Of a DNA stretch of 64,000 nucleotides, positions 1 through 64,000 are shown one piece after another (the stretch's first letter is position 1; the number at the start of each line of letters is the position of its first letter). The notes beneath the pieces were generated by a model. It saw only the letters and a list, made by a program, of their open reading frames with translations. It did no database searches and was not told the origin of the DNA. Location: NCBI RefSeq assembly GCF_017872555.1, contig NZ_JAEDOX010000014.1, forward strand, positions 1-64,000, read 5' to 3'. Made by a program: the position numbers and the translations under genes. The DNA comes from Ruegeria sp. HKCCSA071. Its GTDB lineage: Bacteria > Pseudomonadota > Alphaproteobacteria > Rhodobacterales > Rhodobacteraceae.

Positions 1-53
1 CTTTCGGCTGAATTACACCGGCAGCTATTCACTCTCTGTGTTCTTGAGCGTCA

Positions 54-1268
54 ATGGTCAAAGTTTGCAACAGATCCATACGAGAGTGCCTACGGTTAGG
101 CACCCGCGTCACCATGATTGAGCGCAAAGGTGACCGTTGGTCACTTGAGGTCGATGGTTCCGAAAGTTCTGAAAGTATTGAGGCCGATCTCGTTGTCGTT
201 GCAGCCGGGCTCTATTCAGAGACACCAAATGTCCCGAACATTCCCAAACGTGAAGATTTTGGAGGAGAAGTCGTTCACGTGAGCGAAATTAAAGACATAT
301 CGCAACTCAAAGGTCGTCGTGTCGCTGTAATCGGCTACGGAAAAAGTGCCACAGATATAGCGGGTTCGGCTGTGGGTGTCGCGGAAAAGGTTCACCTCGT
401 ATTCCGAACCGCACACTGGCCTGTTCCGCGCAAATTGCTGGGCGTTCTTCCCTTCAAATGGGGAATGCTGACACGCCTTGTTGCTGCTCTGATCCCTCCG
501 TATGTCAGACCCAGCCCAGTCGTGCGCGCCATCCACTCAATAGGATATCCGTTGCCCTGGCTGTTCTGGCGTGTCGTAGAACTGCTGCTCAGCACCCAGC
601 AACGATTGCGAACACAAATCGCGCGTGGTGAGACCCTGATGCCTGAGACGCCTGTCGAATTCGACGCGTTTACGGAAGTGACTATGGTTCCACGTCCGGG
701 GCTCATCGACTTTATCCGATCAGGTAAGATTTCCGCACATCGAACAGGCTTGAGTGCATTCTCTTCCAACGGGATCGACCTTGCGGACGGAGATTCTCTT
801 GAGGTCGATTGCGTGGTCTTCGGCACGGGCTGGAAGACCGGCTACCCATATCTTCCGAAGTCGATCCTCACTTCCTTGGGCGATGGACCGGATGGGTTCT
901 ATTTATACCGCCATGTCCTGCACCCCTCGGTGCCAAACCTTGCATTCGTGGGTCGGGCGTCCTCCTTCATGAGTGTGACGACCTTCGCGCTTCAGGCCAA
1001 ATGGCTTGCGGAAGTCGTTGCAGGACGTGTGCTCCTACCGAATGCTGAGGCCATGCAAAGCGATATCGATGCGCTCAAGTCCTGGAAACAATCTTGGATG
1101 CCAGAAGGGCCAGCACGTTCCGCCACACTTCTACTTCACATGTGCCACTATCACGATGAACTCTTACTCGACATGAGTGCGGACCCACTTCGCAAACGCG
1201 GTTTCCTGGCGCCGATTTCTGAGTTGATTGTGCCTTATCGTGCCTCCGACTTTCGAGACGTGGTCTAA
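54..1268 (+). CDS. flavin-containing monooxygenase, C-terminal part (5' portion missing)
   Basis: This is a 404-residue open frame resembling the NADPH-binding and C-terminal parts of flavin monooxygenases (FMO/Baeyer-Villiger type), which oxygenate nucleophilic N, S or carbonyl substrates. Seen: an FGGEVVHVSEI stretch matching the FMO fingerprint region, followed by a second Rossmann glycine motif, VIGYGKSATD (around residues 93-102), for NADPH. The N-terminal FAD-binding GxGxxG motif and roughly the first 90 residues are absent. An in-frame TGA lies at 45-47, just before the first ATG, so this ATG is not a believable native start. Either the gene continues upstream through a frameshift or it is decayed. 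The family call is firm; the substrate is unknown. Confidence 0.75.
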   Translation: MVKVCNRSIRECLRLGTRVTMIERKGDRWSLEVDGSESSESIEADLVVVAAGLYSETPNVPNIPKREDFGGEVVHVSEIKDISQLKGRRVAVIGYGKSATDIAGSAVGVAEKVHLVFRTAHWPVPRKLLGVLPFKWGMLTRLVAALIPPYVRPSPVVRAIHSIGYPLPWLFWRVVELLLSTQQRLRTQIARGETLMPETPVEFDAFTEVTMVPRPGLIDFIRSGKISAHRTGLSAFSSNGIDLADGDSLEVDCVVFGTGWKTGYPYLPKSILTSLGDGPDGFYLYRHVLHPSVPNLAFVGRASSFMSVTTFALQAKWLAEVVAGRVLLPNAEAMQSDIDALKSWKQSWMPEGPARSATLLLHMCHYHDELLLDMSADPLRKRGFLAPISELIVPYRASDFRDVV

Positions 1269-1315
1269 GCGATTTGTACGCGAAGCCCCTAATATCCTTT
1301 TGACACTTCTTTAAA

Positions 1316-3076
1316 ATGGATACGCGTGAGGATTTTTGTTTGGAACGACACCTGGCGGCCATACTCGCAGCTGATATTGTTGGCTATAGCGCGCTTGTTA
1401 GTGCGGACGAGGAAGGCACTTTACACGCGTACAAGGGTCACTTTCGAGCGCTGGAGCCGCATATCGGTTTGAATGGCGGGCGCTTGTTCAAAAAGACCGG
1501 TGACGGTTTTTTCGCAGAGTTTCCTTCGGTTGTGGATGCGGTGGCATGTGCGGAAACGATGCAGCGTCAGATGGTTGAGCGGAACGCGTCACGCGGGCAA
1601 AGCCCGGAGATGCAATTCCGTATGGGAATTCATGCGAGTGATGTTTTTGATGACGACGGTGACGTTCTTGGTGACGGCGTCAACATTGCAGCCCGGTTGG
1701 AAGGTTTGGCTCCACCTGGTGGGATCATAGTTTCAGGGCGGGTCTACGAAGACGTTATAGGTAAAGTGGATGTTTCGTTCACCGAATTGGGTCCGCAATA
1801 CCTGAAGAATATTGCGCGCCCTGTAACCGCCTACTCAGTACAGGCGGCATTCGCTACTGCACCTCCGGTAATTCAAACTCGCCCAGACAAGCCTTCGGTG
1901 GCCGTATTGGCGTTTGAAAATCTTTCGTCTGACGCAGAACAGGACTATTTCGCAGAAGGTATTACCGAAGACATTATTACCAGCTTATCCAGAGTGCCTT
2001 GGATATTCGTAGTCGCCCGAAACTCTTCTTTTTCTTACAAGGGTCTTTCGGTTGATGTGCGTCGCATCGGTCGCGAACTTGGTGTTCGCTACGTGCTGGA
2101 GGGTTCTGTTCGCGGAGCTGGTAATCGGTTGCGTGTTACTGGTCAGCTGATTGATGCGGAAACCGGGGCGCATGTCTGGGCGGATCGATACGATGGGAAG
2201 CTCGACGATATTTTTGAACTTCAGGACCAGATTACTGAAGCCGTCGTTGCTTCAATTGCGCCGGGTATTAGACAGGCGGAAATCGACCGTTCTGCGCACA
2301 AACGCCCGGACTCTCTGGGAGCATATGATCATTTCCTGCGCGCACAGGCCTTGATCTACAGGTTCAATTTCGCTGAAGCGGACGACCATTTGTCAAAAGC
2401 TCTCTCGCTCTCAAGTGAGTACCCGTTAGCCAGCGCCCTTCGAGGCTGGATCAGAACTTTGCTTTGGAACCCGGACACGCGCCCAAGCAAGGACCGATTT
2501 GACTTCGCAGTGCAGCTTGCACATGAGGTTCTAGAGGCGTCGCACGTAGACCTGGAAGCGCAAGCATATGCCGGCTACGTACTCGCATTTCTGTCAGAAG
2601 ACACCGAGTACGGCTTGTCATTGGTGGATCACGTGGTCAAAACAAGCCCAAACTGCGTTTCAGCCTGGGGCTCCAGTTGTTTACTGCATGGCCTGATGGG
2701 TGAAGCGAAAACGGCACAAGCGCATGCCAGGGAGGCCCTCCGGCTCAACCCGAATGATCCGCTGAATTACCGGGTCTATATGGGAGTCAGCCTATCGCAA
2801 ATTGCAGAAGAGAATTGGCACGGTCTAAAAGAAACAGCCCAAAAAATGCGTGCATTTCATAACACTGTGACGGTGTTCCGCCTGAACGAACTTGTCGCAG
2901 AGATGGCTCTCGGCAATGTGGAGCGAGCCAAAGAACTTGCGCGTATTCACATGTCGCGGGAACCTGATTTTAGCGTTTCAATGTTTCGGGAAATGCGCGC
3001 TCGTATCTCAATTGCAAAGCCGGAGATCTATGACGCGTTTTACACGATGCTGGCAGCCGCATGCATTCCTGATTAG
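1316..3076 (+). CDS. class III adenylate/guanylate cyclase with TolB-like and TPR regions
   Basis: This is a 586-residue protein. Residues ~10-170 are a class III nucleotide cyclase domain: metal-binding aspartates at D20 (LAADIVGYSAL) and D63 (KKTGDGFFAEF), and the transition-state pair N123/R127 in GDGVNIAAR. All of these are present, so activity is plausible. Residues ~190-310 are a TolB/FlgO-like domain (PSVAVLAFENLSSD, then YFAEGITEDIITSLSR). The remaining ~270 residues are TPR-like helices. No transmembrane segment is evident. This architecture is common and multi-copy in rhizobia and roseobacters and is thought to give cAMP from an unknown input. The ATG at 1316 is the assigned start; a TTG near 1340 would give the more usual short N-terminus. 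It stands alone 47 bp after the monooxygenase. Confidence 0.88.
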   Translation: MDTREDFCLERHLAAILAADIVGYSALVSADEEGTLHAYKGHFRALEPHIGLNGGRLFKKTGDGFFAEFPSVVDAVACAETMQRQMVERNASRGQSPEMQFRMGIHASDVFDDDGDVLGDGVNIAARLEGLAPPGGIIVSGRVYEDVIGKVDVSFTELGPQYLKNIARPVTAYSVQAAFATAPPVIQTRPDKPSVAVLAFENLSSDAEQDYFAEGITEDIITSLSRVPWIFVVARNSSFSYKGLSVDVRRIGRELGVRYVLEGSVRGAGNRLRVTGQLIDAETGAHVWADRYDGKLDDIFELQDQITEAVVASIAPGIRQAEIDRSAHKRPDSLGAYDHFLRAQALIYRFNFAEADDHLSKALSLSSEYPLASALRGWIRTLLWNPDTRPSKDRFDFAVQLAHEVLEASHVDLEAQAYAGYVLAFLSEDTEYGLSLVDHVVKTSPNCVSAWGSSCLLHGLMGEAKTAQAHAREALRLNPNDPLNYRVYMGVSLSQIAEENWHGLKETAQKMRAFHNTVTVFRLNELVAEMALGNVERAKELARIHMSREPDFSVSMFREMRARISIAKPEIYDAFYTMLAAACIPD

Positions 3077-3399
3077 CGCCACCAATTGCAGATCAGCTGC
3101 CAGTGATCGAAAGCGAGCAGCACATGGAGTAGCAATTTGTCACTATTGGTGGGATATCCGCTTGGGGCTGAGTGCTTCCAAAGCGACAAAGGGCGCTTCT
3201 ATGAGCACCGCTGACACTTTCAAACAAACCCAAGGGTGCCCGCAGCTCGCTGCGTGAGCGAAAAGTCGACATGTGACGGCAGATATCTATAGCCTCAACT
3301 GGCTTGGTCAGAGGTTCGGCAGAAAAGGGGCAGACCTGACGCAGCTTTGTAGCAAGTATAGGGTGAAGCAAACTAACCAAAGGAGAAACTACAGGGGTC
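3077..3399. other. 323-bp gap without a recognisable gene
   Basis: This is intergenic sequence between the cyclase and the thpR fragment. Frames on both strands give only low-complexity translations that resemble no family I know. No convincing terminator hairpin was seen. The final 30 bases contain an AAAGGAG run that may belong to the leader of the thpR remnant. Confidence 0.5.
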
Positions 3400-3660
3400 A
3401 TGCGGTCATTTGTTGCTATATCGCTTAGCGGCGAGGCAAAAGAAGATTTTGCACGTGCGCAGCGCGTACTGACAGTTGGCCGACCGGTACTGGAGGACAA
3501 CTTGCATCTGACCCTAGTCTTTCTGGATGATCAGCCCGAGGAGATTTTGGAGGCATTGCATGAAGAACTTCTGGCTCTTTCAGCCCCAAGCTTCAGACCT
3601 GCGAGAAATCGTTGTGCGATAGCGCCAATGAGCGAACCCCCAACCCAAATCGCGCCATAA
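3400..3660 (+). pseudogene. thpR: RNA 2',3'-cyclic phosphodiesterase (ThpR/LigT) fragment
   Basis: The first ~66 residues are a clear 2H-phosphoesterase N-terminus: MRSFVAISLSG, then NLHLTLVFLDD carrying the first HxT motif (H36, T38). Intact ThpR is about 180-190 residues with a second HxT motif. Here the reading frame leaves the family around position 3597, just after LLALSAPSF, and ends at 3660 with unrelated residues, so the second catalytic motif is missing. The 20 or so terminal residues are antisense readthrough of the neighbouring DUF2182 gene. It therefore reads as a truncated, non-functional remnant created by a recombination or deletion at about 3597-3612. Confidence 0.8.
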
Positions 3661-3986
3661 CCAATGACAAGGGCCAGCGCCTCCGTGGGGCGCGCTGCGC
3701 CTGCATGTCCAAGTTCAAGAAATACCCGCAATGTCGGCACAAAGGTTGGCATCATCATTGCCGCGGCCATGATCAACCACATCGCAAAGAGAGCGCCAAG
3801 GCCAGTGTTTATGGCCCCGCCGCACAACGCGCGCCAAAGGTCGCGCGGCACCCCGGACAAGGGCGACGTCATTGTCATGAAGAATAAAGCGGCCCATGCG
3901 CTCAGAACGATTACAAAGAACGCAATCCACACAATTGCGGTTCCAGCTTTTGGATGATTGAGACTGATCTGTAGCTTGGAAATCAT
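3531..3986 (-). pseudogene. DUF2182 integral membrane protein, C-terminally truncated
   Basis: This is a 151-residue frame starting with an ATGA overlap with the upstream FAD oxidoreductase. Residues ~15-125 hold hydrophobic segments and the DUF2182 hallmark FAMWLIMAAAMMMPT (residues 68-81), followed by the second conserved segment IGYGAIWVGGSL. DUF2182 proteins are predicted metal-binding membrane proteins of about 250 residues. From residue ~126 the sequence is simply the antisense of the thpR fragment, so the C-terminal half is lost. Whether the truncated product is made or does anything is unknown. The position as last gene of a catabolic operon suggests co-transcription with the FAD oxidoreductases. 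Confidence 0.72.
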
Positions 3987-5302
3987 CCCGCCGCCCCAAG
4001 TATCCGACCGGCGATTCCTGCCATCCCTTGCTGCTGCAGCACGCCGGCCAAAGTCTCACCGTTCACATTCTGGACCCGCAAAGCGCCCTCCAGTGCCATC
4101 GCGGCAGCAACGCCTGTCGCCTGCCCCATCGCCATGCATTGCGGCATGCCCCGAACCGAGGCAAAGGCCACCGGATCGGCACAGATGAGGCGACCGGCGA
4201 ACAGCAGATTCTCGATAGTTTCGGGGACCAGCGCGCGGAACGGGATGGTGTAGTAGGCACCCTGGTCGACGGCGGCCTCATGGGTCATCTCGGCGCTGTC
4301 GCGCATCACATCGTCGATCGGGTTGTCGCAGGCGACGATGCCGTCCGCGAACCTGGTTCCCCCGGCGATGTCCTCTCCGGTGATGCGATAGAGCGCTTGC
4401 AGCTTTCGGGTTTCGCGCACGCCAACGGTCGGGCCGAGCCCCCACATCTGCGCATCCTGGAAGCCAGGCACATCCTCGACCAGAAAGCGCGCCACCTGAT
4501 GGCAGCGGCGCCGGCCCTCCTGCGTGGCGCGAGCGATGACCGCCGGGTCGGTGCCGTCGACGCCCCGGATGGTCACGGTGTTGCAGAACACGGTACCGGG
4601 GTGGAAGCCACGCATCAGGTAGAGCTTGTGCAGATCGGGGTGCAGCCGTCCTTCGGCGATGCCTTGGGCAGCGAAGCGGCGGAAATAGGGGTCGCCTTCG
4701 GCAAAGACGGCCTCCGTGTCGACGCCGACCATGTGAAAAGTCAGGCTGACCGCCATCATGTTGCCCCGGTCGTCTCCCAAGGTGTAGGGAACACCAGCGC
4801 GCGCGGACAGATCGCCATCGCCGGAACAATCGATCACCATGCGCGGGAGAAAGCGCAACGGCCCCAGTCTGTCTTGCGCTGATACCGCGCCGATGCGCTT
4901 GCCGGCCATTTCGGGTAGGCCGCAGAACGTGTTCAGGTGCAGGATGACGCCCGCCTGATCCAGCATGTCGAACATGACCAGTGTCGCAGTCTCGTGGTCG
5001 TATTGAACCTCGGCGCCGAAGTTTTCCAGCGCGCAAGGACGGACCTCGGCAGCGGGCGGCGTCATTGCTGACAGCCAGCCCGTCAGCTCAGCAAAGATGC
5101 CGCCGATGCTGTAGCCCAGAGGATAGCCGCCGCCCCAGGGCATGCCGGGGCAGGAGGCCATGACCCCGCCGATCTTGGGCCCGGCCTCGATCAGGCGGAC
5201 GCGCAGCCCCTCTCGGGCCGCGGCAAGCGCCGCCGCGAAACCGGCGGTGCCGCCACCCACCACCAACACATCAGTTTCGATCTCACGGATCGGCTCTGCC
5301 AT
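3983..5302 (-). CDS. FAD-dependent oxidoreductase (PF12831 type), copy 2
   Basis: This is a 439-residue soluble flavoprotein. The N-terminal dinucleotide-binding motif is VVGGGTAGFAA (GGGTAG at 16-21), followed by the IGG and CPGMPWGGG region typical of the FAD_oxidored family. An internal MVIDCSGDGDLSARAG segment is the second FAD contact. It is a paralogue of the gene just upstream: both carry a conserved ETRK/DTRK block (GVRETRKLQALYRITGEDI here). Spacing is 2 bp to that gene and 4 bp overlap with the DUF2182 remnant, so this is one operon. The reaction is unknown; tandem FAD oxidoreductases beside a GcvT/DmdA-like protein suggest oxidation or demethylation of a methylated or amine-bearing substrate (inference). 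Confidence 0.85.
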   Translation of the reverse strand: MAEPIREIETDVLVVGGGTAGFAAALAAAREGLRVRLIEAGPKIGGVMASCPGMPWGGGYPLGYSIGGIFAELTGWLSAMTPPAAEVRPCALENFGAEVQYDHETATLVMFDMLDQAGVILHLNTFCGLPEMAGKRIGAVSAQDRLGPLRFLPRMVIDCSGDGDLSARAGVPYTLGDDRGNMMAVSLTFHMVGVDTEAVFAEGDPYFRRFAAQGIAEGRLHPDLHKLYLMRGFHPGTVFCNTVTIRGVDGTDPAVIARATQEGRRRCHQVARFLVEDVPGFQDAQMWGLGPTVGVRETRKLQALYRITGEDIAGGTRFADGIVACDNPIDDVMRDSAEMTHEAAVDQGAYYTIPFRALVPETIENLLFAGRLICADPVAFASVRGMPQCMAMGQATGVAAAMALEGALRVQNVNGETLAGVLQQQGMAGIAGRILGAAG

Positions 5303-5304
5303 GG

Positions 5305-6666
5305 TCAGGCGATCCTCACGCCCTGGCGGAGCAGTTCAGCCTGAACCCCAGCCATATCCACCTGCGCCACATCGCAGCCTGCCTTGACCGCCAGTGCTGC
5401 GGCCACGCCCGTGCCCTGCCCGGCGACCGCGCAGCAGGCCATGTTGCGCGTCGCGGCATGGGCGATCCGGTCGCCGCCGATGGCGCGGCCCGCCACCAGC
5501 AGGCCCTTGACCTTGCCGGGCAGCATCGCCCGGTACGGTATCTGCATGTAGCGTCCGGTGGTCGGGATGATCAGCACGCCATAACCGTCGATGAATTCCG
5601 GATAGATGCCGATGGAATCCTCGAACCGGCCCTGCTGGCGCACGTCGGTTTCCGTCATGTTGTAGACGGCACGGATCTTGCGTGTGTCGCGAATGCCGAT
5701 GGTCATGCCAAAGTTGCGCAGTCGCGCGCCGGCGCAGCCTGGCATGAACCGGCGCAGCGCCTCGATAGCCAGAACGGCCTGATGGCGGCCTTCGATCTCG
5801 CCCTTCGTCATACTGTCGGGATCGGTGCCGTCGATCCCGGCGAGGTGGACGAGGTTCATGTATGTCAGCTCGCCCGTGTCATGCATAGCGCCCCAAGTGC
5901 CCGCGATGGTGTTCAGATGCGGCGGTATCACACCCTCTTCGATTGCCTTGGCGAAGGGTTTCTTGAGGAAGGGAGAGAACATTTCGACTTCTTTCCCATC
6001 GGTTTCGACCGTCCATTCGCCGGTGGACCAGTCCTTGTAGGTCTGCGGATCGCGACGCACCTCGGCCATGAAAGCGGCCTTGTCCACACCGGCAAGGTGG
6101 AACATGACGCTGGCCGCCTGCATCTCCTCGACCGGGGTCTTGGCGGTCGGCGCGCCCGCGCGATGGGCCACGTCGGCGTCGCCCGTGGCGTCGATCACGA
6201 CACCGGCCAGGATCGCCTCGCGTCCGGCCTTGGATTCCACAATGATCCCGGCGATCCGGTCGCCGTCCATCACCGGGGCGACGAAGTGGCGGTGCAACAT
6301 ACCGTGGATTCCGGCCTCCTCCACCAGCCGGTCGGCCACCAGCTTGAAGCCCTCGCTGTCGATTTCATAGCTCAGCGACTGGCTTTCGGGCACGGCGGCG
6401 CCCATGTCACGAGCACGATCCTCGAATTCGCGTCCGATGCCGCCTGCCTCGACAGTCGCTTCGTGGCGGTACCAGGCAAAGCCTTCGACACCGACGACCG
6501 TGATGTTGCCGCCGAAACAGCCGAACCGTTCGACCAGACAGACCTCGACCCCGGCCCGGGCAGCTGCCAAGGCTGCGGCAAGCCCCCCGGGGCCGGATCC
6601 GACCACAAGCACGTCCGTATTGTGGATGACCGGCGTCTGCCGGGCGGGTTCCGTGATGACAGTCAT
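5305..6666 (-). CDS. FAD-dependent oxidoreductase (PF12831 type), copy 1
   Basis: This is a 453-residue flavoprotein with the motif VLVVGSGPGGLAAALAAARA (GSGPGG at 23-28), then ERFGCFGGN, and the second FAD motif GVVIDATGDADVAHRAGAP. It shares the family block GIRDTRKIRAVYNM with the downstream paralogue. I start it at the ATG at 6666, preceded by GAGGGCAAC as ribosome-binding site; a longer frame reaches 6693 but would overlap the upstream gene by 20 bp. The ATG lies 8 bp after the stop of the aminomethyltransferase. No signal peptide is seen, so the enzyme is cytoplasmic. The substrate cannot be read from sequence. Confidence 0.86.
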   Translation of the reverse strand: MTVITEPARQTPVIHNTDVLVVGSGPGGLAAALAAARAGVEVCLVERFGCFGGNITVVGVEGFAWYRHEATVEAGGIGREFEDRARDMGAAVPESQSLSYEIDSEGFKLVADRLVEEAGIHGMLHRHFVAPVMDGDRIAGIIVESKAGREAILAGVVIDATGDADVAHRAGAPTAKTPVEEMQAASVMFHLAGVDKAAFMAEVRRDPQTYKDWSTGEWTVETDGKEVEMFSPFLKKPFAKAIEEGVIPPHLNTIAGTWGAMHDTGELTYMNLVHLAGIDGTDPDSMTKGEIEGRHQAVLAIEALRRFMPGCAGARLRNFGMTIGIRDTRKIRAVYNMTETDVRQQGRFEDSIGIYPEFIDGYGVLIIPTTGRYMQIPYRAMLPGKVKGLLVAGRAIGGDRIAHAATRNMACCAVAGQGTGVAAALAVKAGCDVAQVDMAGVQAELLRQGVRIA

Positions 6667-6673
6667 GTTGCCC

Positions 6674-7777
6674 TCAGAGGAATGGCAATTCACACAGAGT
6701 TCCTTCGACGGATCCGGCCGCGCGCCTTACGACGACCCGGTCACCGGGTTTTGCAGAGGTCGCCACAAGCGCGAACCCGATGTTTTTCTTCATGCGGTAG
6801 GACCAGACACAGGTGGTCATGTCGCCAATGCGCGTGCCATCCATGTCGATGTCATTCCACGTGAACTCCGCCTTGACCGGTTCCGAGTTGTCCATGACCA
6901 CACCCAATTGATGCCGTTTCGGACCCTCAGCCGCGATCCGGCGTAACGCCTCGATCCCGACCGTGTCGTCAGGCACATCAAGGTCTACAAACTTGCCCAT
7001 CCGGACCTCGAACGGATTGGTCTGCCCGTCCGAGTCGCCGCCATATGAGACCAACCCGCTTTCGACACGTTCGCACCAGTTGGGGTTGCCTGGCCCGATG
7101 CCGTGGGGCTGTCCGGCTTCCTTGACGATGTTCCAGAGCTCAGTGCCTTTGGTGCCATCCATCAGGTAAATTTCGAACCCGCCCTGCTTGGACCAGCCGG
7201 ACCGGGCCACCGCCACGGGGATTCCGTCGATCTCTGTCTCGCGGAACCAGAAATATTTCAGGTCGCGAACCCAGTCGCCGAAGATCGAGGCGACGACGGT
7301 TTCCGCCTTTGGCCCCTGCACTGCGAGGGGCGACACGTCCGGTTCGCTCACCTCGACTTTCAGACCGCGCTCGCGCGCGATGGCCTCGGCCCAGAACCAG
7401 ATGTTGCTGTCGGCGATGGACAGCCAATAGCGGTCTTCGTCCAGCTTCAGCAGGATGGGGTCATTGATCAAGACGCCTTGGTGATTGCACAGGGGGACAT
7501 ACTTGCCTTGCCCGATCTTGCATTTCGACAGATCACGGGGCGCAAGGATCTGCGCCAGCCGCCCTGCGTCGGGGCCTTTCAACTGCACCTGGCGTTCAAC
7601 CGCCACGTCCCACATCGAGACGCCGTTGATGATGCGCCAATATTCCTCTTCGGGGTGGCCATAAGAGGTGGGCATCAGCATGTGGTTGTACGTCGTCATG
7701 GCACAGACGCCGTCAGCAAGCGTCGCCTCGTAGAAGGGAGAAGGACGCAGACGTGTGGAAGGCGAGATCAAGAACAT
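6674..7777 (-). CDS. DmdA-like / GcvT-family aminomethyltransferase
   Basis: This is a 367-residue folate-dependent methyltransferase-fold protein. Residues ~25-250 are the GCV_T domain and ~270-365 the C-terminal barrel. Blocks typical of the DMSP demethylase DmdA are visible: YNHMLMPTSY, VERQVQLKGPDA, LAPRDLSKCKIGQGKYVPL, INDPILLKL and EVSEPDVSPLAVQGPKA. Length also matches DmdA (about 365-370). DmdA moves a methyl group from DMSP to tetrahydrofolate, but DmdA-like clades with other substrates are common and cannot be told apart here without a tree. The partners (two FAD oxidoreductases, a peptide-type importer, a thiolase, a CoA ligase) are not a standard dmd neighbourhood, so I do not call it dmdA. 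Transcribed after the binding protein, across a stem-loop. Confidence 0.8.
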   Translation of the reverse strand: MFLISPSTRLRPSPFYEATLADGVCAMTTYNHMLMPTSYGHPEEEYWRIINGVSMWDVAVERQVQLKGPDAGRLAQILAPRDLSKCKIGQGKYVPLCNHQGVLINDPILLKLDEDRYWLSIADSNIWFWAEAIARERGLKVEVSEPDVSPLAVQGPKAETVVASIFGDWVRDLKYFWFRETEIDGIPVAVARSGWSKQGGFEIYLMDGTKGTELWNIVKEAGQPHGIGPGNPNWCERVESGLVSYGGDSDGQTNPFEVRMGKFVDLDVPDDTVGIEALRRIAAEGPKRHQLGVVMDNSEPVKAEFTWNDIDMDGTRIGDMTTCVWSYRMKKNIGFALVATSAKPGDRVVVRRAAGSVEGTLCELPFL

Positions 7778-7812
7778 GTTTGCCCCGGTTGTTGAGTGGA
7801 AGGGAAACGAAA

Positions 7813-7840
7813 GGCCGCCGATCCGGGTGGACCGGCGGCC
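7813..7840 (-). terminator. strong stem-loop between binding protein and aminomethyltransferase genes
   Basis: Arms 7813-7824 and 7829-7840 pair over 12 positions with a single mismatch (a G-U pair on one strand), around a four-base loop. Read on the minus strand it is followed by TTTCGTTT. It lies 42 bp downstream of the binding-protein stop codon, where a partial terminator or RNA-stabilising hairpin would raise binding-protein mRNA relative to the downstream enzymes. Confidence 0.7.
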
Positions 7841-7882
7841 AGGAGTCAGTCGGCATATGCCTCTGACAGGGAGGATGTTGGC

Positions 7883-9460
7883 TTAGGCGAGCCAGACGTT
7901 TCGCAGCGTCTGTCCAAACCCACCCATCGCGCCGACCGAATGCGGCGTGTAGCCCATAACGTTCTTTGCCGTTGCCTCAAGCTGGTTCTGGAACACAGGG
8001 TTCACGAAGCCGCCGTCGTCGTTCATCATGTGGAGCATGTCGCAGTACATCTGCGCGCGCTTGGCCTCATCCAATTCGGCACGGGCGGCAAGGATCATGG
8101 CGTCGAACATGTCCGATCCCCACATGGTTTCGTTCCAGCTGCCGCCCTTCATGTGAGCGATGGTGAGGAAGGCATCGACGGTCGGACGCGCCTGCCAGCC
8201 GGACATCGTCATCGGTTTCTGCATCCAGATGTTCGACCAGTAGCCATCAGACGGGGTCTTGATGACGTTGATATCGGCCGCGCCCTTCGCGGATTGCTGG
8301 AAAGTCAGCGCGATGTCGTTTGCGGTGCTGCCCGCGGTCTCGGACGTGTAGAGATCGACCGCGTTGATGCCTGCCTTGTCGAAATAGAATTTCGCCTTGT
8401 CGAGGTCGTATTCGGCGGGCTTCACGTCCTCGCACCAGTATTTGTAGGTGGGCCCGATTGGCGTGTCGGCCGAGATAGTGCCGATACCCTTGAATACCTG
8501 GTTCAGGATGAGTTCCCGGTCCAGCGCATGCTTGATGCCCTTGCGGAAGTCCGCGTTGTCGGTCGGCGCGCGGTCGACCATCATCACGATATTAGTGAAA
8601 CCGCCCGTGGGCGTATTGTGTAGCGTGATGGCGCCGTTGCCACTCAACTGTTCCACGGCGAAGGCGGGCACGTCGCGAATGGCGTCCACGTCACCGGCCA
8701 GCAATGTGCTGAGCGTCGCGTTGGCATCCGGCACAGGGATGAAGTCGATCCCGTCGAGATAGGGCTTGCCCTCTTCGTAGTAGTTTTCGAACCGTTCGAG
8801 GACCACACGTTCACCGGGGATGAACTCCATCACCTTGAACGGGCCCGAGCCGATGGCCATCGAGAAGTCGCTGTGGCCGGCCGGATGGATGGCGAGATGG
8901 TAGTCGGACATGATCACCGGCAGGTCGGCATTGCCCGAGGACAGGGTGATCTTGACGGTCGAGGCGTCCGGTGCGTCGATCGCGGTGACGGTCGAGAGTA
9001 GCGCCTTTGCGGGAGATTCCGAGCCCTCGGCGATGTGCCGCGACAGGCTTTCGACGACATCAGCGGCGGTGACCGGCTGGCCGTTGTGGAAGGTCAGACC
9101 GCCACGCAGCTTGAAGCTCCATTCAGTGGCCGCGTCGTTGACGCTCCATTCTTCAGCCGCGTCGCCTTCGACCTCCAGCGTCGGCGCGAAACGGGTCAGG
9201 CGCTGGTAGACGCAGTTCGAATAGATGCCGTCATCGGTATCGACCATGCGCACCGGCTCGAGCGTGTTGTCCGTGTTGCCCTGCGCAATCCGCAGCCAGC
9301 CGCCGCGCTTCGGTTCCTCGGCGCGGGCTGGCCCGGCCATCGCAAGGATACCACTTGCCGCTGGCACCAGCAGGCCAAAGGCGCCCGCGCGCTTGAAAAA
9401 TCCCCGGCGGCTGAGCGCGCCGGCCTTGTATTGCCGTACCAGGCTGTCGATGTCGGACAT
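7883..9460 (-). CDS. ABC transporter substrate-binding protein, peptide/opine type (SBP_bac_5), Tat-exported
   Basis: This is a 525-residue periplasmic binding protein of the peptide/nickel/opine family. The start at 9460 is chosen because AGGAAAG sits just before it and the N-terminus then carries a twin-arginine signal, LSRRGFFKRAGAFGLL, with a hydrophobic stretch and an ARA cleavage site. The mature part has family features such as YQRLTRFAPTLEV, EWSFKLRGGLTFHNGQPVTA and FKVMEFIPGERVVLERFENY. Its permeases and double ATPase are not adjacent but lie at 13.4-17.0 kb on the plus strand, across the divergent promoter. The family also takes up non-peptide solutes, so the ligand is open. Confidence 0.9.
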   Translation of the reverse strand: MSDIDSLVRQYKAGALSRRGFFKRAGAFGLLVPAASGILAMAGPARAEEPKRGGWLRIAQGNTDNTLEPVRMVDTDDGIYSNCVYQRLTRFAPTLEVEGDAAEEWSVNDAATEWSFKLRGGLTFHNGQPVTAADVVESLSRHIAEGSESPAKALLSTVTAIDAPDASTVKITLSSGNADLPVIMSDYHLAIHPAGHSDFSMAIGSGPFKVMEFIPGERVVLERFENYYEEGKPYLDGIDFIPVPDANATLSTLLAGDVDAIRDVPAFAVEQLSGNGAITLHNTPTGGFTNIVMMVDRAPTDNADFRKGIKHALDRELILNQVFKGIGTISADTPIGPTYKYWCEDVKPAEYDLDKAKFYFDKAGINAVDLYTSETAGSTANDIALTFQQSAKGAADINVIKTPSDGYWSNIWMQKPMTMSGWQARPTVDAFLTIAHMKGGSWNETMWGSDMFDAMILAARAELDEAKRAQMYCDMLHMMNDDGGFVNPVFQNQLEATAKNVMGYTPHSVGAMGGFGQTLRNVWLA

Positions 9461-9558
9461 ATCTTTCCTCCCAGATGACCGATGACGGGCTGCCCCGCTA
9501 TTCCTTGGACATTGCGAGGGACAAGCGCAGTGCACAAACAACCGATTTCATGACTTTG

Positions 9559-9576
9559 CCATAACTGAGGTTATGG
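9559..9576. promoter_or_regulatory. CCATAAC-TGAG-GTTATGG inverted repeat upstream of the binding-protein gene
   Basis: A perfect 7-bp inverted repeat with a 4-bp spacer lies in the 125-bp gap between the phosphodiesterase-like gene and the binding-protein start (about 100 bp before the ATG). The symmetric ATAAC-N4-GTTAT core is compatible with a LysR-type site, and a LysR gene belongs to this region (18.3 kb). It could equally be a small RNA hairpin. Function is inferred only. Confidence 0.4.
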
Positions 9577-9585
9577 GTCCGACTC

Positions 9586-10434
9586 TCACCGCTCGCGCGC
9601 CAGGAATGGTTCTGCGGTCATGCCTGTTGGAACTGTCACCCCCATTCGCGTCAGGATCGATGGCGCAAGTGCCAGTTGATCCAGCAGTGTGTCTTCTGGC
9701 GGCAGGGCACTGTCACCGAAGTAATAGAAGGCGACGTCCTGTTGATCCTCTCCAGCACCGCCGTGGTGGCCAAGGTCATCCTGACCATGATCTGCCGTGA
9801 TAATAACGTCATAGCCAAGGTTGCGCCAACGGGTCACGTAGGGCGCAAGTGCTGCGTCAAGATAGTAGCAGGCGTCGCTCATCTCTCGTTTCCCATGGCC
9901 AAACCGGTGTCCCATGCTGTCAAGCGTCGACGTATGCAGCAGTCCGTAGTCGATCCCCTTGGCCTCGCAAAGATAGGTCAATGTGGCGAACAGATCGGCA
10001 TCGGACGGGCTCATCTGGTTGGCTTCCGTCGCATCGGCCATGGTGTGGAAACGGCCGTGGTGGATCGGGCCCTCTGGGCTGTCGAGTTCGATGTCGCGCA
10101 CGGGGTCGAACGGCATCCGGTGGAATAGTTCGCTCCACCAACTCAGCGCCACGGCACCGGTCTTGCGCCCCGCCCCAGCCAGTTCCGAGAACACATCCGG
10201 CGCCTCAAGACGCTGGCGGCGCTTGTTCCCGGTGACGCCATGGACGTGCGGCGGAAGGCCGGTGTGCATCGACGCATAGCAGGCCGAGGATGTGGACGGC
10301 AGGACCGACCGCATCCGCCGTATCCGCGCCTCGCCCGAGCCGACCCAGCCTTCCAGATTGCCGAACAGGCGTCGGAAATTCCGGTAGGGCACGCCGTCCA
10401 GGATGATGAGAAGAAGCTTTTCGGATTTGGTCAT
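9586..10434 (-). CDS. alkaline-phosphatase-superfamily hydrolase (phosphodiesterase/pyrophosphatase-like)
   Basis: This is a 282-residue metal-dependent hydrolase. Seen: LLLIILDGVPYRNFRRL with the metal-binding Asp near the N-terminus, SMHTGLPPHVHGVTGNKRR, and the C-terminal metal motif ITADHGQDDLGHHGG. These order as in nucleotide pyrophosphatase/phosphodiesterase-type enzymes. The ATG at 10434 gives the natural [14 protein letters not shown] start and overlaps the thiolase stop (TGATG); an upstream start at 10482 would run into the thiolase. No export signal is seen, so the enzyme is probably cytoplasmic. Its role may be removing a phosphate or sulfate-like ester from the imported compound, but this is inference. 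Confidence 0.78.
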   Translation of the reverse strand: MTKSEKLLLIILDGVPYRNFRRLFGNLEGWVGSGEARIRRMRSVLPSTSSACYASMHTGLPPHVHGVTGNKRRQRLEAPDVFSELAGAGRKTGAVALSWWSELFHRMPFDPVRDIELDSPEGPIHHGRFHTMADATEANQMSPSDADLFATLTYLCEAKGIDYGLLHTSTLDSMGHRFGHGKREMSDACYYLDAALAPYVTRWRNLGYDVIITADHGQDDLGHHGGAGEDQQDVAFYYFGDSALPPEDTLLDQLALAPSILTRMGVTVPTGMTAEPFLARER

Positions 10435-11618
10435 CAGTTCACCTCGAACAAGCCGGCAGCCCCCATTCCGCCGCCGATGCACATCGTGACAACAACGTAG
10501 CGGACGCCGCGTCGGTTGCCCTCGATCAGCGCGTGGCCAACCAGCCGCGCACCTGTCATCCCGTAGGGGTGGCCCACGGAAATCGCGCCGCCGTTCACGT
10601 TCAGCCTGTCGGGATCGATCCCTAGTTGGTCACGGCAGGGAATGGCTTGCGCGGCGAAGGCCTCGTTAAGTTCCCACAACCCGATGTCCTCGACTGTCAG
10701 ACCGGCCCGGTCAAGCAGCCGCGGCACGGCATAGACCGGGCCCATGCCCATTTCCTCGGGGGCGCAACCGGCGACGGCCAGCCCTCGGTATATCCCAAGC
10801 GGCGACAGCCCGCGCTTTGTGGCCGCTTCTGCCGACATCAGGACACAGGCCGAGGCTCCATCCGACAACTGACTGGCATTGCCTGCGGTGACCAGCCCGC
10901 CCTCGACAACGGGCTTCAGGCCCGCCAGCGTATCCTCCGTGGTGCCCGGGCGGTTGCCTTCGTCCCGCGTCAGGGTGATGGTTTCCTCGTGCATCTCGCC
11001 GGTTTCGCGGTTCTTGATCAGCTTGGTGGCGGTCACCGGGACGATCTCGTCATCGAAGGCCCCGGCGGCCTGCGCCGCGGCGGTGCGGGCCTGCGACAGC
11101 GCCGCGAATTCGTCCTGTGCCTCACGCGTGATGCCGTGCAACTGCGCCACGTTCTCGGCCGTCATTAGCATCGGCATGTAGGCGTGCTCGGCCGCGCGGG
11201 TCACGGCGGGGTCTTTCTCGGCCATGACCCAGTCGAAATAGCGTGCCTGGATCGCCGAGATGTTTTCCTGACCACCTGCCACCACGACGCCCATGCCATC
11301 GAGAGCGATCTGCTTTGCGGCAGTCGCAATGGCCATCAGCCCTGAAGCACATTGCCGGTCGATGGTCTGAGCGGCCGACGTGGCTGGCAACCCGCCCGCC
11401 AGCGCAGCCAGCCGCGCAACGTTCAGCCCGGCGGTGCCGGCAGTCAGGACCGACCCTATCACGACGTCCTCAACCTCGGCAGGATCGACGCCGGACCGCG
11501 CGACCGCCGCCCGGATCGCATGCCCGGCCAGCGTCGGCGACTTGATGTTGTTGAAGGCCCCCCGGAAGGCAGAGCCGATGGGTGTGCGGGCGGTCGAAAC
11601 GATGACGACGTCTTTCAT
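10434..11618 (-). CDS. thiolase (acetyl-CoA C-acyltransferase)
   Basis: This is a 394-residue thiolase that cleaves 3-oxoacyl-CoA with CoA (or condenses acyl-CoAs). All catalytic blocks are present: nucleophilic cysteine in [11 protein letters not shown], the [19 protein letters not shown] block with its histidine, and the C-terminal [13 protein letters not shown] cysteine. The usual SGHPLGATGAR is changed to [11 protein letters not shown], a mild variation. Length is normal. It is co-directional with the acyl-CoA ligase 15 bp upstream and overlaps the phosphatase-like gene, so the operon ends in CoA-thioester breakdown. Confidence 0.93.
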
Positions 11619-11633
11619 GGCGAAGGTTCTTTC

Positions 11634-13232
11634 CTAGCAATAGCGGGTTCTCAGGGCTTTCTTGTCCAGTTTCCCGACTGAGGTCTTGGGCAGCGCTTCG
11701 ACAACCTCGATCCGGTCGGGCACGGCCCATTTCGATAGCGCCCCGTCCGCGACCGCCCTGGCAAACGACGTGCGCAGTGCTGTCGCAATTGCCTCCGGGG
11801 CATCGGTGCAGGCGACCACCAAGAGCGGGCGTTCGCCCCATTTGGGGTCCGGCACGCCGATGGCGGCGGCCTCAGCCACCCCCGCGACCCTGCTGGCAAG
11901 GTTTTCCAGTTCGAGCGAGGAAACCCATTCCCCGCCGGTCTTGATCACATCCTTCAATCGGTCGGTGATCCGCAGGGTTCCACCCTGATCGAACAGCCCC
12001 ACGTCGCCGGTATGCAGCCAGCCACCGTGCCAAAGCGCCTGCGTGCCCTCCTCATTCTTAAGATAGGCCTGCGTTAGCCAGGGAGCGCGGGCGACGATCT
12101 CGCCGGTGGACTTGCCGTCGCGTGGCACGTCGTTCATCCCCGGATCCACAACCCGGATCTGGACCATCGGCGCCGGTTTGCCGGTCGCAGTCCGCACCTC
12201 GATCGGCGCCTCTGGGTCGCGCGTCGCCATCATGTCGGCTACCGTCAGGAAGGGACAGGTCTCTGACATTCCGTAAGCCGCGTGAAGGTCGACGCCTCGC
12301 GCCAGTGCCTGGCTCGCCAGTCCTTCGGGCAGTGCCGAGCCGCCGATGATAACCTTCCAGCGGCTCAGGTCCGTCGTTGCCGCCTCCGGTGCATTCAACA
12401 ACATCGCAAGGATCGTCGGCACGCAATGCGAGAAGGTCACGCCATGCTCGGCAATCAGCGCCAGCAGGCGCGCGGGATCGTAACGGCCCGGATAGACCTG
12501 CTTCAGCCCCATCAGCGTCGCGACGTAGGGAATACCCCAGCCGTGAACATGGAAAAGCGGCGTGATCGGCATGTAGACATCGCCACGGTTCAGCCCGCCG
12601 CCGGGGATCGGACCCAGGCACGCCGCCACGGCGAGCGTGTGCAGCACAAGCTGGCGCTGCGAATAGCTGACCCCTTTGGGGTCGCCCGTCGTGCCGGTGG
12701 TATAAAACAGCGTCGCGCGGATATTTTCGTCGAAGTCTGGAAAATCGCTGACCGGCGTGGCGGCGTCCAGAAGGGCCTCATACTCGCCCTCGGCTTTCAC
12801 ATCCGGGGGCGTCTGGCCGTCATCACTCATCACCACCAGGCGCCAGGGCCGCTCGATCCGGTCGGCGATCCCCATGAGCATCGGGAGGAAATCGACATGG
12901 CAAAGGATCAGGTCATCCTCGGCATGGTTGATCGTGTAGAGAATCTGATCCGGCGACAGGCGGATGTTCACCGTGTGCAGGGTGGCCCCGATCATTGGCA
13001 CGGAAAAAAAGCATTCCAGATAGCGGTGGCTGTCCCAGTCCAACACCGCGACAACGCTGCCTTCGCAAGCGCCAAGGGCGCGCAAGGCCCCGGCCGCACG
13101 TCCGACCCGCTCTGCGAATATGCGGTAGTCGTAGCGCATAGTATCGGCATGAACGATTTCCTGCCCGGGCGCATGAGAAAGGGGCGCGGTCAGGATCTGC
13201 TTGATCAACAGGGGGTAGGCATAGGCGGTCAT
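11634..13232 (-). CDS. fatty-acid/medium-chain acyl-CoA ligase (AMP-forming, AlkK/FadD-like)
   Basis: This is a 532-residue ANL-superfamily ligase that activates a carboxylic acid with ATP and CoA. Motifs in order: LFYTTGTTGDPKGVSYS (P-loop), MPITPLFHVHGWG, HAAYGMSETCP, HTGDVGLFDQGG, RLKDVIKTGGEWVSS, and the C-terminal LPKTSVGKLDKKALR lysine. The start at 13232 (MTAYAYPLLIKQ) has GGAGAAG before it; the longer frame to 13610 runs antisense into the divergent permease and is not credible. It is probably the first gene of the minus-strand operon. Acid chain length is not predictable, but the sequence looks medium-chain. Confidence 0.9.
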   Translation of the reverse strand: MTAYAYPLLIKQILTAPLSHAPGQEIVHADTMRYDYRIFAERVGRAAGALRALGACEGSVVAVLDWDSHRYLECFFSVPMIGATLHTVNIRLSPDQILYTINHAEDDLILCHVDFLPMLMGIADRIERPWRLVVMSDDGQTPPDVKAEGEYEALLDAATPVSDFPDFDENIRATLFYTTGTTGDPKGVSYSQRQLVLHTLAVAACLGPIPGGGLNRGDVYMPITPLFHVHGWGIPYVATLMGLKQVYPGRYDPARLLALIAEHGVTFSHCVPTILAMLLNAPEAATTDLSRWKVIIGGSALPEGLASQALARGVDLHAAYGMSETCPFLTVADMMATRDPEAPIEVRTATGKPAPMVQIRVVDPGMNDVPRDGKSTGEIVARAPWLTQAYLKNEEGTQALWHGGWLHTGDVGLFDQGGTLRITDRLKDVIKTGGEWVSSLELENLASRVAGVAEAAAIGVPDPKWGERPLLVVACTDAPEAIATALRTSFARAVADGALSKWAVPDRIEVVEALPKTSVGKLDKKALRTRYC

Positions 13233-13425
13233 GGGCTTCTCCGGTTTCAAAACTTGTGCCGCCTCAAGTCGGCATCGGACAAACAACAAAAAACCGGGCT
13301 TTGCCCTGATCCAAGGCAACCCATGCCCGACCCATAACGAAAACACACCCATCATGTCTTCTATGGTTGTTTGTCGAAAACAACGCTTGCCCTGAAACTG
13401 CGAGCAGCCTTGAGGGAGGAACGAG
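13233..13425. promoter_or_regulatory. divergent promoter region between acyl-CoA ligase and permease genes
   Basis: 193 bp separate two outward-reading operons that together hold one importer and its enzymes. A CCATAAC element at 13332-13338 repeats one arm of the inverted repeat at 9559-9576. No confident -35/-10 pair was identified. The shared half-site hints at common control of the two sets (inference). Confidence 0.45.
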
Positions 13426-14373
13426 GTGTATCGCATCATATTGACGCGCCTGGGGCAGGGTTTGCTGACCTTGCTGCTGGCATCCATCATCATTTTCGGC
13501 GCGACCGAGATCCTTCCCGGCGATGTGGCCGAGGCGATTCTGGGACAAAGCCGCACGGACGAGGCGCTGGCCACTCTGCGTGAGGAGATGGGCCTGAACC
13601 GCCCGGCCATCGTTCGCTACTTCGACTGGCTGGGTGGGATGGTGCAGGGTGACCTGGGCACCTCTCTGGCAACCAAGCGTCCCGTGGCCGACATGATAGA
13701 AAGCCGGATGTGGAACACACTGCGACTGGCGCTGCTGGCGGCGGCGATCTCGGTTCCGCTGTCGCTTGCGCTTGGCCTCTGGTCGGCGATGCGGGCCGGA
13801 GGCAAGGTCGACAAGACGCTGGCCATGACTACACTCGCGCTGATCGCGGTGCCCGAGTTCTTTATCGGCCTTATCCTGATGAAGGTCTTTGCTGTCGAGT
13901 TGAAATGGTTGTCGGCCTCTGCCAATACCCGACCCTATTTCGATTTCTGGCAGAATTTCCGCGCACTTGCCCTGCCGGTCGCGACGCTCAGCTTTGCGGT
14001 TCTTGCGCATATGATGCGGATGACCCGGTCATCGGTGATCAACATTTTCACCTCGCCATATCTCGAGATGGCCGCGCTCAAGGGTCTGCCAAAGCGCCGT
14101 CTGGTCATCCGCCATGCGCTGCCCAATGCGCTGTCCCCGATCCTGACCGTGATCGCGCTGAACCTCAGCTATATGGTGTCCGGCGTGATCATCGTCGAAA
14201 CCGTGTTCGGCGTCCCGGGTCTGACTCGCCTGCTGGTCGATGGCGTCACGCTGCGGGACATCCCGCTGATCCAGGCCTGCGCCATGATCTTTGGCGCCGT
14301 CTATATCCTTCTGAACCTGCTGGCCGATGTCCTGTCCATCATGGCCAATCCGCGCCTGAGGTACCCCAAATGA
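13426..14373 (+). CDS. peptide-type ABC transporter permease (DppB-like)
   Basis: This is a 315-residue inner-membrane permease. It starts with GTG at 13426 behind GAGGGAGGAACGAG. The N-terminus MYRIILTRLGQGLLTLLLASIIIF is the typical DppB/OppB first helix, followed by ATEILPGDVAEAILGQ. The EAA-type loop is YLEMAALKGLPKRRLVIRHALPN, and the C-terminal segment IVETVFGVPGLTRLLVDGV is family-typical. It is the first gene of a plus-strand operon and overlaps the next permease by ATGA. It presumably works with the Tat-exported binding protein at 7.9-9.5 kb. Confidence 0.93.
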   Translation: MYRIILTRLGQGLLTLLLASIIIFGATEILPGDVAEAILGQSRTDEALATLREEMGLNRPAIVRYFDWLGGMVQGDLGTSLATKRPVADMIESRMWNTLRLALLAAAISVPLSLALGLWSAMRAGGKVDKTLAMTTLALIAVPEFFIGLILMKVFAVELKWLSASANTRPYFDFWQNFRALALPVATLSFAVLAHMMRMTRSSVINIFTSPYLEMAALKGLPKRRLVIRHALPNALSPILTVIALNLSYMVSGVIIVETVFGVPGLTRLLVDGVTLRDIPLIQACAMIFGAVYILLNLLADVLSIMANPRLRYPK

Positions 14374-15245
14374 GCGACGCAACCGAAATTGCCAAGCCGC
14401 GCGCTTCGGTCTTTGCGGGCCTGCGCCTGACCTGGACCGCCACCATCGCGGGCTCGGTCCTGCTGTTCTGGCTGGTCCTTGCCCTGTTCGGACCATGGAT
14501 CGCGCCGCATGGCGAGGCCGAGATCATCTCGGGCACGACCTTTGCACCAGTTGGCGAAGGCGGACTGTTGGGAACGGACAAACTGGGGCGTGACGTCTTC
14601 TCGCGCCTGATCTACGGGGTGCGCACGACGCTTCTGCTTGCGCTGATTACCACGGTGATTTCCTTTGCCTTCGGCGTGACGCTGGGTTTTGCCGCCGCGA
14701 ACCTCAAGGGCTGGTTCGACATCGTCGTCAGCCGAATCGTCGAAGCCTTCATGGCCTTCCCCTCGACCCTGCTGGCCCTCGTGGTGATCGGCGCATTCGG
14801 GACCTCGATCACGGTTCTGGTGCTCACGGTCGGATTGGTGCTGTCTACCAGCGTCTTCCGGGTGTCGCGCGCGCTTGGCTATGACATCGGTGTGATGGAT
14901 TTTGTCGAGGCCGCCCGCGCCCGCGGCGAAGGCACCTGGTGGATCCTGACGCGCGAGATCCTGCCAAACTCCATGGCCCCGCTGATCGCCGAGTTCGGAC
15001 TGCGCTTCACCTTTTCCATCCTGTTCCTGTCGGGCCTGTCCTTTCTGGGGCTCGGCGTTCAGGAACCGGCTGCCGACTGGGGCCTAATGGTGCAGGAAAA
15101 CGTCGGCGGGCTGTTCCTGGGATCCTCCGCTGCACTGATCCCGGCCGCCTGCATCGCCTCGCTGACCGTATCAATGAACCTGCTTGTCGACTGGTTCCAG
15201 CAGCGTCAGCAAGGTGAAACCGTTCTGGAGAAGATCGACCAATGA
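14370..15245 (+). CDS. peptide-type ABC transporter permease (DppC-like)
   Basis: This is a 291-residue permease. The start at 14370 overlaps the preceding stop (ATGA); the same frame is open further upstream, but that part is antisense-like to DppB. The N-terminus carries one long helix (SVLLFWLVLALFGPWIAPHG), then the GLLGTDKLGRDVFSRLIYGVRTTLL block diagnostic of DppC/OppC, and the coupling loop FVEAARARGEGTWWILTREILPN. The C-terminal ATGA overlaps the double ATPase. It forms the heterodimeric channel with the DppB-like subunit. Confidence 0.93.
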   Translation: MSDATEIAKPRASVFAGLRLTWTATIAGSVLLFWLVLALFGPWIAPHGEAEIISGTTFAPVGEGGLLGTDKLGRDVFSRLIYGVRTTLLLALITTVISFAFGVTLGFAAANLKGWFDIVVSRIVEAFMAFPSTLLALVVIGAFGTSITVLVLTVGLVLSTSVFRVSRALGYDIGVMDFVEAARARGEGTWWILTREILPNSMAPLIAEFGLRFTFSILFLSGLSFLGLGVQEPAADWGLMVQENVGGLFLGSSAALIPAACIASLTVSMNLLVDWFQQRQQGETVLEKIDQ

Positions 15246-17029
15246 ACGATATCCTGACCATCAAGAACCTGCGCGTCGAGGGTCGTCCGCCCGGGGGCAG
15301 CTATGTGCCGATCGTCAAGGGCGTGTCGCTGAACGTTGCCAAGGGTGAAGTGCTGGCCCTGATCGGTGAAAGCGGGTCAGGTAAATCCACGATCTCGCTG
15401 GCGTCGATGGGGTTTGCCCGGCCCGGCTGCCGCATCGCGGGAGGAGAAATCTGGCTGAACGGGCGCGACATCATGAAACTGTCACCGCATGAGCGCCATG
15501 CTCTGCGCGGTGACGAAGTGTCCTACGTTGCGCAATCGGCGGCAGCCAGCTTCAACCCCGCGCTTCGGATCGGCAAGCAGGTGATCGAGGCACCGCTCTG
15601 GCATGGCGCCGGCGATGCCGCGACGCTGACCGCCACAGCCGTCGATCTTTACCGCAAGCTGGACCTACCGAACCCTGACACCGTCGGCGACAAGTTCCCG
15701 CACCAGGTTTCGGGCGGGCAGCTGCAACGACTTATGGCGGCGATGGCCATGTCCTGCGGACCGGATCTACTGATCCTTGATGAGCCGACAACGGCGCTGG
15801 ATGTGACGACGCAGATCGAGGTGCTGAAAGCCTTCAAGGACATCATCCGCGATCAGGGGACGGCGGCCATTTATGTTACCCACGACCTGGCGGTCGTGGC
15901 GCAGGTGGCGGACCGCATTCTTGTTCTCAAGAATGGCGAAATGGTCGAGGAAGGCCCAACCGCCCAGATCCTGAATGATCCGAAGCACGAATATACCCGC
16001 TCGCTGATGGACGCCGTCCGGCCCGCACCGCATCTGGTCGACCATGTTGACGGCAGCGCGGCGCAAGCGCCGGTCATCTCCGCACGAAACATCACGGCGG
16101 GTTACGGGGCGCTAACCATCCTTTCGGATGTTTCAGTTGATGTCCCTGCAGCATCGGTCGTGGGGGTGATTGGTGAAAGCGGCTGCGGGAAAAGCACACT
16201 GGCGCGCGTCGTCGCCGGCCTGACGCCGTTGCGAGAGGGAGAAATCAAGCTCGATGGGAAGGTCGCCGCCCCTGGAGTGAAGGATCGCCCCCGCGATACG
16301 CTCAAAGATTGCCAGATCGTGTTCCAGATGGCCGATACCGCGTTGAACCCGCGCCAGCGGATCGGTGATATCCTGGGCCGCCCGCTGGAGTTCTATCAGG
16401 GCCTCAAGGGTCGCGCGCGTTTAGACAAGGTTGGCGAGCTTTTGGAATTGGTCGACCTTCCGCGCAGCTTTGCCTCGCGCTTCCCGGGCGAATTGTCAGG
16501 TGGGCAGAAGCAACGCATCAACCTCGCCCGTGCATTGGCTGCCGACCCCAAGGTGATCCTGTGTGACGAGGTCACCTCGGCGCTGGATACCGTGGTCGCG
16601 GCAGGGGTGATCGAGCTTCTGAAGTCGCTCAAGGACAAGTTGGGCGTGGCCTATATGTTCATCAGCCATGACCTTTCGACCGTCGCCTCTTTCGCGGATG
16701 AGGTGGTGGTGCTCTACGCCGGACGGGTGGTCGAGAAGGGACCGTCAAAGGCCGTCTTCAGCCCGCCTTTTCACCCCTATACCAAACTGCTTCTGTCCTC
16801 GGTACCCGAGATGCGGCAAGGCTGGCTGGAAGGGGTGGCCGATACCGGGGAGGCTAAGGCCGCGAGCGCCGGAAGCGTGATCATTGGCGCCAAGGGCTGC
16901 CCCTTCGCCAATCGCTGCACCCATGTGATTGCCGGGACATGCGACAGGGTCACGCCGCCGTTGCGCGACCTTCCCGGAGAGTTGTCAGTCGCTTGCCACC
17001 TAGACACTGACGCACTTCCAAGCACTTGA
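15242..17029 (+). CDS. fused double ABC ATPase (DppD-DppF type)
   Basis: This is a 595-residue ATPase with two nucleotide-binding domains in one chain, replacing separate DppD and DppF subunits. Domain 1 has Walker A GESGSGKST at 42-50, signature VSGGQLQRLMAAMA, and Walker B LLILDEPTTALD. Domain 2 has Walker A GESGCGKST near residue 310, signature LSGGQKQRINLARAL, and Walker B VILCDEVTSALD. The C-terminal tail has the cysteine-bearing oligopeptide-type extension (GCPFANRCTHV). It is the last gene of the transporter operon. The gene converges with the hydrolase on the other strand with a 4-bp gap. A decayed relative with the same architecture lies at 20.1-21.7 kb. Confidence 0.93.
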   Translation: MNDILTIKNLRVEGRPPGGSYVPIVKGVSLNVAKGEVLALIGESGSGKSTISLASMGFARPGCRIAGGEIWLNGRDIMKLSPHERHALRGDEVSYVAQSAAASFNPALRIGKQVIEAPLWHGAGDAATLTATAVDLYRKLDLPNPDTVGDKFPHQVSGGQLQRLMAAMAMSCGPDLLILDEPTTALDVTTQIEVLKAFKDIIRDQGTAAIYVTHDLAVVAQVADRILVLKNGEMVEEGPTAQILNDPKHEYTRSLMDAVRPAPHLVDHVDGSAAQAPVISARNITAGYGALTILSDVSVDVPAASVVGVIGESGCGKSTLARVVAGLTPLREGEIKLDGKVAAPGVKDRPRDTLKDCQIVFQMADTALNPRQRIGDILGRPLEFYQGLKGRARLDKVGELLELVDLPRSFASRFPGELSGGQKQRINLARALAADPKVILCDEVTSALDTVVAAGVIELLKSLKDKLGVAYMFISHDLSTVASFADEVVVLYAGRVVEKGPSKAVFSPPFHPYTKLLLSSVPEMRQGWLEGVADTGEAKAASAGSVIIGAKGCPFANRCTHVIAGTCDRVTPPLRDLPGELSVACHLDTDALPST

Positions 17030-17033
17030 ACGG

Positions 17034-18263
17034 TCAGCCGACAAGCGCCTGGTAGCTCAGGACACGTAGCAGACGACGCAGCGTATAGGCGCTCGAGGGA
17101 ACGAGCTGGGTCATCAGGATCACGGTCAATTCCTCGACCGGGTCCACCCAGAAGGCCGTCGAGGCCATGCCGCCCCAGGCGAACTCCCCGGGTGAGCCGA
17201 CAATCTTTGCGCGCGCCGGGTCCAGCATCACCGAAACCCCAAGGCCGAACCCTATCCCCTCGAATGTGGTTTCGCTGAAATGCGCCTGCCCACGGCTGGC
17301 CAGATCGCCGCCCATGTGGTTCGACACCATCAGATCGAAGGTCTTGCGTCCGAGCAGCGCCCCCCCGTCAAAGGCACCACGTCGCAACAGCATCGTCGCG
17401 AAACGCTGGTAATCCGCCATCGTCGAGACCAACCCGCCCCCGCCGCTTTCCAGCGTCACCGGCGCAACGCAACGGTCCTGGTTCGCCGATGGAGCAAAGC
17501 CCGCAGAGCTGTGGTCATAGAGCGTGGCCAATCGGCTAGACTTGTGGTCGGGAACAGAAAACCCGGTATCCGCCATGCCAAGAGGGTCAAAGATCCGGGC
17601 CTTCAGGAAGGCGCCAAGCGTTTGCCCGCTGATCACCTCGATCAGATGGCCCAGAACATCGGTTGACAGGCCATAGAACCAGCGCTCGCCCGGATGAAAC
17701 GCTAGTGGAAACCCGGCCAGCGCATCGACGGCTTCCGTCATGGTGACAAAACCGCGGTCGAAATCGAGCCCGGCTGCCGACAGGGCCTGTTCCAGAGCGT
17801 TGCCCTGCGGGTCTCCATAGACGATACCGGCCTGATGGGTCAGCAGGTCATGAATGGTCACCTGGCGTCGCGCCGGCTCGGTCGCGCCCAGAGCATGGCC
17901 CGGCCCCTTCCATACCCGGGGCGCACCGAAGGCCGGCAGGAAATCGGCAATGGGCTGATCCAACTGGAATGCCCCTTCCTCATACAGCATCAGCAGTGCG
18001 AGCGAGGTGACCGGTTTGGTCATCGAATAGATCCGCCAGATCGTATCGGGTGTGACGGGCTGGCGCGTAGCCGTGTCGGCATACCCCGCGTGTTCGGAAA
18101 ACGCGACTTCCCCCCGTCTTGCGATCTGTACCGCCAGACCGCTCAGCCGCACCTCGCGGACATGGGCCTCCATCCACTGCGAGATGCGTCGCAGGCGCTG
18201 CGGGTCAAAACCCGAGATTTGGTCGATGGGCAAGGCGGCACCTCCAGTGGATTCCGGCTCCAT
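17034..18263 (-). CDS. beta-lactamase-family serine hydrolase
   Basis: This is a 409-residue protein of the class C beta-lactamase/esterase family (Beta-lactamase PF00144). The catalytic SxxK motif is IYSMTKPVTSLALLMLYEEG, and the YxN-like element is FYGLSTDVLGHLIEV. No signal peptide is seen, which favours a cytoplasmic esterase or amide hydrolase over a true beta-lactamase. It lies divergently upstream of the LysR gene, 78 bp away, the usual arrangement for a regulator and its target. It may release an acid for the CoA ligase (inference). Confidence 0.85.
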   Translation of the reverse strand: MEPESTGGAALPIDQISGFDPQRLRRISQWMEAHVREVRLSGLAVQIARRGEVAFSEHAGYADTATRQPVTPDTIWRIYSMTKPVTSLALLMLYEEGAFQLDQPIADFLPAFGAPRVWKGPGHALGATEPARRQVTIHDLLTHQAGIVYGDPQGNALEQALSAAGLDFDRGFVTMTEAVDALAGFPLAFHPGERWFYGLSTDVLGHLIEVISGQTLGAFLKARIFDPLGMADTGFSVPDHKSSRLATLYDHSSAGFAPSANQDRCVAPVTLESGGGGLVSTMADYQRFATMLLRRGAFDGGALLGRKTFDLMVSNHMGGDLASRGQAHFSETTFEGIGFGLGVSVMLDPARAKIVGSPGEFAWGGMASTAFWVDPVEELTVILMTQLVPSSAYTLRRLLRVLSYQALVG

Positions 18264-18295
18264 CCTGCGCCTGTTCGATCAAGGCTTTCAAGCGA

Positions 18296-18313
18296 CCTAT
18301 AATCACCCTATAA
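18296..18313. promoter_or_regulatory. tandem CCTATAA repeats in the hydrolase/LysR divergent promoter
   Basis: CCTATAA occurs at 18296-18302 and again at 18307-18313, exactly 11 bp apart, so both copies face the same side of the helix. They lie between the divergent hydrolase and LysR genes, 28 bp before the LysR start used here. This is compatible with a LysR autoregulatory site or with overlapping -10 elements. Not proven. Confidence 0.35.
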
Positions 18314-18341
18314 CCAAACAAAATTTATGCATGAGTTGGCC

Positions 18342-19271
18342 ATGAGCACCCGACGCCTTCCACATCTGACCTGGCTACGCGCTTTTGAGGCGTCGGCGCG
18401 GCATCTGAGTTTTACCAATGCCGCCCAGGAACTGAATCTCACCCAGGCCGCGATCAGCAAGCAGGTGAAGCTTCTGGAGTACTACCTGCGCGAACCGCTG
18501 TTCGAGCGCAAACCTCGCAGTCTTGTTCTGACCAAAGTCGGCGCGGCCTATTTGCCCAAGGTCCGCGACGGTTTCGAACGCCTGGCCGCGGGCACCGAAG
18601 AGGTCTTCGGGCTCAGGCGCTCGGAGGTGCTGACGGTACGCGCACCGGTCGGCTATTCCGTCAACTGGATTGCGCCTCGACTGCAGGGTTTCTTTGATCG
18701 CCACCCAGATACCGAGGTCCGTCTGGTCTCCAGTGTCTGGGGCGACCAGTTCGACAACGAGCGATTTGACCTCGACATCCAGTACGGCACGGGACGCTGG
18801 CCGGGTTACAAGGCTGATCGACTGACTTGGGAAGTGATCAAACCCGTTTGCGCACCATCACTTCTGGAAGGCGAACATGCGATCAGGAAGCTGGCGGACC
18901 TTGCCCACCACCGTCTCTTGCATGTGCTTGGCTATGAGGAAGGCTGGGCCGATTGGCTCAGATACGCAAAGGCAAGTGGCATCAATTCGGGTCAGGGGCT
19001 GCAATTCGATACGTCACTGTTGGCATTCGAGTTCGCATCACGCGGTGGCGGGGTGGCATTGGCCCGTTCCTCGATGCTCGGCATCGAGATAGAGCGAGGT
19101 CGACTCGTCGAGCCATTCAGTATCGAAGCGCCTTTGCAGGAGGCCTTCCATCTCATCTCGCCAGAAGCAGGTCGCGACCATCCAGATGCCGAGAAATTCC
19201 GGGAATGGTTGATCGAAACGGCTGCAAACGACCCGGAAAACAGGCGAATCCGTGAGGCTTACCGCGCCTGA
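18342..19271 (+). CDS. LysR-family transcriptional regulator (GcvA-like)
   Basis: This is a 309-residue LTTR. The winged HTH is at residues ~8-65 (WLRAFEASARHLSFTNAAQ, LNLTQAAISKQVKLLE), followed by the effector-binding domain. The MSTRRLPHLTWLRAFEA start is the family norm, so 18342 is preferred; an upstream ATG at 18327 adds five residues and neither has a strong ribosome-binding site. GcvA-like LTTRs often govern amino-acid or amine catabolism. Position suggests it controls the divergent hydrolase and probably the importer/CoA-ligase operons. Its last 13 bases overlap the convergent SDR gene. Confidence 0.9.
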   Translation: MSTRRLPHLTWLRAFEASARHLSFTNAAQELNLTQAAISKQVKLLEYYLREPLFERKPRSLVLTKVGAAYLPKVRDGFERLAAGTEEVFGLRRSEVLTVRAPVGYSVNWIAPRLQGFFDRHPDTEVRLVSSVWGDQFDNERFDLDIQYGTGRWPGYKADRLTWEVIKPVCAPSLLEGEHAIRKLADLAHHRLLHVLGYEEGWADWLRYAKASGINSGQGLQFDTSLLAFEFASRGGGVALARSSMLGIEIERGRLVEPFSIEAPLQEAFHLISPEAGRDHPDAEKFREWLIETAANDPENRRIREAYRA

Positions 19272-20023
19272 AGCCGAACGCCGGCGTCAAGGCGAATGAT
19301 CTCGCCGTTCAGCATCGGATTGCGGATGATGTCGACGGCCAGTCTGCCGAATTCGGCGGGTTCACCGAACCGGTTCGGAAACATTCGGCCATCCAGCATC
19401 CCGTCGATGACCTCTTGCGGAATGTGATCGGCAATGGGCGTTTTGAACAGACCCGGCGCGATCGTCATGACCCGGACACCCCGCGGCATGAATTCCCTTG
19501 CGGCCTGCAGGGTGAGGCTGGCGATTGCCCCCTTGGAAGCCACATAGGCGCCCTGCCCGATTTGCCCTTCAACGGCGGTGATCGACCCCGTGTTGATGAT
19601 TATCCCGCGCTCACCATCCTCGTTCAGTGGCTCCAGCGCCATCATTCGGGCCGCACACTTTGTCATGACGCTGACGGTTCCCATGAGGTTGACGTCGATG
19701 ACCCGCGCAAAGGCGGCCATGTCCACCGGACCGTCGCGCCCAACAAGACGCATGCCACCAGGGATACCAGCGCAGTTCACATTGATGCGGATCGGTCCGT
19801 TGTGCCCTTCGGCTTTTGCCAATGCTTCTGACACCGCGCCCGGGTCGGTAACGTCACAAGCGACACCCACGGCGCCGATCGCATCAGCCATCAGCGACAC
19901 CTTCTCTTCGTTCAGGTCCAGAATGGCGACCTTGGCACCTGCCTTTTTCAAAGCCTCGGCGGCGGCCAGCCCCAACCCTGAAGCCCCGCCAGTAACCAGC
20001 GCGGAAAGACCGTCAACCTGCAT
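19259..20023 (-). CDS. short-chain dehydrogenase (HSD10-like 3-hydroxyacyl-CoA dehydrogenase type)
   Basis: This is a 254-residue SDR. The cofactor motif TGGASGLG is at residues 11-18, an acidic residue after beta-2 (AILDLNEEK) indicates NAD preference, NCAG is present, and the catalytic Ser/Tyr/Lys occur in NTGSITAVEGQIGQGAYVASKGA. The overall sequence resembles HSD17B10-type 3-hydroxyacyl-CoA dehydrogenases, which would fit between the CoA ligase and thiolase of the neighbouring operon (inference). It converges on the LysR gene with a 13-bp overlap and lies downstream of the decayed ATPase. Confidence 0.88.
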   Translation of the reverse strand: MQVDGLSALVTGGASGLGLAAAEALKKAGAKVAILDLNEEKVSLMADAIGAVGVACDVTDPGAVSEALAKAEGHNGPIRINVNCAGIPGGMRLVGRDGPVDMAAFARVIDVNLMGTVSVMTKCAARMMALEPLNEDGERGIIINTGSITAVEGQIGQGAYVASKGAIASLTLQAAREFMPRGVRVMTIAPGLFKTPIADHIPQEVIDGMLDGRMFPNRFGEPAEFGRLAVDIIRNPMLNGEIIRLDAGVRLQAR

Positions 20024-20148
20024 CGCACATCACTCCTGTTCTTCGTGATGAAATAGCCCGGTTTCTTCCGATGTTCACGCGAAGAGTATTTACCCTTTGG
20101 CCAACCAGAAGCACTGAGACAAGATCCGACAGATGCCAAAGAGACTGA

Positions 20149-21655
20149 TCAGGTTTCAGAAAGGTCCTCGCGGTGGCACCAGATTGAATGACCTTCGGAA
20201 AATGTCCTGCGTGGCGGGACAGCCTCTTCGCAAATGGGGCCAAGTCGCTTCGGACACCGCCGCTGGAAAGGACATCCCTGTGTCGGCGGGCTGAGCTCGA
20301 CCACATCGCCAGCCGAAAGGGTGGGGGCAAAGTCCGGGTCGGGTTCCAGCACCGCTCCCAGCAGGACCTCGGTATAGGGATGCGAGACAGAACTGTAGAC
20401 ATCGCTGGTCGAGCCAAGTTCGCACAGGCGACCCTGATAGAGAACGGCGACCCTGTCGGACAGGGCTTTGACCACCGCTAGGTCGTGGCTGACGAAAATG
20501 TAGCTGGTGCCGTTGTCACGCCTCAGGTCGTCAAGCAGTTCCAGAACTGCCGCCTGTACTGATACGTCGAGCGCCGATGTGATCTCGTCGCAAAGAACCA
20601 GTTCGGGCTGTGCGGCGAATGCACGCGCCACGGCGACGCGCTGTTTCTCACCGCCTGACAGCTGGCTTGGCAATCGATCCAGATAATGCGCGCCGAGGCG
20701 CACCTGTTCCAGCAATGCGGCAGACCTATCCAGCAGGTCCTGCCCGCTCAGGCCAAAATAAAGCTTTAGCGGCTGAGCCAGGATTTGCGCGATCGTCTGA
20801 CGCGGGTTCAGGCTTTCGTCGGGGTTCTGAAAAATCAGCTGAACCTGGCGAAGATGCTGGCCAACGCGGTCCTCGACCCGGGGTTGAAGATCGTCCTGCC
20901 CATTCAGCATGGCGCGTCCGGACAGGGGCGGAAGCAACCCCGCGATCGACTTCAGGATGGTCGATTTGCCGGAACCGCTCTCTCCGACCAGTCCTAGGGT
21001 TTCTCCGTGGCGCAGCGCAATGTTAATCCCGTCCACGGTTGCAACGGCTTGTGTTTCGCGCCGCAGCAGACGGTCAAGCAGGCCAGGCACAGCATAAGAA
21101 ATGGCCATGTCTTGCAGGTCGAGCGAAAGCGCGTCCGGCAACGACCGCTCGCCAGCCTCGCGTTCACCGGTCAGGGGGATAGAGCGGACCTGTTCGGGAA
21201 GGTGACAGCGCGTGCGCGACCCGCTAGAGGTCTCCCGCAGATCTGGACGCGCCGCCTTGCATCGGTCCGCAGCGATGGCGCAGCGTGTGGCAAAGGCGCA
21301 GCCGCTTCCCGCCTGCCCCGGCGCTGGCGGGCGCCCGTCAAGCGCCCGCGGCAGGCACTTGTCTGAGAGTTTTGGAATGGAGGCCAGCAACCCGCGCGCA
21401 TAGGGATGATCCGGATCGCGCAGTACCTGCGGGCGGAGCCTTCCAGCACGATCTCGCCTGCGTACATGACCACGACATGGTCGCAGACGCGCGCTATAGC
21501 GCCAAGGTCATGGCTGACATAGACCATCGCCATGCCGGTGTCGCGGGCAAGATCGCGCAAGAGCTCCAGTATATGCGCCTGCGTCGTCACATCGAGACCA
21601 GTGGTCGGTTCGTCCAGCAGCAAGGCTTCGGGTTCGCCTGCCAGTGCCATAGCTC
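20149..21655 (-). pseudogene. decayed fused peptide-type ABC ATPase (5' truncated, frameshifted)
   Basis: The segment reads as the last two-thirds of a second double DppD-DppF ATPase. From 21655 it starts abruptly inside domain 1 at MALAGEPEALLLDEPTTGLD (Walker B); the Walker A and signature are gone. At about 21428-21430 one base is missing: the frame after LEGSAR continues only after a +1 correction, which restores VLRDPDHPYARGLLAS. The rest, including a complete second ATPase domain (GESGSGKST, LSGGEKQRVAVARAF, LVLCDEITSALD), is open to 20149. No permeases accompany it. The breakpoint lies within ~16 bp of the stop of the hydrolase gene at 21672, suggesting a deletion junction. Confidence 0.82.
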
Positions 21656-21671
21656 GGCAACTGCAAACCCG

Positions 21672-22814
21672 TCAAATGACAGAAAGGCAGACGTCTCGAA
21701 GCGTTGTGGCCAGCTCTCCCATATAGGTGTCATCGTAACCCGAGTCATTCTCCAGCACACTTAAGAAAGCACAGCTGGTGCCGGTGACCATATCCACCAT
21801 GAGGAACTGCCCTCCATAGCCAGCATGACCGATTAATCGACCGTCGGTCATGGTCTGGTTTGAGTACTTGAGCCAATTCTTGGGTGGTGTCATCGCTGGC
21901 GCGCGGCGGATCAGAGTTTCTTGCAGGAAACCGATGTTGGCCATAGGTCGACCGTGCAGGTCGCGGCCTTCCCGCGCCAGTAGCAACCCGAACCGCGCGA
22001 GGTCGCGCACGCTTAGGCAACCGCCACCGGAAAACGCTGGGTGCCCGTCCTTGCTGAGGCTGATGTGAAACGCGCCTTCGTAACCTGCGGCGTCAGCGAT
22101 CGCTTCGATTTGTTCAGCCAGTGGGATGGGTGAAACCTTGACAGCGATCAGGGTCAGGACATCTGTGTTTGCAGATTTGTAGTCAGCCTGTTGCATCCCC
22201 GTATTGGGCCTGAAACCCGTGATCGAGGCCGCAAATTCCGCAAGCGTGATTTCCTTCTCACCCGCGCCGGGCAAACGCCAACCCAGGGCGACCTCTTCTG
22301 TATAGCAGTCGGCATCCGGGTCAGCATAATCCTCGGTGAAGTCGTTATCGACGTTCATGTCGAGCAGAGATTGAATGCTGGCCTCGGCATACCCGCTGCC
22401 CATATCCGGCAAATAGTCGCGGACCTGCGCGTCCAATGACAACAGCCCCTGTGCAAGCAGACGACCTATGATTAAGTGGATGTGTAGCTTTGTCACCGAC
22501 TGGATGGAATGCGGCGCTGAAGTCGAGAAATCATCTGCGGCTTTTTCCAGAATGATCTTGTCGTTCTTTAAACAGCAGAACCCAGAGAACGCCGGATGGG
22601 CAAGCATTTGTTCCAGTTCAGGCACACGGGCGCACAGATTCTGCTCGGCGGCTTCCAGCTGCAAAACCTCTCTGGAACGCACCATGAGACATCGGCGGAA
22701 CAGCCGATATGCGTTGTGGAACCCATGCCGGCGAAATTCCGGCTGGTTCCACCGTTGCTTGTTGTCGTCTCCAACAGCCAGATCGGGATTGGGTATGATC
22801 CTATTCCTGCTCAT
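21672..22814 (-). CDS. beta-lactamase-fold serine hydrolase (NylB/esterase-like)
   Basis: This is a 380-residue PF00144 hydrolase. The SxxK motif is SIQSVTKLHIHLIIGRLLAQ; a YKSAN element supplies the second motif, and the HAGYGGQFLMVD block near the C-terminus is the third. No export signal. It is the last gene of the carnitine-type operon, overlapping the CoA ligase stop by ATGA. NylB-like enzymes hydrolyse short amides or esters, so acyl-carnitine or choline-ester cleavage is a possible but unproven role. Its stop codon sits at the edge of the rearranged ATPase remnant. Confidence 0.8.
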   Translation of the reverse strand: MSRNRIIPNPDLAVGDDNKQRWNQPEFRRHGFHNAYRLFRRCLMVRSREVLQLEAAEQNLCARVPELEQMLAHPAFSGFCCLKNDKIILEKAADDFSTSAPHSIQSVTKLHIHLIIGRLLAQGLLSLDAQVRDYLPDMGSGYAEASIQSLLDMNVDNDFTEDYADPDADCYTEEVALGWRLPGAGEKEITLAEFAASITGFRPNTGMQQADYKSANTDVLTLIAVKVSPIPLAEQIEAIADAAGYEGAFHISLSKDGHPAFSGGGCLSVRDLARFGLLLAREGRDLHGRPMANIGFLQETLIRRAPAMTPPKNWLKYSNQTMTDGRLIGHAGYGGQFLMVDMVTGTSCAFLSVLENDSGYDDTYMGELATTLRDVCLSVI

Positions 22815-24901
22815 GACCGAGGCACCTGGATCAGGGCATCAACGGCGACGATGTGATCTAGGTAGACAAACATCGGGTTGATCTCGACCTCTGCGACTTG
22901 GCTGCGCGCCTCTAGGAACGCCGCACAAAACCGGTGCAGCGCATCCGAAATTCGCGGAATGTCCGCTTTTTGACTGCCCCGGTACCCTTCCAACAGTCGA
23001 GCTACACGGAGCGAGCACAATGCGCGCTCGATCTCGTCTTTTGAGGCAGGCAACAATACAGTGCGCGCATCTCGGACCAACTCGGTCAAAACACCGCCGC
23101 TACCAATCACCAAGCTGGGACCAAATTGCGGATCAGCACGCAGCGTGACGATCAGCTCAGCAAGCGGCTTGGGCGACATGGCTTCGATCAGGAAGCGATC
23201 CGTCACCGCCGCGCGGTCATAAGCCGCAACCGTTGCCGTCATTGCCTTGATCGCCGAGGACAGCCCCTCCGCATCCTTGATCCCCAAAGCGACCGCGCCC
23301 GCTTCGGTCTTGTGAGGCAAGCTTGGTGACATCATTTTCAGTGCGACCGGATAGCCGATATCCTGCGCAACGCCAGCTGCCTCGGCCGCATTGCAGACAT
23401 GTCCGTTTGGCACAGCAACAGCCATTTGCTTGAGCCAGGATTTACCTTTGTCTTCGGTCAATACCATTGGGTTCTGTATAGTTGCACCGGGTCGCAAGGC
23501 AGCAGGCCGGTCAATCCTTGTCCGCGCCCTTGCTTCGGACCACCAAATAGCATCACGCATGGCATTCAACGTCTCGTGAATACCCTGCATAGGCGCAACC
23601 CCCAGTTCAATGAGATGTCTGCGGGTCCCACGATCAAGATTTTCAGGTAAGGTCGCGCAGATCGCTGCCGGGACAGAGTGTTCCTGAGCGGCCTGAGCAA
23701 AAGCTGCAGCATCGTTCTGGTAGTAGATCTTGGACGCGTCCAACCCTTCTGCCGGGTAGTCCTGCACCAGAACAGCCAGATCCGCGTTTAGGGCCGATAG
23801 CGCCGTGGCAAAAACCGGGTAAGTCTTATCGCCCTGTCCCCAGATTGGGGTCGTATAATCCAGCGGGTTGGAAACCGTCGCGATCTCAGGCAGCAAACTG
23901 GTCAGGCTTTCCTGCCCTGCAGAGCCCACTTTGGGAAAGCACACACCAATCCTTTCCGAGTGATCTGCGAGCATCGTCGCCCCGCCCCCAGAACAGGTAA
24001 AGCCAGCGACACGCCTGCCTTGCGGCGCGCCTGCTACGCAGAGGTACTTCAGCGTTTCCAGAAACTGCGACGGGCTGGTGACGTCGATCACCCCGGTGCG
24101 ATCAAACAGTGCCTGATAAAGCTCGCTCGAACCGGACAGAGAGCCGGTGTGACTGACAGTCAGAGTCGCCCCTATGGCGGAATTGCCGGTCTTCAGTGCG
24201 ACAACAGGAACCCCCCGATCCAGGGCTTTCAGCGCGGCGCGTTCAAAAGCAGCAATGTCGCGCAACCCTTCGATGTGCAATCCAATGGCGCGCACAGCCG
24301 GGTCTTCAGCAAAGGCATCTAGGAATTCCTCAATCCCCAAGACCGCCTGATTGCCTGCAGAAACCATGTAGGCCATTGGCAAGGAACGCGCGCTCATGGT
24401 GATGTCGGATGAGAACATACCGGACTGGGTAACGATCGCTGCACCGTATCCCGGCGACCAGCCACCATGTTCAAATGACCAAAGAGCGGCATCGTCGATA
24501 TAGTTAATCATGCCATAACAGTTTGGACCGATCAGAGCCATGTCACCGGCGGCTTCGATCAGATCTCGTTCTGATTGTGTGTCGCCAGTTTCCTTAAAGC
24601 CCGCGGAAAAACAAACGACGCCACCTGCACCCATCTGTTCCAATTCTCTCAGGGCATCAGTCACCCCGGCCGCAGGGATAGCGAGATAGACGGCATCAGG
24701 TGGCTCCGGCAGGTCCGAGATGCAGGGAACACAGCCCACGCCATCCAGATCGGCGCGTTTGGGATTAACGGCCCACATTTTCCCTTGAAATCCACGCCGA
24801 CGGGCTTCGCGCACGGCAATGGTCGCATCACGTCCACCAATAAACGCGATGTGGCGCGGCTTTAAGAGACGCTCAAGATTTTCGCGCCGCGCCGGCGTCA
24901 T
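22811..24901 (-). CDS. ADP-forming acyl-CoA synthetase (fused alpha/beta, ATP-grasp)
   Basis: This is a 696-residue NDP-forming acyl-CoA ligase. The N-terminal CoA-binding Rossmann part begins MTPARRENLERLLKPRHIAF. The middle part carries SHTGSLSGSSELYQALF around the family's conserved SHTGS block, and the C-terminal ATP-grasp half has PVALKMMSPSLPHKTEAGAV and LVIGSGGVLTELVRDARTVLL. The start at 24901 overlaps the acyl-CoA dehydrogenase stop (ATGA); the longer frame to 24967 lies wholly inside that gene. In this operon it is the candidate for activating gamma-butyrobetaine or a related betaine to its CoA ester (inference). Confidence 0.88.
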   Translation of the reverse strand: MTPARRENLERLLKPRHIAFIGGRDATIAVREARRRGFQGKMWAVNPKRADLDGVGCVPCISDLPEPPDAVYLAIPAAGVTDALRELEQMGAGGVVCFSAGFKETGDTQSERDLIEAAGDMALIGPNCYGMINYIDDAALWSFEHGGWSPGYGAAIVTQSGMFSSDITMSARSLPMAYMVSAGNQAVLGIEEFLDAFAEDPAVRAIGLHIEGLRDIAAFERAALKALDRGVPVVALKTGNSAIGATLTVSHTGSLSGSSELYQALFDRTGVIDVTSPSQFLETLKYLCVAGAPQGRRVAGFTCSGGGATMLADHSERIGVCFPKVGSAGQESLTSLLPEIATVSNPLDYTTPIWGQGDKTYPVFATALSALNADLAVLVQDYPAEGLDASKIYYQNDAAAFAQAAQEHSVPAAICATLPENLDRGTRRHLIELGVAPMQGIHETLNAMRDAIWWSEARARTRIDRPAALRPGATIQNPMVLTEDKGKSWLKQMAVAVPNGHVCNAAEAAGVAQDIGYPVALKMMSPSLPHKTEAGAVALGIKDAEGLSSAIKAMTATVAAYDRAAVTDRFLIEAMSPKPLAELIVTLRADPQFGPSLVIGSGGVLTELVRDARTVLLPASKDEIERALCSLRVARLLEGYRGSQKADIPRISDALHRFCAAFLEARSQVAEVEINPMFVYLDHIVAVDALIQVPRS

Positions 24902-26073
24902 GCGCCAAGTGGCCTCAGGATGGACCTGGTGATGATGTGGCGTTGGATTTCGCTGGTGCCGTCCCAAATCCGCTCCAATCGGCTATCGCGCCAGAACCGT
25001 TGGATCGGCATTTCCTCCATCAATCCCATGCCACCAAAAATCTGAACGGCATCATCGGCGATTTTGTTGAGCATCTCTGAGCAGTAAACCTTGACCATTG
25101 CCGCATCTGCATCACCCATGACACCCGCTTCGGCACGTGCAACGGCGTCTTGCACCATCAGATCGGCCGCGCGCAACGTCATCGCACCGTCCGCCAAACG
25201 GAAGCCGGTGGCCTGAAACGTACCGATCGGTTTACCGAATTGCTTGCGCGTTGCGGCCCACTCGGTCGCCAGGTCAAGGATGCGTTCGGCCTTACCGCAG
25301 CAGGTCGCGCCGACCCAGATACGCCCCATGCCGAGCCACTTTCCCGACAGCTCAAGCCCGCGACCCTCTTCGCCCAGGATCTGGTCCGGACCAAGACGCA
25401 CATTGTCGAAACTTAACTCAAAAGTCTTGTAACCGCGATAGCTGACGCAATGCGTCCCTTCGCGGCAGTCGAACCCCGGAAGGCCCACATCGACCAGAAA
25501 AGCCGTCACCCGTTTGCGTGGGCCGCGTGGTGTTTCATCTGTACCAGTTGCAGCAAATACAATCGCGAAATCCGGCATGCAGGGACCGGAGATAAAGTGC
25601 TTGGATCCATTCAGGATCCAGTCATCCCCGTCGCGTATCGCATTGGTCTTCATCCCCATGACATCCGAACCTGCGTCAGGCTCTGTCAAGGCAAAGAGCT
25701 CACGCTTTTCACCGCACACGGCAGGAAGCAAATATCGCTCGCGCTGGTCTCCTTCGCAGGCCATCAGCAATTCCGTCGGGCGCGCCGCCCAGCTTTGTAG
25801 CGCATGGCTTGTACGGCCGTATTCCCGCTCAATCAGGGACATGGGCCCATATCCCAGCCCTCCGCCACCGACCTCTTCGGGCAGGTTGCAGGCGAAGAGG
25901 CCCAATTCATGCGACCTCGCCTCAATCTGGCGGCCGATCTCCTCGGGCACATAGCCTAAGCGGTCCACCTCTTCTTCATGCGGATACATCTCTGTTTCGA
26001 CAAATCGGCGAACAGTGCTAACCAGAAGCTCTGTTTCGTGACTGGATTCCAGATTCATGGCAGCCTCATTCAT
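24898..26073 (-). CDS. acyl-CoA dehydrogenase (CaiA/GcdH-like)
   Basis: This is a 391-residue FAD acyl-CoA dehydrogenase. Features: FALTEPDAGSDVMGMKT, RKQFGKPIGTFQATGFRLAD, and the C-terminal QIFGGMGLMEEMPIQRFWRD. The position of the usual catalytic glutamate reads RIWDGTSEIQR, with Asp in place of the common Glu, a variant also met in the family. In context it may oxidise gamma-butyrobetainyl-CoA to crotonobetainyl-CoA. Start overlaps the permease stop (ATGA); a second ATG five codons in (26058) is an alternative. Electron-transfer flavoprotein genes are not in the window. Confidence 0.87.
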   Translation of the reverse strand: MNEAAMNLESSHETELLVSTVRRFVETEMYPHEEEVDRLGYVPEEIGRQIEARSHELGLFACNLPEEVGGGGLGYGPMSLIEREYGRTSHALQSWAARPTELLMACEGDQRERYLLPAVCGEKRELFALTEPDAGSDVMGMKTNAIRDGDDWILNGSKHFISGPCMPDFAIVFAATGTDETPRGPRKRVTAFLVDVGLPGFDCREGTHCVSYRGYKTFELSFDNVRLGPDQILGEEGRGLELSGKWLGMGRIWVGATCCGKAERILDLATEWAATRKQFGKPIGTFQATGFRLADGAMTLRAADLMVQDAVARAEAGVMGDADAAMVKVYCSEMLNKIADDAVQIFGGMGLMEEMPIQRFWRDSRLERIWDGTSEIQRHIITRSILRPLGA

Positions 26074-26867
26074 TCTGCCTGAGCCGGTGCGTTTCGCCGC
26101 GACAGAATCGCAGAAACGGCAAAGGCAATCAGGGTGATGGCAATCAGGATCACGGCAGCGGCAGCCACTGTCGGATCGGTGTTTTCACGGATGCCGTTCC
26201 ACATGCGGCGCGGCAGCGTGTAAACGCTGTATTTCGAGATGAACAAGGTCACCACGATTTCATCCCAGCTGAGGATAAAGGCAAAGAGCGCCCCGGCAAA
26301 AACCCCCGGCCTGATCGAAGGCAGGATCACCCGGCGCATGGTGGTCCAGTTAGAGGCCCCGAGATTCTTGGAGGCTTGTTCAAGCTTGGGATCAAACGTT
26401 GCCAAAGACGCGCTGACCGTGATCAGCACCATTGGGGCTGCCAGGATTGTATGCGCGAGGATCAAACCGGCGTAGCTGTCCAATAGACCCAGAGGGATCC
26501 ACAACCGATAGAACGCCATGGCGGAAATAATCTGCGGTATGATCAATGGCAGCAGCAGAAAGGCGCGAACCAATTCGCTGTACCGCGATGACACCCGCCA
26601 TAGACCGATCGCACAAAGCGTGCCTAAAAGCGTCGCTAATGCGGAGCAGGACAGGGCAATCACGCCACTTTGGAAAAAACTCGACAGCCATTCCTCACTG
26701 GTGAACAGCTTCTCGAAATGACGCAGAGAATACTCGCCCTGCGGCATGGACAAAAAGCGTTTCGGCGTCAGCGAAACAGGGATGGCGATCAGGGCCGGTG
26801 TCACTAGAAACAACAGCAGCACCCATGCCCCCACGCGGTTGAAAAATGAGAACAGGCCCGGCTTCAT
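26070..26867 (-). CDS. ABC transporter permease, PotC-like
   Basis: This is a 265-residue inner-membrane permease. The start at 26867 (MKPGLFSFFNRVGAWVLLLF) overlaps the preceding permease stop by ATGA; a longer frame to 26978 is antisense-like and rejected. About six hydrophobic segments are visible, with the coupling loop LEQASKNLGASNWTTMRRVILPSI and the C-terminal SWDEIVVTLFISKYSVYTLPRRMW typical of PotC/putrescine-type systems. With the PotB-like partner it forms the channel of the quaternary-amine importer. Confidence 0.92.
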   Translation of the reverse strand: MKPGLFSFFNRVGAWVLLLFLVTPALIAIPVSLTPKRFLSMPQGEYSLRHFEKLFTSEEWLSSFFQSGVIALSCSALATLLGTLCAIGLWRVSSRYSELVRAFLLLPLIIPQIISAMAFYRLWIPLGLLDSYAGLILAHTILAAPMVLITVSASLATFDPKLEQASKNLGASNWTTMRRVILPSIRPGVFAGALFAFILSWDEIVVTLFISKYSVYTLPRRMWNGIRENTDPTVAAAAVILIAITLIAFAVSAILSRRNAPAQAE

Positions 26868-27712
26868 CGCGCTGCCCCCCCGAACACCGTGCTCAGCTTC
26901 ATGAACCGCGACATGATCCAAAGCATCGCCAGAACGCCAAACAGCATGATGGCCGCCAGCATCGCCGCCGTGCCCCACTTCAAAGTCACCAGTAACTGAA
27001 CCGAGATGTATTCCGCCACCATCAGCACCTTGCCGCCGCCCAATACGGCCGGTGTGACATAAAACCCGAGGCTGAGGATAAAGACCAACAGGGTCGAAGC
27101 CACAAGCCCCGGCATGGTCATGGGCAGGTAGACCCGCCAGAAGGTCTGGCTTCCACTGGCCCCCAGGTTGCGCGAGGCGTCCATCACCCTCTGATCAATG
27201 GATTGCATTGAGACCAGCAATGGCAACACCGCATAGGGGATCATATAATGCACCATTCCAATCAGAACGCCCAACTCGTTGCGCATGAAGGCGATGGGTT
27301 CAGCAACCAGGCCGATGTCTTCCAATGTGACATTGACCAGCCCCTTGCGTCCCAGCAACATGAGCCAGGCAAAAGTGCGTACGAGGATGGAGATCCAGAA
27401 CGACACCAATAGCAGGGTCAGCATGTAAGTCTTCTGGCGTTGATGGCAGTGCACCATCGCGTAGGCGATGGAATAGCCGAAAATGACGCTGAAGACCGTC
27501 GTGATGATGCAGATGCGCACCGTAGTCCAGACAATGCGGATCAGGGCGTCACCTTCCGTCAGCTTGGCATAGTTGCCGAACCCGGGCTCGGGGTCTGTCA
27601 CGCTCAGCCAAAGGATATTCAGGATCGGCCCCAGATAGAGCGCGACCACCATCAGCAGCAAAGGCGCGATAATCAGCCATCCTGTGTGGATATGACGGTT
27701 TAAGGCTTGCAT
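26864..27712 (-). CDS. ABC transporter permease, PotB-like
   Basis: This is a 282-residue permease. The start at 27712 gives MQALNRHIHTGWLIIAPLLL, a plausible first cytoplasmic segment and helix; upstream codons to 27835 run into the stem-loop and binding-protein gene. The coupling loop is QRVMDASRNLGASGSQTFWRVYLPM. Organisation matches PotB of spermidine-type importers. It lies after the stem-loop at 27740-27758 and overlaps the PotC-like gene. Confidence 0.92.
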   Translation of the reverse strand: MQALNRHIHTGWLIIAPLLLMVVALYLGPILNILWLSVTDPEPGFGNYAKLTEGDALIRIVWTTVRICIITTVFSVIFGYSIAYAMVHCHQRQKTYMLTLLLVSFWISILVRTFAWLMLLGRKGLVNVTLEDIGLVAEPIAFMRNELGVLIGMVHYMIPYAVLPLLVSMQSIDQRVMDASRNLGASGSQTFWRVYLPMTMPGLVASTLLVFILSLGFYVTPAVLGGGKVLMVAEYISVQLLVTLKWGTAAMLAAIMLFGVLAMLWIMSRFMKLSTVFGGAAR

Positions 27713-27739
27713 CCAAAGCTTTCGGAAAGGGTTTGGCCG

Positions 27740-27758
27740 CCCGACCCTTAGGGTCGGG
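27740..27758 (-). terminator. intercistronic stem-loop after the binding-protein gene
   Basis: A perfect 8-bp inverted repeat (27740-27747 and 27751-27758, CCCGACCC and its complement) closes a three-base loop, 20 bp after the binding-protein stop. No U-run follows on the minus strand, so it is better read as an mRNA-stabilising or attenuating hairpin than a full terminator. Confidence 0.65.
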
Positions 27759-27777
27759 TGACCATAAGGTTGCGCGA

Positions 27778-28884
27778 TCAGCTGATCGCTTCGAGGAAGG
27801 CATTCACCGCGTCGCCGCCGTTTTTGCCCCACCATTCCGGATCGTTGTAGACGATCTTGTCGATGTTCATGGCCGAGGTGATCGCATAAGGCTGTTGGTC
27901 CTCGGGGATCTGGTCAAAGGCCTCGGGATTCGACGGGGTCATGCCAAGGCAATCCAATAGCGCCAACTGCGCTGGTATGTCCTGCGCCGTAGCGATGAAA
28001 TCCATGACTGCGGCACCCGCCGGGTTGCCCTTGGGCACGATATAGGCCCCCGGCATCGCCATCGCCTGATTGTTCACCAACTTGTACTGGCCATCAGTGT
28101 CGTTCTCGATGTTGCGACCCCGGTTCTGCCAGATGATCGCCATCGAGACCTCGTTGTTAACCACCATCGAGTGAACTTCCGATCCCGAGCCCCAGTAAAG
28201 GCTGTCATCTTTGATCGACTGGATTTTGTTCAGAGCTCGATCCATATCAAGCGGGTAGAGATCGCTGCCAGCGACGCCATCGGCCATCAATGCGGCCTCG
28301 AGCGACCCATTTGCCCATTTGTAAAGCGCACGGGTCCCGGGGAATTTCTCGGTATCAAAGAAATCGGCCCAGTTTTGCGGTGGATTATCGCCATAGGCTT
28401 CAGTGTCATACACAAAGGCATACCCGTAGAGGATGATCGACACCCCATATTCCAGCGCATAGCCGGGCAGCGTTTTCTCCTTCGACACCACGGAATAGTC
28501 AATCGGCTCCAGATGCCCGGTTGGTCCAAGTGACACGGCGTTGAACAAGTCCGCATCCGCCACATCGGCAGTCACATTGCCGCTGTCGACCATTTCCTTG
28601 ATCTTGCCTTCCAGCGGACCAGAGGTATCAAACTTCAAACCTTTGCCGGTTTTGGCGGTAAAGGCCTCACCGATGGCCGAGCCATGGCATTCTTCGGATT
28701 GGCCGCCCCAGTTCCACATCACGACATGGTCTGCCGCCGCTTCGGCGTCGCCCGCCAGTACCGCATTCATTGCAACACCCGAGGCACCGCAAAGCGCCAG
28801 AAACGTGCGCCGGTCCATACGGCCAGCCCTAAACGCCCGGGCGCTTTCGGCAAGCATTTCCTTTTTGAATTGTTTATCGTGCAT
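27778..28884 (-). CDS. ABC transporter substrate-binding protein, PotD/betaine-like, Tat-exported
   Basis: This is a 368-residue periplasmic protein. The N-terminus has a twin-arginine motif, GRMDRRTFLALCGASGVAM, and an alanine-rich cleavage region (DAEAAADH). GGAAG precedes the ATG. The mature part opens VVMWNWGGQSEECHGSAIGE. Aromatic residues (MWNWGG, NRGRN, YWGSGSE) are frequent, in keeping with PotD-like binders of cationic amines. Given the flanking carnitine enzymes, carnitine, gamma-butyrobetaine or glycine betaine are the likeliest ligands (inference). Confidence 0.88.
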   Translation of the reverse strand: MHDKQFKKEMLAESARAFRAGRMDRRTFLALCGASGVAMNAVLAGDAEAAADHVVMWNWGGQSEECHGSAIGEAFTAKTGKGLKFDTSGPLEGKIKEMVDSGNVTADVADADLFNAVSLGPTGHLEPIDYSVVSKEKTLPGYALEYGVSIILYGYAFVYDTEAYGDNPPQNWADFFDTEKFPGTRALYKWANGSLEAALMADGVAGSDLYPLDMDRALNKIQSIKDDSLYWGSGSEVHSMVVNNEVSMAIIWQNRGRNIENDTDGQYKLVNNQAMAMPGAYIVPKGNPAGAAVMDFIATAQDIPAQLALLDCLGMTPSNPEAFDQIPEDQQPYAITSAMNIDKIVYNDPEWWGKNGGDAVNAFLEAIS

Positions 28885-28960
28885 TTTCTTCCTCCCATTT
28901 GATCCGAGATTTGACCCGGCTTTCGGTCATGACGCCTCTGGGCGTTCTGTGTTGGGGTGC

Positions 28961-29962
28961 CTAGCCCGTTTGTAGCTCCACTGCTGCTGAATCCTTCCAA
29001 AGCAAATCCACCCGCACTCCCTCTGTCAGATCAGAGGCGTTGCGCCAGACGTCGATATCAACCTCAATCTCGTCCCCTTCGTCGGTATCCACGATGATCC
29101 TCTGCATCGAGCCGAAATAGGTGATGCTGCGAATGGCGCCCCTCATCCGGGCCTCGGTGTTTTCGTTGCCAGGCATCAGATCAATTTTTTCCGGGCGCAG
29201 GGCAAAGACCTTCCCCTGTTGATGAATAAAGTTCGATTTCCCGAGGAAACTGGCGGTGAACTGATTGATCGGGCGCTCGTACAGCTCTTTTGGCGTTCCG
29301 ACCTGCTCGATCGCGCCGTCGCGCATGATCACGATGCGGTCGGACATCGACAGTGCCTCTTCCTGATCATGCGTGACATAGATGAAAGTAGTGCCGACGC
29401 GGCGATGAATGTCCTTGAGCTGCTCCTGCACTTCGACACGCAGCTTTTTGTCCAGCGCTCCCAGCGGTTCGTCCAGCAACAGCACAGGCGGTGCAAAACA
29501 CAAGGCACGTGCAAGGGCCACACGCTGTTGCTGACCACCAGACAACTGCCCCGGTTTGCGATCTGCAAACTCCTGAAGCTGAACCAGCTCCAGCATCTCG
29601 TCGACACGGTTCCGAATTTCGTCGGCGGGGCGTTTACGCACGCTTAGCGCATAACCCACGTTGTCGCGAACAGTCATATGGGGGAACAGAGCATATCCTT
29701 GAAACACCATGCCGAAATTGCGCTTTTCGGCGGGCACATCCGAGATGGACGCACCGTCCAGCGCAATCTCTCCTTTCGATATGTCGAGAAACCCGGCGAT
29801 CATCATCAACAAGGTGGTTTTGCCCGATCCCGATGGGCCCAACAGCGTCAGGAACTCTCCATTTCGGATATCCAGGCAGATGTCGTTGACAGCACGGAAC
29901 TGACCAAAAAACTTGGAGACATTGCGAATTTGCAAGCTACCGGTTTGGGTTGGATCAGCCAT
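28961..29962 (-). CDS. ABC transporter ATP-binding protein, PotA-like
   Basis: This is a 333-residue ATPase. Walker [22 protein letters not shown]-loop [18 protein letters not shown], signature [15 protein letters not shown], Walker [12 protein letters not shown], and the switch histidine in [10 protein letters not shown] are all intact. The C-terminal ~80 residues ([12 protein letters not shown] onward) form the TOBE regulatory domain. It overlaps the BKACE gene by 8 bp and precedes the binding protein, so the importer and the cleavage enzyme are one transcription unit. Confidence 0.94.
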
Positions 29963-30845
29963 CCGCCCCCCTCAGGTTCAGCTTGTTGCGCGACTCTTGC
30001 GGTGTCAGGATCCGCCCACCCATCCGTTCGATAATCTCTCGGGCGCGGGTGACAAGCTGGCCGTTTGTCGCCAGAACCCCGCGATCAAGGTAGATGTTGT
30101 CCTCAAGACCGACACGCACATTCCCGCCAAGCGCGACAGCTGCGGCTGCCATCGGCATCTGCCCCCGCCCAATCCCAAAACTGGCCCAGCTGGCGCCTAC
30201 GGGCAGTTGCGCCTTCATGGCCGCCATGGTTTCCACCGTTTGATCGGCCCCCCATGGAATTCCAAGGCACAACTGGAACATCGGCGGAGCATCAATCAGC
30301 CCCTCCTCCACCATCGCCTTGGCAAATCGGATATGGCCGAGATCAAAGACCTCAAGCTCGGGCTTCACACCCCATTCCTGAACCAGTGCCGCCATCCGAC
30401 GCAGTGTCGGTGGCGTGGAAATATAGATCATGTCCGTGTCGGAAAAATTCAGCGTGCCACAATCGAGAGAGCAGATTTCAGGCAGGCATTCCTTGATATG
30501 GGCCAGCCGTTCTTCTGGTCCGATCATGTCGGTGCCCGGACCGGGCATGGCGGGATTGGACGGGTCTGAAATCCAATCGCCCCCCATACCTGCCGTAACA
30601 TTGATGACCACATCCGTATCGCTTTCGCGTATTCGATCCACGATTTCCTTGAAGAGCGCCGGATCGCGCGAGCCCTGCCCCGTTTCAGGATCACGCGCAT
30701 GCACATGCGCGGCAGAGGCCCCTGCCCTGGCGGCTTCGATTGCCGCATCAGCAATTTCTTTCGGGGTCACCGGCACGTGAGAGCTCTTGCCGGTCGTATC
30801 TCCCGCACCGGTAACTGCGCAGGTCAGCACAACTTCGTAGGTCAT
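29955..30845 (-). CDS. BKACE-family beta-keto acid cleavage enzyme (probable 3-dehydrocarnitine cleavage)
   Basis: This is a 296-residue DUF849/BKACE TIM-barrel protein. Zinc ligands lie in [15 protein letters not shown] (HxHxRD), with MGGDWISD and the C-terminal signature [26 protein letters not shown] enzymes react beta-keto acids with acetyl-CoA to give acetoacetate plus a CoA ester. In carnitine catabolism one member converts 3-dehydrocarnitine to acetoacetate and betainyl-CoA. The CdhR-type regulator next door and the carnitine dehydrogenase beyond it support that substrate. It is the first gene of the importer operon. Confidence 0.88.
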
Positions 30846-30885
30846 ATCCGAGCCCCCCTTTTTACCTAGATTGCCGCGCGATTGA

Positions 30886-30908
30886 CGGATAAAGATGTCG
30901 ATTATCCG
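30886..30908. promoter_or_regulatory. CGGATAA-N9-TTATCCG inverted repeat, candidate CdhR operator
   Basis: A perfect 7-bp inverted repeat with a 9-bp spacer lies midway in the divergent promoter between the BKACE operon and the GlxA/CdhR-type regulator. Size and spacing fit a dimeric AraC-family site. Its centre is about 50 bp upstream of the BKACE start codon. Confidence 0.55.
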
Positions 30909-30915
30909 CCACAGA

Positions 30916-30946
30916 TTAGGTTAGAATGGCGAAAAATCTGACCTAA
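30916..30946. promoter_or_regulatory. second inverted repeat (TTAGGTTAGA / TCTGACCTAA), candidate operator
   Basis: Arms 30916-30925 and 30937-30946 match at 9 of 10 positions around an 11-bp spacer. The element sits 19 bp before the regulator ATG at 30965, where bound protein would block its own transcription. Two distinct palindromes in 120 bp suggest separate regulator and activator sites. Confidence 0.5.
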
Positions 30947-30964
30947 AGCTCCTTGGTAAAACCA

Positions 30965-32035
30965 ATGCATGTCGACATCACAACGCATATGGCTCGGGCT
31001 AAACGGCATGCCGTATTTGTCGTTGTCCCGCGTTTCAACCTGACCACGCTGATCACCATGATCGAAACCATGCGGATCGCAAATTACCTGGCGCCAGAAC
31101 CGATGTTTTCCTGGGACATCGTCTCGTTCGACGGTCCTGAGATTGTTGCCAGCAATGGCATGACGACCGCAGTTGACACCGACTACGGGAGCCTCACTCC
31201 GGCAGGTTTTGTGTTTGTGTTGGGCAGTTGGGGTACTGAACACTACGAAAACACCGCTTTACTCACCTGGTTGCGAAAACGCGCACGCGCAGGCGAAACT
31301 GTTTGCGGCGTTGAATTGGGCAGCTACATCGTCGCACGTGCAGGCCTGTTGGACGGCAAACCTGCGACTATTCACTGGTCGTGGTTGAGCGGGTTCCGGG
31401 AATCCTTTGATCGGGTCGATATCCATGAGTGTCTGTTCACTATTGACGGCAAGGTAATGACGTGCGCGGGCGGGTTGGCTGGGGTCGATCTGATGCTAAG
31501 GCTGATTGAATCCATCAGCGACAGCGGCTTTTCGGGGGAGATTGCAGACCAGATGCTGCATCACCCCATTCGCGACGCCGCCTCACCCCAGCGCAGCACC
31601 ATGGGCCGGAGCACGGAAACCATGCTTCCGTTGATCCGAGAAGCGATGACCCTGATCGAAGAAAACATAGAAGAGCCGCTCAAAGTGCCCCAAATCGCTG
31701 ATGTTCTGGGTGTTTCTCAGCGTCAACTGGAACGCCAATTCAAGAAACACGTGGGCTGTACCGTGGTGCAATTCGGCTTGTTGCGCCGATTGCAGAATGC
31801 TCGCCTACTGTTGATTTCGACCGACCTCAGTGTACGCGAGATTGCCACCGCATCAGGATTCAATACACTGTCACATTTTGCTTATTCATTCGGTAAATTC
31901 TTCGGCCGGCGCCCATCCGAATACCGTGAGGCATGGCCGAAAAGCGAGCCGGCACCCAACTGGCCCGGCTCTCTCTCGGATTTCTTGTCCATTCTGAACA
32001 ACGTGCCCGCTCAAGGTTATCCCCCGCGGGACTGA
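30965..32035 (+). CDS. cdhR: GlxA-family AraC regulator, CdhR-like (carnitine catabolism)
   Basis: This is a 356-residue regulator. Residues ~12-185 are a DJ-1/PfpI-like class I amidotransferase-fold sensor (HAVFVVVPRFNLTTLITMIE); residues ~220-315 are the AraC HTH pair, with PQIADVLGVSQRQLERQFKK and VREIATASGFNTLSHFAYSF. This architecture is that of CdhR, which activates carnitine dehydrogenase genes in Pseudomonas, and of GbdR. A TTG at 30953 or an ATG at 30989 are alternative starts. It diverges from BKACE and overlaps the 3' end of the carnitine dehydrogenase gene by 19 bp, so it is flanked by both presumed targets. Confidence 0.85.
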   Translation: MHVDITTHMARAKRHAVFVVVPRFNLTTLITMIETMRIANYLAPEPMFSWDIVSFDGPEIVASNGMTTAVDTDYGSLTPAGFVFVLGSWGTEHYENTALLTWLRKRARAGETVCGVELGSYIVARAGLLDGKPATIHWSWLSGFRESFDRVDIHECLFTIDGKVMTCAGGLAGVDLMLRLIESISDSGFSGEIADQMLHHPIRDAASPQRSTMGRSTETMLPLIREAMTLIEENIEEPLKVPQIADVLGVSQRQLERQFKKHVGCTVVQFGLLRRLQNARLLLISTDLSVREIATASGFNTLSHFAYSFGKFFGRRPSEYREAWPKSEPAPNWPGSLSDFLSILNNVPAQGYPPRD

Positions 32036-32964
32036 CGCAGAGCATTCAGCACTGCAACTATTTCGCGATCTCGTTGGGCTGCCATGTCCTCGAAATCTCG
32101 GTCGCCGGCGACAGCGTTGCAGCCATCGACCATGCGATCGCGCAATTCCTTCGTCAGCTCAGGTGCCTCCAACCGGGTCCAAGGCAGTTTAAGCGCCGGG
32201 CCGAACTGATCCAGGTTGGTGGCCATGCCTCCGGCACCACAGGCCACGTGAAAAGCCATACACTGACCCTGCGAGACCATACGAGGCGCCGGGCCGTTCA
32301 TGAGTGCGATGTCGATGTCTTCCGGCGTTGCCTCTCCATTGGCGACCATATGCAGGGCCTCTCGCCAAAGCGCCTCTTGCAGTCGGGTCGCGACAAAGCC
32401 GGGGATCTCTTTTTTCATCATCAACGGGGCCTTGCCCGCTATTTCGTAGAATTCCCCGGCCCAAGCCACCGCCTCTGGTGATGTCTGTTCGCCGCCCACG
32501 ATTTCGACCAGTGGTAGCAAATATGGTGGATTGAAGGGATGGCCTATCACACAGCGTTCCGGTGTCGGGCAAGTCGCTTGGATGTCGGTCATCATCAAGC
32601 CGGACGTGGAAGAGCCAATCACGACGTCTGTTGGCAAAATGAGCCCGAGTCGTTGATAAAGTGCCTGCTTGATCTCAAGACGCTCGGGCGCGCTTTCCTG
32701 CACAAATTCGGCGCCGTCCAGCGCAGCCTCCAAATCTGTAACGATGCGCAAGCGGTCAAGCGACGCGCCGGCGGCAAGCCCCAAGTCCGTCAAGCTCTTC
32801 CAAGCAGTGCGTAAGATTGCGTGAAAGGCATCGGATTCGCTCGCGTCATGCAAATAGGCGGTCACATCATAACCACGCGCAAGAAAATGCGCTGCCCAGC
32901 CGCCGCCGATGGGGCCGGCTCCAATGCTGGTGATGCGGGTGATCGATGAGGGGTCAGGATACAT
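32017..32964 (-). CDS. lcdH: L-carnitine 3-dehydrogenase
   Basis: This is a 315-residue 3-hydroxyacyl-CoA-dehydrogenase-family protein that oxidises L-carnitine to 3-dehydrocarnitine with NAD. Seen: the Rossmann motif TSIGAGPIGGGWAAHFLARG (residues 15-22 for the glycines), SSTSGLMMTDIQA, and the hallmark block VIGHPFNPPYLLPLVEIVGG with the catalytic histidine. Later FGPALKLPWTRLEAPEL is typical of carnitine dehydrogenases. The single-domain length shows no fused thioesterase, unlike some rhizobial versions. The ATG at 32964 overlaps the hydratase stop (TGATG). It is the last gene of a four-gene minus operon. Confidence 0.88.
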   Translation of the reverse strand: MYPDPSSITRITSIGAGPIGGGWAAHFLARGYDVTAYLHDASESDAFHAILRTAWKSLTDLGLAAGASLDRLRIVTDLEAALDGAEFVQESAPERLEIKQALYQRLGLILPTDVVIGSSTSGLMMTDIQATCPTPERCVIGHPFNPPYLLPLVEIVGGEQTSPEAVAWAGEFYEIAGKAPLMMKKEIPGFVATRLQEALWREALHMVANGEATPEDIDIALMNGPAPRMVSQGQCMAFHVACGAGGMATNLDQFGPALKLPWTRLEAPELTKELRDRMVDGCNAVAGDRDFEDMAAQRDREIVAVLNALRQSRGG

Positions 32965-33767
32965 CACTCACCCTTGAATTTGGGTTCACGCTTTTCGACA
33001 AAAGCCGCGACACCTTCGGCCGCGTCATCAGATTTCAGCATCTTGCGGTAGATCGGCATCGGATCGGTGCGCATCTTGTGAAAGGCCTGTTCCAGCGGCA
33101 CGCACTCGATCTCGCGCTGCACTTCCTTGACAGATTGCATTGCAAGAGGCGCCGACCAGGCAATCGAGGCCGCCCATTCCCGGGCCGCCGCCATCAATTG
33201 ATCCTTTGGAACCACCTTGTTGACCAACCCGTAATGCGCCGCCTCCGTCGCGGTCATCCGACGGCCCAACAGAAACATCTCCATCGCGATGTTGTGCGGT
33301 ATTCTTCGAGGCAGGCGTTGCAGTGCCCCCGCATCTGGAACGATGCCCAAAGGCATTTCAGGTAGGCCAAACTCCACATGGTCCGCCGCGATCAGAAGAT
33401 CACAGGCCATGGCCATTTCGAACCCACCACCGATTGCCAGACCGTTTATGGCCGCGATAACCGGCTTATTGAGCGCCCAATTCTCGGTCAGACCCGTGAA
33501 CCCGCCGAACCCGTAGTCATCACTTTCCCACCAGTTGTCGAGCTGCATTTCGCCCTCGTTCAGGGCCTTCAAATCCCAACCGGCCGAGAAAATTCGATCT
33601 CCGCCCCCGGTCAGAATCGCGCAACGCAAGTCCTTGTCCTCGTGCAACTCCTGAAACGCCGCGGCCAAGGCCTGACTGGTGGGAACGTCGATGGCGTTTA
33701 CTTTGCCCCGCTCTAGTGTGATTTCCAGAACGTGGCCGTCGCGGTGTGTTTTGACCCCTTCTGCCAT
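32964..33767 (-). CDS. enoyl-CoA hydratase/isomerase, probable carnitinyl-CoA dehydratase (CaiD-like)
   Basis: This is a 267-residue crotonase. Both catalytic glutamate positions of hydratases are kept: GGGFEMAMACDLLIA and GLPEMPLGIVPDAGALQRLP. The oxyanion loop GGGDRIFSAGWDLKALN is present. The start at 33767 gives MAEGVKTHRDGHVLEITLERG, the normal opening; upstream residues to 33860 would overlap the monooxygenase. In the proposed pathway it hydrates crotonobetainyl-CoA to carnitinyl-CoA. Substrate assignment rests on context. Confidence 0.85.
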   Translation of the reverse strand: MAEGVKTHRDGHVLEITLERGKVNAIDVPTSQALAAAFQELHEDKDLRCAILTGGGDRIFSAGWDLKALNEGEMQLDNWWESDDYGFGGFTGLTENWALNKPVIAAINGLAIGGGFEMAMACDLLIAADHVEFGLPEMPLGIVPDAGALQRLPRRIPHNIAMEMFLLGRRMTATEAAHYGLVNKVVPKDQLMAAAREWAASIAWSAPLAMQSVKEVQREIECVPLEQAFHKMRTDPMPIYRKMLKSDDAAEGVAAFVEKREPKFKGE

Positions 33768-33771
33768 TGCT

Positions 33772-34812
33772 TCAGTCCTCCTTGAATTCCGGCATGACCT
33801 CGTCGCAGAACATGCGCAAGGATCGCTGCTGCGCCGCGTGATCAAGCCCCATCGAGGCATAGTAGATGAACTCGTTCACACCGAGCCCCTGATATTTCTT
33901 GAGCTTTCCAATCACACACTCAGGTGAACCGAACATTAGGTTTTCTTCCAGCATCAAGGGATCATACTGTTCCCGGCCCTCCAACTGATCCAGCGGAATG
34001 GAAGCAGGAAAACCATCTTTGACATCGCCCAAATTGCGATAGAGGTTTTCGAACTGGCTCAGCAATCGTCGCACCGCCTTCATCGCGTTTTCGCCATCGG
34101 CCGCATTGTCGTAAACGCAGGAATGGCGCATCAGCGCAAAACGTGGCACCCAGCCATTATCCGCTTTTTCAATCGCCTCATCGAGTTGCTTTTTGTACAG
34201 CTCGGCCTCAGCGAACGGGCGGGTGAAAGGCCAGCAATTCACGTGGCAGCGTTCACGCATGGCGTAGTCATAGGTGATCGGCGAGCGCGCCGCGACCCAA
34301 ACCGGAACCTCTGCTTGCAATGGTTTGGGCACCGAGGTTGATGTCGGGAATTGCCAATATTCGCCTTCATGCGCATAATCGCCCTTCCACAACTCGCGCA
34401 CCGTGGGCAGCATCTCTTGCATATAGCGCCACGCATCAGATTGCTTGAGGCCCGGCTTCATGCGATCGAACTCGCGCTGATAGGCACCTGACCCGATACC
34501 AAACTCCAACCGACCGCCGCTTAAAAGATCCAGCATCGCGGCTTCACCGGCCAGGTTAATCGGGTGCCAGTACGCAGCGGTCGCCACCGCCGTACCAAGC
34601 CGGATCCGGCTGGTCTCGGATGACCACCAAGTCAGCAGTTGGAACGGGTTGGGCGCAATCGTCATTTCCAGCGCGTGATGCTCAGCAGCCCAAACGATAT
34701 CGAAACCGCCATCCTCGGCGATTTGCACCATCTCCAATGTGTGGCGCGCGACGTCTTTCATATCAAGACTGTTGTCGATCCGCTCCATGTTTACGGCAAG
34801 TTGGAATTTCAT
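33772..34812 (-). CDS. luciferase-like (LLM) flavin-dependent monooxygenase
   Basis: This is a 346-residue TIM-barrel protein of the bacterial luciferase family, which uses reduced FMN supplied by a separate reductase. Seen: AEDGGFDIVWAAEHHALEM, SRIRLGTAVATAAYWHPINLAGE, and LDLLSGGRLEFGIGSGAYQREFDRM, all family blocks. The ATG at 34812 lies behind GGGAGGTGAGC. It sits between the aldehyde dehydrogenase and hydratase genes. The divergent operon encodes a flavin-reductase domain that may be its partner. Its role next to carnitine enzymes is not established; C-N bond oxidation is one possibility. Confidence 0.85.
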   Translation of the reverse strand: MKFQLAVNMERIDNSLDMKDVARHTLEMVQIAEDGGFDIVWAAEHHALEMTIAPNPFQLLTWWSSETSRIRLGTAVATAAYWHPINLAGEAAMLDLLSGGRLEFGIGSGAYQREFDRMKPGLKQSDAWRYMQEMLPTVRELWKGDYAHEGEYWQFPTSTSVPKPLQAEVPVWVAARSPITYDYAMRERCHVNCWPFTRPFAEAELYKKQLDEAIEKADNGWVPRFALMRHSCVYDNAADGENAMKAVRRLLSQFENLYRNLGDVKDGFPASIPLDQLEGREQYDPLMLEENLMFGSPECVIGKLKKYQGLGVNEFIYYASMGLDHAAQQRSLRMFCDEVMPEFKED

Positions 34813-34823
34813 GCTCACCTCCC

Positions 34824-36305
34824 TCAGCGCATTACAAACGGGTTCGCCATCGGCTCATCCGATGTGTTCATCCAGACCGTCTTGGGCCGGGTGTAATCGT
34901 AGATCGCCTGGAACCCGCTTTCGCGGCCATAGCCTGATCCTTTAACGCCACCAAACTCCGCTATCGGCGACACAACACGGTAGGTGTTCACCCAGACGAT
35001 GCCGGCACGCACCGCATTTGCCATGCGCAAGGATCGCGCGCCGTCGGTGGTAAAGATGCCCGCCGCCAGCCCATGTTCGGTATCGTTGGCCAGTTCCAGC
35101 ACCTCAGATTCGGTCTTAAAACGCTGGACGCAAAGTACAGGGCCGAAAAGCTCTGTATCGACGATACGCAGATCCTGCCGTGGGCAGTCGATGATGGTTG
35201 GCTCGAAATATAGCCCTGCTTTGCCTTCCGGCTGCTTGCCCCCCACCAGAACTGTGCCGCCCTCTTCCTGAGCGAAGGCAACCTCGCGTTGGATGTGGTC
35301 CAACTGTCCAGGGGTGCAAAGCGGCCCCATCTGAGTTTCCTCGGCCAGTGGATCGCCAATGAGGATCTGCTGCGCCTGCGCCACCATCCTGTCGAGAAAC
35401 TCATCCGCGATGTCCTCGTGCAAGTAGAGCCGCGATCCGGCGACGCAGCTTTGCCCTGTCGCGCCAAAGATACCGGCAATCGAGGCATTGACTGCACTTT
35501 CGATATTGGCGTCATCAAAAACAATGAAGGGCGACTTGCCGCCCAGTTCCAATGAGACCTCGGCAAAGTTGCGTTTGACGTTTTCCAATACATGGCGCGC
35601 GGCATTTGGGCCACCGGTAAAAGAGACGCGCGCCACCAGTGGATGCCCGGTCAAAGCCCGTCCACAGGGCTCACCATGACCCGTTACGATGTTGACCACA
35701 CCAGGCGGGATACCGGCCATTTCGACAAGTCGCCCAAACTCCAGCATGGCCGCGCTGGCATGTTCGGATGCTTTTAGAACAACCGTATTCCCGGCAGCCA
35801 ATGCCGGGCCGATCTTGACCGCTACAAGGAACAATTGCGAATTCCAGGGCACCACGGCAGCAACCACGCCCAGAGGTTCGCGCTTGGTAAAGACAAACAT
35901 GTCAGGTTTGTCGATGGGCAGTGTCTGGCCGCTTACCTTATCCGCACACCCAGCAAAAAAGTGGAAAAACTCGGCAATGTACTTGGCTTGCCAACGCGTT
36001 TCCTTGAGCATCTTGCCGGTGTCGATGGATTCAGTTCGTCCCAGCTCTTCGGAATGATCCGCCAGAAGATCGCCCAGCTTGCGCAGGCATTTGCCGCGCT
36101 CGGTCGGTGTCATCCGCGCCCAGGGGCCGCTGCTAAAAGCAGTGTGCGCCGCGGTGACTGCGCGGTTGATATCATCCTCAGTTGCCTCTGGAACACGGCT
36201 CCAGACCTCACCATTGGCTGGGTTGACGCTGTCAAAAGTACCGCCATCCGCAGCGTCGACCCAGTCGCCATCAATCAGCATCTGATAGTTTTTGACATCA
36301 GCCAT
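34824..36305 (-). CDS. aldehyde dehydrogenase (betaine/aminobutyraldehyde type)
   Basis: This is a 493-residue NAD(P)-aldehyde dehydrogenase. The general-base glutamate is in VSLELGGKSPFIVFDD and the catalytic cysteine in GATGQSCVAGSRLYLHEDI. SFTGGPNAARHVLENV (cofactor-binding turn, with GGP instead of the common GST) and FGPVLCVQRF are present. Length is normal. As first gene of the hydratase/carnitine-dehydrogenase operon it could oxidise 4-trimethylaminobutyraldehyde to gamma-butyrobetaine, or betaine aldehyde to betaine. Which one cannot be decided from sequence. Confidence 0.9.
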   Translation of the reverse strand: MADVKNYQMLIDGDWVDAADGGTFDSVNPANGEVWSRVPEATEDDINRAVTAAHTAFSSGPWARMTPTERGKCLRKLGDLLADHSEELGRTESIDTGKMLKETRWQAKYIAEFFHFFAGCADKVSGQTLPIDKPDMFVFTKREPLGVVAAVVPWNSQLFLVAVKIGPALAAGNTVVLKASEHASAAMLEFGRLVEMAGIPPGVVNIVTGHGEPCGRALTGHPLVARVSFTGGPNAARHVLENVKRNFAEVSLELGGKSPFIVFDDANIESAVNASIAGIFGATGQSCVAGSRLYLHEDIADEFLDRMVAQAQQILIGDPLAEETQMGPLCTPGQLDHIQREVAFAQEEGGTVLVGGKQPEGKAGLYFEPTIIDCPRQDLRIVDTELFGPVLCVQRFKTESEVLELANDTEHGLAAGIFTTDGARSLRMANAVRAGIVWVNTYRVVSPIAEFGGVKGSGYGRESGFQAIYDYTRPKTVWMNTSDEPMANPFVMR

Positions 36306-36448
36306 GGCGTGCCTCCCCCCTGATTGTTGCCTCCCTATTCATGTCTGCTTTCGCGCCTCAGGGTTATGAAAATACGACGCAGTCTGTCGAAAAATCCGGG
36401 TCTCGCATCCGATCATGGGTGCAGGCTGTTCCAAAGGGAGGCTTGGAA
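36306..36448. promoter_or_regulatory. divergent promoter between aldehyde dehydrogenase and RidA-family operons
   Basis: 143 bp separate two outward operons. AAAGGGAGG at the right edge is the ribosome-binding site that decides the RidA start at 36449. No clear inverted repeat like those at the CdhR promoter was found. Confidence 0.4.
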
Positions 36449-36850
36449 ATGGGTAGCAAAAAGCAGGTTATCGGAGGTCCACTGGAAATTGGCGGACGGG
36501 TTCTGTCGCTGTCCCGCGCCATTCGGGCAGGTGATTTCGTTTTTCTGACAGGGCAAATTCCTATGCGAGACGGCGTGCCTATGACCGATGGCACCGTCGA
36601 AGAGCAGACCCGCGCAGTTTTGGACGACATCACCAAGACACTAGCCAAGGCAGGCTGCACCCGCGACGATGTCATCAAGGCCATGGTCTGGCTGCGGGAG
36701 CGCGACGATTTCCCGGGATTTAACGCCGTCTACGCCGAGTATTTTCCAGTTGAGCCTCCAACCCGGTCGGCTGTGGTCAGCGATCTTCTGGTGGATGCCC
36801 GCGTTGAGGTCGAAGTCGTAGCCTATCGCCCCCTCAAGGACCAATCCTGA
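36449..36850 (+). CDS. RidA/YjgF-family enamine/imine deaminase-like protein
   Basis: This is a 133-residue member of the RidA family, which hydrolyses reactive enamine/imine intermediates or, in catabolic subfamilies, acts on pathway intermediates. Seen: VLSLSRAIRAGDFVFLTGQIP, TRAVLDDITKTLAKAGCTRDD, and the C-terminal VDARVEVEVVAYRP, where the Arg may match the substrate-carboxylate-binding residue of RidA. The ATG at 36449 is chosen for its AGGGAGG; a longer frame from 36341 has no such site. It heads a four-gene plus operon and overlaps the next gene by TGATG. Confidence 0.87.
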   Translation: MGSKKQVIGGPLEIGGRVLSLSRAIRAGDFVFLTGQIPMRDGVPMTDGTVEEQTRAVLDDITKTLAKAGCTRDDVIKAMVWLRERDDFPGFNAVYAEYFPVEPPTRSAVVSDLLVDARVEVEVVAYRPLKDQS

Positions 36851-37650
36851 TGGGCATAACACCAGACGGAACCCATTTCAAAATGACAGGACCAGAAGGT
36901 GCGCCTGTTGTGGTAATGATCCATGGGCTGGGCCTGAACCAGGATTGCTGGCAATGGACGATCCCTGCACTGTCTGATCGCTTTCGCGTTCTCACCTATG
37001 ATCTATATGGTCATGGGCAAAGTGCCCCGCCACCCGAACGCCCCAGCCTTTCAATGTTTTCACGCCAGCTAGAGAGCTTGCTGGACCACTGCGCCATCCA
37101 AAGCGCGGTTATCGCAGGGTTCTCGTTGGGTGGCATGATCGCGCGTCGGTTTGCCCAGGATGTGCCACAACGGGTTTCAGCTCTGGTGATCCTGCATTCC
37201 CCACATAAACGGACCGATGCTGCACAAGAGGCAATTTTGAAACGGGTAGAACAGGCACGGCTGGACGGACCAAAAGCAACGGTCGAAGCCGCGCTGGACC
37301 GATGGTTCACCGAGGCGCTTCGTCAGTCCAACCCTCGTATGATGAACACGGTTCGTGACTGGGTCATGGCCAATGACAAAGCAACTTACCACACCATCTA
37401 TCGCGTGCTGGCCGATGGTATCGACGAAATTGTTGCGCCAAGCCCGCCAATTTCTTGCCCTGCGCTGGTGATTACGGGTGATGAGGATTTCGGCAACGGG
37501 CCAGAGATGGCGAATGCCATCGCAAGCGAGATTGCGGGGGGCAGTGCACTTATCCTCCCGGGACTGCGGCATATGGCACTTGCCGAAGACCCGGACGCTG
37601 TGAACAAGCCACTCCGCAGCTTTCTCAACAATCTGGATCTGAAGCCATGA
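36850..37650 (+). CDS. alpha/beta hydrolase (enol-lactonase/thioesterase-like)
   Basis: This is a 266-residue alpha/beta hydrolase. Oxyanion motif MIHGLGLNQDCWQW, nucleophile elbow AGFSLGGMIARRFAQ (Ser), acid in VITGDEDFGNG, and catalytic His in LPGLRHMALAEDP are all present. It resembles 3-oxoadipate enol-lactonase-type enzymes. In this neighbourhood it is one candidate for the missing betainyl-CoA hydrolysis step, though classical enzymes for that are hotdog thioesterases. Overlaps both neighbours (TGATG, ATGA). Confidence 0.85.
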   Translation: MGITPDGTHFKMTGPEGAPVVVMIHGLGLNQDCWQWTIPALSDRFRVLTYDLYGHGQSAPPPERPSLSMFSRQLESLLDHCAIQSAVIAGFSLGGMIARRFAQDVPQRVSALVILHSPHKRTDAAQEAILKRVEQARLDGPKATVEAALDRWFTEALRQSNPRMMNTVRDWVMANDKATYHTIYRVLADGIDEIVAPSPPISCPALVITGDEDFGNGPEMANAIASEIAGGSALILPGLRHMALAEDPDAVNKPLRSFLNNLDLKP

Positions 37651-39755
37651 GCACCCAAATCCTCAAAGGCCTGCGTGTGTTGGATTTGAGCCGGATGCTT
37701 TCAGGTCCCTATTGTACAATGCATTTGGCGGATCACGGGGCCGAGGTGATCAAGATCGAAAGCAAGCATGGCGACACCAGCCGCGGCAACGGACCGTTCC
37801 GTCAAGACGATCCGGATCATGCCTGGGCCGGCTACTTTGTAAGTCTGAACCGCGGCAAGAAAAGCGTGCAGCTTGATCTGAAATCGCCGGAGGGCTGCGC
37901 GACTTTTCGAGAACTTGCGGCAACGGCGGATGTCATCGTCGAGAATTTCCGCCCGGGCGTAATGGATCGCCTTGGCCTGTCTTATGAAAGCCTTGCTGCC
38001 GACAACCCCCGGCTCGTCTATGCCGCGATCCGTGGCTTTGGCGACCCGCGCACAGGCCAAAGCCCCTATGCCAACTGGCCTTCGTACGATGTGGTTGCGC
38101 AGGCCATGGGCGGTCTGATGTCCGTCACCGGACCGAATGCTGACACACCCACCAAGACCGGACCCGGGGTGGGTGACATATTCACCGGCATGATGATGGC
38201 TTTCGGTATCATGGCGGCCCTGCGCGAGGCCGAAGCGACTGGCAAAGGGCAGTTTGTGGATGTGGCCATGTATGATGCCATGATCTCGCTTTGCGAACGA
38301 ATGGTGTATTTGCATGACGTGACAGGAAAGGCGCCCGGACCGGAAGGCAACGGGCATCCATTCCTTTCCCCGTTTGGCCTCTACCCGGCAGCCGATGGCC
38401 ACATCGCGCTTGGAATTGTCGACGATGCGTTTTGGCAGCTTTTGACACGGCTGATGGGGCAACCGTCGCTTGGACAAGATGACCGCTTCTCCACAAGGGC
38501 GGCCCGGGCCAACCATGCTTCCGAAGTCAACAAAATCGTAAGCGATTGGACCCGACAACGGACTAAGGAGCAATTGACGGCAACACTGGGTGGCCACGTC
38601 CCGTTCGGCCCGATGAACACTATCTCGGACATCACGGCTGACCCTCATGTAGCCAGCCGCGGCATGCTGGCGAAGGTCCCGCATCCGGATGCGGGACATG
38701 AACCTTGGACCGTGGCAGCAAACCCGTTGCGGTTCGGTCGGCACCGCCAAGGTGCACTGACGACCCCTCCTGCGCTAGGTGAGCACAATAGCATTCTGGA
38801 AGGATTGACCCCACCGGAGTCGACGGAACCCTTAGTCGGGAAGGCGCTGCGCGACGCCTTCGGGCGCTTTGCCACCGGTGTGACAGTGGTCACTACCCGG
38901 CAGCCGGACGGGACTCCGCGCGGATTCACGGCGAACTCATTTACCTCCGTTTCTCTTGACCCACCTCTACTCCTGGTTTGTGTCGGTAAGCAGGCCTTGT
39001 CCTTTGAAACCTTCCTGCAGGCGGATCATTTCACGGTCAACGTCCTGGCGGACGACCAAAAAGAAATCTCGGGCCTTTTCGCGTCTCAATCAGCCAAGAA
39101 ATTCGACATTGCAGCCTGGCAACCTGACGCGCGCAACATGCCCACGATAGACGGCGCGCTCGCCCGGTTCAGCTGTGCCCGACACCGTTTGGTCGATGCT
39201 GGTGACCATCTGATCCTGATCGGCCGCGTGGAGGATTTCGAAACGCGCGAGGGACATCCGCTGGGCTACTTTCGCGGTGCCTATTTCGATTTGGGGCTCA
39301 ACAGTGCCCTGACAGAGGCCGCCACTGCAGGTGGTGTGACCGTCGGAGCGGTACTGGCCAACGAAGATCGGGTCCTACTCTCCGTTGACAAAAGCGGGCA
39401 CATTTCAGTGCCGGTTGCTCCTGCAAATAACAATTCTGCAGATGGGCTGATCACTGATCTGTCAAACCGAGAATTGATTGTAGAGCTGGCGCATCCTTAT
39501 GCGGTTTATCGAATATCCAAAAGCGGGACGCAGCGGATCATCTACCACGGAAGCGTTCATGGGCAGCCCCCTGACGGCATGCAGTACTTTGATCTCGGCG
39601 ACTTGCCGCTGGAACGCGTACGCGACGGGGCTGAAAATTCGATGTTGCGCCGTTACGCAAAGGAAAACAGCCACGGTACATTTGGTTTCTACCACGGAAC
39701 TGAAGTCGAAGGCGTCGTACACACACCGACCGGGCACCACAGCTATCACGTTTGA
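37647..39755 (+). CDS. class III CoA-transferase / flavin-reductase / Nudix-like fusion protein
   Basis: This is a 702-residue protein with three parts. Residues ~5-385 are a CaiB/BaiF-type CoA-transferase (GLRVLDLSRMLSGPYCTM; catalytic Asp177 in GVGDIFTGMMMAFG). Residues ~400-555 are a flavin-reductase-like FMN-binding domain (LRDAFGRFATGVTVVTTRQ, GFTANSFTSVSLDPPLLLV). Residues ~560-702 begin VGAVLANEDRVLLSVDKSG and resemble a Nudix fold, but the Nudix box is degenerate. The frame is uninterrupted across both joins. A CoA-transferase joined to a reductase for a two-component monooxygenase is unusual; the LLM monooxygenase across the promoter is the likely partner (inference). Confidence 0.85.
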   Translation: MSTQILKGLRVLDLSRMLSGPYCTMHLADHGAEVIKIESKHGDTSRGNGPFRQDDPDHAWAGYFVSLNRGKKSVQLDLKSPEGCATFRELAATADVIVENFRPGVMDRLGLSYESLAADNPRLVYAAIRGFGDPRTGQSPYANWPSYDVVAQAMGGLMSVTGPNADTPTKTGPGVGDIFTGMMMAFGIMAALREAEATGKGQFVDVAMYDAMISLCERMVYLHDVTGKAPGPEGNGHPFLSPFGLYPAADGHIALGIVDDAFWQLLTRLMGQPSLGQDDRFSTRAARANHASEVNKIVSDWTRQRTKEQLTATLGGHVPFGPMNTISDITADPHVASRGMLAKVPHPDAGHEPWTVAANPLRFGRHRQGALTTPPALGEHNSILEGLTPPESTEPLVGKALRDAFGRFATGVTVVTTRQPDGTPRGFTANSFTSVSLDPPLLLVCVGKQALSFETFLQADHFTVNVLADDQKEISGLFASQSAKKFDIAAWQPDARNMPTIDGALARFSCARHRLVDAGDHLILIGRVEDFETREGHPLGYFRGAYFDLGLNSALTEAATAGGVTVGAVLANEDRVLLSVDKSGHISVPVAPANNNSADGLITDLSNRELIVELAHPYAVYRISKSGTQRIIYHGSVHGQPPDGMQYFDLGDLPLERVRDGAENSMLRRYAKENSHGTFGFYHGTEVEGVVHTPTGHHSYHV

Positions 39756-39768
39756 CAGGAGAAGTAAT

Positions 39769-40371
39769 ATGATCCCCGAATTGCGCAAAGTCGTCACCTT
39801 TGATGAGGATATTCACACAGAAGGAGGCCGACCTTCGGAACCCGTGTTGCGCATGATCGGCGTCGCAGCGGTGGTCAGAAACCCTTGGGCAGAACGTGGC
39901 TTTGTCGATGATCTTTCGCCAGAGATTCAGCGCATGGCGCCGGTTCTGGGAGAGATGCTCACCAAGAGGCTGATCGCTCTGGCAGGGTCGGGCGATGCGA
40001 TAGAAGCCTACGGAAAAGCCTGTATCGCAGGGACAAGTTGTGAGATTGAACATGCCTCCGCGCTTATTCACACCCTGCAGTACGGAAATTATTATCGTGA
40101 GGCAGTGGGTGCAAAAAGCTATCTCGGTTTCACAAACACGCGAGGGCCCGCGAACACCCAAATTCAGATCCCGCTGATGGACAAACATGATACCGGGCGG
40201 CGGTCGCATTACCTTACAGTACAGTTCTCGATTTACGACGCGCCGGATGTGGATGAACTTGTTGTGGCTCTGGGGGCATCAACCCGTGGTCGCCCGCACC
40301 ACCGGATCGGCGACCGATACTCAGACCTCGCTGCCTTGGGAAGGGATGTGGAGAACCCGGCTGGGGTCTAG
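39769..40371 (+). CDS. amino-acid-synthesis (AA_synth, PF06684-like) family protein
   Basis: This is a 200-residue protein starting at 39769 behind AGGAGAAGTAAT; an open frame upstream to 39499 overlaps the fusion gene and is rejected. Sequence blocks such as LRMIGVAAVVRNPWAERG, IEAYGKACIAGTSCEIEHAS and GPANTQIQIPLMDKHD match the uncharacterised amino acid synthesis family seen in catabolic operons of Alpha- and Betaproteobacteria. Biochemical role unknown. No signal peptide or membrane segment. Last gene of the RidA operon. Confidence 0.75.
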   Translation: MIPELRKVVTFDEDIHTEGGRPSEPVLRMIGVAAVVRNPWAERGFVDDLSPEIQRMAPVLGEMLTKRLIALAGSGDAIEAYGKACIAGTSCEIEHASALIHTLQYGNYYREAVGAKSYLGFTNTRGPANTQIQIPLMDKHDTGRRSHYLTVQFSIYDAPDVDELVVALGASTRGRPHHRIGDRYSDLAALGRDVENPAGV

Positions 40372-40472
40372 TTTGTTTCGATGATGATGCGTATCAGGTA
40401 ATTGGATTCACCCAACCGAAACTTCGCATTAGAACCGGTTCCAAGTCTATTCCCGCAATCTTGACAACGTGT

Positions 40473-41801
40473 TTAGATATCCAGCGTATGCTCTTTTTCC
40501 CATCGCGAGAAATGGCTGACAAACGAATTCCACTCCTGATACTTCATCTTCAGGTAAGCGGCCGAGAATTCCTCGCCCAGAGCCGCTTTTAGCCCGGCAT
40601 CTTTGTCGTATTCGCGCAGCGCATCCAGCATGTTCAACGGCAGCTTGGGCGCGTCTTTGACCGTGTGGCCCTCGGCGTACATGTCGATGTCATAGCGCCG
40701 GCCCGGATCCGCCTTTGAGCGGATACCCGACAGGCCCGCCGCGATGATCACGGCCTGCAGCAGGTAGGGGTTTGTCGCACCATCGGCCAGACGCAGTTCG
40801 AACCGCCCCGGTCCAGGGACGCGGACCATATGTGTGCGGTTGTTGCCCGTCCATGTTACGGTATTCGGAGCCCACGTCGCACCTGACATCGTGCGCGGTG
40901 CATTGATGCGTTTGTAGGAGTTCACGGTCGGGTTGGTGATCGCCGCCAGCGCACTGGCGTGCTTCATGATCCCGCCGAGGAAATGCTTACCCTTCTCGCT
41001 CAGGCCAACCTCGCCCGTTGGACCGTCACCTTTACCGGCAAACACATTGGTTGCGGCATCCGCACCGGGCGCATCCCAAACCGAGATATGGGCATGGCAG
41101 CCATTGCCCGTCAGACCTTCGACCGGCTTAGGCATAAAAGTAGCGCGGAAGCCGTGCTTCTCGGCCACCGATTTGGTCATGAACTTGAAGAAGGAGTGTT
41201 TGTCGGCGGTCTTCAGAACATCATCAAACTCCCAGTTCATCTCGAACTGGCCGTTGGCGTCCTCGTGGTCGTTCTGGTACGGGCCCCAGCCGAAATCAAG
41301 CATGTAATCGCAGATCTCACGCACCACATCATAGCGGCGCATCACCGCCTGCTGGTCATAACAGGGCTTCTCAGCCGTATCGAATGGATCACTGATCTGC
41401 TCGCCATCGGGGGTCAGCAGGAAGAATTCAGCCTCGATACCGGTTTTGACATGCATCCCCATCTCGGCAGCCTCGCCAATCAGGCGTCGCAGAACATTGC
41501 GCGGGGCCTGGGCGACGTCCTTGCCTTCCATAACGCAATTGCCCGCAACCCAGGCGACCTCGGGTTTCCACGGCAGTTGGATGACCGAAGACGGGTCAGG
41601 CACAGCCAGCATGTCGGGATGCGCCGGGGTCATGTCGAGATAGGTGGCGAAGCCCGCGAAACCCGCCCCTTCCTCTTGCATGTCGGCAATCGCTTGCGCA
41701 GGAACCAATTTGGCCCGCTGCCCACCGAACAGATCGGTGAACGAAATCATGAAATACTTGACGCCTTTTTCCTTGGCGAAAGCTGCCAGATCTGTTGTCA
41801 T
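40473..41801 (-). CDS. glutamine-synthetase-family ligase (GlnT/GmaS type)
   Basis: This is a 442-residue type III-like glutamine synthetase. Blocks: FTDLFGGQRAKLVP, VKTGIEAEFFLLTP (metal-binding Glu), NGQFEMNWEFDD, LTGNGCHAHISVWD, and GPGRFELRLADGATNPYLLQA. Members next to MgsABC-type genes act as gamma-glutamylmethylamide synthetase (GmaS), joining methylamine to glutamate with ATP; others (rhizobial GlnT) accompany glxBCD with unclear function. The ATG at 41801 has AAGG upstream. It lies 79 bp after the glutamate-synthase-like gene in the same direction. Methylamine use would also need N-methylglutamate dehydrogenase, which is not in the window. Confidence 0.85.
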   Translation of the reverse strand: MTTDLAAFAKEKGVKYFMISFTDLFGGQRAKLVPAQAIADMQEEGAGFAGFATYLDMTPAHPDMLAVPDPSSVIQLPWKPEVAWVAGNCVMEGKDVAQAPRNVLRRLIGEAAEMGMHVKTGIEAEFFLLTPDGEQISDPFDTAEKPCYDQQAVMRRYDVVREICDYMLDFGWGPYQNDHEDANGQFEMNWEFDDVLKTADKHSFFKFMTKSVAEKHGFRATFMPKPVEGLTGNGCHAHISVWDAPGADAATNVFAGKGDGPTGEVGLSEKGKHFLGGIMKHASALAAITNPTVNSYKRINAPRTMSGATWAPNTVTWTGNNRTHMVRVPGPGRFELRLADGATNPYLLQAVIIAAGLSGIRSKADPGRRYDIDMYAEGHTVKDAPKLPLNMLDALREYDKDAGLKAALGEEFSAAYLKMKYQEWNSFVSHFSRWEKEHTLDI

Positions 41802-41880
41802 GGTCACCTTCCCTTTCCCAGTTGGTTCAAAGAATAAAGGCGCCGCCCTTTTTGGGCCGCGCCTTCGTATTGTTTGCAGT

Positions 41881-43227
41881 TCAGAACACGGCTTTGCCCG
41901 GATACCAATCGGTGCCCGCCAACGGCACTTTGGCCATCGCAGCCGCCTCCATCGTCAAGGCGCAGAGGTCCTCGGGCTCCAGATTGTGCAGGTGATTGTG
42001 ACCGCAGGCGCGTGCGATGGTCTGCGCCTCCAAGGTCATCACCTTCAGATAGTTGCGCAGGCGACGACCGGCCTCGACCGGATCCAGACGCGCAGCCAGT
42101 TCCGGATTCTGCGTGGTGATGCCCGCAGGGTCCTTCCCTTCGTGCCAATCGTCATAGGCCCCGGTTGTGGTGCCCAGCTTCTGATACTCGGCCTCCCATT
42201 TCGGGTCATTGTCGCCCAAAGCGATCAGTGCAGCCGTACCGATGGCCACCGCGTCCGCGCCCAATGCCATCGCCTTGGCCACATCGGCCCCGGTGCGGAT
42301 ACCGCCCGAGATCACCAGTTGCACCTCGCGGTGCACACCCAGGTCCTGCAACGCCTGAACAGCAGGGCGGATACAGGCCAGCGTCGGAATGCCGACATGT
42401 TCGATGAACACGTCCTGCGTGGCAGCGGTGCCGCCCTGCATCCCGTCCATCACCACGACATCGGCCCCGGCTTTCACCGCCAGCGCAGTGTCATAATAGG
42501 GCCGCGTCGCGCCGACCTTCACATAGATCGGCACCTGCCAGCCGGTGATCTCACGCAGTTCGAGGATCTTGATCTCCAGATCATCCGGCCCGGTCCAGTC
42601 CGGGTGACGACAGGCCGAACGCTGGTCAATCCCTTTGGGCAAGGTACGCATTTCAGCCACGCGGTCGCTGATCTTCTGACCCAGCAGCATGCCGCCGCCG
42701 CCGGGTTTGGCCCCCTGCCCTACGACGATCTCAATCGCATCCGCCTTGCGCAGATCATTGGGGTTCATGCCATAGCGCGACGGCAAATACTGATAGACCA
42801 GCTTCGAAGAATGCCCGCGCTCTTCGGGTGTCATGCCACCGTCACCGGTGGTCGTTGACGTACCAGCCATCGAAGCGCCCCGGCCCAGAGCCTCTTTTGC
42901 CGGACCGGACAATGCACCAAAGCTCATACCCGCGATCGTGATAGGGATATCCAGCTCAATCGGCTTTTTGGCAAAACGTGTACCGAGCGTCACCGAGGTT
43001 TCGCACCGTTCACGGTACCCTTCCAGCGGATAACGCGAGACGGACGCCCCCAGAAACAGCAGATCGTCGAAATGCGGCACCTTGCGTTTCGCACCGCCAC
43101 CACGAATGTCGTAGATACCTGTGGCCGCCGCCCGTCGGATTTCCGCGTTGATCGGATTTGTAAAGGTCGCCGACTGAATCGGCAAGGTGCGGGGGATGGT
43201 CTGATCCGTGTCTTTCATACCCTTCAT
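41881..43227 (-). CDS. glutamate-synthase-like FMN subunit (MgsC/GlxD type)
   Basis: This is a 448-residue protein equivalent to the central FMN/iron-sulfur domain of glutamate synthase. Seen: ITIAGMSFGALSGPAKEALG, GTSTTTGDGGMTPEERG, GQGAKPGGGGMLLGQKIS, VDVV-type barrel strands (ADVVVMDGMQGGTAA), and C-terminal ARACGHNHLHNLEPEDLCAL. In the N-methylglutamate pathway this subunit (with two small partners) makes N-methylglutamate. It lies 2 bp after the GXGXG subunit gene. Start at 43227; a second ATG three codons in is possible. Confidence 0.9.
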   Translation of the reverse strand: MKGMKDTDQTIPRTLPIQSATFTNPINAEIRRAAATGIYDIRGGGAKRKVPHFDDLLFLGASVSRYPLEGYRERCETSVTLGTRFAKKPIELDIPITIAGMSFGALSGPAKEALGRGASMAGTSTTTGDGGMTPEERGHSSKLVYQYLPSRYGMNPNDLRKADAIEIVVGQGAKPGGGGMLLGQKISDRVAEMRTLPKGIDQRSACRHPDWTGPDDLEIKILELREITGWQVPIYVKVGATRPYYDTALAVKAGADVVVMDGMQGGTAATQDVFIEHVGIPTLACIRPAVQALQDLGVHREVQLVISGGIRTGADVAKAMALGADAVAIGTAALIALGDNDPKWEAEYQKLGTTTGAYDDWHEGKDPAGITTQNPELAARLDPVEAGRRLRNYLKVMTLEAQTIARACGHNHLHNLEPEDLCALTMEAAAMAKVPLAGTDWYPGKAVF

Positions 43228-43229
43228 CC

Positions 43230-43913
43230 TCAGTAAGCGGCTGCGTTGTCGACGTCGAAGTTATAGAGCTGACGCGCCGAGCCATAGCGCTTGAACTCTT
43301 CGGGCTTGGCGTCCGAGCCCGCGCGTTCCAGCAGGTCGGTCAGGATTTCGATATGCTCAGGCCGCATCTCTTTCTCGATGCAATCCGCGCCCAGGCTCTT
43401 GACCGAGCCACGCACAAACAGCCGTGCTTCGTACAGCGAGTCTCCAAGCGCATCGCCTGCATCGCCGCACACAACCAAATTGCCTGCTTGTGCCATGAAC
43501 GCGGACATATGGCCGATATTGCCATGCACAACGATGTCGATGCCTTTCATCGAAATCCCGCAGCGCGAGCTGGCATTGCCTTTGATCACCAGAAGCCCAC
43601 CATGCCCGGTCGCGCCCGCATATTGGCTGGCGTCGCCTTCCACGACAACGGTGCCAGACATCATGTTTTCGGCCACTCCCGGCCCGACCGAGCCCTCAAC
43701 CCGGATGGTCGCCTGTTGGTTCATCCCTGCGCAATAGTACCCGGTCGAGCCTTTGACGGTCACTTCAATCGGTGCGTCCAAACCCACGGCAATCGCGTGG
43801 CTGCCTTTTGGATTCTGCACTTCCCAACTGGTTTGGTTCGTTTCGTCGCTTTGCGCCTGAAGGGCCGCATTCAAACCCCGCAGGCCGTTTTCCGCAACAT
43901 CATAGGTCTGCAT
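43230..43913 (-). CDS. GXGXG-domain subunit (MgsB/GlxC type)
   Basis: This is a 227-residue protein that corresponds to the C-terminal beta-helix (GXGXG) domain of glutamate synthase large subunit. The repeated glycine pattern is visible in VKGSTGYYCAGMNQQATI, VEGDASQYAGATGHGGLLVI, VVHGNIGHMSAFMAQAGNLV and VCGDAGDALGDSLYEARLFV. It carries no catalytic residues itself but structures the enzyme complex. One base separates it from the amidotransferase subunit gene, as in mgsABC and glxBCD operons. Confidence 0.9.
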   Translation of the reverse strand: MQTYDVAENGLRGLNAALQAQSDETNQTSWEVQNPKGSHAIAVGLDAPIEVTVKGSTGYYCAGMNQQATIRVEGSVGPGVAENMMSGTVVVEGDASQYAGATGHGGLLVIKGNASSRCGISMKGIDIVVHGNIGHMSAFMAQAGNLVVCGDAGDALGDSLYEARLFVRGSVKSLGADCIEKEMRPEHIEILTDLLERAGSDAKPEEFKRYGSARQLYNFDVDNAAAY

Positions 43914-43914
43914 C

Positions 43915-44811
43915 TCAGTGGCTCCAGAAATAGACAGTGGCGGGCTCGGGCTCCCAGACGCGGGCGTCTTCGATACCGGGCAGGTTTACTAGCGCCCGGT
44001 ATTCGCTGCCAAAGGCCACGTATTGATCAGTCTCGGCCATAACCGCAGGTTTGCAAGCGATGGGATCGCGCACCACGCCGAACCCATCCTTGGTGCCGAC
44101 CACGAATGTGAAGAACCCGTCGAGATCCTCCAAGCTGCTTTCCAGCGCCTCACCCAGAGTCGCGCCGTTCTGCATCTTCCAGGTCAGGTACGCCGCGCCC
44201 ACTTCGGTGTCGTTCATCGACTCAACCCGCACGCCTTCGCGCTTGAGCTTGCGGCGCAGTGCATTGTGGTTCGACAGCGATCCATTGTGAACCAAACACT
44301 GATCCGCGCCGGTGTTGAACGGGTGCGCGCCTTCCGTGGTCACAGCGGATTCCGTTGCCATGCGCGTATGACCGATCCCGTGGCTGCCGCCCATGGTCGA
44401 CAGGTTGAAGCGATCTGCCACGTCTTTGGGCAGGCCGACCTCTTTGTAGATCTCAATCGCGGCACCGGCTGACATCACGCGCAGACCGGGACGCAAATCG
44501 CGCACCACTTGGCGGGCCTGTTCCACCTTCGTGCTGTCCAGTTCCAGAATCGCATGCGTGTCGTTGGCCTGCAGAGTAACCTGCGCCTCGATCGCCGCCC
44601 CCAGATCAGCGGCAAGCGCGGCGAAGTCCTCCTCAGGCTTGTCCGACTGCACTGTCAGCTTCGCGGCCCCGGCGGACTCGGCCCCATAGATTGCGATCCC
44701 AGCGCTATCCGGGCCCCGGTCGGTCATTGTGACCAGCATATCCGTCAGCATCGAGCCCAGCTCGGGCTCCAATGTCTTGTCCTTGAGAAACAGGCCGACA
44801 ATTCCACACAT
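43915..44811 (-). CDS. class II glutamine amidotransferase subunit (MgsA/GlxB type)
   Basis: This is a 298-residue Ntn-type amidotransferase. The protein starts MCGIVGLFLKDKTLEP, so removal of Met exposes the catalytic Cys. GSHGIGHTRMATESAVTTEGAHPF and LVHNGSLSNHNALRRKLKREG are the conserved glutamine-binding blocks. It supplies ammonia (or handles glutamine/gamma-glutamyl amide) for the synthase complex. First gene of the four-gene operon; a possible operator lies 71-81 bp upstream. Confidence 0.92.
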   Translation of the reverse strand: MCGIVGLFLKDKTLEPELGSMLTDMLVTMTDRGPDSAGIAIYGAESAGAAKLTVQSDKPEEDFAALAADLGAAIEAQVTLQANDTHAILELDSTKVEQARQVVRDLRPGLRVMSAGAAIEIYKEVGLPKDVADRFNLSTMGGSHGIGHTRMATESAVTTEGAHPFNTGADQCLVHNGSLSNHNALRRKLKREGVRVESMNDTEVGAAYLTWKMQNGATLGEALESSLEDLDGFFTFVVGTKDGFGVVRDPIACKPAVMAETDQYVAFGSEYRALVNLPGIEDARVWEPEPATVYFWSH

Positions 44812-44881
44812 CAGCTTTTGCCCTATGAAACTTCATCGAGCCCGACGCTAACAGCGCAAGGCGAGAAAAGCAACTATAAGA

Positions 44882-44892
44882 AATAAATATTC
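44882..44892 (-). promoter_or_regulatory. GAATATTTATT box upstream of the synthase operon
   Basis: On the minus strand GAATATTTATT lies 71 bp before the amidotransferase start codon. A near-identical GAATTTTTATT lies 81 bp before the XRE-cupin regulator start. AT-rich and matching at 10 of 11 positions, they are candidate sites for that regulator in a GC-rich region. Confidence 0.4.
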
Positions 44893-44978
44893 ATGTGGGG
44901 AAACTATCGCGCGAGACACTCACATCCGTCAACCGCCAGGACCGATGGCCGCCCGGCTCGAAAAACAATAAGCAAGAC

Positions 44979-45629
44979 TTAGCTGGTCTGCGGATAAGAA
45001 ATGATCGACAGGTATTTCGCTGGCAGCTTCACCAGAACTTCTGGCCCGTGCGGCGCGTCGGCATCAAAGAAAAGCGTGTCGCCGGGCTTCAGGGCATAAA
45101 TGCTGTCGCCGTGGCGATAATCCACCTCACCTTCGAGCATATAAAGCATCTCAATCCCATCATGCTGGAATGTCGGGAACCGGTCAGATTCCTCGGTTAG
45201 AGTGATCAGATAGGGCTCGACCACCACACCACTGGCATTGGCCCCAAGATGGCCCAGAAGGTTATACTGATGCCCGGCCCGTGTGCCCGCTCGCTCGGTT
45301 TCGGCCCCCTCACCCGCTTTGGTATGCACTGCGTTTCGGGTTTCTTCATAGCGGCGAAAAAAAGAGGTAATCGGCGTGCTAAGCGCATCTGCTAAAGATT
45401 GCAGCGTGGTCAGCGACGGTGAGGTCGCCCCGTTCTCGATTTTGGACAGCATGCTGATCGACAGGCCAGTCAGAGCGGATAATTCGGCTATCGTGATCCC
45501 CTGCTGCAATCGCAACGCCCTAATTTCGCGTCCGATTGCGGTTTCCAGATTCTTCTCACCACTGTCCCGAACCTTATGCGGATCCTGCGACAGGATCGCT
45601 TTTTCATCGGTGGTTTCCGCCTGCGCCAT
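44979..45629 (-). CDS. XRE-family regulator with C-terminal cupin sensor
   Basis: This is a 216-residue regulator. The HTH at residues ~30-85 reads REIRALRLQQGITIAELSAL, then TGLSISMLSKIENGATSPSL. The C-terminal cupin has HDGIEMLYMLEGEVDYRHGD and LKPGDTLFFDADAPHGPE. This layout is shared by PuuR and many amine/amino-acid catabolism regulators. The start at 45629 (MAQAETTDEK) has AGAGGACCGCG before it; the longer frame from 45674 lacks a site. Position suggests control of the adjacent GlnT/Mgs-type operon, 167 bp downstream. Confidence 0.9.
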   Translation of the reverse strand: MAQAETTDEKAILSQDPHKVRDSGEKNLETAIGREIRALRLQQGITIAELSALTGLSISMLSKIENGATSPSLTTLQSLADALSTPITSFFRRYEETRNAVHTKAGEGAETERAGTRAGHQYNLLGHLGANASGVVVEPYLITLTEESDRFPTFQHDGIEMLYMLEGEVDYRHGDSIYALKPGDTLFFDADAPHGPEVLVKLPAKYLSIISYPQTS

Positions 45630-45709
45630 CGCGGTCCTCTTGATCGCTTGTGGTGTTTGAACCAACCATGACATAAGAGCGACCGCTTTGTGTAGCCGGA
45701 CTTGCCAGG

Positions 45710-45720
45710 GAATTTTTATT
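45710..45720 (+). promoter_or_regulatory. GAATTTTTATT box upstream of the XRE-cupin gene
   Basis: Partner of the box at 44882-44892. With the following C it forms GAAT-TTTT-ATTC, a short inverted repeat. It is a candidate autoregulatory operator for the XRE-cupin protein. Confidence 0.38.
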
Positions 45721-45900
45721 CACCACAGTATCCGCCGGACTTGCATCTCAAAACGCCTGAAACGGAGGCTGACATGCATCAGACATCAGCGCATTTGAAG
45801 GATGTTGATCTGGTTCTGATGGTTTCCATCTCCAAAACCAACAAGATGAGAGATCAGGGGATGTCCACTCCATCAGAACCGGGGAATACAGATCGCAAGT

Positions 45901-46596
45901 TTAAGTCCGAGAGGCTTCAAACGCCGCCCATGCTTTTTCGAAGGCGTCGAAATCGAACCCTGCTGCGCGGGCGGGATTCAGAACCAATTTTTCGGTTTCA
46001 AGCAACCTGATGATCGCCTGTTCAAGATTGCCCACGACTTCAGGCGGGATCACCAGCGCGCCATGCCGGTCCGCGTGCACGAGATCGCCATCCTTGATTA
46101 CAAGGCCGAAGACTGTCACCGGTGTGCCAATCTCTTTTACGTGCACAAATCCGTGGCTTGGCCCGACAGACCCGGCAACCACCGGGAATCCATCCGGCAG
46201 GTCGCCGAGGTCCCTCATCACGCCGTTGGTCAGCGCACCATTTATGCCAAAACCTTTGTGGACCGTCGTATTGATCTCGCCCCAATAGGCGCCGATGCAA
46301 TCAGGATAATCCAAATCCTCAACCACGGTGACAGCCGGGCCGCTCCCAGTTGCCATATGCCTGTAATAGTCCATCCGACGTTGTCGGATCTCCTCAGGCG
46401 GTTCTGACGGCGGGTTCACGGCGGCAATCTTCGCGGTACGGGCATACCCCACCATCGCTCCCGCATCGGGATCAGAGCATAACATCGTGCCCCGGGTGAA
46501 TTCATTGAATCCGCGTTTGCCCTGCGCCACTTCGATTGCGTTACAAACAGTCGGAGTGTCGACCTTTTTCAGCAGGTCCAGAAGGGATTGGTTCAT
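45901..46596 (-). CDS. RraA-like / HMG-CHA aldolase-type protein
   Basis: This is a 231-residue member of the RraA family, which includes class II pyruvate aldolases (4-hydroxy-4-methyl-2-oxoglutarate / 4-carboxy-4-hydroxy-2-oxoadipate) and catalytically silent RNase E regulators. Seen: MNQSLLDLLKKVDTPTVCNA, GYARTAKIAAVNPPSEPPEE, NGALTNGVMRDLGDLPDGFP, and VHADRHGALVIPPEVV, close to the aldolase metal region (GxxxDxxR/D pattern in RDLGDLPD). Last gene of the long catabolic run on the minus strand, overlapping the hydrolase by ATGA, so a catabolic lyase role is more likely than RNA regulation (inference). Confidence 0.8.
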   Translation of the reverse strand: MNQSLLDLLKKVDTPTVCNAIEVAQGKRGFNEFTRGTMLCSDPDAGAMVGYARTAKIAAVNPPSEPPEEIRQRRMDYYRHMATGSGPAVTVVEDLDYPDCIGAYWGEINTTVHKGFGINGALTNGVMRDLGDLPDGFPVVAGSVGPSHGFVHVKEIGTPVTVFGLVIKDGDLVHADRHGALVIPPEVVGNLEQAIIRLLETEKLVLNPARAAGFDFDAFEKAWAAFEASRT

Positions 46597-47288
46597 ATCA
46601 TCTCCAGCCAGCGGGTCAGGGCCGCCGTTGTTTGTTGCGGTTGTTCCAATGTCGGCAGGTGGCCGGCGTTTTCTATGATTTCCAATCGGCTCTGTGGCAT
46701 CAGATCGTGCATCAACTCATGCCTTGAGACGGGGCACAGGGCGTCGTCGCGCCCACAGAGAATGAGTGCTGCGCCGGTGAAGTTGCGCAGAGTGTTGCTC
46801 TGGTCAGGGCGATCACGCAGAGCTTTGGATTGATTGACGAAAACGTCCGGCCCAAGATCCATGGCCATGTCCATGCACAAATCTAGAATGGCGGCGCGAC
46901 GCGGACCGTCCGCCAGGTAGTTCGGTTTCATCTCTTCGGCCATGACTTTGCGCAGGTTGCCACGTCCGACCGCATCGATCTGAGGGCCGCGCCTGGCTTT
47001 GACCTCGTCCAGTTCAGCAAGTGGGTTCGTGTCCATCAACGCCAGACCAGCCACACGGTCCGGGGTCTGCCGCAGAATTTCCATCGCCACGATACCGCCC
47101 ATCGAGAGTCCCACCAGAGCAAAGCGTTCGGGCGCATAGGCCAAAACATCGGCGGCCAGCGCCTGCATCGTTTCATGGCCTCCGATTGGTGCGCACAGGA
47201 TCGGGTACTTGCCTGACAAAGCATCGATCTGCGGAGTGAACAACCGCGCATCGCACATCATGCCGGGCAGGAGGATAAGCGGCGTCAT
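46593..47288 (-). CDS. alpha/beta hydrolase
   Basis: This is a 231-residue hydrolase. The nucleophile elbow is VGLSMGGIVAMEILR; the acid lies in ILCGRDDALCPVSRH, and the histidine in ENAGHLPTLEQPQQT. The start at 47288 (MTPLILLPGMMCDARLF) overlaps the MetE-like stop (ATGA); the longer frame to 47384 lies inside that gene. Short lid region, no signal peptide. The ester or lactone substrate is unknown; it belongs to the same run as the RraA-like and MetE-like genes. Confidence 0.87.
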   Translation of the reverse strand: MTPLILLPGMMCDARLFTPQIDALSGKYPILCAPIGGHETMQALAADVLAYAPERFALVGLSMGGIVAMEILRQTPDRVAGLALMDTNPLAELDEVKARRGPQIDAVGRGNLRKVMAEEMKPNYLADGPRRAAILDLCMDMAMDLGPDVFVNQSKALRDRPDQSNTLRNFTGAALILCGRDDALCPVSRHELMHDLMPQSRLEIIENAGHLPTLEQPQQTTAALTRWLEMI

Positions 47289-48409
47289 TTGACCAGGGCA
47301 GCCCCTTCGGCAAGCGCGCCCAACTTGGCATAGGCGATATCCGGATCTACTGCACCAAAGCCGGCAAAGGTGCCAAAGCCGCAATCTGATCCGGCGATTA
47401 CACGCTCATTTCCAACGATGTTCGTAAACCGCTCGGTACGCTGAGCAATCAGTTCGGGGTGTTCGACAAAATTCGTCGTGGTGTCCACCACACCGGGCAC
47501 AAGAACCTTGTCATCCGGAATTTCCCCCTTGCGGTCACGGAACACCGTCCATTCATGCGCGTGTCGCGGGTTAGAGGTTTCAAAAAGCACGAAGCGCGAT
47601 TTGGTCGACATCAGCGTCGAAAACACCTTGTCCATGCCGATGTCGCAGCAATGTGGCCCCTCGTAATTGCCCCAGCAAATATGGACACGCACTTTGTCAG
47701 CCGGGACATTTTGCAATGCGTGGTTCAATGCCTCAACATGCATGTTGGCGATTTTCACGAACTCGTCGTCGGACAGATCGGTGAACAGCATATGGCGCGA
47801 CAGGGCCAGATCCGGGCAATCCAGCTGCAAATCCAGACCCGCACCAACGATGGTTTCATATTCTTCCTTCATCGCGTCGGCCAGCGCGGCCAGATAGGCC
47901 TCGCGCGTCGGATAGAAGTCATTCTGCAGAAACAGAGAAATCACCCCAGGGCTAGCTGCGTTCATAAAACCGCGCCCGACCCCGTGTTCGACCATGGCAG
48001 CCTTGAGGTTGTCGATGTCCTTCTGCAGCTCACCTTGCCCTTTTGAGCGCACCTCGCCAACGCACATGGGTCGCGCATATTGGGGCGTGCCGCCATCATC
48101 TGCCAGACGTTTCAGAAAACCGGGAAACATCTTGAGGTCTGCGGGCGCATTGCGCGGGCTGTCACCCGCAAAGCCGGTATAGCGGTCCTTGACGTAAGTG
48201 GCGTAAGAGATCTTTGAGGTCTCACCGTCCGAGACGATATCTACCCCAGCCTTGACTTGTTTCCGCACGGTCTCGGACACGGCCGCTGTCATGCAGGCGT
48301 CAAATGCAGCCTGATCGAACGGTTCCTCTCGCTCGCGAGCAAAGATGAAGTCAACGACCTCCTGATTTCGTGGCAGACTTCCCACATGGGTGGTTGAAAC
48401 GCGGGTCAT
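47285..48409 (-). CDS. MetE C-terminal-like zinc methyltransferase/lyase-family protein
   Basis: This is a 374-residue protein related to the C-terminal barrel of cobalamin-independent methionine synthase (UROD/MetE-like). It opens MTRVSTTHVGSLPRNQEVVD; possible zinc ligands are in VRVHICWGNYEG (His, Cys) and IAGSDCGFGTFAGFG (Cys). It is half the length of MetE and lacks the folate-binding N-terminal half, like epoxyalkane:coenzyme M transferase and other thiol-alkylating relatives. The start at 48409 is the usual family start. The substrate is unknown; a thiol or methyl-transfer step is suggested. Confidence 0.82.
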   Translation of the reverse strand: MTRVSTTHVGSLPRNQEVVDFIFAREREEPFDQAAFDACMTAAVSETVRKQVKAGVDIVSDGETSKISYATYVKDRYTGFAGDSPRNAPADLKMFPGFLKRLADDGGTPQYARPMCVGEVRSKGQGELQKDIDNLKAAMVEHGVGRGFMNAASPGVISLFLQNDFYPTREAYLAALADAMKEEYETIVGAGLDLQLDCPDLALSRHMLFTDLSDDEFVKIANMHVEALNHALQNVPADKVRVHICWGNYEGPHCCDIGMDKVFSTLMSTKSRFVLFETSNPRHAHEWTVFRDRKGEIPDDKVLVPGVVDTTTNFVEHPELIAQRTERFTNIVGNERVIAGSDCGFGTFAGFGAVDPDIAYAKLGALAEGAALVK

Positions 48410-48434
48410 GTTAGAATCTCCATTCAAATCTAGG

Positions 48435-48465
48435 TCCATCGCCGGGCCGGAAAGCCGGCGATGGA
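48435..48465. terminator. perfect stem-loop between cupin and MetE-like genes
   Basis: Arms 48435-48445 and 48455-48465 are perfectly complementary over 11 bp (TCCATCGCCGG) with a 9-base loop. No U-run follows on the minus strand, so it is better read as an RNA processing or stability hairpin that separates the cupin and MetE-like messages. Confidence 0.6.
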
Positions 48466-48511
48466 TGTGCTGCGCGCGCCCCGATTGAAGCCGAGACGTG
48501 TAATATCGGCG

Positions 48512-49474
48512 TTATGCTCCTGTCCAAGTGGCCCCAGCAGGGTCGTCGGTTGCGGTGATCCGGTACAGACCCGCTTGCCCGGTCATAGACGGTTCAGCGC
48601 TGTAGCTTTCACCGGGCAGAACCAGAGCGGTATCGCCGTTGGACAGGGTAACCTCGACCTCATTGATCTTGATGCGCCAATGGCCGCTCGCCGGCATCAG
48701 AACAACGGGTTTGTCCGCCTTAGCCTGTTCAGCCACGGCCGAACCGCGCGTCATAAAATCAACCTCGAAACCGGGCTTGTCTTTGATCAGGCCATTTTCA
48801 CCGATCACAACCGCAGGTTTGTCCGCTGCCAGCGCCATCAGGTCCCAGTAGCGAGCGACGTATTTGCCGATCACTGCATCAACGGGAACCTCGGGGAAGG
48901 CTTTCAGTTCTTCCTCGGTCAGTAGCGGCATCGGCTGCACATTGTGTGGCAGTTCCTCGCCCTTTTTGCTATCGTACAAGACGCCGTTATTGCCCAACAT
49001 CAGGCCATGGGCCTGCGCATCCTGAATGACTTGCGGAGCCCAGGTCACGCCGCCACCGGCATCGTCGCCACCCAGCATCGACATGATCATGCCATAGTCC
49101 TGGCCGACATTCTCGAAGCCGCGGAAGATCCCGGTCGGGATGTTGAAGATGTCGCCTTCTTCAGCGATGAACTCACCTGCCGTGCCATAACGACCCCAGA
49201 AGAACCGCCATCGACCTTTAGCAACAAAGAACACCTCGGCGGTGGTGTGGCTGTGCAGCGAGTTGCGGCATTTCGGCGGTTGCCCCGCTGCGCCGATGTT
49301 GAACCCGATCTTGTCGGTGATGTGGACGTGTTGATCCGGGCTTTCGCTGACCCCACCGCCAATGATTGTAAAGTTCTCCTTCTGGTCCGAGCCCGGCGTG
49401 TGCGCGTCGATGAACGCGGTTTTACAAGGCTTCAGTTCGCCATAACGGACGATGCGGCTTTCGATGGTACTCAT
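48512..49474 (-). CDS. two-domain cupin protein
   Basis: This is a 320-residue bicupin. The N-terminal cupin has RNSLHSHTTAEVFFVAKGRW, with His/His/Glu metal ligands, and EEGDIFNIPTGIFRGFENVG; the C-terminal cupin (VVLMPASGHWRIKINEVEV, GDTALVLPGESYSAEP) has lost obvious metal ligands. Family members include dioxygenases and isomerases, and some merely bind. It lies between the fifth NTF2-like gene and the MetE-like gene, with a palindrome just upstream of its start. No firm function. Confidence 0.82.
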   Translation of the reverse strand: MSTIESRIVRYGELKPCKTAFIDAHTPGSDQKENFTIIGGGVSESPDQHVHITDKIGFNIGAAGQPPKCRNSLHSHTTAEVFFVAKGRWRFFWGRYGTAGEFIAEEGDIFNIPTGIFRGFENVGQDYGMIMSMLGGDDAGGGVTWAPQVIQDAQAHGLMLGNNGVLYDSKKGEELPHNVQPMPLLTEEELKAFPEVPVDAVIGKYVARYWDLMALAADKPAVVIGENGLIKDKPGFEVDFMTRGSAVAEQAKADKPVVLMPASGHWRIKINEVEVTLSNGDTALVLPGESYSAEPSMTGQAGLYRITATDDPAGATWTGA

Positions 49475-49495
49475 ATCTTTTCTCCTTTTGATTTG

Positions 49496-49514
49496 GGTTT
49501 GATCGGATCAAACC
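49496..49514. promoter_or_regulatory. 19-bp palindrome GGTTTGATC-G-GATCAAACC upstream of the cupin gene
   Basis: Nine-bp arms around a single central base lie 22 bp before the cupin start codon. The one-base centre is too tight to form an RNA hairpin, so a protein-binding site is more likely. It suggests a separate promoter for the cupin gene within the run. The binding regulator is unknown; the local LacI protein is one candidate, although this differs from the sites at 61.1 kb. Confidence 0.5.
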
Positions 49515-49625
49515 AAACCACCCGGCGGACGATTGTTCAGTCGTCGGGCACGCAGGCTGGCGCGATGGGCGTGGAACCGCCGCAACGCCTGCCCGGCATC
49601 CAGATTTGAGATACGGTGCGACATT

Positions 49626-50609
49626 CTAGAGATCGCCGGTTTTCAGCAGAATCTGTTTCCAGATCGAGGTTTCGTCAAACAAGGTGTATTCCTTGCGCAG
49701 TCCCCATGGACCGAACTCGGCCTGGCTGATGCCCAGCACAAAGACCTCGGCCCCTGTGGGCACGCCGAACACGCCCCAGCCGTCATGCGTGCCATGCAAA
49801 GACCAGCGGATCGCGGCGCGCGGCGGCATCATCGGGTCGTCACGGCCGATCTGGTGGTGGACCTTGAATTCGGCACGTGGGAACGCCGCACGCAGGCCCA
49901 TCCAGAACCGATCAACCGGCCCCCAACTGTGGCCGGTCTTGCCGCCGGGATATTCTGACAGAACAGCCCGGTCGTATTCAGCCTCGATCACCCTCATATC
50001 GGCATTCATGATCCGGGTCAGGATATCCGCGTATTTTTGGCCCCATTCATTGTCATTGCCACGGCCTTTATATGGGCCGGGCTGATCGTTCGCGAGCGTG
50101 AAAGGTTGCACGCAGGCTTCTGGCCCACCTTCGCGCGCGATCAGATCGCGGGCGTATTCCTTGGGGTCCCAACCCATCTGCTGCACGATCGCGCTCTGGT
50201 CGCGGATGAGCCACTCATCGTTGATCTGGTTGTTGATGGCGTGGCAGTCGGCCAGAATGCGGTAGACAAGCTTCTTGCCGGTCGCCTTGCCATACACACC
50301 GTCACCCAGATGGGTCGCTGTGGACAAAAGGCGATGCGACGACAGCATGCCCTCTTCCGGCGTTCCCGACCAGATTACATCCTCACCCAACAGCGTTCGA
50401 TCAGGGAATTCTGCCAGAGTTGCCATAGTGGCAGCAATGACATTCTGGTTTCCGACAACCACCGACCCAGGTGAACGTACGACGATGTCCGTGGCATAAT
50501 AGTCGTGCAGTGTGGCAATGCCACGATCTTCCCAGATTTCCTTGGTAATCCCGATTATGTAGTCGGGGAAATCTTTGAACTTGGGATCAAATCCCTTCAT
50601 GTCTTCCAT
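49626..50609 (-). CDS. SnoaL/NTF2-like protein (divergent member)
   Basis: This is a 327-residue protein made of two NTF2-fold halves. The first has GIATLHDYYATDIVVRSPG and VWSGTPEEG-like features of SnoaL-type polyketide cyclases/isomerases; the second has FWMGLRAAFPRAEFKVHHQ and WSLHGTHDGWGVFGVPTGAEV. It lacks the PTGK...GKIxExW block shared by the other four members, so it is a more distant relative. It overlaps the 3' end of the LacI gene by 13 bp. Function unknown; the fold suggests an isomerase, cyclase or dehydratase. Confidence 0.78.
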   Translation of the reverse strand: MEDMKGFDPKFKDFPDYIIGITKEIWEDRGIATLHDYYATDIVVRSPGSVVVGNQNVIAATMATLAEFPDRTLLGEDVIWSGTPEEGMLSSHRLLSTATHLGDGVYGKATGKKLVYRILADCHAINNQINDEWLIRDQSAIVQQMGWDPKEYARDLIAREGGPEACVQPFTLANDQPGPYKGRGNDNEWGQKYADILTRIMNADMRVIEAEYDRAVLSEYPGGKTGHSWGPVDRFWMGLRAAFPRAEFKVHHQIGRDDPMMPPRAAIRWSLHGTHDGWGVFGVPTGAEVFVLGISQAEFGPWGLRKEYTLFDETSIWKQILLKTGDL

Positions 50610-51616
50610 CCTTCAGGTATGCGGGCGGAGCCGCGTACAATTAGCGGTCCGTCAATCTCGACCCGACGCGGGCCGGCATCGGGGTCCTCGATCTTGCCGA
50701 GCAGAATATCGACAGTTTCGGTGACCATGCGATTGGCGGGCTGTCGGATGGTGGTCAGGTTGTAGGCTGGCCATGAGGCGACAGTGACATCGTCATACCC
50801 GATGACCGAAACGTCGCCCGGAACATTCAGCCCCAATTCGAACCGCAGCGTGTCCATCACGGAAACGGCCATGTGATCGTTGGCGACAAACACCGCATCA
50901 GGCGGATCGGCTTCGAACATCCGCAGCGTGGCTTGCCGGGCTTCTTTCGTCGAAAAGTTTCCTACTTCGCGGGCGTGCAGCGTAACCCCGGCTTTCTGCA
51001 AGGTCGCAACAAACCCTGTTTCGCGGTCACGCTGGGTCGAAGCTCCTTCCCACCCGGCGATATATCCGATCTTTTGGTGCCCAGCTGCCAACAGGAACTC
51101 GGCGGCTTTTCGACCACCGGCAACGTTGTCAGATGTAACTGACGACATCGCCGTGTCGTCTTGTGCCCGATTGAACAATACCATCGGTATACCGGCCGTT
51201 CGGCAGCGGTCTGACAAATCTGAGGACAAAGCCACCGAAGCGGCGATGATCCCTTCGACCTGAAAGTCGAGTATTTCCTCGACCACATTGTCGATGTTTC
51301 CAGATTCATGCGAGGCCATGAATATCAGCACGTGGTATCCACGTTCCTGTAACGTGTTTGTCAGCTTCTCCAGCGCCTCGGGATAGAACTGGTTGTTCAG
51401 ATAGGCCACGACAAGCCCAATGATCCGGCTTTTCCCGGACACTACAGCGCGGGCCAGTACGTTCGGGCGATATCCCAGTTCCTTGGCCGCTTTGCGCACC
51501 TTCTCAACAGTTTTTTTTGACGCAGACGCGCCGGGGGTGAACACACGGCTGACCGCAGATTGGCTGACCCCGGCGAGACGGGCAACTTCCAGTGATGTAA
51601 CTTTTTGTGTCGCCAT
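50597..51616 (-). CDS. LacI-family transcriptional repressor
   Basis: This is a 339-residue regulator. The N-terminal HTH reads VTSLEVARLAGVSQSAVSRV, followed by the hinge region ELGYRPNVLARAVVSGKSR and a periplasmic-binding-protein-like effector domain (IIGLVVAYLNNQFYPEALEK; VSVIGYDDVTVASWPAYNLT). It starts in a TGATG overlap with the SDR gene, so it is made with the enzymes it likely controls. LacI-type operator sequences in the 61.1-kb divergent promoter are its best candidate targets. The effector is presumably the imported sugar-like compound or an intermediate. Confidence 0.92.
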   Translation of the reverse strand: MATQKVTSLEVARLAGVSQSAVSRVFTPGASASKKTVEKVRKAAKELGYRPNVLARAVVSGKSRIIGLVVAYLNNQFYPEALEKLTNTLQERGYHVLIFMASHESGNIDNVVEEILDFQVEGIIAASVALSSDLSDRCRTAGIPMVLFNRAQDDTAMSSVTSDNVAGGRKAAEFLLAAGHQKIGYIAGWEGASTQRDRETGFVATLQKAGVTLHAREVGNFSTKEARQATLRMFEADPPDAVFVANDHMAVSVMDTLRFELGLNVPGDVSVIGYDDVTVASWPAYNLTTIRQPANRMVTETVDILLGKIEDPDAGPRRVEIDGPLIVRGSARIPEGWKT

Positions 51617-52383
51617 CAGTCTGCCGTCCAACCTCCGTCAACCATCAATGCCGTGCCCGTCACCAGCGACGATGCATCCGAGGCCAGATAAACCACCGCC
51701 CCCATGATGTCTTCAACCTCTCCGGGGCGACCCAGTTTAATCTTGTCCAGAATCCAGGCCCGCTTGTCCGGGTCGTCGAAAGTCGATTTTGTCAGATCCG
51801 TCAGAATGAAGGTGGGGCAAATCGTGTTAACCCGGATCTTTGACGGTCCGAACTCAAGCGCCATCGCCTTGGTGAAGCCTTCGACCGCGAATTTCGACGC
51901 ACAATAAACCGCGCGTTCGCGACCACCAACATGGCCCATCTGGCTAGAGATATTGATCAGCGAACCGGGGCGGCCAGCGTCGAGAAGGCCTTTGGCAACA
52001 GCCTGGGTCAGGAAATAAGCACCTTTGACATTGACGCCTATCACCGCATCGAAATCTTCCGGCTGTGTTTCCACGGCCTTGCTGTGTCGGGCAAGCCCGG
52101 CTGAGTTCAGCAGAATATCGAACGGCCCATTTTGCGCCACGGCTTCAGCGGTTGCCGCCACGTCCGAAACATCCAGTTCCAGAACTCTGGCAGACCATCC
52201 CTGCGCCGACATATCTTTTACAATATCCTGAAGCGCACCAGCACGGCGCGCCGCCAAAGTGACCTCAGCACCATGTTCCGCCAGCGCCACAGCGCAGGCC
52301 ATGCCTATGCCCGACGAGGCTCCGGCGACCAAAGCTCGCTTGCCGCTCAGGTCGAAACTGGGGGTGCTGGGAAAATGCGGCAT
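51616..52383 (-). CDS. short-chain dehydrogenase/reductase
   Basis: This is a 255-residue classical SDR. Cofactor motif GASSGIG is in RALVAGASSGIGMACAVAL, NSAG is present, and the catalytic Ser/Tyr/Lys are in INISSQMGHVGGRERAVYCASK. Start at 52383 (MPHFPSTPSFDLSGKRALV); the frame extends to 52461 but that part is inside the neighbouring NTF2-like gene. It is preceded by one base of spacing and overlaps the LacI start. It resembles gluconate/sorbitol-type dehydrogenases, so a hydroxyl-to-keto step on a polyol or sugar acid is plausible. Confidence 0.9.
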   Translation of the reverse strand: MPHFPSTPSFDLSGKRALVAGASSGIGMACAVALAEHGAEVTLAARRAGALQDIVKDMSAQGWSARVLELDVSDVAATAEAVAQNGPFDILLNSAGLARHSKAVETQPEDFDAVIGVNVKGAYFLTQAVAKGLLDAGRPGSLINISSQMGHVGGRERAVYCASKFAVEGFTKAMALEFGPSKIRVNTICPTFILTDLTKSTFDDPDKRAWILDKIKLGRPGEVEDIMGAVVYLASDASSLVTGTALMVDGGWTAD

Positions 52384-52384
52384 A

Positions 52385-53434
52385 TCAGACCTCGCCGACC
52401 GGGAATGGGATGGTGCCCGGTACACGTGCCTTATTGAACTCACGCAGTCGGGCAAAAACATCTACGCCCAATTGCCGATACACATCCAGCAAATCGACCA
52501 ACACCCAATTCTCGCGGATCAGCCCACCTTCCAGACGCCAGAAATCAAGTGACTTCAAAGTGATCCGTTTGCCCGAAGGCGCAATCCCCATCCAGCCGTC
52601 ATGGGTGACGGTCTGGATCATGTTCGGCCAGCCGGTCACAGCGGCGTAGTCCCCATCACCAAAAAAGTGAAAGGTGATCTCGTCGGCATACAGACCACGA
52701 TCGGGCATTCCGTTGAGGAAGGGAATCTGGTGCCAGTTGCGGAATCCCGCGATACCGCGCGCTGTCCCGATCCCTGCGGGGCCGTACCAGTTCATGCGCG
52801 GATGCCAGAACCGCTCCATCTCCATCACTTCGGGCCCACCCTGGCTGGGGTGTTTCTCAAGATGTTTCAGCATGTCGACGATATGATTGCACGAGGCCAG
52901 AGACTTCACCTCATCCCACGGTCCGGACACAACGCCATCCAGAGTCGCCGGGCCGGGAATGCAGAACTCCAGCCCCAGAGACGGGGCCATTGGCCAGGCA
53001 TTCGCCTGCATCATGACTTCGGGAACGTCCCAGAGTGTCTGGATCTCGACAACCTTGCCATTTTCGAAGCGGTAGAATTCGTGGAACCGCATGTGGGTCA
53101 GATGCCCGGTCGGCGGGATGTCCAGCCAGGGGGCGACGAAGGTGCCGAAGTAGTGGCCGCCGCAGCCAACCCAATCGTTGCCCTGTTCTGTCCGACCACC
53201 CATGACGATCCAGTCGCGACGCTCAAGATCGGGCATGGATTTCAGAAGTGGCGCATAACAGATGTCATAGAGTTCCTGCGGGCAGGTCAGATCTCCGAAT
53301 GGATACAACATGTGGAGGGCGGCATCGGGCGCGATCACCGCCTCCAGCGCCGCTCGTACCTCAGCTTCGTCGAATTTATACATGGCCTCGCGCAGGGGCG
53401 CGATCAGGGCCTTGTGGGTAGAGTGAGTATCCAT
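52385..53434 (-). CDS. two-domain SnoaL/NTF2-like (ester cyclase-like) protein
   Basis: This is a 349-residue protein with two tandem NTF2-fold domains, each ending in the subfamily block: IPPTGHLTHMRFHEFYRFEN then GKVVEIQTLWD in the first, and GIAPSGKRITLKSLDFWRLE, with ENWVLVDLLDVYRQLGVDV, in the second. WYGPAGIGTARGIAGFRNWH opens the second domain. Similar to proteins annotated as nuclear transport factor 2 / ester cyclase; no measured function is known to me. Start at 53434 preferred, with GAGA upstream; 53449 is an alternative. Shares its architecture with two other proteins of this locus. Confidence 0.82.
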   Translation of the reverse strand: MDTHSTHKALIAPLREAMYKFDEAEVRAALEAVIAPDAALHMLYPFGDLTCPQELYDICYAPLLKSMPDLERRDWIVMGGRTEQGNDWVGCGGHYFGTFVAPWLDIPPTGHLTHMRFHEFYRFENGKVVEIQTLWDVPEVMMQANAWPMAPSLGLEFCIPGPATLDGVVSGPWDEVKSLASCNHIVDMLKHLEKHPSQGGPEVMEMERFWHPRMNWYGPAGIGTARGIAGFRNWHQIPFLNGMPDRGLYADEITFHFFGDGDYAAVTGWPNMIQTVTHDGWMGIAPSGKRITLKSLDFWRLEGGLIRENWVLVDLLDVYRQLGVDVFARLREFNKARVPGTIPFPVGEV

Positions 53435-53517
53435 TGCGAAATCTCGCATTATTTTAACTTCTTATCCAAAAAATTCTGTAGGGCCCCGGTCGAATCCCTG
53501 TGCAAGATTCGTCACGC

Positions 53518-54858
53518 TTACGAAGTCGCATCGGCCGTCTCGCGATATGGTGCGCCTTCACCATAGGGCACGTTGATGCCCCCATAACGCCGGACACGGA
53601 TGTTGCATTGTTCGGCATGGCCGACAAAGCCTTCCAGCATACACAGACGTGAGCCGTATTCGCCGATCATCGCCGCTGCCTCATCAGTGACGACTTTCTG
53701 ATAGCTATGGGTTTTCATGAATTTGCCGACCCAGAGCCCGCCGGTATAGCGCCCGGCCTTTTTGGTCGGCAGTGTATGATTGGTTCCGATCACCTTGTCG
53801 CCGTTGGCCACGTTGGTGCGTGGACCAAGGAACAGCGCACCGTAACAAGTCATGTTTTCCAGGAACCAGTCGTCGCGATCTGTCATGACCTGAACGTGCT
53901 CGGACGCGATGTCATCGGCCACTTGAAGCATCTCGTCATAGGTGTCGCAGACGATGACCTCGCCGTACTCCTCCCAACTGACCTTGGCAGTGCCGGCGGT
54001 GGGTAGGATCCCGAGGATACGGTCGATCTCGCTCAGTGTGTCTTCAGCCAATTTGCGTGAGTTGGTGACCAGTACGCAGGGGCTGTTATAGCCATGTTCC
54101 GCCTGACCCAGCAGATCGGTCGCACAAAGCTCGGCGTCCGCAGCAGTTTCATCGGCGATGACCATCGTCTCGGTCGGTCCCGCGAACAGGTCGATGCCCA
54201 CCCGGCCAAACAGTTGGCGCTTGGCTTCGGCCACAAAGGCGTTGCCGGGGCCAACCAGCATGTGAACCGGATCAATGGTCTCAGTCCCTATCGCCATGGC
54301 ACCGATGGCCTGGATACCACCCATGACATAGATTTCATGTGCGCCACCCAAATACATGGCCGCGATCACGGCCGCATTGGGTTTGCCCTGGAAGGGTGGG
54401 GTACAAGCTATGATGCGCGGAACACCGGCGACCTTGGCAGTTGCCACTGACATATGCGCCGAAGCCACCATCGGGAATTTGCCACCGGGGACATAGCATC
54501 CCACTGACTGAACAGGGATGTTCTTGTGACCAAGGATCACTCCTGGCAGAGTTTCAACCTCGATATCCAGCATCGAGTCGCGTTGTGCCTGCGCAAAGTT
54601 CGTCACCTGCTTCTGCGCGAATTTGATATCGGCCAGTTCGCGTTCAGTCAGCGAGTTGATCAACTCGTCGATCTGATCCTGGCTCAGGCGGAAGCTTTCC
54701 GGCGAGTAATTGTCGAACTTCTCAGACAGCTCGCGCACTGCGGTATCGCCGCGGGTTTCGATATCAGCCAGCGTTGCTTCGACAACAGCTCGGGTTTTGG
54801 CATCATCTTCCGCCCGATCAGCTTCAGGTTTGCCGCGTTTCAGGTATTCAATAGCCAT
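53518..54858 (-). CDS. HisD-family dehydrogenase, HpsN/sulfopropanediol dehydrogenase-like
   Basis: This is a 446-residue zinc/NAD enzyme of the histidinol-dehydrogenase fold. Seen: [68 protein letters not shown] (Gln/His ligands), [20 protein letters not shown]. Without other his genes nearby, and with the sulfopropanediol-dehydrogenase-like sequence, it most likely oxidises a primary alcohol to a carboxylate in two NAD-linked steps. The actual alcohol here is unknown. It sits 11 bp after a single-domain NTF2-like gene and is part of the LacI/SDR run. Confidence 0.88.
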
Positions 54859-54869
54859 TGTCTCTATCC

Positions 54870-55400
54870 TCAGTTTTCGGGCCGGGGTGGAGTTTTTTCT
54901 CCCCGGTCAAATGCTTCCCAGCCTTCGCCGTTGAACAGATCAACGCCAAGCTGCGCGGCGACGTGGGCGAAATCGACGTTCACCCAGTTGTCAACGATCT
55001 TGCCATCGACGACTTTCCAGAAATCCATGTATCGGATCTCGACCCGCTTGCCGGTGGGCGCGATGCCCAGAAACTCGCCCGAGTGGGTTGCCTCCTGGCG
55101 GCCAAAGGCCGCAGCCCATTCGCCCATATAAAGCCGGGCCTCATCAATGCAGGTCTTGTCCGAGAACGCCGCCTGAAACGGGCGTTGCCAGTTTTCCTGA
55201 AACTCCTTGAGCCCAGTTTTGGTGCCGCAGCCCCGGTTGCCGATCCAGCGAAACCCTTCTGCGAAGAATTCGCCGATATCGTCGATGCGGTGATCGTTCA
55301 AACCATCGACCATCCCCTCGATCACGGCGCGGGTCTCGTCGGTTTTTCTCATGTCCGTGTCACGTGTCAGCACGGCCTGTTCGGGGCGGGAGCCCTTCAT
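54870..55400 (-). CDS. single-domain SnoaL/NTF2-like protein
   Basis: This is a 176-residue protein with one NTF2-fold domain. The subfamily block [20 protein letters not shown], then [23 protein letters not shown], is present. The start at 55400 is preceded by GGAAAAGACAC; an internal ATG at 55352 is possible. Acid/base residues for a SnoaL-type reaction (Asp/His pair) cannot be pinned down by eye. It lies between the HisD-like gene and a strong inverted repeat. Confidence 0.8.
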
Positions 55401-55417
55401 GTGTCTTTTCCTTTTAT

Positions 55418-55484
55418 GGATACCAAGGGGTTTTCTGTCTGGACGGGGACGGTTGGTCGGCCGTCAGAAAATCCCTTGGCATCC
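55418..55484 (-). repeat. 20-bp inverted repeat forming a long intercistronic hairpin
   Basis: Arms 55418-55437 and 55465-55484 match at 18 of 20 positions, with an inner stem (GACGG/CCGTC at 55448-55452 and 55461-55465) in the loop. Located between two NTF2-like genes. The right length and symmetry for an mRNA stability element; no U-run, so not a classical terminator. Confidence 0.65.
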
Positions 55485-55532
55485 GGTTGAGCGCCGGGTG
55501 GCGCGCAATGGCGTTATGTCTGGCGGAACAGC

Positions 55533-56561
55533 TCATTGGGTCTGTTCAGAAATTTGGGCAAAAAGGTCGTAACCCAGTTGCAACAGCAGATGTGGAATAT
55601 CGAGCATGCACCAGTTCTCGATGATCTTGCCGTCTGCGCAGCGCCACCAGTCGCAGTCACGCATAAAAACGCGCTTTCCCGTTGGCTCCAGGCCCAGGAA
55701 GGGTTTGACGTGGACGCCGGTGATCTGCGGCCAGCCGCACAGGAATGCATAGTCGCCATCCCCGACCTTGCAATTCGAACCGACGCCGGTGACGCCTGCG
55801 TCCTTGCCGTCGCCCCAGCCTTCGAACGTGTCCTCGAAGGGGGATTGGAATTCGGCGAAGGCATCGACCGTGGCATAGGATCCCAGCCCGCCGGGACCGT
55901 ACCACACCATTCGGTCATCCCAATAAGGCCGCCAGCTTTGGTCCTCAGTCGTTAGCTGTTTTAGCATGTCCTCGACCAGATCTGCTGTGGAGCGTGACTG
56001 CGCTGGGTCTGAAGGCCCAATGACGATGCCGTCATGCGTTGCCGGACCTGGCACGACACCTTCATAGCCCTGCAGTTCCAGCGGCCAGAGGCCAAGCGCG
56101 ATGATCAACTCGGCAAAGCCGAGGAAGACATAGGATTCGACGATCTTGCCATCTTCCATTCGGTGGAATTCACCAAATCGCAGAAATGCCAGTTTGCCGC
56201 TGGGTGGAATACCACAAAGCGGTCGCTTGAAATGACCGTGGAAATACCCGGTCGAGGTGACCCACTCGCTTCCCAGGTATTCGCCACCTGTGACCACATA
56301 GTTCTGACGGGTGAGCCCCTCGAATGCCTCTGAAATCGGTAAGATGACAGAGCTGATGTAGCCGTTGCCATCAGGGGCTGCATTGATCGGATGGCTCGCT
56401 TCGGTAGTGGCCGTTGCGGCGAAGATCTCGCTGGCGGCCGTCTCCATGGTCTCGCCGAGGCCCTTGTCAAAGCTTTCGAGAAACTGACGATAAAGCTGTT
56501 TGTTTTCAAACGTGGTTTCGGTAGCGATGCCCATGGCGGGGCGGTTTGAGCGTGCGTTCAT
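55533..56561 (-). CDS. two-domain SnoaL/NTF2-like (ester cyclase-like) protein
   Basis: This is a 342-residue protein with two NTF2-fold halves. First half block: IPPSGKLAFLRFGEFHRMED with GKIVESYVFLGFAELIIALG; second half block: LEPTGKRVFMRDCDWWRCAD with GKIIENWCMLDIPHLLLQLG. WYGPGGLGSYATVDAFAEFQ opens the second domain, as in the paralogue at 52.4 kb. The start at 56561 (MNARSNRPAMGIATETT) has GGACAGCGGC before it; upstream frame to 56735 lies in a GC-rich intergenic stretch. Function unknown. Confidence 0.82.
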   Translation of the reverse strand: MNARSNRPAMGIATETTFENKQLYRQFLESFDKGLGETMETAASEIFAATATTEASHPINAAPDGNGYISSVILPISEAFEGLTRQNYVVTGGEYLGSEWVTSTGYFHGHFKRPLCGIPPSGKLAFLRFGEFHRMEDGKIVESYVFLGFAELIIALGLWPLELQGYEGVVPGPATHDGIVIGPSDPAQSRSTADLVEDMLKQLTTEDQSWRPYWDDRMVWYGPGGLGSYATVDAFAEFQSPFEDTFEGWGDGKDAGVTGVGSNCKVGDGDYAFLCGWPQITGVHVKPFLGLEPTGKRVFMRDCDWWRCADGKIIENWCMLDIPHLLLQLGYDLFAQISEQTQ

Positions 56562-56670
56562 GCCGCTGTCCTTTTTCAAACGGATTCCAATTTGCGTTGA
56601 TGCTGTGCGGGCACGAGGCCCCGCGCGCATCAAGGCAAAGGGAATTCGCCCTGGCCGCCGCGCCCGGCGC

Positions 56671-56693
56671 GCAGCCAAGTTCAGGCTGGCTGC
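56671..56693. terminator. stem-loop between MalG-like permease and NTF2-like genes
   Basis: Perfect 7-bp arms at 56671-56677 and 56687-56693 (GCAGCCA and its complement) with a 9-base loop, in the 179-bp gap after the transporter genes. No U-run. It may mark the end of the importer message or a stability element. Confidence 0.45.
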
Positions 56694-56740
56694 ATGCGCA
56701 TGGGCAGATACGGACTGAGGATGCGTGGGGCCCATTCGTG

Positions 56741-57622
56741 TCAGCCTTTCACCGCCCCTGCAGTCAGGCCGCCGACGATCTGGCGCTGGAAGAACATCAC
56801 CAGGATGAACAGTGGAACAGTGGCAGAAACCACGGCTGCAACAGCGAACATCACGTTGCCCTCGGTTTGCGTTGTACCGAGAAACGCGGCAATGGCAGGC
56901 ACCATAGTACGGTTGCTTTCAGACAGCAGCATCGCCCCCACGGCAAAGTCGTTATAGGCCAGAAGGAAGGAGAACAGCCCGGTCGTGATGACGCCTGGCC
57001 ACATCACCGGAATGATCACACGTCGGAAAGCCTGAAACTGGTTGCATCCGTCGACCTTGGCACTTTCATCCAACTCGCTCGGGATGTTCTTGAAGAAGGA
57101 ATGCAGCATCCAAAGAGTGAAAGGCTGGTTGATCGCCACGAGCACGATAATGGTGGTTGGAAGAATTCCCCAAACATTCCATTCAAAGAAGGGTAACAGA
57201 TAACCTGAGACCAGAGTGATTGGCGGCATTGCACGGAAAATCAACGCCGTGATCAAAAGCCAGAATGTGTAGTTGTAAGTAGACCGCGAAAGGGCATAGC
57301 CCCCTAACGTCCCGATAGTCAGTGAGATGGTAACAACAAAGAAACAGACGATCCCGGTGTTCAGAACATTGCGCCAGAACTCTTCCTGAATCCATGCGCC
57401 CTCATATCCGGTGGTGGTGAACGGCGAGCCATAAACCGCTTCGGTTCGGGCACCGGTCAGGGCGTTGGTCCAGTCAGCGATCGAGAAGAAATCCAGCTCG
57501 ACCTTGAACGACCCCCAAACCGTCCAGAGGAACGGAAAGGCGGCCAGGATAAACCATAGGAGCACAAACAGGGATGAGGCGATCCGAAGGCTTGTAGGCA
57601 TTCTTTGCGCGCGGCTGGCCAT
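56741..57622 (-). CDS. carbohydrate-type ABC transporter permease (MalG-like)
   Basis: This is a 293-residue inner-membrane permease. The start at 57622 (MASRAQRMPTSLRIAS) follows AAGGAGCAAGATAAT. Six hydrophobic segments, with FRAMPPITLVSGYLLPFF, and the coupling loop ELDESAKVDGCNQFQAFRRV, then IPVMWPGV, are typical of MalG/sugar permeases. C-terminal VMFFQRQIVGGLTAGAVKG is the family ending. One base from the MalF-like gene stop. Confidence 0.94.
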   Translation of the reverse strand: MASRAQRMPTSLRIASSLFVLLWFILAAFPFLWTVWGSFKVELDFFSIADWTNALTGARTEAVYGSPFTTTGYEGAWIQEEFWRNVLNTGIVCFFVVTISLTIGTLGGYALSRSTYNYTFWLLITALIFRAMPPITLVSGYLLPFFEWNVWGILPTTIIVLVAINQPFTLWMLHSFFKNIPSELDESAKVDGCNQFQAFRRVIIPVMWPGVITTGLFSFLLAYNDFAVGAMLLSESNRTMVPAIAAFLGTTQTEGNVMFAVAAVVSATVPLFILVMFFQRQIVGGLTAGAVKG

Positions 57623-57623
57623 A

Positions 57624-58652
57624 TTATCTTGCTCCTTTGAAATCGCGCCAGGTGCGGACAAGCACAGGCGACAGAAGAATTGCGACCCCGAAAATCGTCA
57701 TCACCGAGGTAGCAGCAGCGGAAGACAGTTGCCGAGTCTCGCCACCGAGATCGTAGAAGATGAAGGTGCTGAGTGATTGCGCATGCGCTTGTGCACTGAA
57801 GCCGATGATAGGTTCAAACACCTTGAAATTGTCCATCAACTGGATCAGTGCAACAAATGTGACCAGGGGCATGAGATGGGGAACAACCACGAATTTGACC
57901 TGCTGCCAGCGCGTCGCCCCGTCTATCTGGGCGGCCTCAATCTGGTCTTGGGGCAAGGTTTGCAGGCCAGCATAGAACACGACAAAGGCAAAAGGCGCAG
58001 CGTGCCAAACACCATAGACCATCAGCGCTACCCACATCAGCCCTGTTGATGCTTTCAGGCTGAAATCCGGATCTCCAGCAAGATATACGAGGGCGTTGCC
58101 GATCACCCCGCGACTGTCAATCATCCAAAACAGGATGAGCGAGCCGATCAGCGGGGTCACGATCATGGGCAGAAGAGAGAAAAAGATCATCAGACCTTTG
58201 AGTTGCCTGTGCAGGGAGTTTACCGCCAGCGCAATCACCAGCCCCAATACAATTGTGAGCGGTGTCACGACAGCAACGAAGGTCAGCGTGAATGCCATCG
58301 CCCGGTAGAAGGGCAGATTACCAAGCTCGGTGAAGAAGCCGCCCCATGTTTCATTCGCGGCCCAGATTTGACCAATTTCCTGTATCGCCAGATGGCCTCG
58401 GTTAAAGTAAATGTCCAGTCCCACAAACCGGCCCAGAGGTTTCTCGGCGCGAAGCGCCGCGGTGGCCTCTTGATCAACAGTGGTCTCAGTTGTGCATCCG
58501 ATAAGCGGGGTACAGTTTTCGACCTCTAACAGAACGGCCGGGTGGGGCGCGAAGATCGATTGAGTCACCACCGAGACAATTGGCATTGCAATGAACAGCA
58601 GCATCGCGAGTCCTGTGGGCAGGAAGAACCAAAGGAATGTCTTATGGCGCAT
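57624..58652 (-). CDS. carbohydrate-type ABC transporter permease (MalF-like)
   Basis: This is a 342-residue permease. First helix WFFLPTGLAMLLFIAMPIVS; a sizeable periplasmic loop with two cysteines (EVENCTPLIGCTTETTVDQE) follows and could form a disulfide; the coupling loop is LPQDQIEAAQIDGATRWQQV. It pairs with the MalG-like subunit. Genes lie after the binding protein and its stem-loop. Confidence 0.93.
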   Translation of the reverse strand: MRHKTFLWFFLPTGLAMLLFIAMPIVSVVTQSIFAPHPAVLLEVENCTPLIGCTTETTVDQEATAALRAEKPLGRFVGLDIYFNRGHLAIQEIGQIWAANETWGGFFTELGNLPFYRAMAFTLTFVAVVTPLTIVLGLVIALAVNSLHRQLKGLMIFFSLLPMIVTPLIGSLILFWMIDSRGVIGNALVYLAGDPDFSLKASTGLMWVALMVYGVWHAAPFAFVVFYAGLQTLPQDQIEAAQIDGATRWQQVKFVVVPHLMPLVTFVALIQLMDNFKVFEPIIGFSAQAHAQSLSTFIFYDLGGETRQLSSAAATSVMTIFGVAILLSPVLVRTWRDFKGAR

Positions 58653-58675
58653 GTTGCAATCCTCGTGTCAGTGGG

Positions 58676-58710
58676 ATTGCGCGGGCGGTTATCAAAGGCA
58701 CCCGCGCAAT
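58676..58710 (-). terminator. stem-loop after the sugar-type binding-protein gene
   Basis: A perfect 10-bp inverted repeat (58676-58685 and 58701-58710, ATTGCGCGGG and its complement) with a 15-base loop, 8 bp after the binding-protein stop. Same position as hairpins after the other two binding-protein genes in the window. Probably protects the upstream message from 3' decay. Confidence 0.65.
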
Positions 58711-58717
58711 AGGCTTC

Positions 58718-59944
58718 TTATTGCAGATAGCCTTGCTCGATGGCGGCGGCACGATAGGCGGCTTCTACATCAGCCAACGCTTGTTCCGCGCTTTCCTTGC
58801 CCTGCATGAAATCAGCAAGTTCGTTGCCAAGTGCGCTGTGCATGAGCCCCATGTACGGCAACATCGGATACGGTGGCGTGCCCATTTTGGCCGCAGCAAA
58901 CACGCCCTCGGCATCTTTTCCCGGCTGGTAGCCTTCAATCAGCCAGACCGCCAACGGCGTGGTTTCATCGTTCAGCATGTCAGGACGGATGCCATGTTTC
59001 ATTGCAATGAATGTGGCCTCGGCCTCTTCATCTGAGATGTTCTTTCCGACAGTCCAACCGTCCCACCACAGGGTCGTTGCAGGGATATCTCCGCCACCAA
59101 CTGTCAGCGGCGCGCCAATCGCATGGCCGTCTATTACCTCCTGCAACACACCTTCGGTGGTGGTTTGCTGCGATGCGCGCGAACCCCACATATTCATGAT
59201 TGCAACGTTGCCAGCACGGTATTCGGCATTGGTGGCGTTGGAGTCATGAGTCAGGAAGTCGGGATTCATGTATTCCGACAAAGCCTTCATCATATTCAGG
59301 GCGTTGACACCGGCCTCAGAATTCACGTTGGGTTCGGCCGTACCGGGTTTAAAATGGCTGCCGCCATAACCAAGGAACATATTGTTGAATTCCTGCGCCA
59401 GGTTCCAACCCGATGCATAGGCTCCACCAACCGGGTTTTGCATAATACCCTGCGCACGAATGGCCTCGGCCACCTCGAGCATTTCCTCATAGGTAGTCGG
59501 GACTTCCACACCGGCTTGCTCAAGGATGTCCTTGCGGTACATCAGATGCTGCGCGTTCGCCATGAAGGCGATAGCCATGATGTTGTCGCCAATCTTGATC
59601 AGCTGCCCAGGCTGCAGGTCCTGACCATACTTTTCCACCAGATCATTGAGCGGACGAATAACGTCTTCGTTCATCAGTGCCACAACCGAACTATTGGCGA
59701 TGATTGCGGTCGTGTATTCCGACGGATTGCCCGACAGGCCAGCCACGTTGATGGTCTGGTGCTCGGATGTCAGGTTGGATTCTACCGACGCCCCGGTGCA
59801 TTCCTTCGCTCCGGCTGCGACGGCCTGGATGGCCGCAAATTCATTGCCGACTATGTTGACACGTGCGCCGATTTCGCAGGCATATCCCGCGCTTGCGGCA
59901 AAGGCGGCTACCGAGCCGGCCAATGCAATTTTCTTCAGAAACAT
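58718..59944 (-). CDS. extracellular solute-binding protein, carbohydrate type (SBP_bac_1)
   Basis: This is a 408-residue periplasmic protein. ATG at 59944 with GGAGGAATATTG upstream; a TTG one codon earlier is less likely. A signal peptide MFLKKIALAGSVAAFAASAG ends near YACEIG; a cysteine just after the presumed cleavage site could pair internally. The mature part shows sugar-binder features (FMANAQHLMYRKDILEQAGV, PTTYEEMLEVAEAIRAQGI, TLWWDGWTVGKNISDEEAEA). Ligand unknown, possibly a sugar, polyol or glycoside-like compound used by the enzymes of the run. Confidence 0.9.
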   Translation of the reverse strand: MFLKKIALAGSVAAFAASAGYACEIGARVNIVGNEFAAIQAVAAGAKECTGASVESNLTSEHQTINVAGLSGNPSEYTTAIIANSSVVALMNEDVIRPLNDLVEKYGQDLQPGQLIKIGDNIMAIAFMANAQHLMYRKDILEQAGVEVPTTYEEMLEVAEAIRAQGIMQNPVGGAYASGWNLAQEFNNMFLGYGGSHFKPGTAEPNVNSEAGVNALNMMKALSEYMNPDFLTHDSNATNAEYRAGNVAIMNMWGSRASQQTTTEGVLQEVIDGHAIGAPLTVGGGDIPATTLWWDGWTVGKNISDEEAEATFIAMKHGIRPDMLNDETTPLAVWLIEGYQPGKDAEGVFAAAKMGTPPYPMLPYMGLMHSALGNELADFMQGKESAEQALADVEAAYRAAAIEQGYLQ

Positions 59945-59966
59945 CAATATTCCTCCCTAGATGGAT

Positions 59967-59989
59967 GGTGCATCTTCGAAGTCTGCACC
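59967..59989. repeat. inverted repeat GGTGCA-N11-TGCACC upstream of the binding-protein gene
   Basis: Perfect 6-bp arms, with a TTCGAA palindrome inside the 11-bp spacer, lie in the 82-bp gap between the ATPase stop and the binding-protein start. Could be an intercistronic hairpin or an internal operator. Weak evidence. Confidence 0.35.
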
Positions 59990-60026
59990 CAGATTACCCC
60001 GTCCCAACGGGTGTTGTTTGCGGTTC

Positions 60027-61076
60027 TCAGCCTTCCAGGCGAGCCCCGGTTTTCGCATCAAACAGATGGCAGTGATCAGTATGGATATGAATCGAGACCT
60101 GATCGTCGATTTCGGCCCGATAGGTTTTGTCGGCCTTGACCGAGACCAGCGCACCACCGATCCGAACCGAAACCATGGTGCTGTCGCCCAACAGCTCTTG
60201 CGTATAGATCGGCGCGTTGATCTCGCCGCCACATTCCACAACATTTGCGTCCTCGGCGCGAAACCCCAGCGTGATAGGACCGTCCGGCGCGTTCAACCCG
60301 TGCACCTCTGTGCTTTGGGCGCGGAACACGCCACCCTGAACCTCGCCATCGACAAGGTTCATTGCCGGGTTGCCGATGAAGCTGGCCACAAATGTATTTG
60401 CAGGTTCATCGTAAATATCGGTTGGGGAGCCAACCTGCTGAACCACACCTTGTTTCATGATCACCACCCGATCAGCCAAGGTCATTGCCTCGATCTGGTC
60501 GTGGGTCACATAGATCGTGGTGACCGCCAATTCGTGGCTCAGGTTCTTGATCTGCGCGCGGGTGGAAACGCGCAGTTTTGCGTCAAGGTTGGATAGTGGC
60601 TCGTCCATCAGGAACACGTTCGGCTCGCGCACAATGGCACGAGCCAGGGCAACCCTCTGACGCTGACCGCCAGACAGTTCCGCCGGTTTGCGGTGCAGGA
60701 AGTCATCCAGCTCGACCATCGCCGAAGCGCGCCGCACTTTTTCGTCATGGGTAGCAGGGTCAATACCGCGAACTTTCAGCGGGAAGCGAATGTTCTCATA
60801 TACATTCATATTCGGATAGAGCGCGTATGACTGGAACACCATCGCGACATCGCGGTCTTTGGGCTCCATGTCATTTACTCGCGCGCCATCGATCAGGATA
60901 TCCCCCTCAGACGCGTCCTCGAGACCAGCAATCATGCGCATTGTCGTGGTCTTTCCGCAACCTGACGGCCCAAGAAGCACCAGAAATTCCTTGTCGGCTA
61001 TTGTCAGGTCAAAATTGTCAACTCCAACAAACGATCCCCAACGCTTTCCAACATTGCGAAGTTGAATTTCGGCCAT
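60027..61076 (-). CDS. sugar-type ABC transporter ATPase (UgpC/MsmK-like)
   Basis: This is a 349-residue ATPase. Walker A LLGPSGCGKTTTMRMIAGLE, Q-loop MVFQSYALYPNMNVYENI, signature [15 protein letters not shown], Walker B FLMDEPLSNLD, and switch His in YVTHDQIEAM are intact; C-terminal TOBE-like domain from TLGFRAEDANVV. The start at 61076 (MAEIQLRNVGKRWG) has GGGAGGACAGA before it; upstream frame to 61160 crosses the operator region. First gene of the minus-strand importer/enzyme run. Confidence 0.94.
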   Translation of the reverse strand: MAEIQLRNVGKRWGSFVGVDNFDLTIADKEFLVLLGPSGCGKTTTMRMIAGLEDASEGDILIDGARVNDMEPKDRDVAMVFQSYALYPNMNVYENIRFPLKVRGIDPATHDEKVRRASAMVELDDFLHRKPAELSGGQRQRVALARAIVREPNVFLMDEPLSNLDAKLRVSTRAQIKNLSHELAVTTIYVTHDQIEAMTLADRVVIMKQGVVQQVGSPTDIYDEPANTFVASFIGNPAMNLVDGEVQGGVFRAQSTEVHGLNAPDGPITLGFRAEDANVVECGGEINAPIYTQELLGDSTMVSVRIGGALVSVKADKTYRAEIDDQVSIHIHTDHCHLFDAKTGARLEG

Positions 61077-61090
61077 TCTGTCCTCCCTGC

Positions 61091-61115
61091 TGCACGCATC
61101 GTGCATACGCTTGCA
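61091..61115. promoter_or_regulatory. overlapping palindromes, candidate LacI-family operator
   Basis: 61091-61105 is TGCACG-CAT-CGTGCA (6-bp arms). It overlaps 61102-61115, TGCATACGCTTGCA, which has TGCA half-sites around a central CG. Located 15-39 bp upstream of the ATPase start. The TGCA-N2-CG-N2-TGCA pattern is the classic LacI-family form and recurs at 61155-61170. Confidence 0.6.
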
Positions 61116-61154
61116 AAACCATAGACAACAAAAGAAACATCTGGCAAGTTTTTT

Positions 61155-61170
61155 TTGCATGCGTGTGCAA
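61155..61170. promoter_or_regulatory. TTGCATGCGTGTGCAA, candidate LacI-family operator
   Basis: A 16-bp site with TTGCA/TGCAA arms and a central CG, 12 of 16 positions symmetric. It lies in the same 160-bp divergent promoter and 53 bp (about five helical turns) from the CATACGCTTG-centred site, a spacing suited to looping or to two RNA polymerase sites. The LacI gene at 50.6-51.6 kb is the obvious candidate binder. Confidence 0.6.
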
Positions 61171-61236
61171 ACGTCGACTTCATCTTCTTCGCAATTCGCC
61201 CCATGACAGCGACCAAAGAACTGAAAGAAAGTAATA

Positions 61237-62238
61237 ATGTCCTATGAAATCCAAAAAGCGATCATCTTGGATTACTACTCGGCGCTCAGCAGCGTAAAAG
61301 AATCGGATATCGCTAACACGTTGTCTGAGTTCTGCGCAGAAGACTACCTCTGGCGCGGTTTCCACCCGTTTGATGAGCTTCGGGGCACCCATGACGTAGC
61401 GCAGGCATTCTGGCATCCCCTGAAGCAAAGCCTAGGGAATATGCAGCGCCGGATGGACGTGTTCATGGCCGGAAAAAACGAGATGGACGGATTCACCTCG
61501 GTCTGGGTTGTTTCAATGGGGCACCTTATGGGCCTGTTCGACAATGCGTGGCTGGGCATCGCCCCTACGGGCAAGATGGCGTTTTTGCGCTATTGTGAGT
61601 TCAACAGGATCGAGAATGGCAAGATCGCCGAGACGGCGATGTATTTCGACATCCCGCATTTCATGATGCAAGTCGGGTTGCAGCCCTTCCCGCCCCAAAC
61701 CGCAGCCCACCTGGTGCAACCCGGACCGATGACGCATGACGGGTTGATGTTCAACCCGCAGCCTGCCGAAGAAGGCGAGAAAACTCTCGGCACGATCAAT
61801 GCTATGATTTCCGATCTCGGCCAATGGAACAGCGGCCTGAGCCTTGAGGAAGAATTGCGCCAGACATGGAGCGAAGACATGATCTGGTGGGGCCCTGCCG
61901 GGATCGGTGCGACCTATACGATCGAGCGCTATGCAAAGCAGCACTCAGGCCCGTTCCGCGCATCCTTCACGGACCGTTCAAAGACCAAACACATCTGCCG
62001 CATGGCTGAAGGCCACTATGGCGGCTTTTTTGGCTGGCCGAATTTCACGGCGCGACCGACCGGCGGGTTCATGGGCATGCCCGCCACCGACAAGGCCGGT
62101 GAATTCCGCGTGATCGACATCTATCGACGCGAAGGAGACAAACTGGCGGAGAACTGGATCTTCATCGATCTGCTGCATTTCTGGAAGCAACAGGGCGTCG
62201 ATATATTGGGGCGCATGGCGAAAGTACCGCGAACATGA
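61237..62238 (+). CDS. two-domain SnoaL/NTF2-like (ester cyclase-like) protein
   Basis: This is a 333-residue protein with two NTF2-fold halves. First block: IAPTGKMAFLRYCEFNRIEN with GKIAETAMYFDIPHFMMQVG; second block: MPATDKAGEFRVIDIYRREG with KLAENWIFIDLLHFWKQQGV. WWGPAGIGATYTIERYAKQH opens the second half. It is the plus-strand partner of the divergent importer operon and overlaps the amidohydrolase by ATGA. Third double-domain paralogue of the locus; catalytic role unknown. Confidence 0.83.
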   Translation: MSYEIQKAIILDYYSALSSVKESDIANTLSEFCAEDYLWRGFHPFDELRGTHDVAQAFWHPLKQSLGNMQRRMDVFMAGKNEMDGFTSVWVVSMGHLMGLFDNAWLGIAPTGKMAFLRYCEFNRIENGKIAETAMYFDIPHFMMQVGLQPFPPQTAAHLVQPGPMTHDGLMFNPQPAEEGEKTLGTINAMISDLGQWNSGLSLEEELRQTWSEDMIWWGPAGIGATYTIERYAKQHSGPFRASFTDRSKTKHICRMAEGHYGGFFGWPNFTARPTGGFMGMPATDKAGEFRVIDIYRREGDKLAENWIFIDLLHFWKQQGVDILGRMAKVPRT

Positions 62239-63119
62239 CCGGCTGGATCGACGCCCATCACCACCTTTGGGACCTTGAAGCCGTGAACTACCCCTGGCTG
62301 ATGGCGCGCGGGGTGGAAAGGTTCTTTGGCGACCCGACGCCGATTCAACGGAATTACCTGCTGCGCGAGTTCCGGTCCGAAGCCGCGCCCTGCGGAGTCG
62401 GTGCCTCGATCCATATCCAGGTGGGAGCCAAAAACGGTCTGGACGAAGCCCGGTGGGTTCAAGCTGTCGCCGATACCAATCCAGACTGGCCAATGGCGCA
62501 GGTTGTGTTCTGTGACCTGACCTCGGCTGACCTACCCGCCCAGCTTGATACGTTTCAGGCCCTTCCAACTGTACGCGGTGTGCGCCAGATCGTCGGGCGC
62601 GCACCCGGAGAGGACGCGCAGACGGGCACAAATTCTCTGCTGGATGATCCGCGATTTCTGGATGGACTGAAGGAGGCTGGACGGCGCGATCTCAGCTTTG
62701 ATCTCCAGCACATTCCCGAATTGATCGGAAAAACTACCCGAATTCTTGCGCAAGCCTCGAATACACGAGTCGCTCTATGCCATGCCGGATCACCACATGA
62801 CCGTACCCGCGCGGGCCTGAAAAGCTGGGCTCAAAGACTGCGTGCGCTGTCCGATCTGCCGCATGTCTCGTGCAAACTCTCAGGCCTGGGCATGTTCGAT
62901 CACAACTGGACGCCTGACAGCATTCGCCCGATCGTGGAGATTTGCCTTGAACAATTCGGACCCGAGAGGGTCATGTTTGGTTCGAATTTCCCGGTCGACA
63001 AGCTCTATGGCAATTATGCATCGCTGGTACAGGCTTACCGTGATTTGGTACCGGCTGAAGCACAATCGGCGGTTTTCAGAGAAACCGCCGCACACTTCTA
63101 TGATCTCGAGGTGCCCTGA
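62235..63119 (+). CDS. amidohydrolase-2 family lactonase-like protein
   Basis: This is a 294-residue TIM-barrel hydrolase of the amidohydrolase-2 family. N-terminal metal motif WIDAHHHLWDLEAVNYPWL; central SFDLQHIPELIGK (His); VALCHAGSPHDRT (His); C-terminal MFGSNFPVDKL, where the usual aspartate of GSDWP is replaced by Asn (GSNFP), as in several L-fuconolactonase and PDC-hydrolase relatives. Most likely hydrolyses a lactone. With HisD-like, SDR and NTF2-like enzymes it suggests oxidation of a sugar-like ring to a lactone and its opening (inference). An IS element begins about 14 bp downstream. Confidence 0.85.
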   Translation: MTGWIDAHHHLWDLEAVNYPWLMARGVERFFGDPTPIQRNYLLREFRSEAAPCGVGASIHIQVGAKNGLDEARWVQAVADTNPDWPMAQVVFCDLTSADLPAQLDTFQALPTVRGVRQIVGRAPGEDAQTGTNSLLDDPRFLDGLKEAGRRDLSFDLQHIPELIGKTTRILAQASNTRVALCHAGSPHDRTRAGLKSWAQRLRALSDLPHVSCKLSGLGMFDHNWTPDSIRPIVEICLEQFGPERVMFGSNFPVDKLYGNYASLVQAYRDLVPAEAQSAVFRETAAHFYDLEVP

Positions 63120-63132
63120 GAGTTATATTCAC

Positions 63133-64000
63133 TGACTCGGCCCCTTGATCCGGGCCGATCGGATGTAGAATCCGTTCCCGTTTCTTTCTCGTGATTAGGT
63201 TGTGGTCAAGGCCTGCTGAGCGGAGCGGTTGCGTAGCTCAAGCGAAGCAGGCCGGGCGGTACGGTTAAGATTAGCGTAAACGGCTGGTGCCAGTCCGCCG
63301 AGAGAAGTGTGCGGTCGCTGTGTATTGAAATCGATCCTCCAGTTTTCGATGATCTTTCGGGCTTCGGCCAGGTTACCGAAGATATGTTCATTCAGGCACT
63401 CATCTCTCAGACGGCCATTAAAGCTTTCCACGAACGCGTTTTGCATTGGCTTGCCTGGTGCGATGTAATGCCAGCCAACACCAGTATCTTGGCACCATCG
63501 GAGAACGGCGTGAGATGTCATTTCCGTTCCATTGTCCTGACAATCATGTCCGGCTTGCCACGCCTGCGGATCAGATCATCCAGTTCACGGGTCATCCGCG
63601 CACCGGACAACGAACGATCTACGACTGTTGCCAGTGCCTCCCGGGTGCAATCGTCCACGATACATAGCACACGGAACCTCTGCCCATCTTCAAAGGCATC
63701 CGATACGAAGTCGAGCGACCATCTTTGATTGGCACGATCTGGCACAAGAATAGGCCTGCGCGTGCCCAAAGCCCGCTTGCGTGACCGCCTGCGGCGCACC
63801 GCCAGCCCTTCCTCGCGATAGAGCCTGAACAGTTTCTTGTGGTTCACCTCAAAACCCTCTCTGGCAAGCAGAATGCCCAAACGGCGATATCCAAACCGAC
63901 GCCGTTCATTCGCCATTTCGTGCAGTCGTTTGCGCAGGACCTCATTACCCCGATCCTGCTTCTGATACTGAAAGACTGACCGGTGCAGATCAGCCAGCTC
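63133..64000 (-). mobile_element. IS3-family (IS407-like) insertion sequence, one end, extends beyond window
   Basis: The transposase orfB lies on the minus strand and runs off the right edge. The nearer end of the element is probably at about 63133, where TGACTCGGCCCCTTGATCC begins, shortly after the amidohydrolase stop. The exact terminus and target duplication cannot be fixed because the other end is outside. The element sits exactly between an intact catabolic operon and whatever follows. Confidence 0.7.
63195..64000 (-). pseudogene. IS3-family transposase OrfB, frameshifted, N-terminus beyond window
   Basis: The integrase-core transposase reads from the right edge (LADLHRSVFQYQKQDRGNEV) through FGYRRLGILLAREGFEV and the first DDE aspartate in WSLDFVSDAFEDGQRFRVL. 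At about 63537-63541 one base is missing: the frame reads IVRTMERK and stops, while the next frame resumes at [10 protein letters not shown], where the family has [15 protein letters not shown]. The second catalytic Asp (DNG) is therefore disrupted; the third residue (Glu in [15 protein letters not shown]) survives in the shifted frame. The stop is at 63195. Probably inactive, unless the base loss is a sequencing error. Confidence 0.85.

Follow-up and report, generated by a model that had tools for sequence, protein, structure and literature searches.

The operon for catabolism of 2,3-dihydroxypropane-1-sulfonate (DHPS) in Ruegeria pomeroyi has a LacI-type regulator, HpsR, according to the accessible part of its description (PMC4334477). 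HpsN of such hps operons carries the motif G-R-Y-A/S-H with the sulfonate-binding His126, and all HpsN reference residues used here were taken from the accessible part of that report (PMC11382572). The NTF2 fold is also found in catabolic enzymes, since LdpA and PcfL are presented as NTF2-fold lyases of lignin-dimer catabolism in the available portions of their reports (PMC12997858 and PMC11323797).

Here, we analyzed a locus of Ruegeria sp. HKCCSA071 (assembly GCF_017872555.1, contig NZ_JAEDOX010000014.1), located at positions 45901–63119 of the window, i.e., of the whole analyzed stretch of 64,000 nucleotides (positions 1–64,000 of the contig). A literature search that covered few subscription papers found no described pathway with this gene set, in agreement with an earlier sequence-only reading of the locus. 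Judged from gene content and its recurrence, the conserved core of the locus very probably represents an undescribed catabolic unit.

Gene content and organization

The locus comprises 17 close-packed genes, to which families were assigned with Pfam and NCBIfam. Fifteen genes are located on the minus strand, and only the last two (61237–63119) are on the plus strand. The gene set, families, strands, and tight packing had all been given in the sequence-only reading and were borne out by the family matches and ORF positions. Several listed ORFs probably start too early; the likelier starts, judged by eye from the translations, are 61076 for malK, 57622 for permease G, 56561 for NTF3, 52383 for the short-chain dehydrogenase (SDR), and 47288 for the hydrolase (listed to 61160, 57661, 56735, 52461, and 47384, respectively).

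The importer genes, all on the minus strand, encode an ABC ATPase of the MalK/UgpC type (60027–61076; NCBIfam UgpC 444 bits, cut-off 432), a solute-binding protein (58718–59947; SBP_bac_1), and two BPD_transp_1 permeases, one UgpA/MalF-like (57624–58652) and one MalG-like (56741–57622).

Five proteins of the locus have the NTF2 fold, four with two domains and one with a single domain, which gives nine domains in total. The earlier count of four proteins of one subfamily with seven domains fits NTF1 (52385–53449, minus strand), NTF3 (55533–56561, minus strand; 55533–56735 as listed), and NTF4 (61237–62238, plus strand), each with two SnoaL stretches, together with the single-domain protein (54870–55400, minus strand; Pfam SnoaL, 6e-22). 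The proposed distant fifth protein, NTFx (49626–50609, minus strand), exists as proposed but likewise has two domains in tandem. Its halves match Pfam SnoaL and SnoaL_2, respectively, and its AlphaFold (AF2) model consists of two repeats of one fold (pLDDT 92.7). In Foldseek searches this model resembled SnoaL cyclases and, lower in the list, PhzA/B, which acts on aminocyclohexenone imines; the best 50 matches contained no double-domain protein. The Asp of the SnoaL motif, which has an enzymatic role in SnoaL-like enzymes, is present in eight of the nine domains, the exception being NTF3 domain 1 with Gly at this position in 5/5 sequences. Save for this residue, the family matches, the Asp, and, for NTFx, the fold are those of SnoaL-like NTF2 proteins.

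A LacI-type operator at the divergent promoter

With malK starting at 61076, the sole divergent promoter spans approximately 160 bp (61077–61236). It contains a LacI-type palindrome twice, predicted as operators at 61101–61116 (three mismatches to the consensus) and 61155–61170 (two mismatches), and these copies are 54 bp apart. Two sites compare with 0.18 expected, and this count was reached in 1 of 100 shuffles. The operator pair thus supports the proposal that the genes share one divergent promoter.

The palindrome was surveyed with up to three mismatches in 88 loci containing MalK and LacI, from which duplicates had been removed. A site occurred no more than 400 bp from the start of malK in 84/88 loci, the exceptions with no operator near malK being rows 44, 45, 48, and 150. 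Two or more sites were present near malK in 62 loci, and 58 of the 62 pairs of neighboring sites had a spacing of 54 or 55 bp. Elsewhere in the 88 loci, six sites were found, and the reversed control also yielded six. A second survey with up to two mismatches covered 48 further, mostly NTFx-seeded loci from taxa including Pantoea, Priestia, Deinococcus, Novosphingobium, and Sinorhizobium. Here, the same palindrome was detected 54 times in 30 loci, while the reversed palindrome gave no site and 25 permuted palindromes gave zero to seven. In the further loci with labeled genes, 41 of 43 sites were no farther than 250 bp from a gene start, a zone holding 26% of the bases. The palindrome is located at the operon promoter and occurs few times elsewhere, as in a local LacI regulon. 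Because of this operator evidence we read the locus, which also encodes a LacI-family repressor (50597–51631, minus strand; Pfam LacI and Peripla_BP_3), as one LacI-controlled catabolic unit. Its predicted co-regulation is well supported, and this upholds the earlier proposal of a single unit.

Conservation within and beyond the genus

Among 37 genomes of the genus, with the source genome counted, 36 contain NTF1; the sole exception was G028, which is 89% complete. In 36 neighborhoods from the 35 other same-genus genomes, the order of the hydrolase, cupin, NTFx, LacI, SDR, NTF1, HisD, and single-domain NTF2 genes was identical in 35, and the remaining one represents an incomplete second copy from G015. 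Since both NTF1 and this gene order are retained, the locus is not a chance assembly. The importer genes are rearranged in 5 of 35 neighborhoods (L044–L048), and RraA, MetE, or the amidohydrolase is missing from some, within the stretch fetched.

A neighborhood survey anchored on the double-domain NTF2 proteins, as suggested earlier, recovered a core across the genus and in distant bacteria. As delimited by gene content, this core consists of a double-domain NTF2 protein, the cupin, HisD, SDR, hydrolase, and aldolase, and NTFx, regarded as distant before, belongs to it. The locus stands as one unit as first read, but its conserved part is smaller than the whole. The core is found again in Pantoea, Priestia, and Deinococcus, where its promoters share the LacI-type palindrome; it also lies on Novosphingobium plasmids and is largely retained in two alphaproteobacterial genomes of only 1.4–1.6 Mb. 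This distribution of a core with a shared operator across Alphaproteobacteria, the three other genera, and the two small genomes suggests that its substrate is a compound common in nature.

Among 120 loci examined, 90 that contain both NTFx and cupin and span 10 kb or more were used for a census. HisD1 was present in 84 of these core loci, the SDR in 82, and the hydrolase in 61. No hydrolase of these families was seen in 29 loci, some of which are cut by contig ends. RraA occurred in 58 loci and HpcH/HpaI in 8, never both together in the 90 loci; the 24 loci with neither include some cut by contig ends. The order and content of the core differ between loci, and beyond it the importer, MetE, single NTF2, extra NTF2 proteins, and amidohydrolase (27/90) are variable. 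An amide hydrolase accompanies a second HisD (HisD2) in 8/9 HisD2 loci of the census and in 2/4 of another set. This amidase module is carried by Alloyangia, Roseibium, and Martelella plasmids and hence is also found outside terrestrial bacteria. None of ten amidase-module loci contained a MetE-like gene.

Predicted enzymes

HisD1 (53518–54858, minus strand; Pfam Histidinol_dh, 1.6e-131) has DHPS-3-dehydrogenases as its best solved relatives (397 bits vs. 239 bits for histidinol dehydrogenase). It matches the catalytic Glu318, His319, and Asp352 and the zinc ligands of HpsN, and E320, H321, D354, Q252, H255, and H414 are kept in all 88 distinct orthologs. The Lys that touches the sulfonate in HpsN is also retained. 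The HpsN motif, however, is replaced by GKFPM, with Met at the position of the sulfonate-binding His in 88/88 orthologs. In a tree in which HpsN was recognized by its motif and solved HpsN was left out, HisD1 formed a separate clade (99/95 support), RYSH-motif copies formed another (100/100), and the HpsN-motif copy of the source genome fell apart from the HisD1 clade. We therefore rejected HisD1 as an HpsN, and also as a histidinol dehydrogenase, because the other, HisD-like copy of the source genome (own_C25) sits with four relatives in the second main branch (100/100). The Met would suit another anion, for example a carboxylate. The SDR (51616–52383, minus strand; Pfam adh_short_C2, 4e-59) scores to the KduD and gluconate 5-dehydrogenase models below their cut-offs.

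The model of the bicupin (48512–49474, minus strand; Pfam Cupin_2) has a pLDDT of 82 and is nearest to quercetin dioxygenases and oxalate decarboxylases (TM about 0.5), with seed storage proteins and oxalate decarboxylases scoring about equal to the dioxygenases. H74, H76, E80, and R118 are kept in 84/84 orthologs, and in all of these Arg118 occupies the usual position of the fourth metal ligand, a further His. The lactonase-type amidohydrolase (62235–63119, plus strand; Amidohydro_2, 5e-31) reaches 122 bits with the L-fuconolactonase model (cut-off 400). Ring opening by NTF2-fold proteins and this lactonase had been suggested. The cupin, a putative dioxygenase, is the likelier ring-opening enzyme, the amidohydrolase being present in less than a third of the core loci.

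The alpha/beta hydrolase (46593–47288, minus strand; Pfam Abhydrolase_6) matches NCBIfam PcaD below the cut-off. Its Ser94 and His242 are kept in 56/56 orthologs, and the candidate acid position varies (E in 28, D in 20, others in the remainder). The aldolase (45901–46596, minus strand; Pfam RraA-like, 3e-15) scores 27 bits with the LigK model (cut-off 304), and R-D-x2-D is kept in 66/66 distinct orthologs; R-D-x2-E/D is the active-site motif of RraA/LigK-type aldolases. HpcH members score to both the HpaI and GarL models, below the cut-offs. In the MetE-like protein (47285–48439, minus strand; Pfam Meth_synt_2), the H-x-C, Glu, and Cys that form the zinc ligand set of MetE-type proteins are kept in 79/79 sequences.

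Proposed pathway and alternative explanations

We propose a substrate-induced catabolic operon for an undescribed pathway and assign a probability of roughly 28% to this reading with the following mechanism and substrate class. The importer would take up a small ring compound, which the NTF2-fold proteins would ready through hydration, elimination, or C-N hydrolysis, all acid-base chemistry. Each paralog would serve one decoration, which would explain their number. The bicupin would open the ring oxidatively beside a carbonyl, and the PcaD-like hydrolase would then cut the ester or lactone formed. RraA, or elsewhere HpcH/HpaI, would cleave a 4-hydroxy-2-oxo acid to pyruvate and a C4 keto acid; this retro-aldol step is conceivable, at somewhat under even odds, and the swap between two families of pyruvate aldolase suggests a single type of product. 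The SDR would reduce the keto group of the C4 acid, and HisD1 would oxidize its terminal CH2OH to the carboxylate in a four-electron step, yielding a C4 dicarboxylate. The import, oxidation, and retro-aldol cleavage of the sequence-only reading are consistent with the families and retained catalytic residues, but HisD1 may act late, on the C4 fragment, rather than first. In Ensifer NER9 (L168), OtnK (456 bits, cut-off 350) and OtnC (240.8 bits, slightly below the cut-off of 250) stand in place of HisD1 and SDR, which do not adjoin the core there, and the sole HisD found on the plasmid carries the HpsN motif RYSH. This makes a 3-oxo-tetronate-like C4 acid a plausible common product of the core loci.

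The C7 cyclohexenone sunscreens (mycosporines, mycosporine-like amino acids, and gadusol) are a speculative and rather improbable substrate class. Their fit was drawn on paper from the compound structures. Ring opening of gadusol would give a methyl 2-oxo ester and then pyruvate and 3-oxo-tetronate; 4-deoxygadusol would give pyruvate and 4-hydroxy-3-oxobutanoate. Reduction of the latter yields the carboxylate analog of DHPS, the substrate of the nearest characterized relative of HisD1. With considerable doubt, the locus could represent the first pathway by which mycosporine-type sunscreens are catabolized, existing in two versions under the same LacI operator. In one, the battery of double NTF2 proteins would remove imino side chains, and in the other, HisD2 and the amidase would act on mycosporines whose side chains are amino alcohols or amides; in both, the cupin would open the C7 ring, which would be split into pyruvate and a C4 acid. 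A literature search of partial coverage found no described mycosporine or gadusol catabolic pathway. Our estimate for this class was lowered slightly because the split between marine and terrestrial modules is not clean. In amidase-module loci, which lack MetE, the O-methyl group of mycosporines would leave another way. Further points against the proposed reading are that the step order is not unique, that MetE and the amidohydrolase are poorly explained, and that the importer and LacI resemble sugar systems. The modest structural match and Arg118 of the cupin, the variable acid position of the hydrolase, the single locus with OtnK, the four rows lacking an operator near malK, and the differing order and content of the core also count against it.

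The main rival is a sugar acid, as part of a non-phosphorylative route that would degrade a sugar, sugar acid, or glycoside, which we consider possible though on the unlikely side. HisD1 would oxidize the terminal CH2OH of an aldonic acid, the NTF2 proteins would dehydrate, the cupin would isomerize (KduI-like), the hydrolase and amidohydrolase would be esterase and lactonase, and RraA or a GarL-like HpcH/HpaI would release pyruvate. The MalFGK/UgpC-type importer with LacI and the sub-threshold matches of HpcH members, amidohydrolase, and SDR given above favor such a pathway. However, families of sugar kinases, sugar-acid dehydratases, and glycoside hydrolases are all missing from the Pfam matches of the 17 genes, pyruvate and a C4 acid would not arise from a C6 acid, and the amide hydrolase paired with HisD2 and up to four double NTF2 proteins are left unexplained.

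Ascorbate or tetronate catabolism, in which the cupin cuts a reductone to an oxalyl ester and the hydrolase frees tetronate for SDR/HisD1 or OtnK/OtnC, is improbable. OtnK and OtnC do adjoin the core in Ensifer NER9, and HisD1 would suit an acid with vicinal CHOH-CH2OH, but the pyruvate aldolase and amide hydrolases would be jobless and the NTF2 battery not needed. Lignin-type or other aromatic dimer catabolism with LdpA/PcfL-like formaldehyde lyases is similarly improbable: these catabolic lyases and the Novosphingobium plasmids lend it some weight, but no stilbene dioxygenase, etherase, or aldehyde dehydrogenase family was found among the 17 genes (Pfam), and the importer is of the sugar type. 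An operon for DHPS or a related sulfonate with HisD1 as HpsN is very improbable, since the solved relatives of HisD1 and the LacI regulator of R. pomeroyi are outweighed by the invariant Met, the separate clade, and the lack of sulfolactate lyase and TRAP transporter families among the 17 genes (Pfam).

Comparison with known systems

If the substrate of the proposed pathway is a mycosporine or gadusol, the locus would demonstrate bacterial recycling of widespread algal and fungal sunscreen compounds. The 3-oxo-tetronate branch of Ensifer NER9 adjoins the same NTFx, cupin, hydrolase, and HpcH/HpaI genes, whereas Ruegeria possesses HisD1 and SDR in lieu of OtnK and OtnC; the latter arrangement occurs at one locus only (OtnK in 1/90 core loci). 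SnoaL, IdmH, and PhzA/B share the NTF2 fold with the locus proteins (Foldseek) but are single-domain proteins, unlike the tandem double-domain proteins found here, for which the locus points to a catabolic role. LdpA and PcfL, likened to the locus proteins by superfamily only, share the fold in a catabolic setting, but their partner enzymes, as far as covered by the available portions of the reports, are unlike those of the locus. The hps operons share with the locus a LacI-type regulator in Ruegeria, a HisD-family four-electron alcohol dehydrogenase, an SDR, and an importer, which is of the TRAP type in hps operons and an ABC system here. NTF2, cupin, and aldolase genes are part of the locus but absent from the hps gene lists in the accessible parts of PMC11382572 and PMC4334477. 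HisD1 differs from HpsN in the exchange of the sulfonate-binding His for Met and marks a separate clade of the HisD family.

Gene content and conservation of the locus

The locus at 45901–63119 of the Ruegeria window comprises 17 genes, the families of which were checked against Pfam and NCBIfam. The gene families assigned in the sequence-only reading were borne out, with one correction: the core NTF2/SnoaL protein at 49626–50609 (NTFx) is also double. With NTFx counted as double, the locus encodes nine NTF2-type domains. As judged from sequence, the view of the locus as a well-delimited catabolic unit stands; it has one operator pair and a wide distribution.

Of 37 genomes of the genus (our own included), 36 encode NTF1, another of the double-domain proteins. 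At E ≤1e-30, NTF1 was matched in 118 of the 295 family genomes sampled, a count that includes paralogues; only a weak match was obtained in one of 24 other genomes of the class. All counts reported in this study are raw and ignore kinship among genomes. The gene order from the hydrolase to the single NTF2 protein was kept in 35 loci of the same genus, and the importer genes were rearranged in five. The permeases and the binding protein fall into types, with permease G being 97–99, 83, 70–73 or 56–59% identical to our own. Within the genus, NTF3 accompanied the own-type transporter in five of five cases vs. none of 31 for the other types. This pairing hints that the NTF2 paralogues may follow the imported substrate. 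Outside the genus the link is looser, as four loci (L095, L117, L122, and L132) possess a permease G of 80–88% identity and lack NTF3. In Boseongicola and Silicimonas, the loci with NTF1 and the importer neighbor genes for a RecD-like helicase, an AMP ligase, GcvT, an acyl-CoA dehydrogenase, and a 2-hydroxyacid dehydrogenase, which give no added hint at function.

A putative LacI-type operator at the divergent promoter

A LacI-type palindrome with the consensus TTGCATACGTATGCAA occurs twice in the divergent malK/NTF4 promoter (61101–61116 and 61155–61170), and no further site with up to three mismatches was found in the window (0.18 expected). The whole genome contains two other sites, each with three mismatches, and no match to the reversed control. 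Among 88 non-duplicate neighborhoods with MalK and LacI genes, 84 had a putative operator at most 400 bp from the malK start (96 of 100 with duplicates kept); no site was found within this distance in L044, L045, L048, and L150. Two or more sites lay near malK in 62 of the 88 neighborhoods, and the spacing between adjacent sites was 54 or 55 bp in 58 of 62 pairs. Elsewhere in these neighborhoods the palindrome matched six times; the reversed pattern gave six matches. A search of four genomes retrieved six sites at the cluster and one site with two mismatches elsewhere (in G007), compared to one match of the control (in G005), and the unrelated genome G040 contained no site. This placement of the palindrome suggests that the locus forms one regulon under a LacI-type switch.

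Distribution of the core and its variable modules

Relatives of NTFx were detected in 51 plasmid records, in 24 of 289 genomes at the class level, and in 23 of 398 genomes at the phylum level. The respective loci include those of Pantoea, Priestia, Deinococcus, Alloyangia, Roseibium, Martelella, Novosphingobium, Sinorhizobium, Ensifer, and Octadecabacter plasmids. Their core proteins share 60–84% (the HisD/HpsN-family dehydrogenase HisD1), 32–71% (cupin), 64–71% (RraA), 34–69% (SDR), 29–69% (hydrolase), and 24–75% (NTFx) identity with our own; Priestia and Novosphingobium contain only the second HisD type, HisD2 (40–44%). Large parts of the cluster were also observed in two small genomes from Alphaproteobacteria, L207 and L209 (1.4 and 1.6 Mb; 94 and 96% complete).

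The core was surveyed in 90 loci of at least 10 kb with NTFx and the cupin, out of 120 examined. HisD1 was encoded in 84 of them, the SDR in 82, MetE in 69, the hydrolase in 61, RraA in 58, and an HpcH/HpaI aldolase in eight. RraA and HpcH/HpaI never occurred together, and 24 loci, some of them ended by contig edges, had neither aldolase. HisD2 and an amidase/CN-hydrolase were both present in eight loci and both absent from 80, and each was found alone once. Since 80 loci (of 131 relatives) had been drawn with NTF1 as seed, which builds in the presence of NTF1-type proteins, the exclusivity of the modules was recounted on 35 NTFx-seeded loci, including 14 plasmid loci hand-picked from the 51 matching records. 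Here, NTF1/3/4-type proteins occurred in 19 loci and HisD2 in 10, MetE in 18 and the amide hydrolase in 10, with no locus containing both members of either pair. Seven loci were added later, and six of these belong to a different class of the same phylum. They comprised four with HisD2 (an amidase was seen in two of the four) and three with NTF1/3/4-type proteins, again without overlap; six had HpcH/HpaI and none had RraA. A split of the two modules into marine and terrestrial was dropped, as the amidase module occurs in Alloyangia, Roseibium, and Martelella.

At up to two mismatches, the same palindrome was found at 54 sites in 30 of another 48 loci, which came from plasmid records and from genomes seeded with NTFx, compared to no match of the reversed palindrome and zero to seven matches of 25 permuted palindromes of equal make-up; the other 18 loci, some of them short, had no site at this threshold. 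Of the sites that could be placed, 41 of 43 were within 250 bp of a labeled gene start, and such stretches account for 26% of the bases. Loci of Novosphingobium and Sinorhizobium contain the palindrome, and promoters of core genes carry it in Priestia (L163, 6437 and 7308), Deinococcus (L164, 7222 and 7352), and Pantoea (L162, 10745 and 10835); in Alloyangia and Martelella, it also precedes genes of the amidase module. Hence, a single kind of LacI switch probably controls both modules, a point in favor of their serving one pathway. This is support rather than proof, and operators can be common to LacI proteins of different pathways.

Two plasmids on which no HisD was found carry related NTF2 sets. 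On a Vibrio pelagius plasmid (L159, 5382–21984), the importer and four double-size NTF2 proteins are located beside sarcosine oxidase subunits and purU; the sarcosine oxidase link, seen in this one record only, was treated as chance. A plasmid of Halobellus limi (L160, 12926–19319) has genes for five NTF2 proteins (four of double size, one single) and a MetE-like gene, with an importer nearby, and thus the NTF2 set also occurs in an archaeon.

Neighboring genes in the window

The adjacent region 40473–45674 contains a type III glutamate-ammonia ligase (652 bits, cut-off 470), glutamate-synthase-like and GATase genes, and an HTH-cupin regulator, and resembles an N-methylglutamate gene set that would act on methylated amines. 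A link with the locus was rejected because these genes were not seen to be conserved beside it: probes for the five genes matched none of 36 same-genus stretches and two of 109 other stretches (a glnA-like gene in L118 and, weakly, a regulator in L106), of which 29 are only ~4 kb long and some duplicate the same-genus ones. Elsewhere in the window, a 702-aa open reading frame (37647–39755) combines a class III CoA-transferase domain with a flavin-reductase domain and lies near genes for a luciferase-like monooxygenase (33772–34818), an aldehyde dehydrogenase, and a RidA-type protein, which we read as a second catabolic cluster. The region 22811–32967 (BKACE enzyme, acyl-CoA dehydrogenase, CoA ligase with an ATP-grasp domain, 3-hydroxyacyl-CoA dehydrogenase, and another ABC importer adjoining an AraC-type regulator) was read as an uncharacterized CoA-dependent catabolic cluster.

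Proposed pathway and substrate

The exchange of RraA for HpcH/HpaI suggests that a late C–C cleavage would be a retro-aldol reaction, in which a 4-hydroxy-2-oxo acid would yield pyruvate. In Ensifer NER9 the core is adjoined by OtnK and OtnC and lacks HisD1 and the SDR, a replacement suggesting that the second product may be a C4 acid resembling 3-oxo-tetronate. Together with pyruvate, this acid would make up a branched C7 skeleton, as expected of ring-opened gadusol. With 4-deoxygadusol as substrate, the C4 product would be 4-hydroxy-3-oxobutanoate, which the SDR and HisD1 could convert via 3,4-dihydroxybutanoate, the carboxylate analog of 2,3-dihydroxypropane-1-sulfonate (DHPS), to malate. 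Judging from gene content and compound structures, we give a substrate of the mycosporine/gadusol class a probability of roughly one in six. Under a gadusol-type scheme, NTFx, the cupin, the hydrolase, the aldolase, the SDR, and HisD1 would all have roles, as would the amidase and HisD2 of the other module; the scheme explains MetE and the amidohydrolase poorly. A sugar-acid pathway, taken broadly and with no specific compound in mind, is likelier and still rather doubtful.

Comparison with known enzymes and pathways

A search of mainly open-access journal papers found no described pathway with this gene set, which is weak evidence of absence. Mycosporines are mentioned in PMC11599910 and PMC11638410. 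The closest solved structure to HisD1 is DHPS dehydrogenase, the reference residues of which, including the sulfonate-binding His, were taken from PMC11382572. HisD1 retains the catalytic residues, the zinc residues, and the anion-contacting Lys, and it forms a clade of its own (support 99/95); Met replaces the sulfonate-binding His in all 88 distinct sequences. This motif and the tree placement speak against a DHPS or sulfonate operon, a reading that was rejected. Elsewhere the genome encodes one HisD-like copy and one HpsN-motif copy; the former groups apart from HisD1, and histidine biosynthesis was likewise rejected. The tested residues of RraA, MetE, and the cupin are invariant. The modeled cupin is about equally like quercetin dioxygenase, oxalate decarboxylase, and seed bicupins, and the model of NTFx is similar to single-domain SnoaL-type proteins, IdmH, and PhzA/B.
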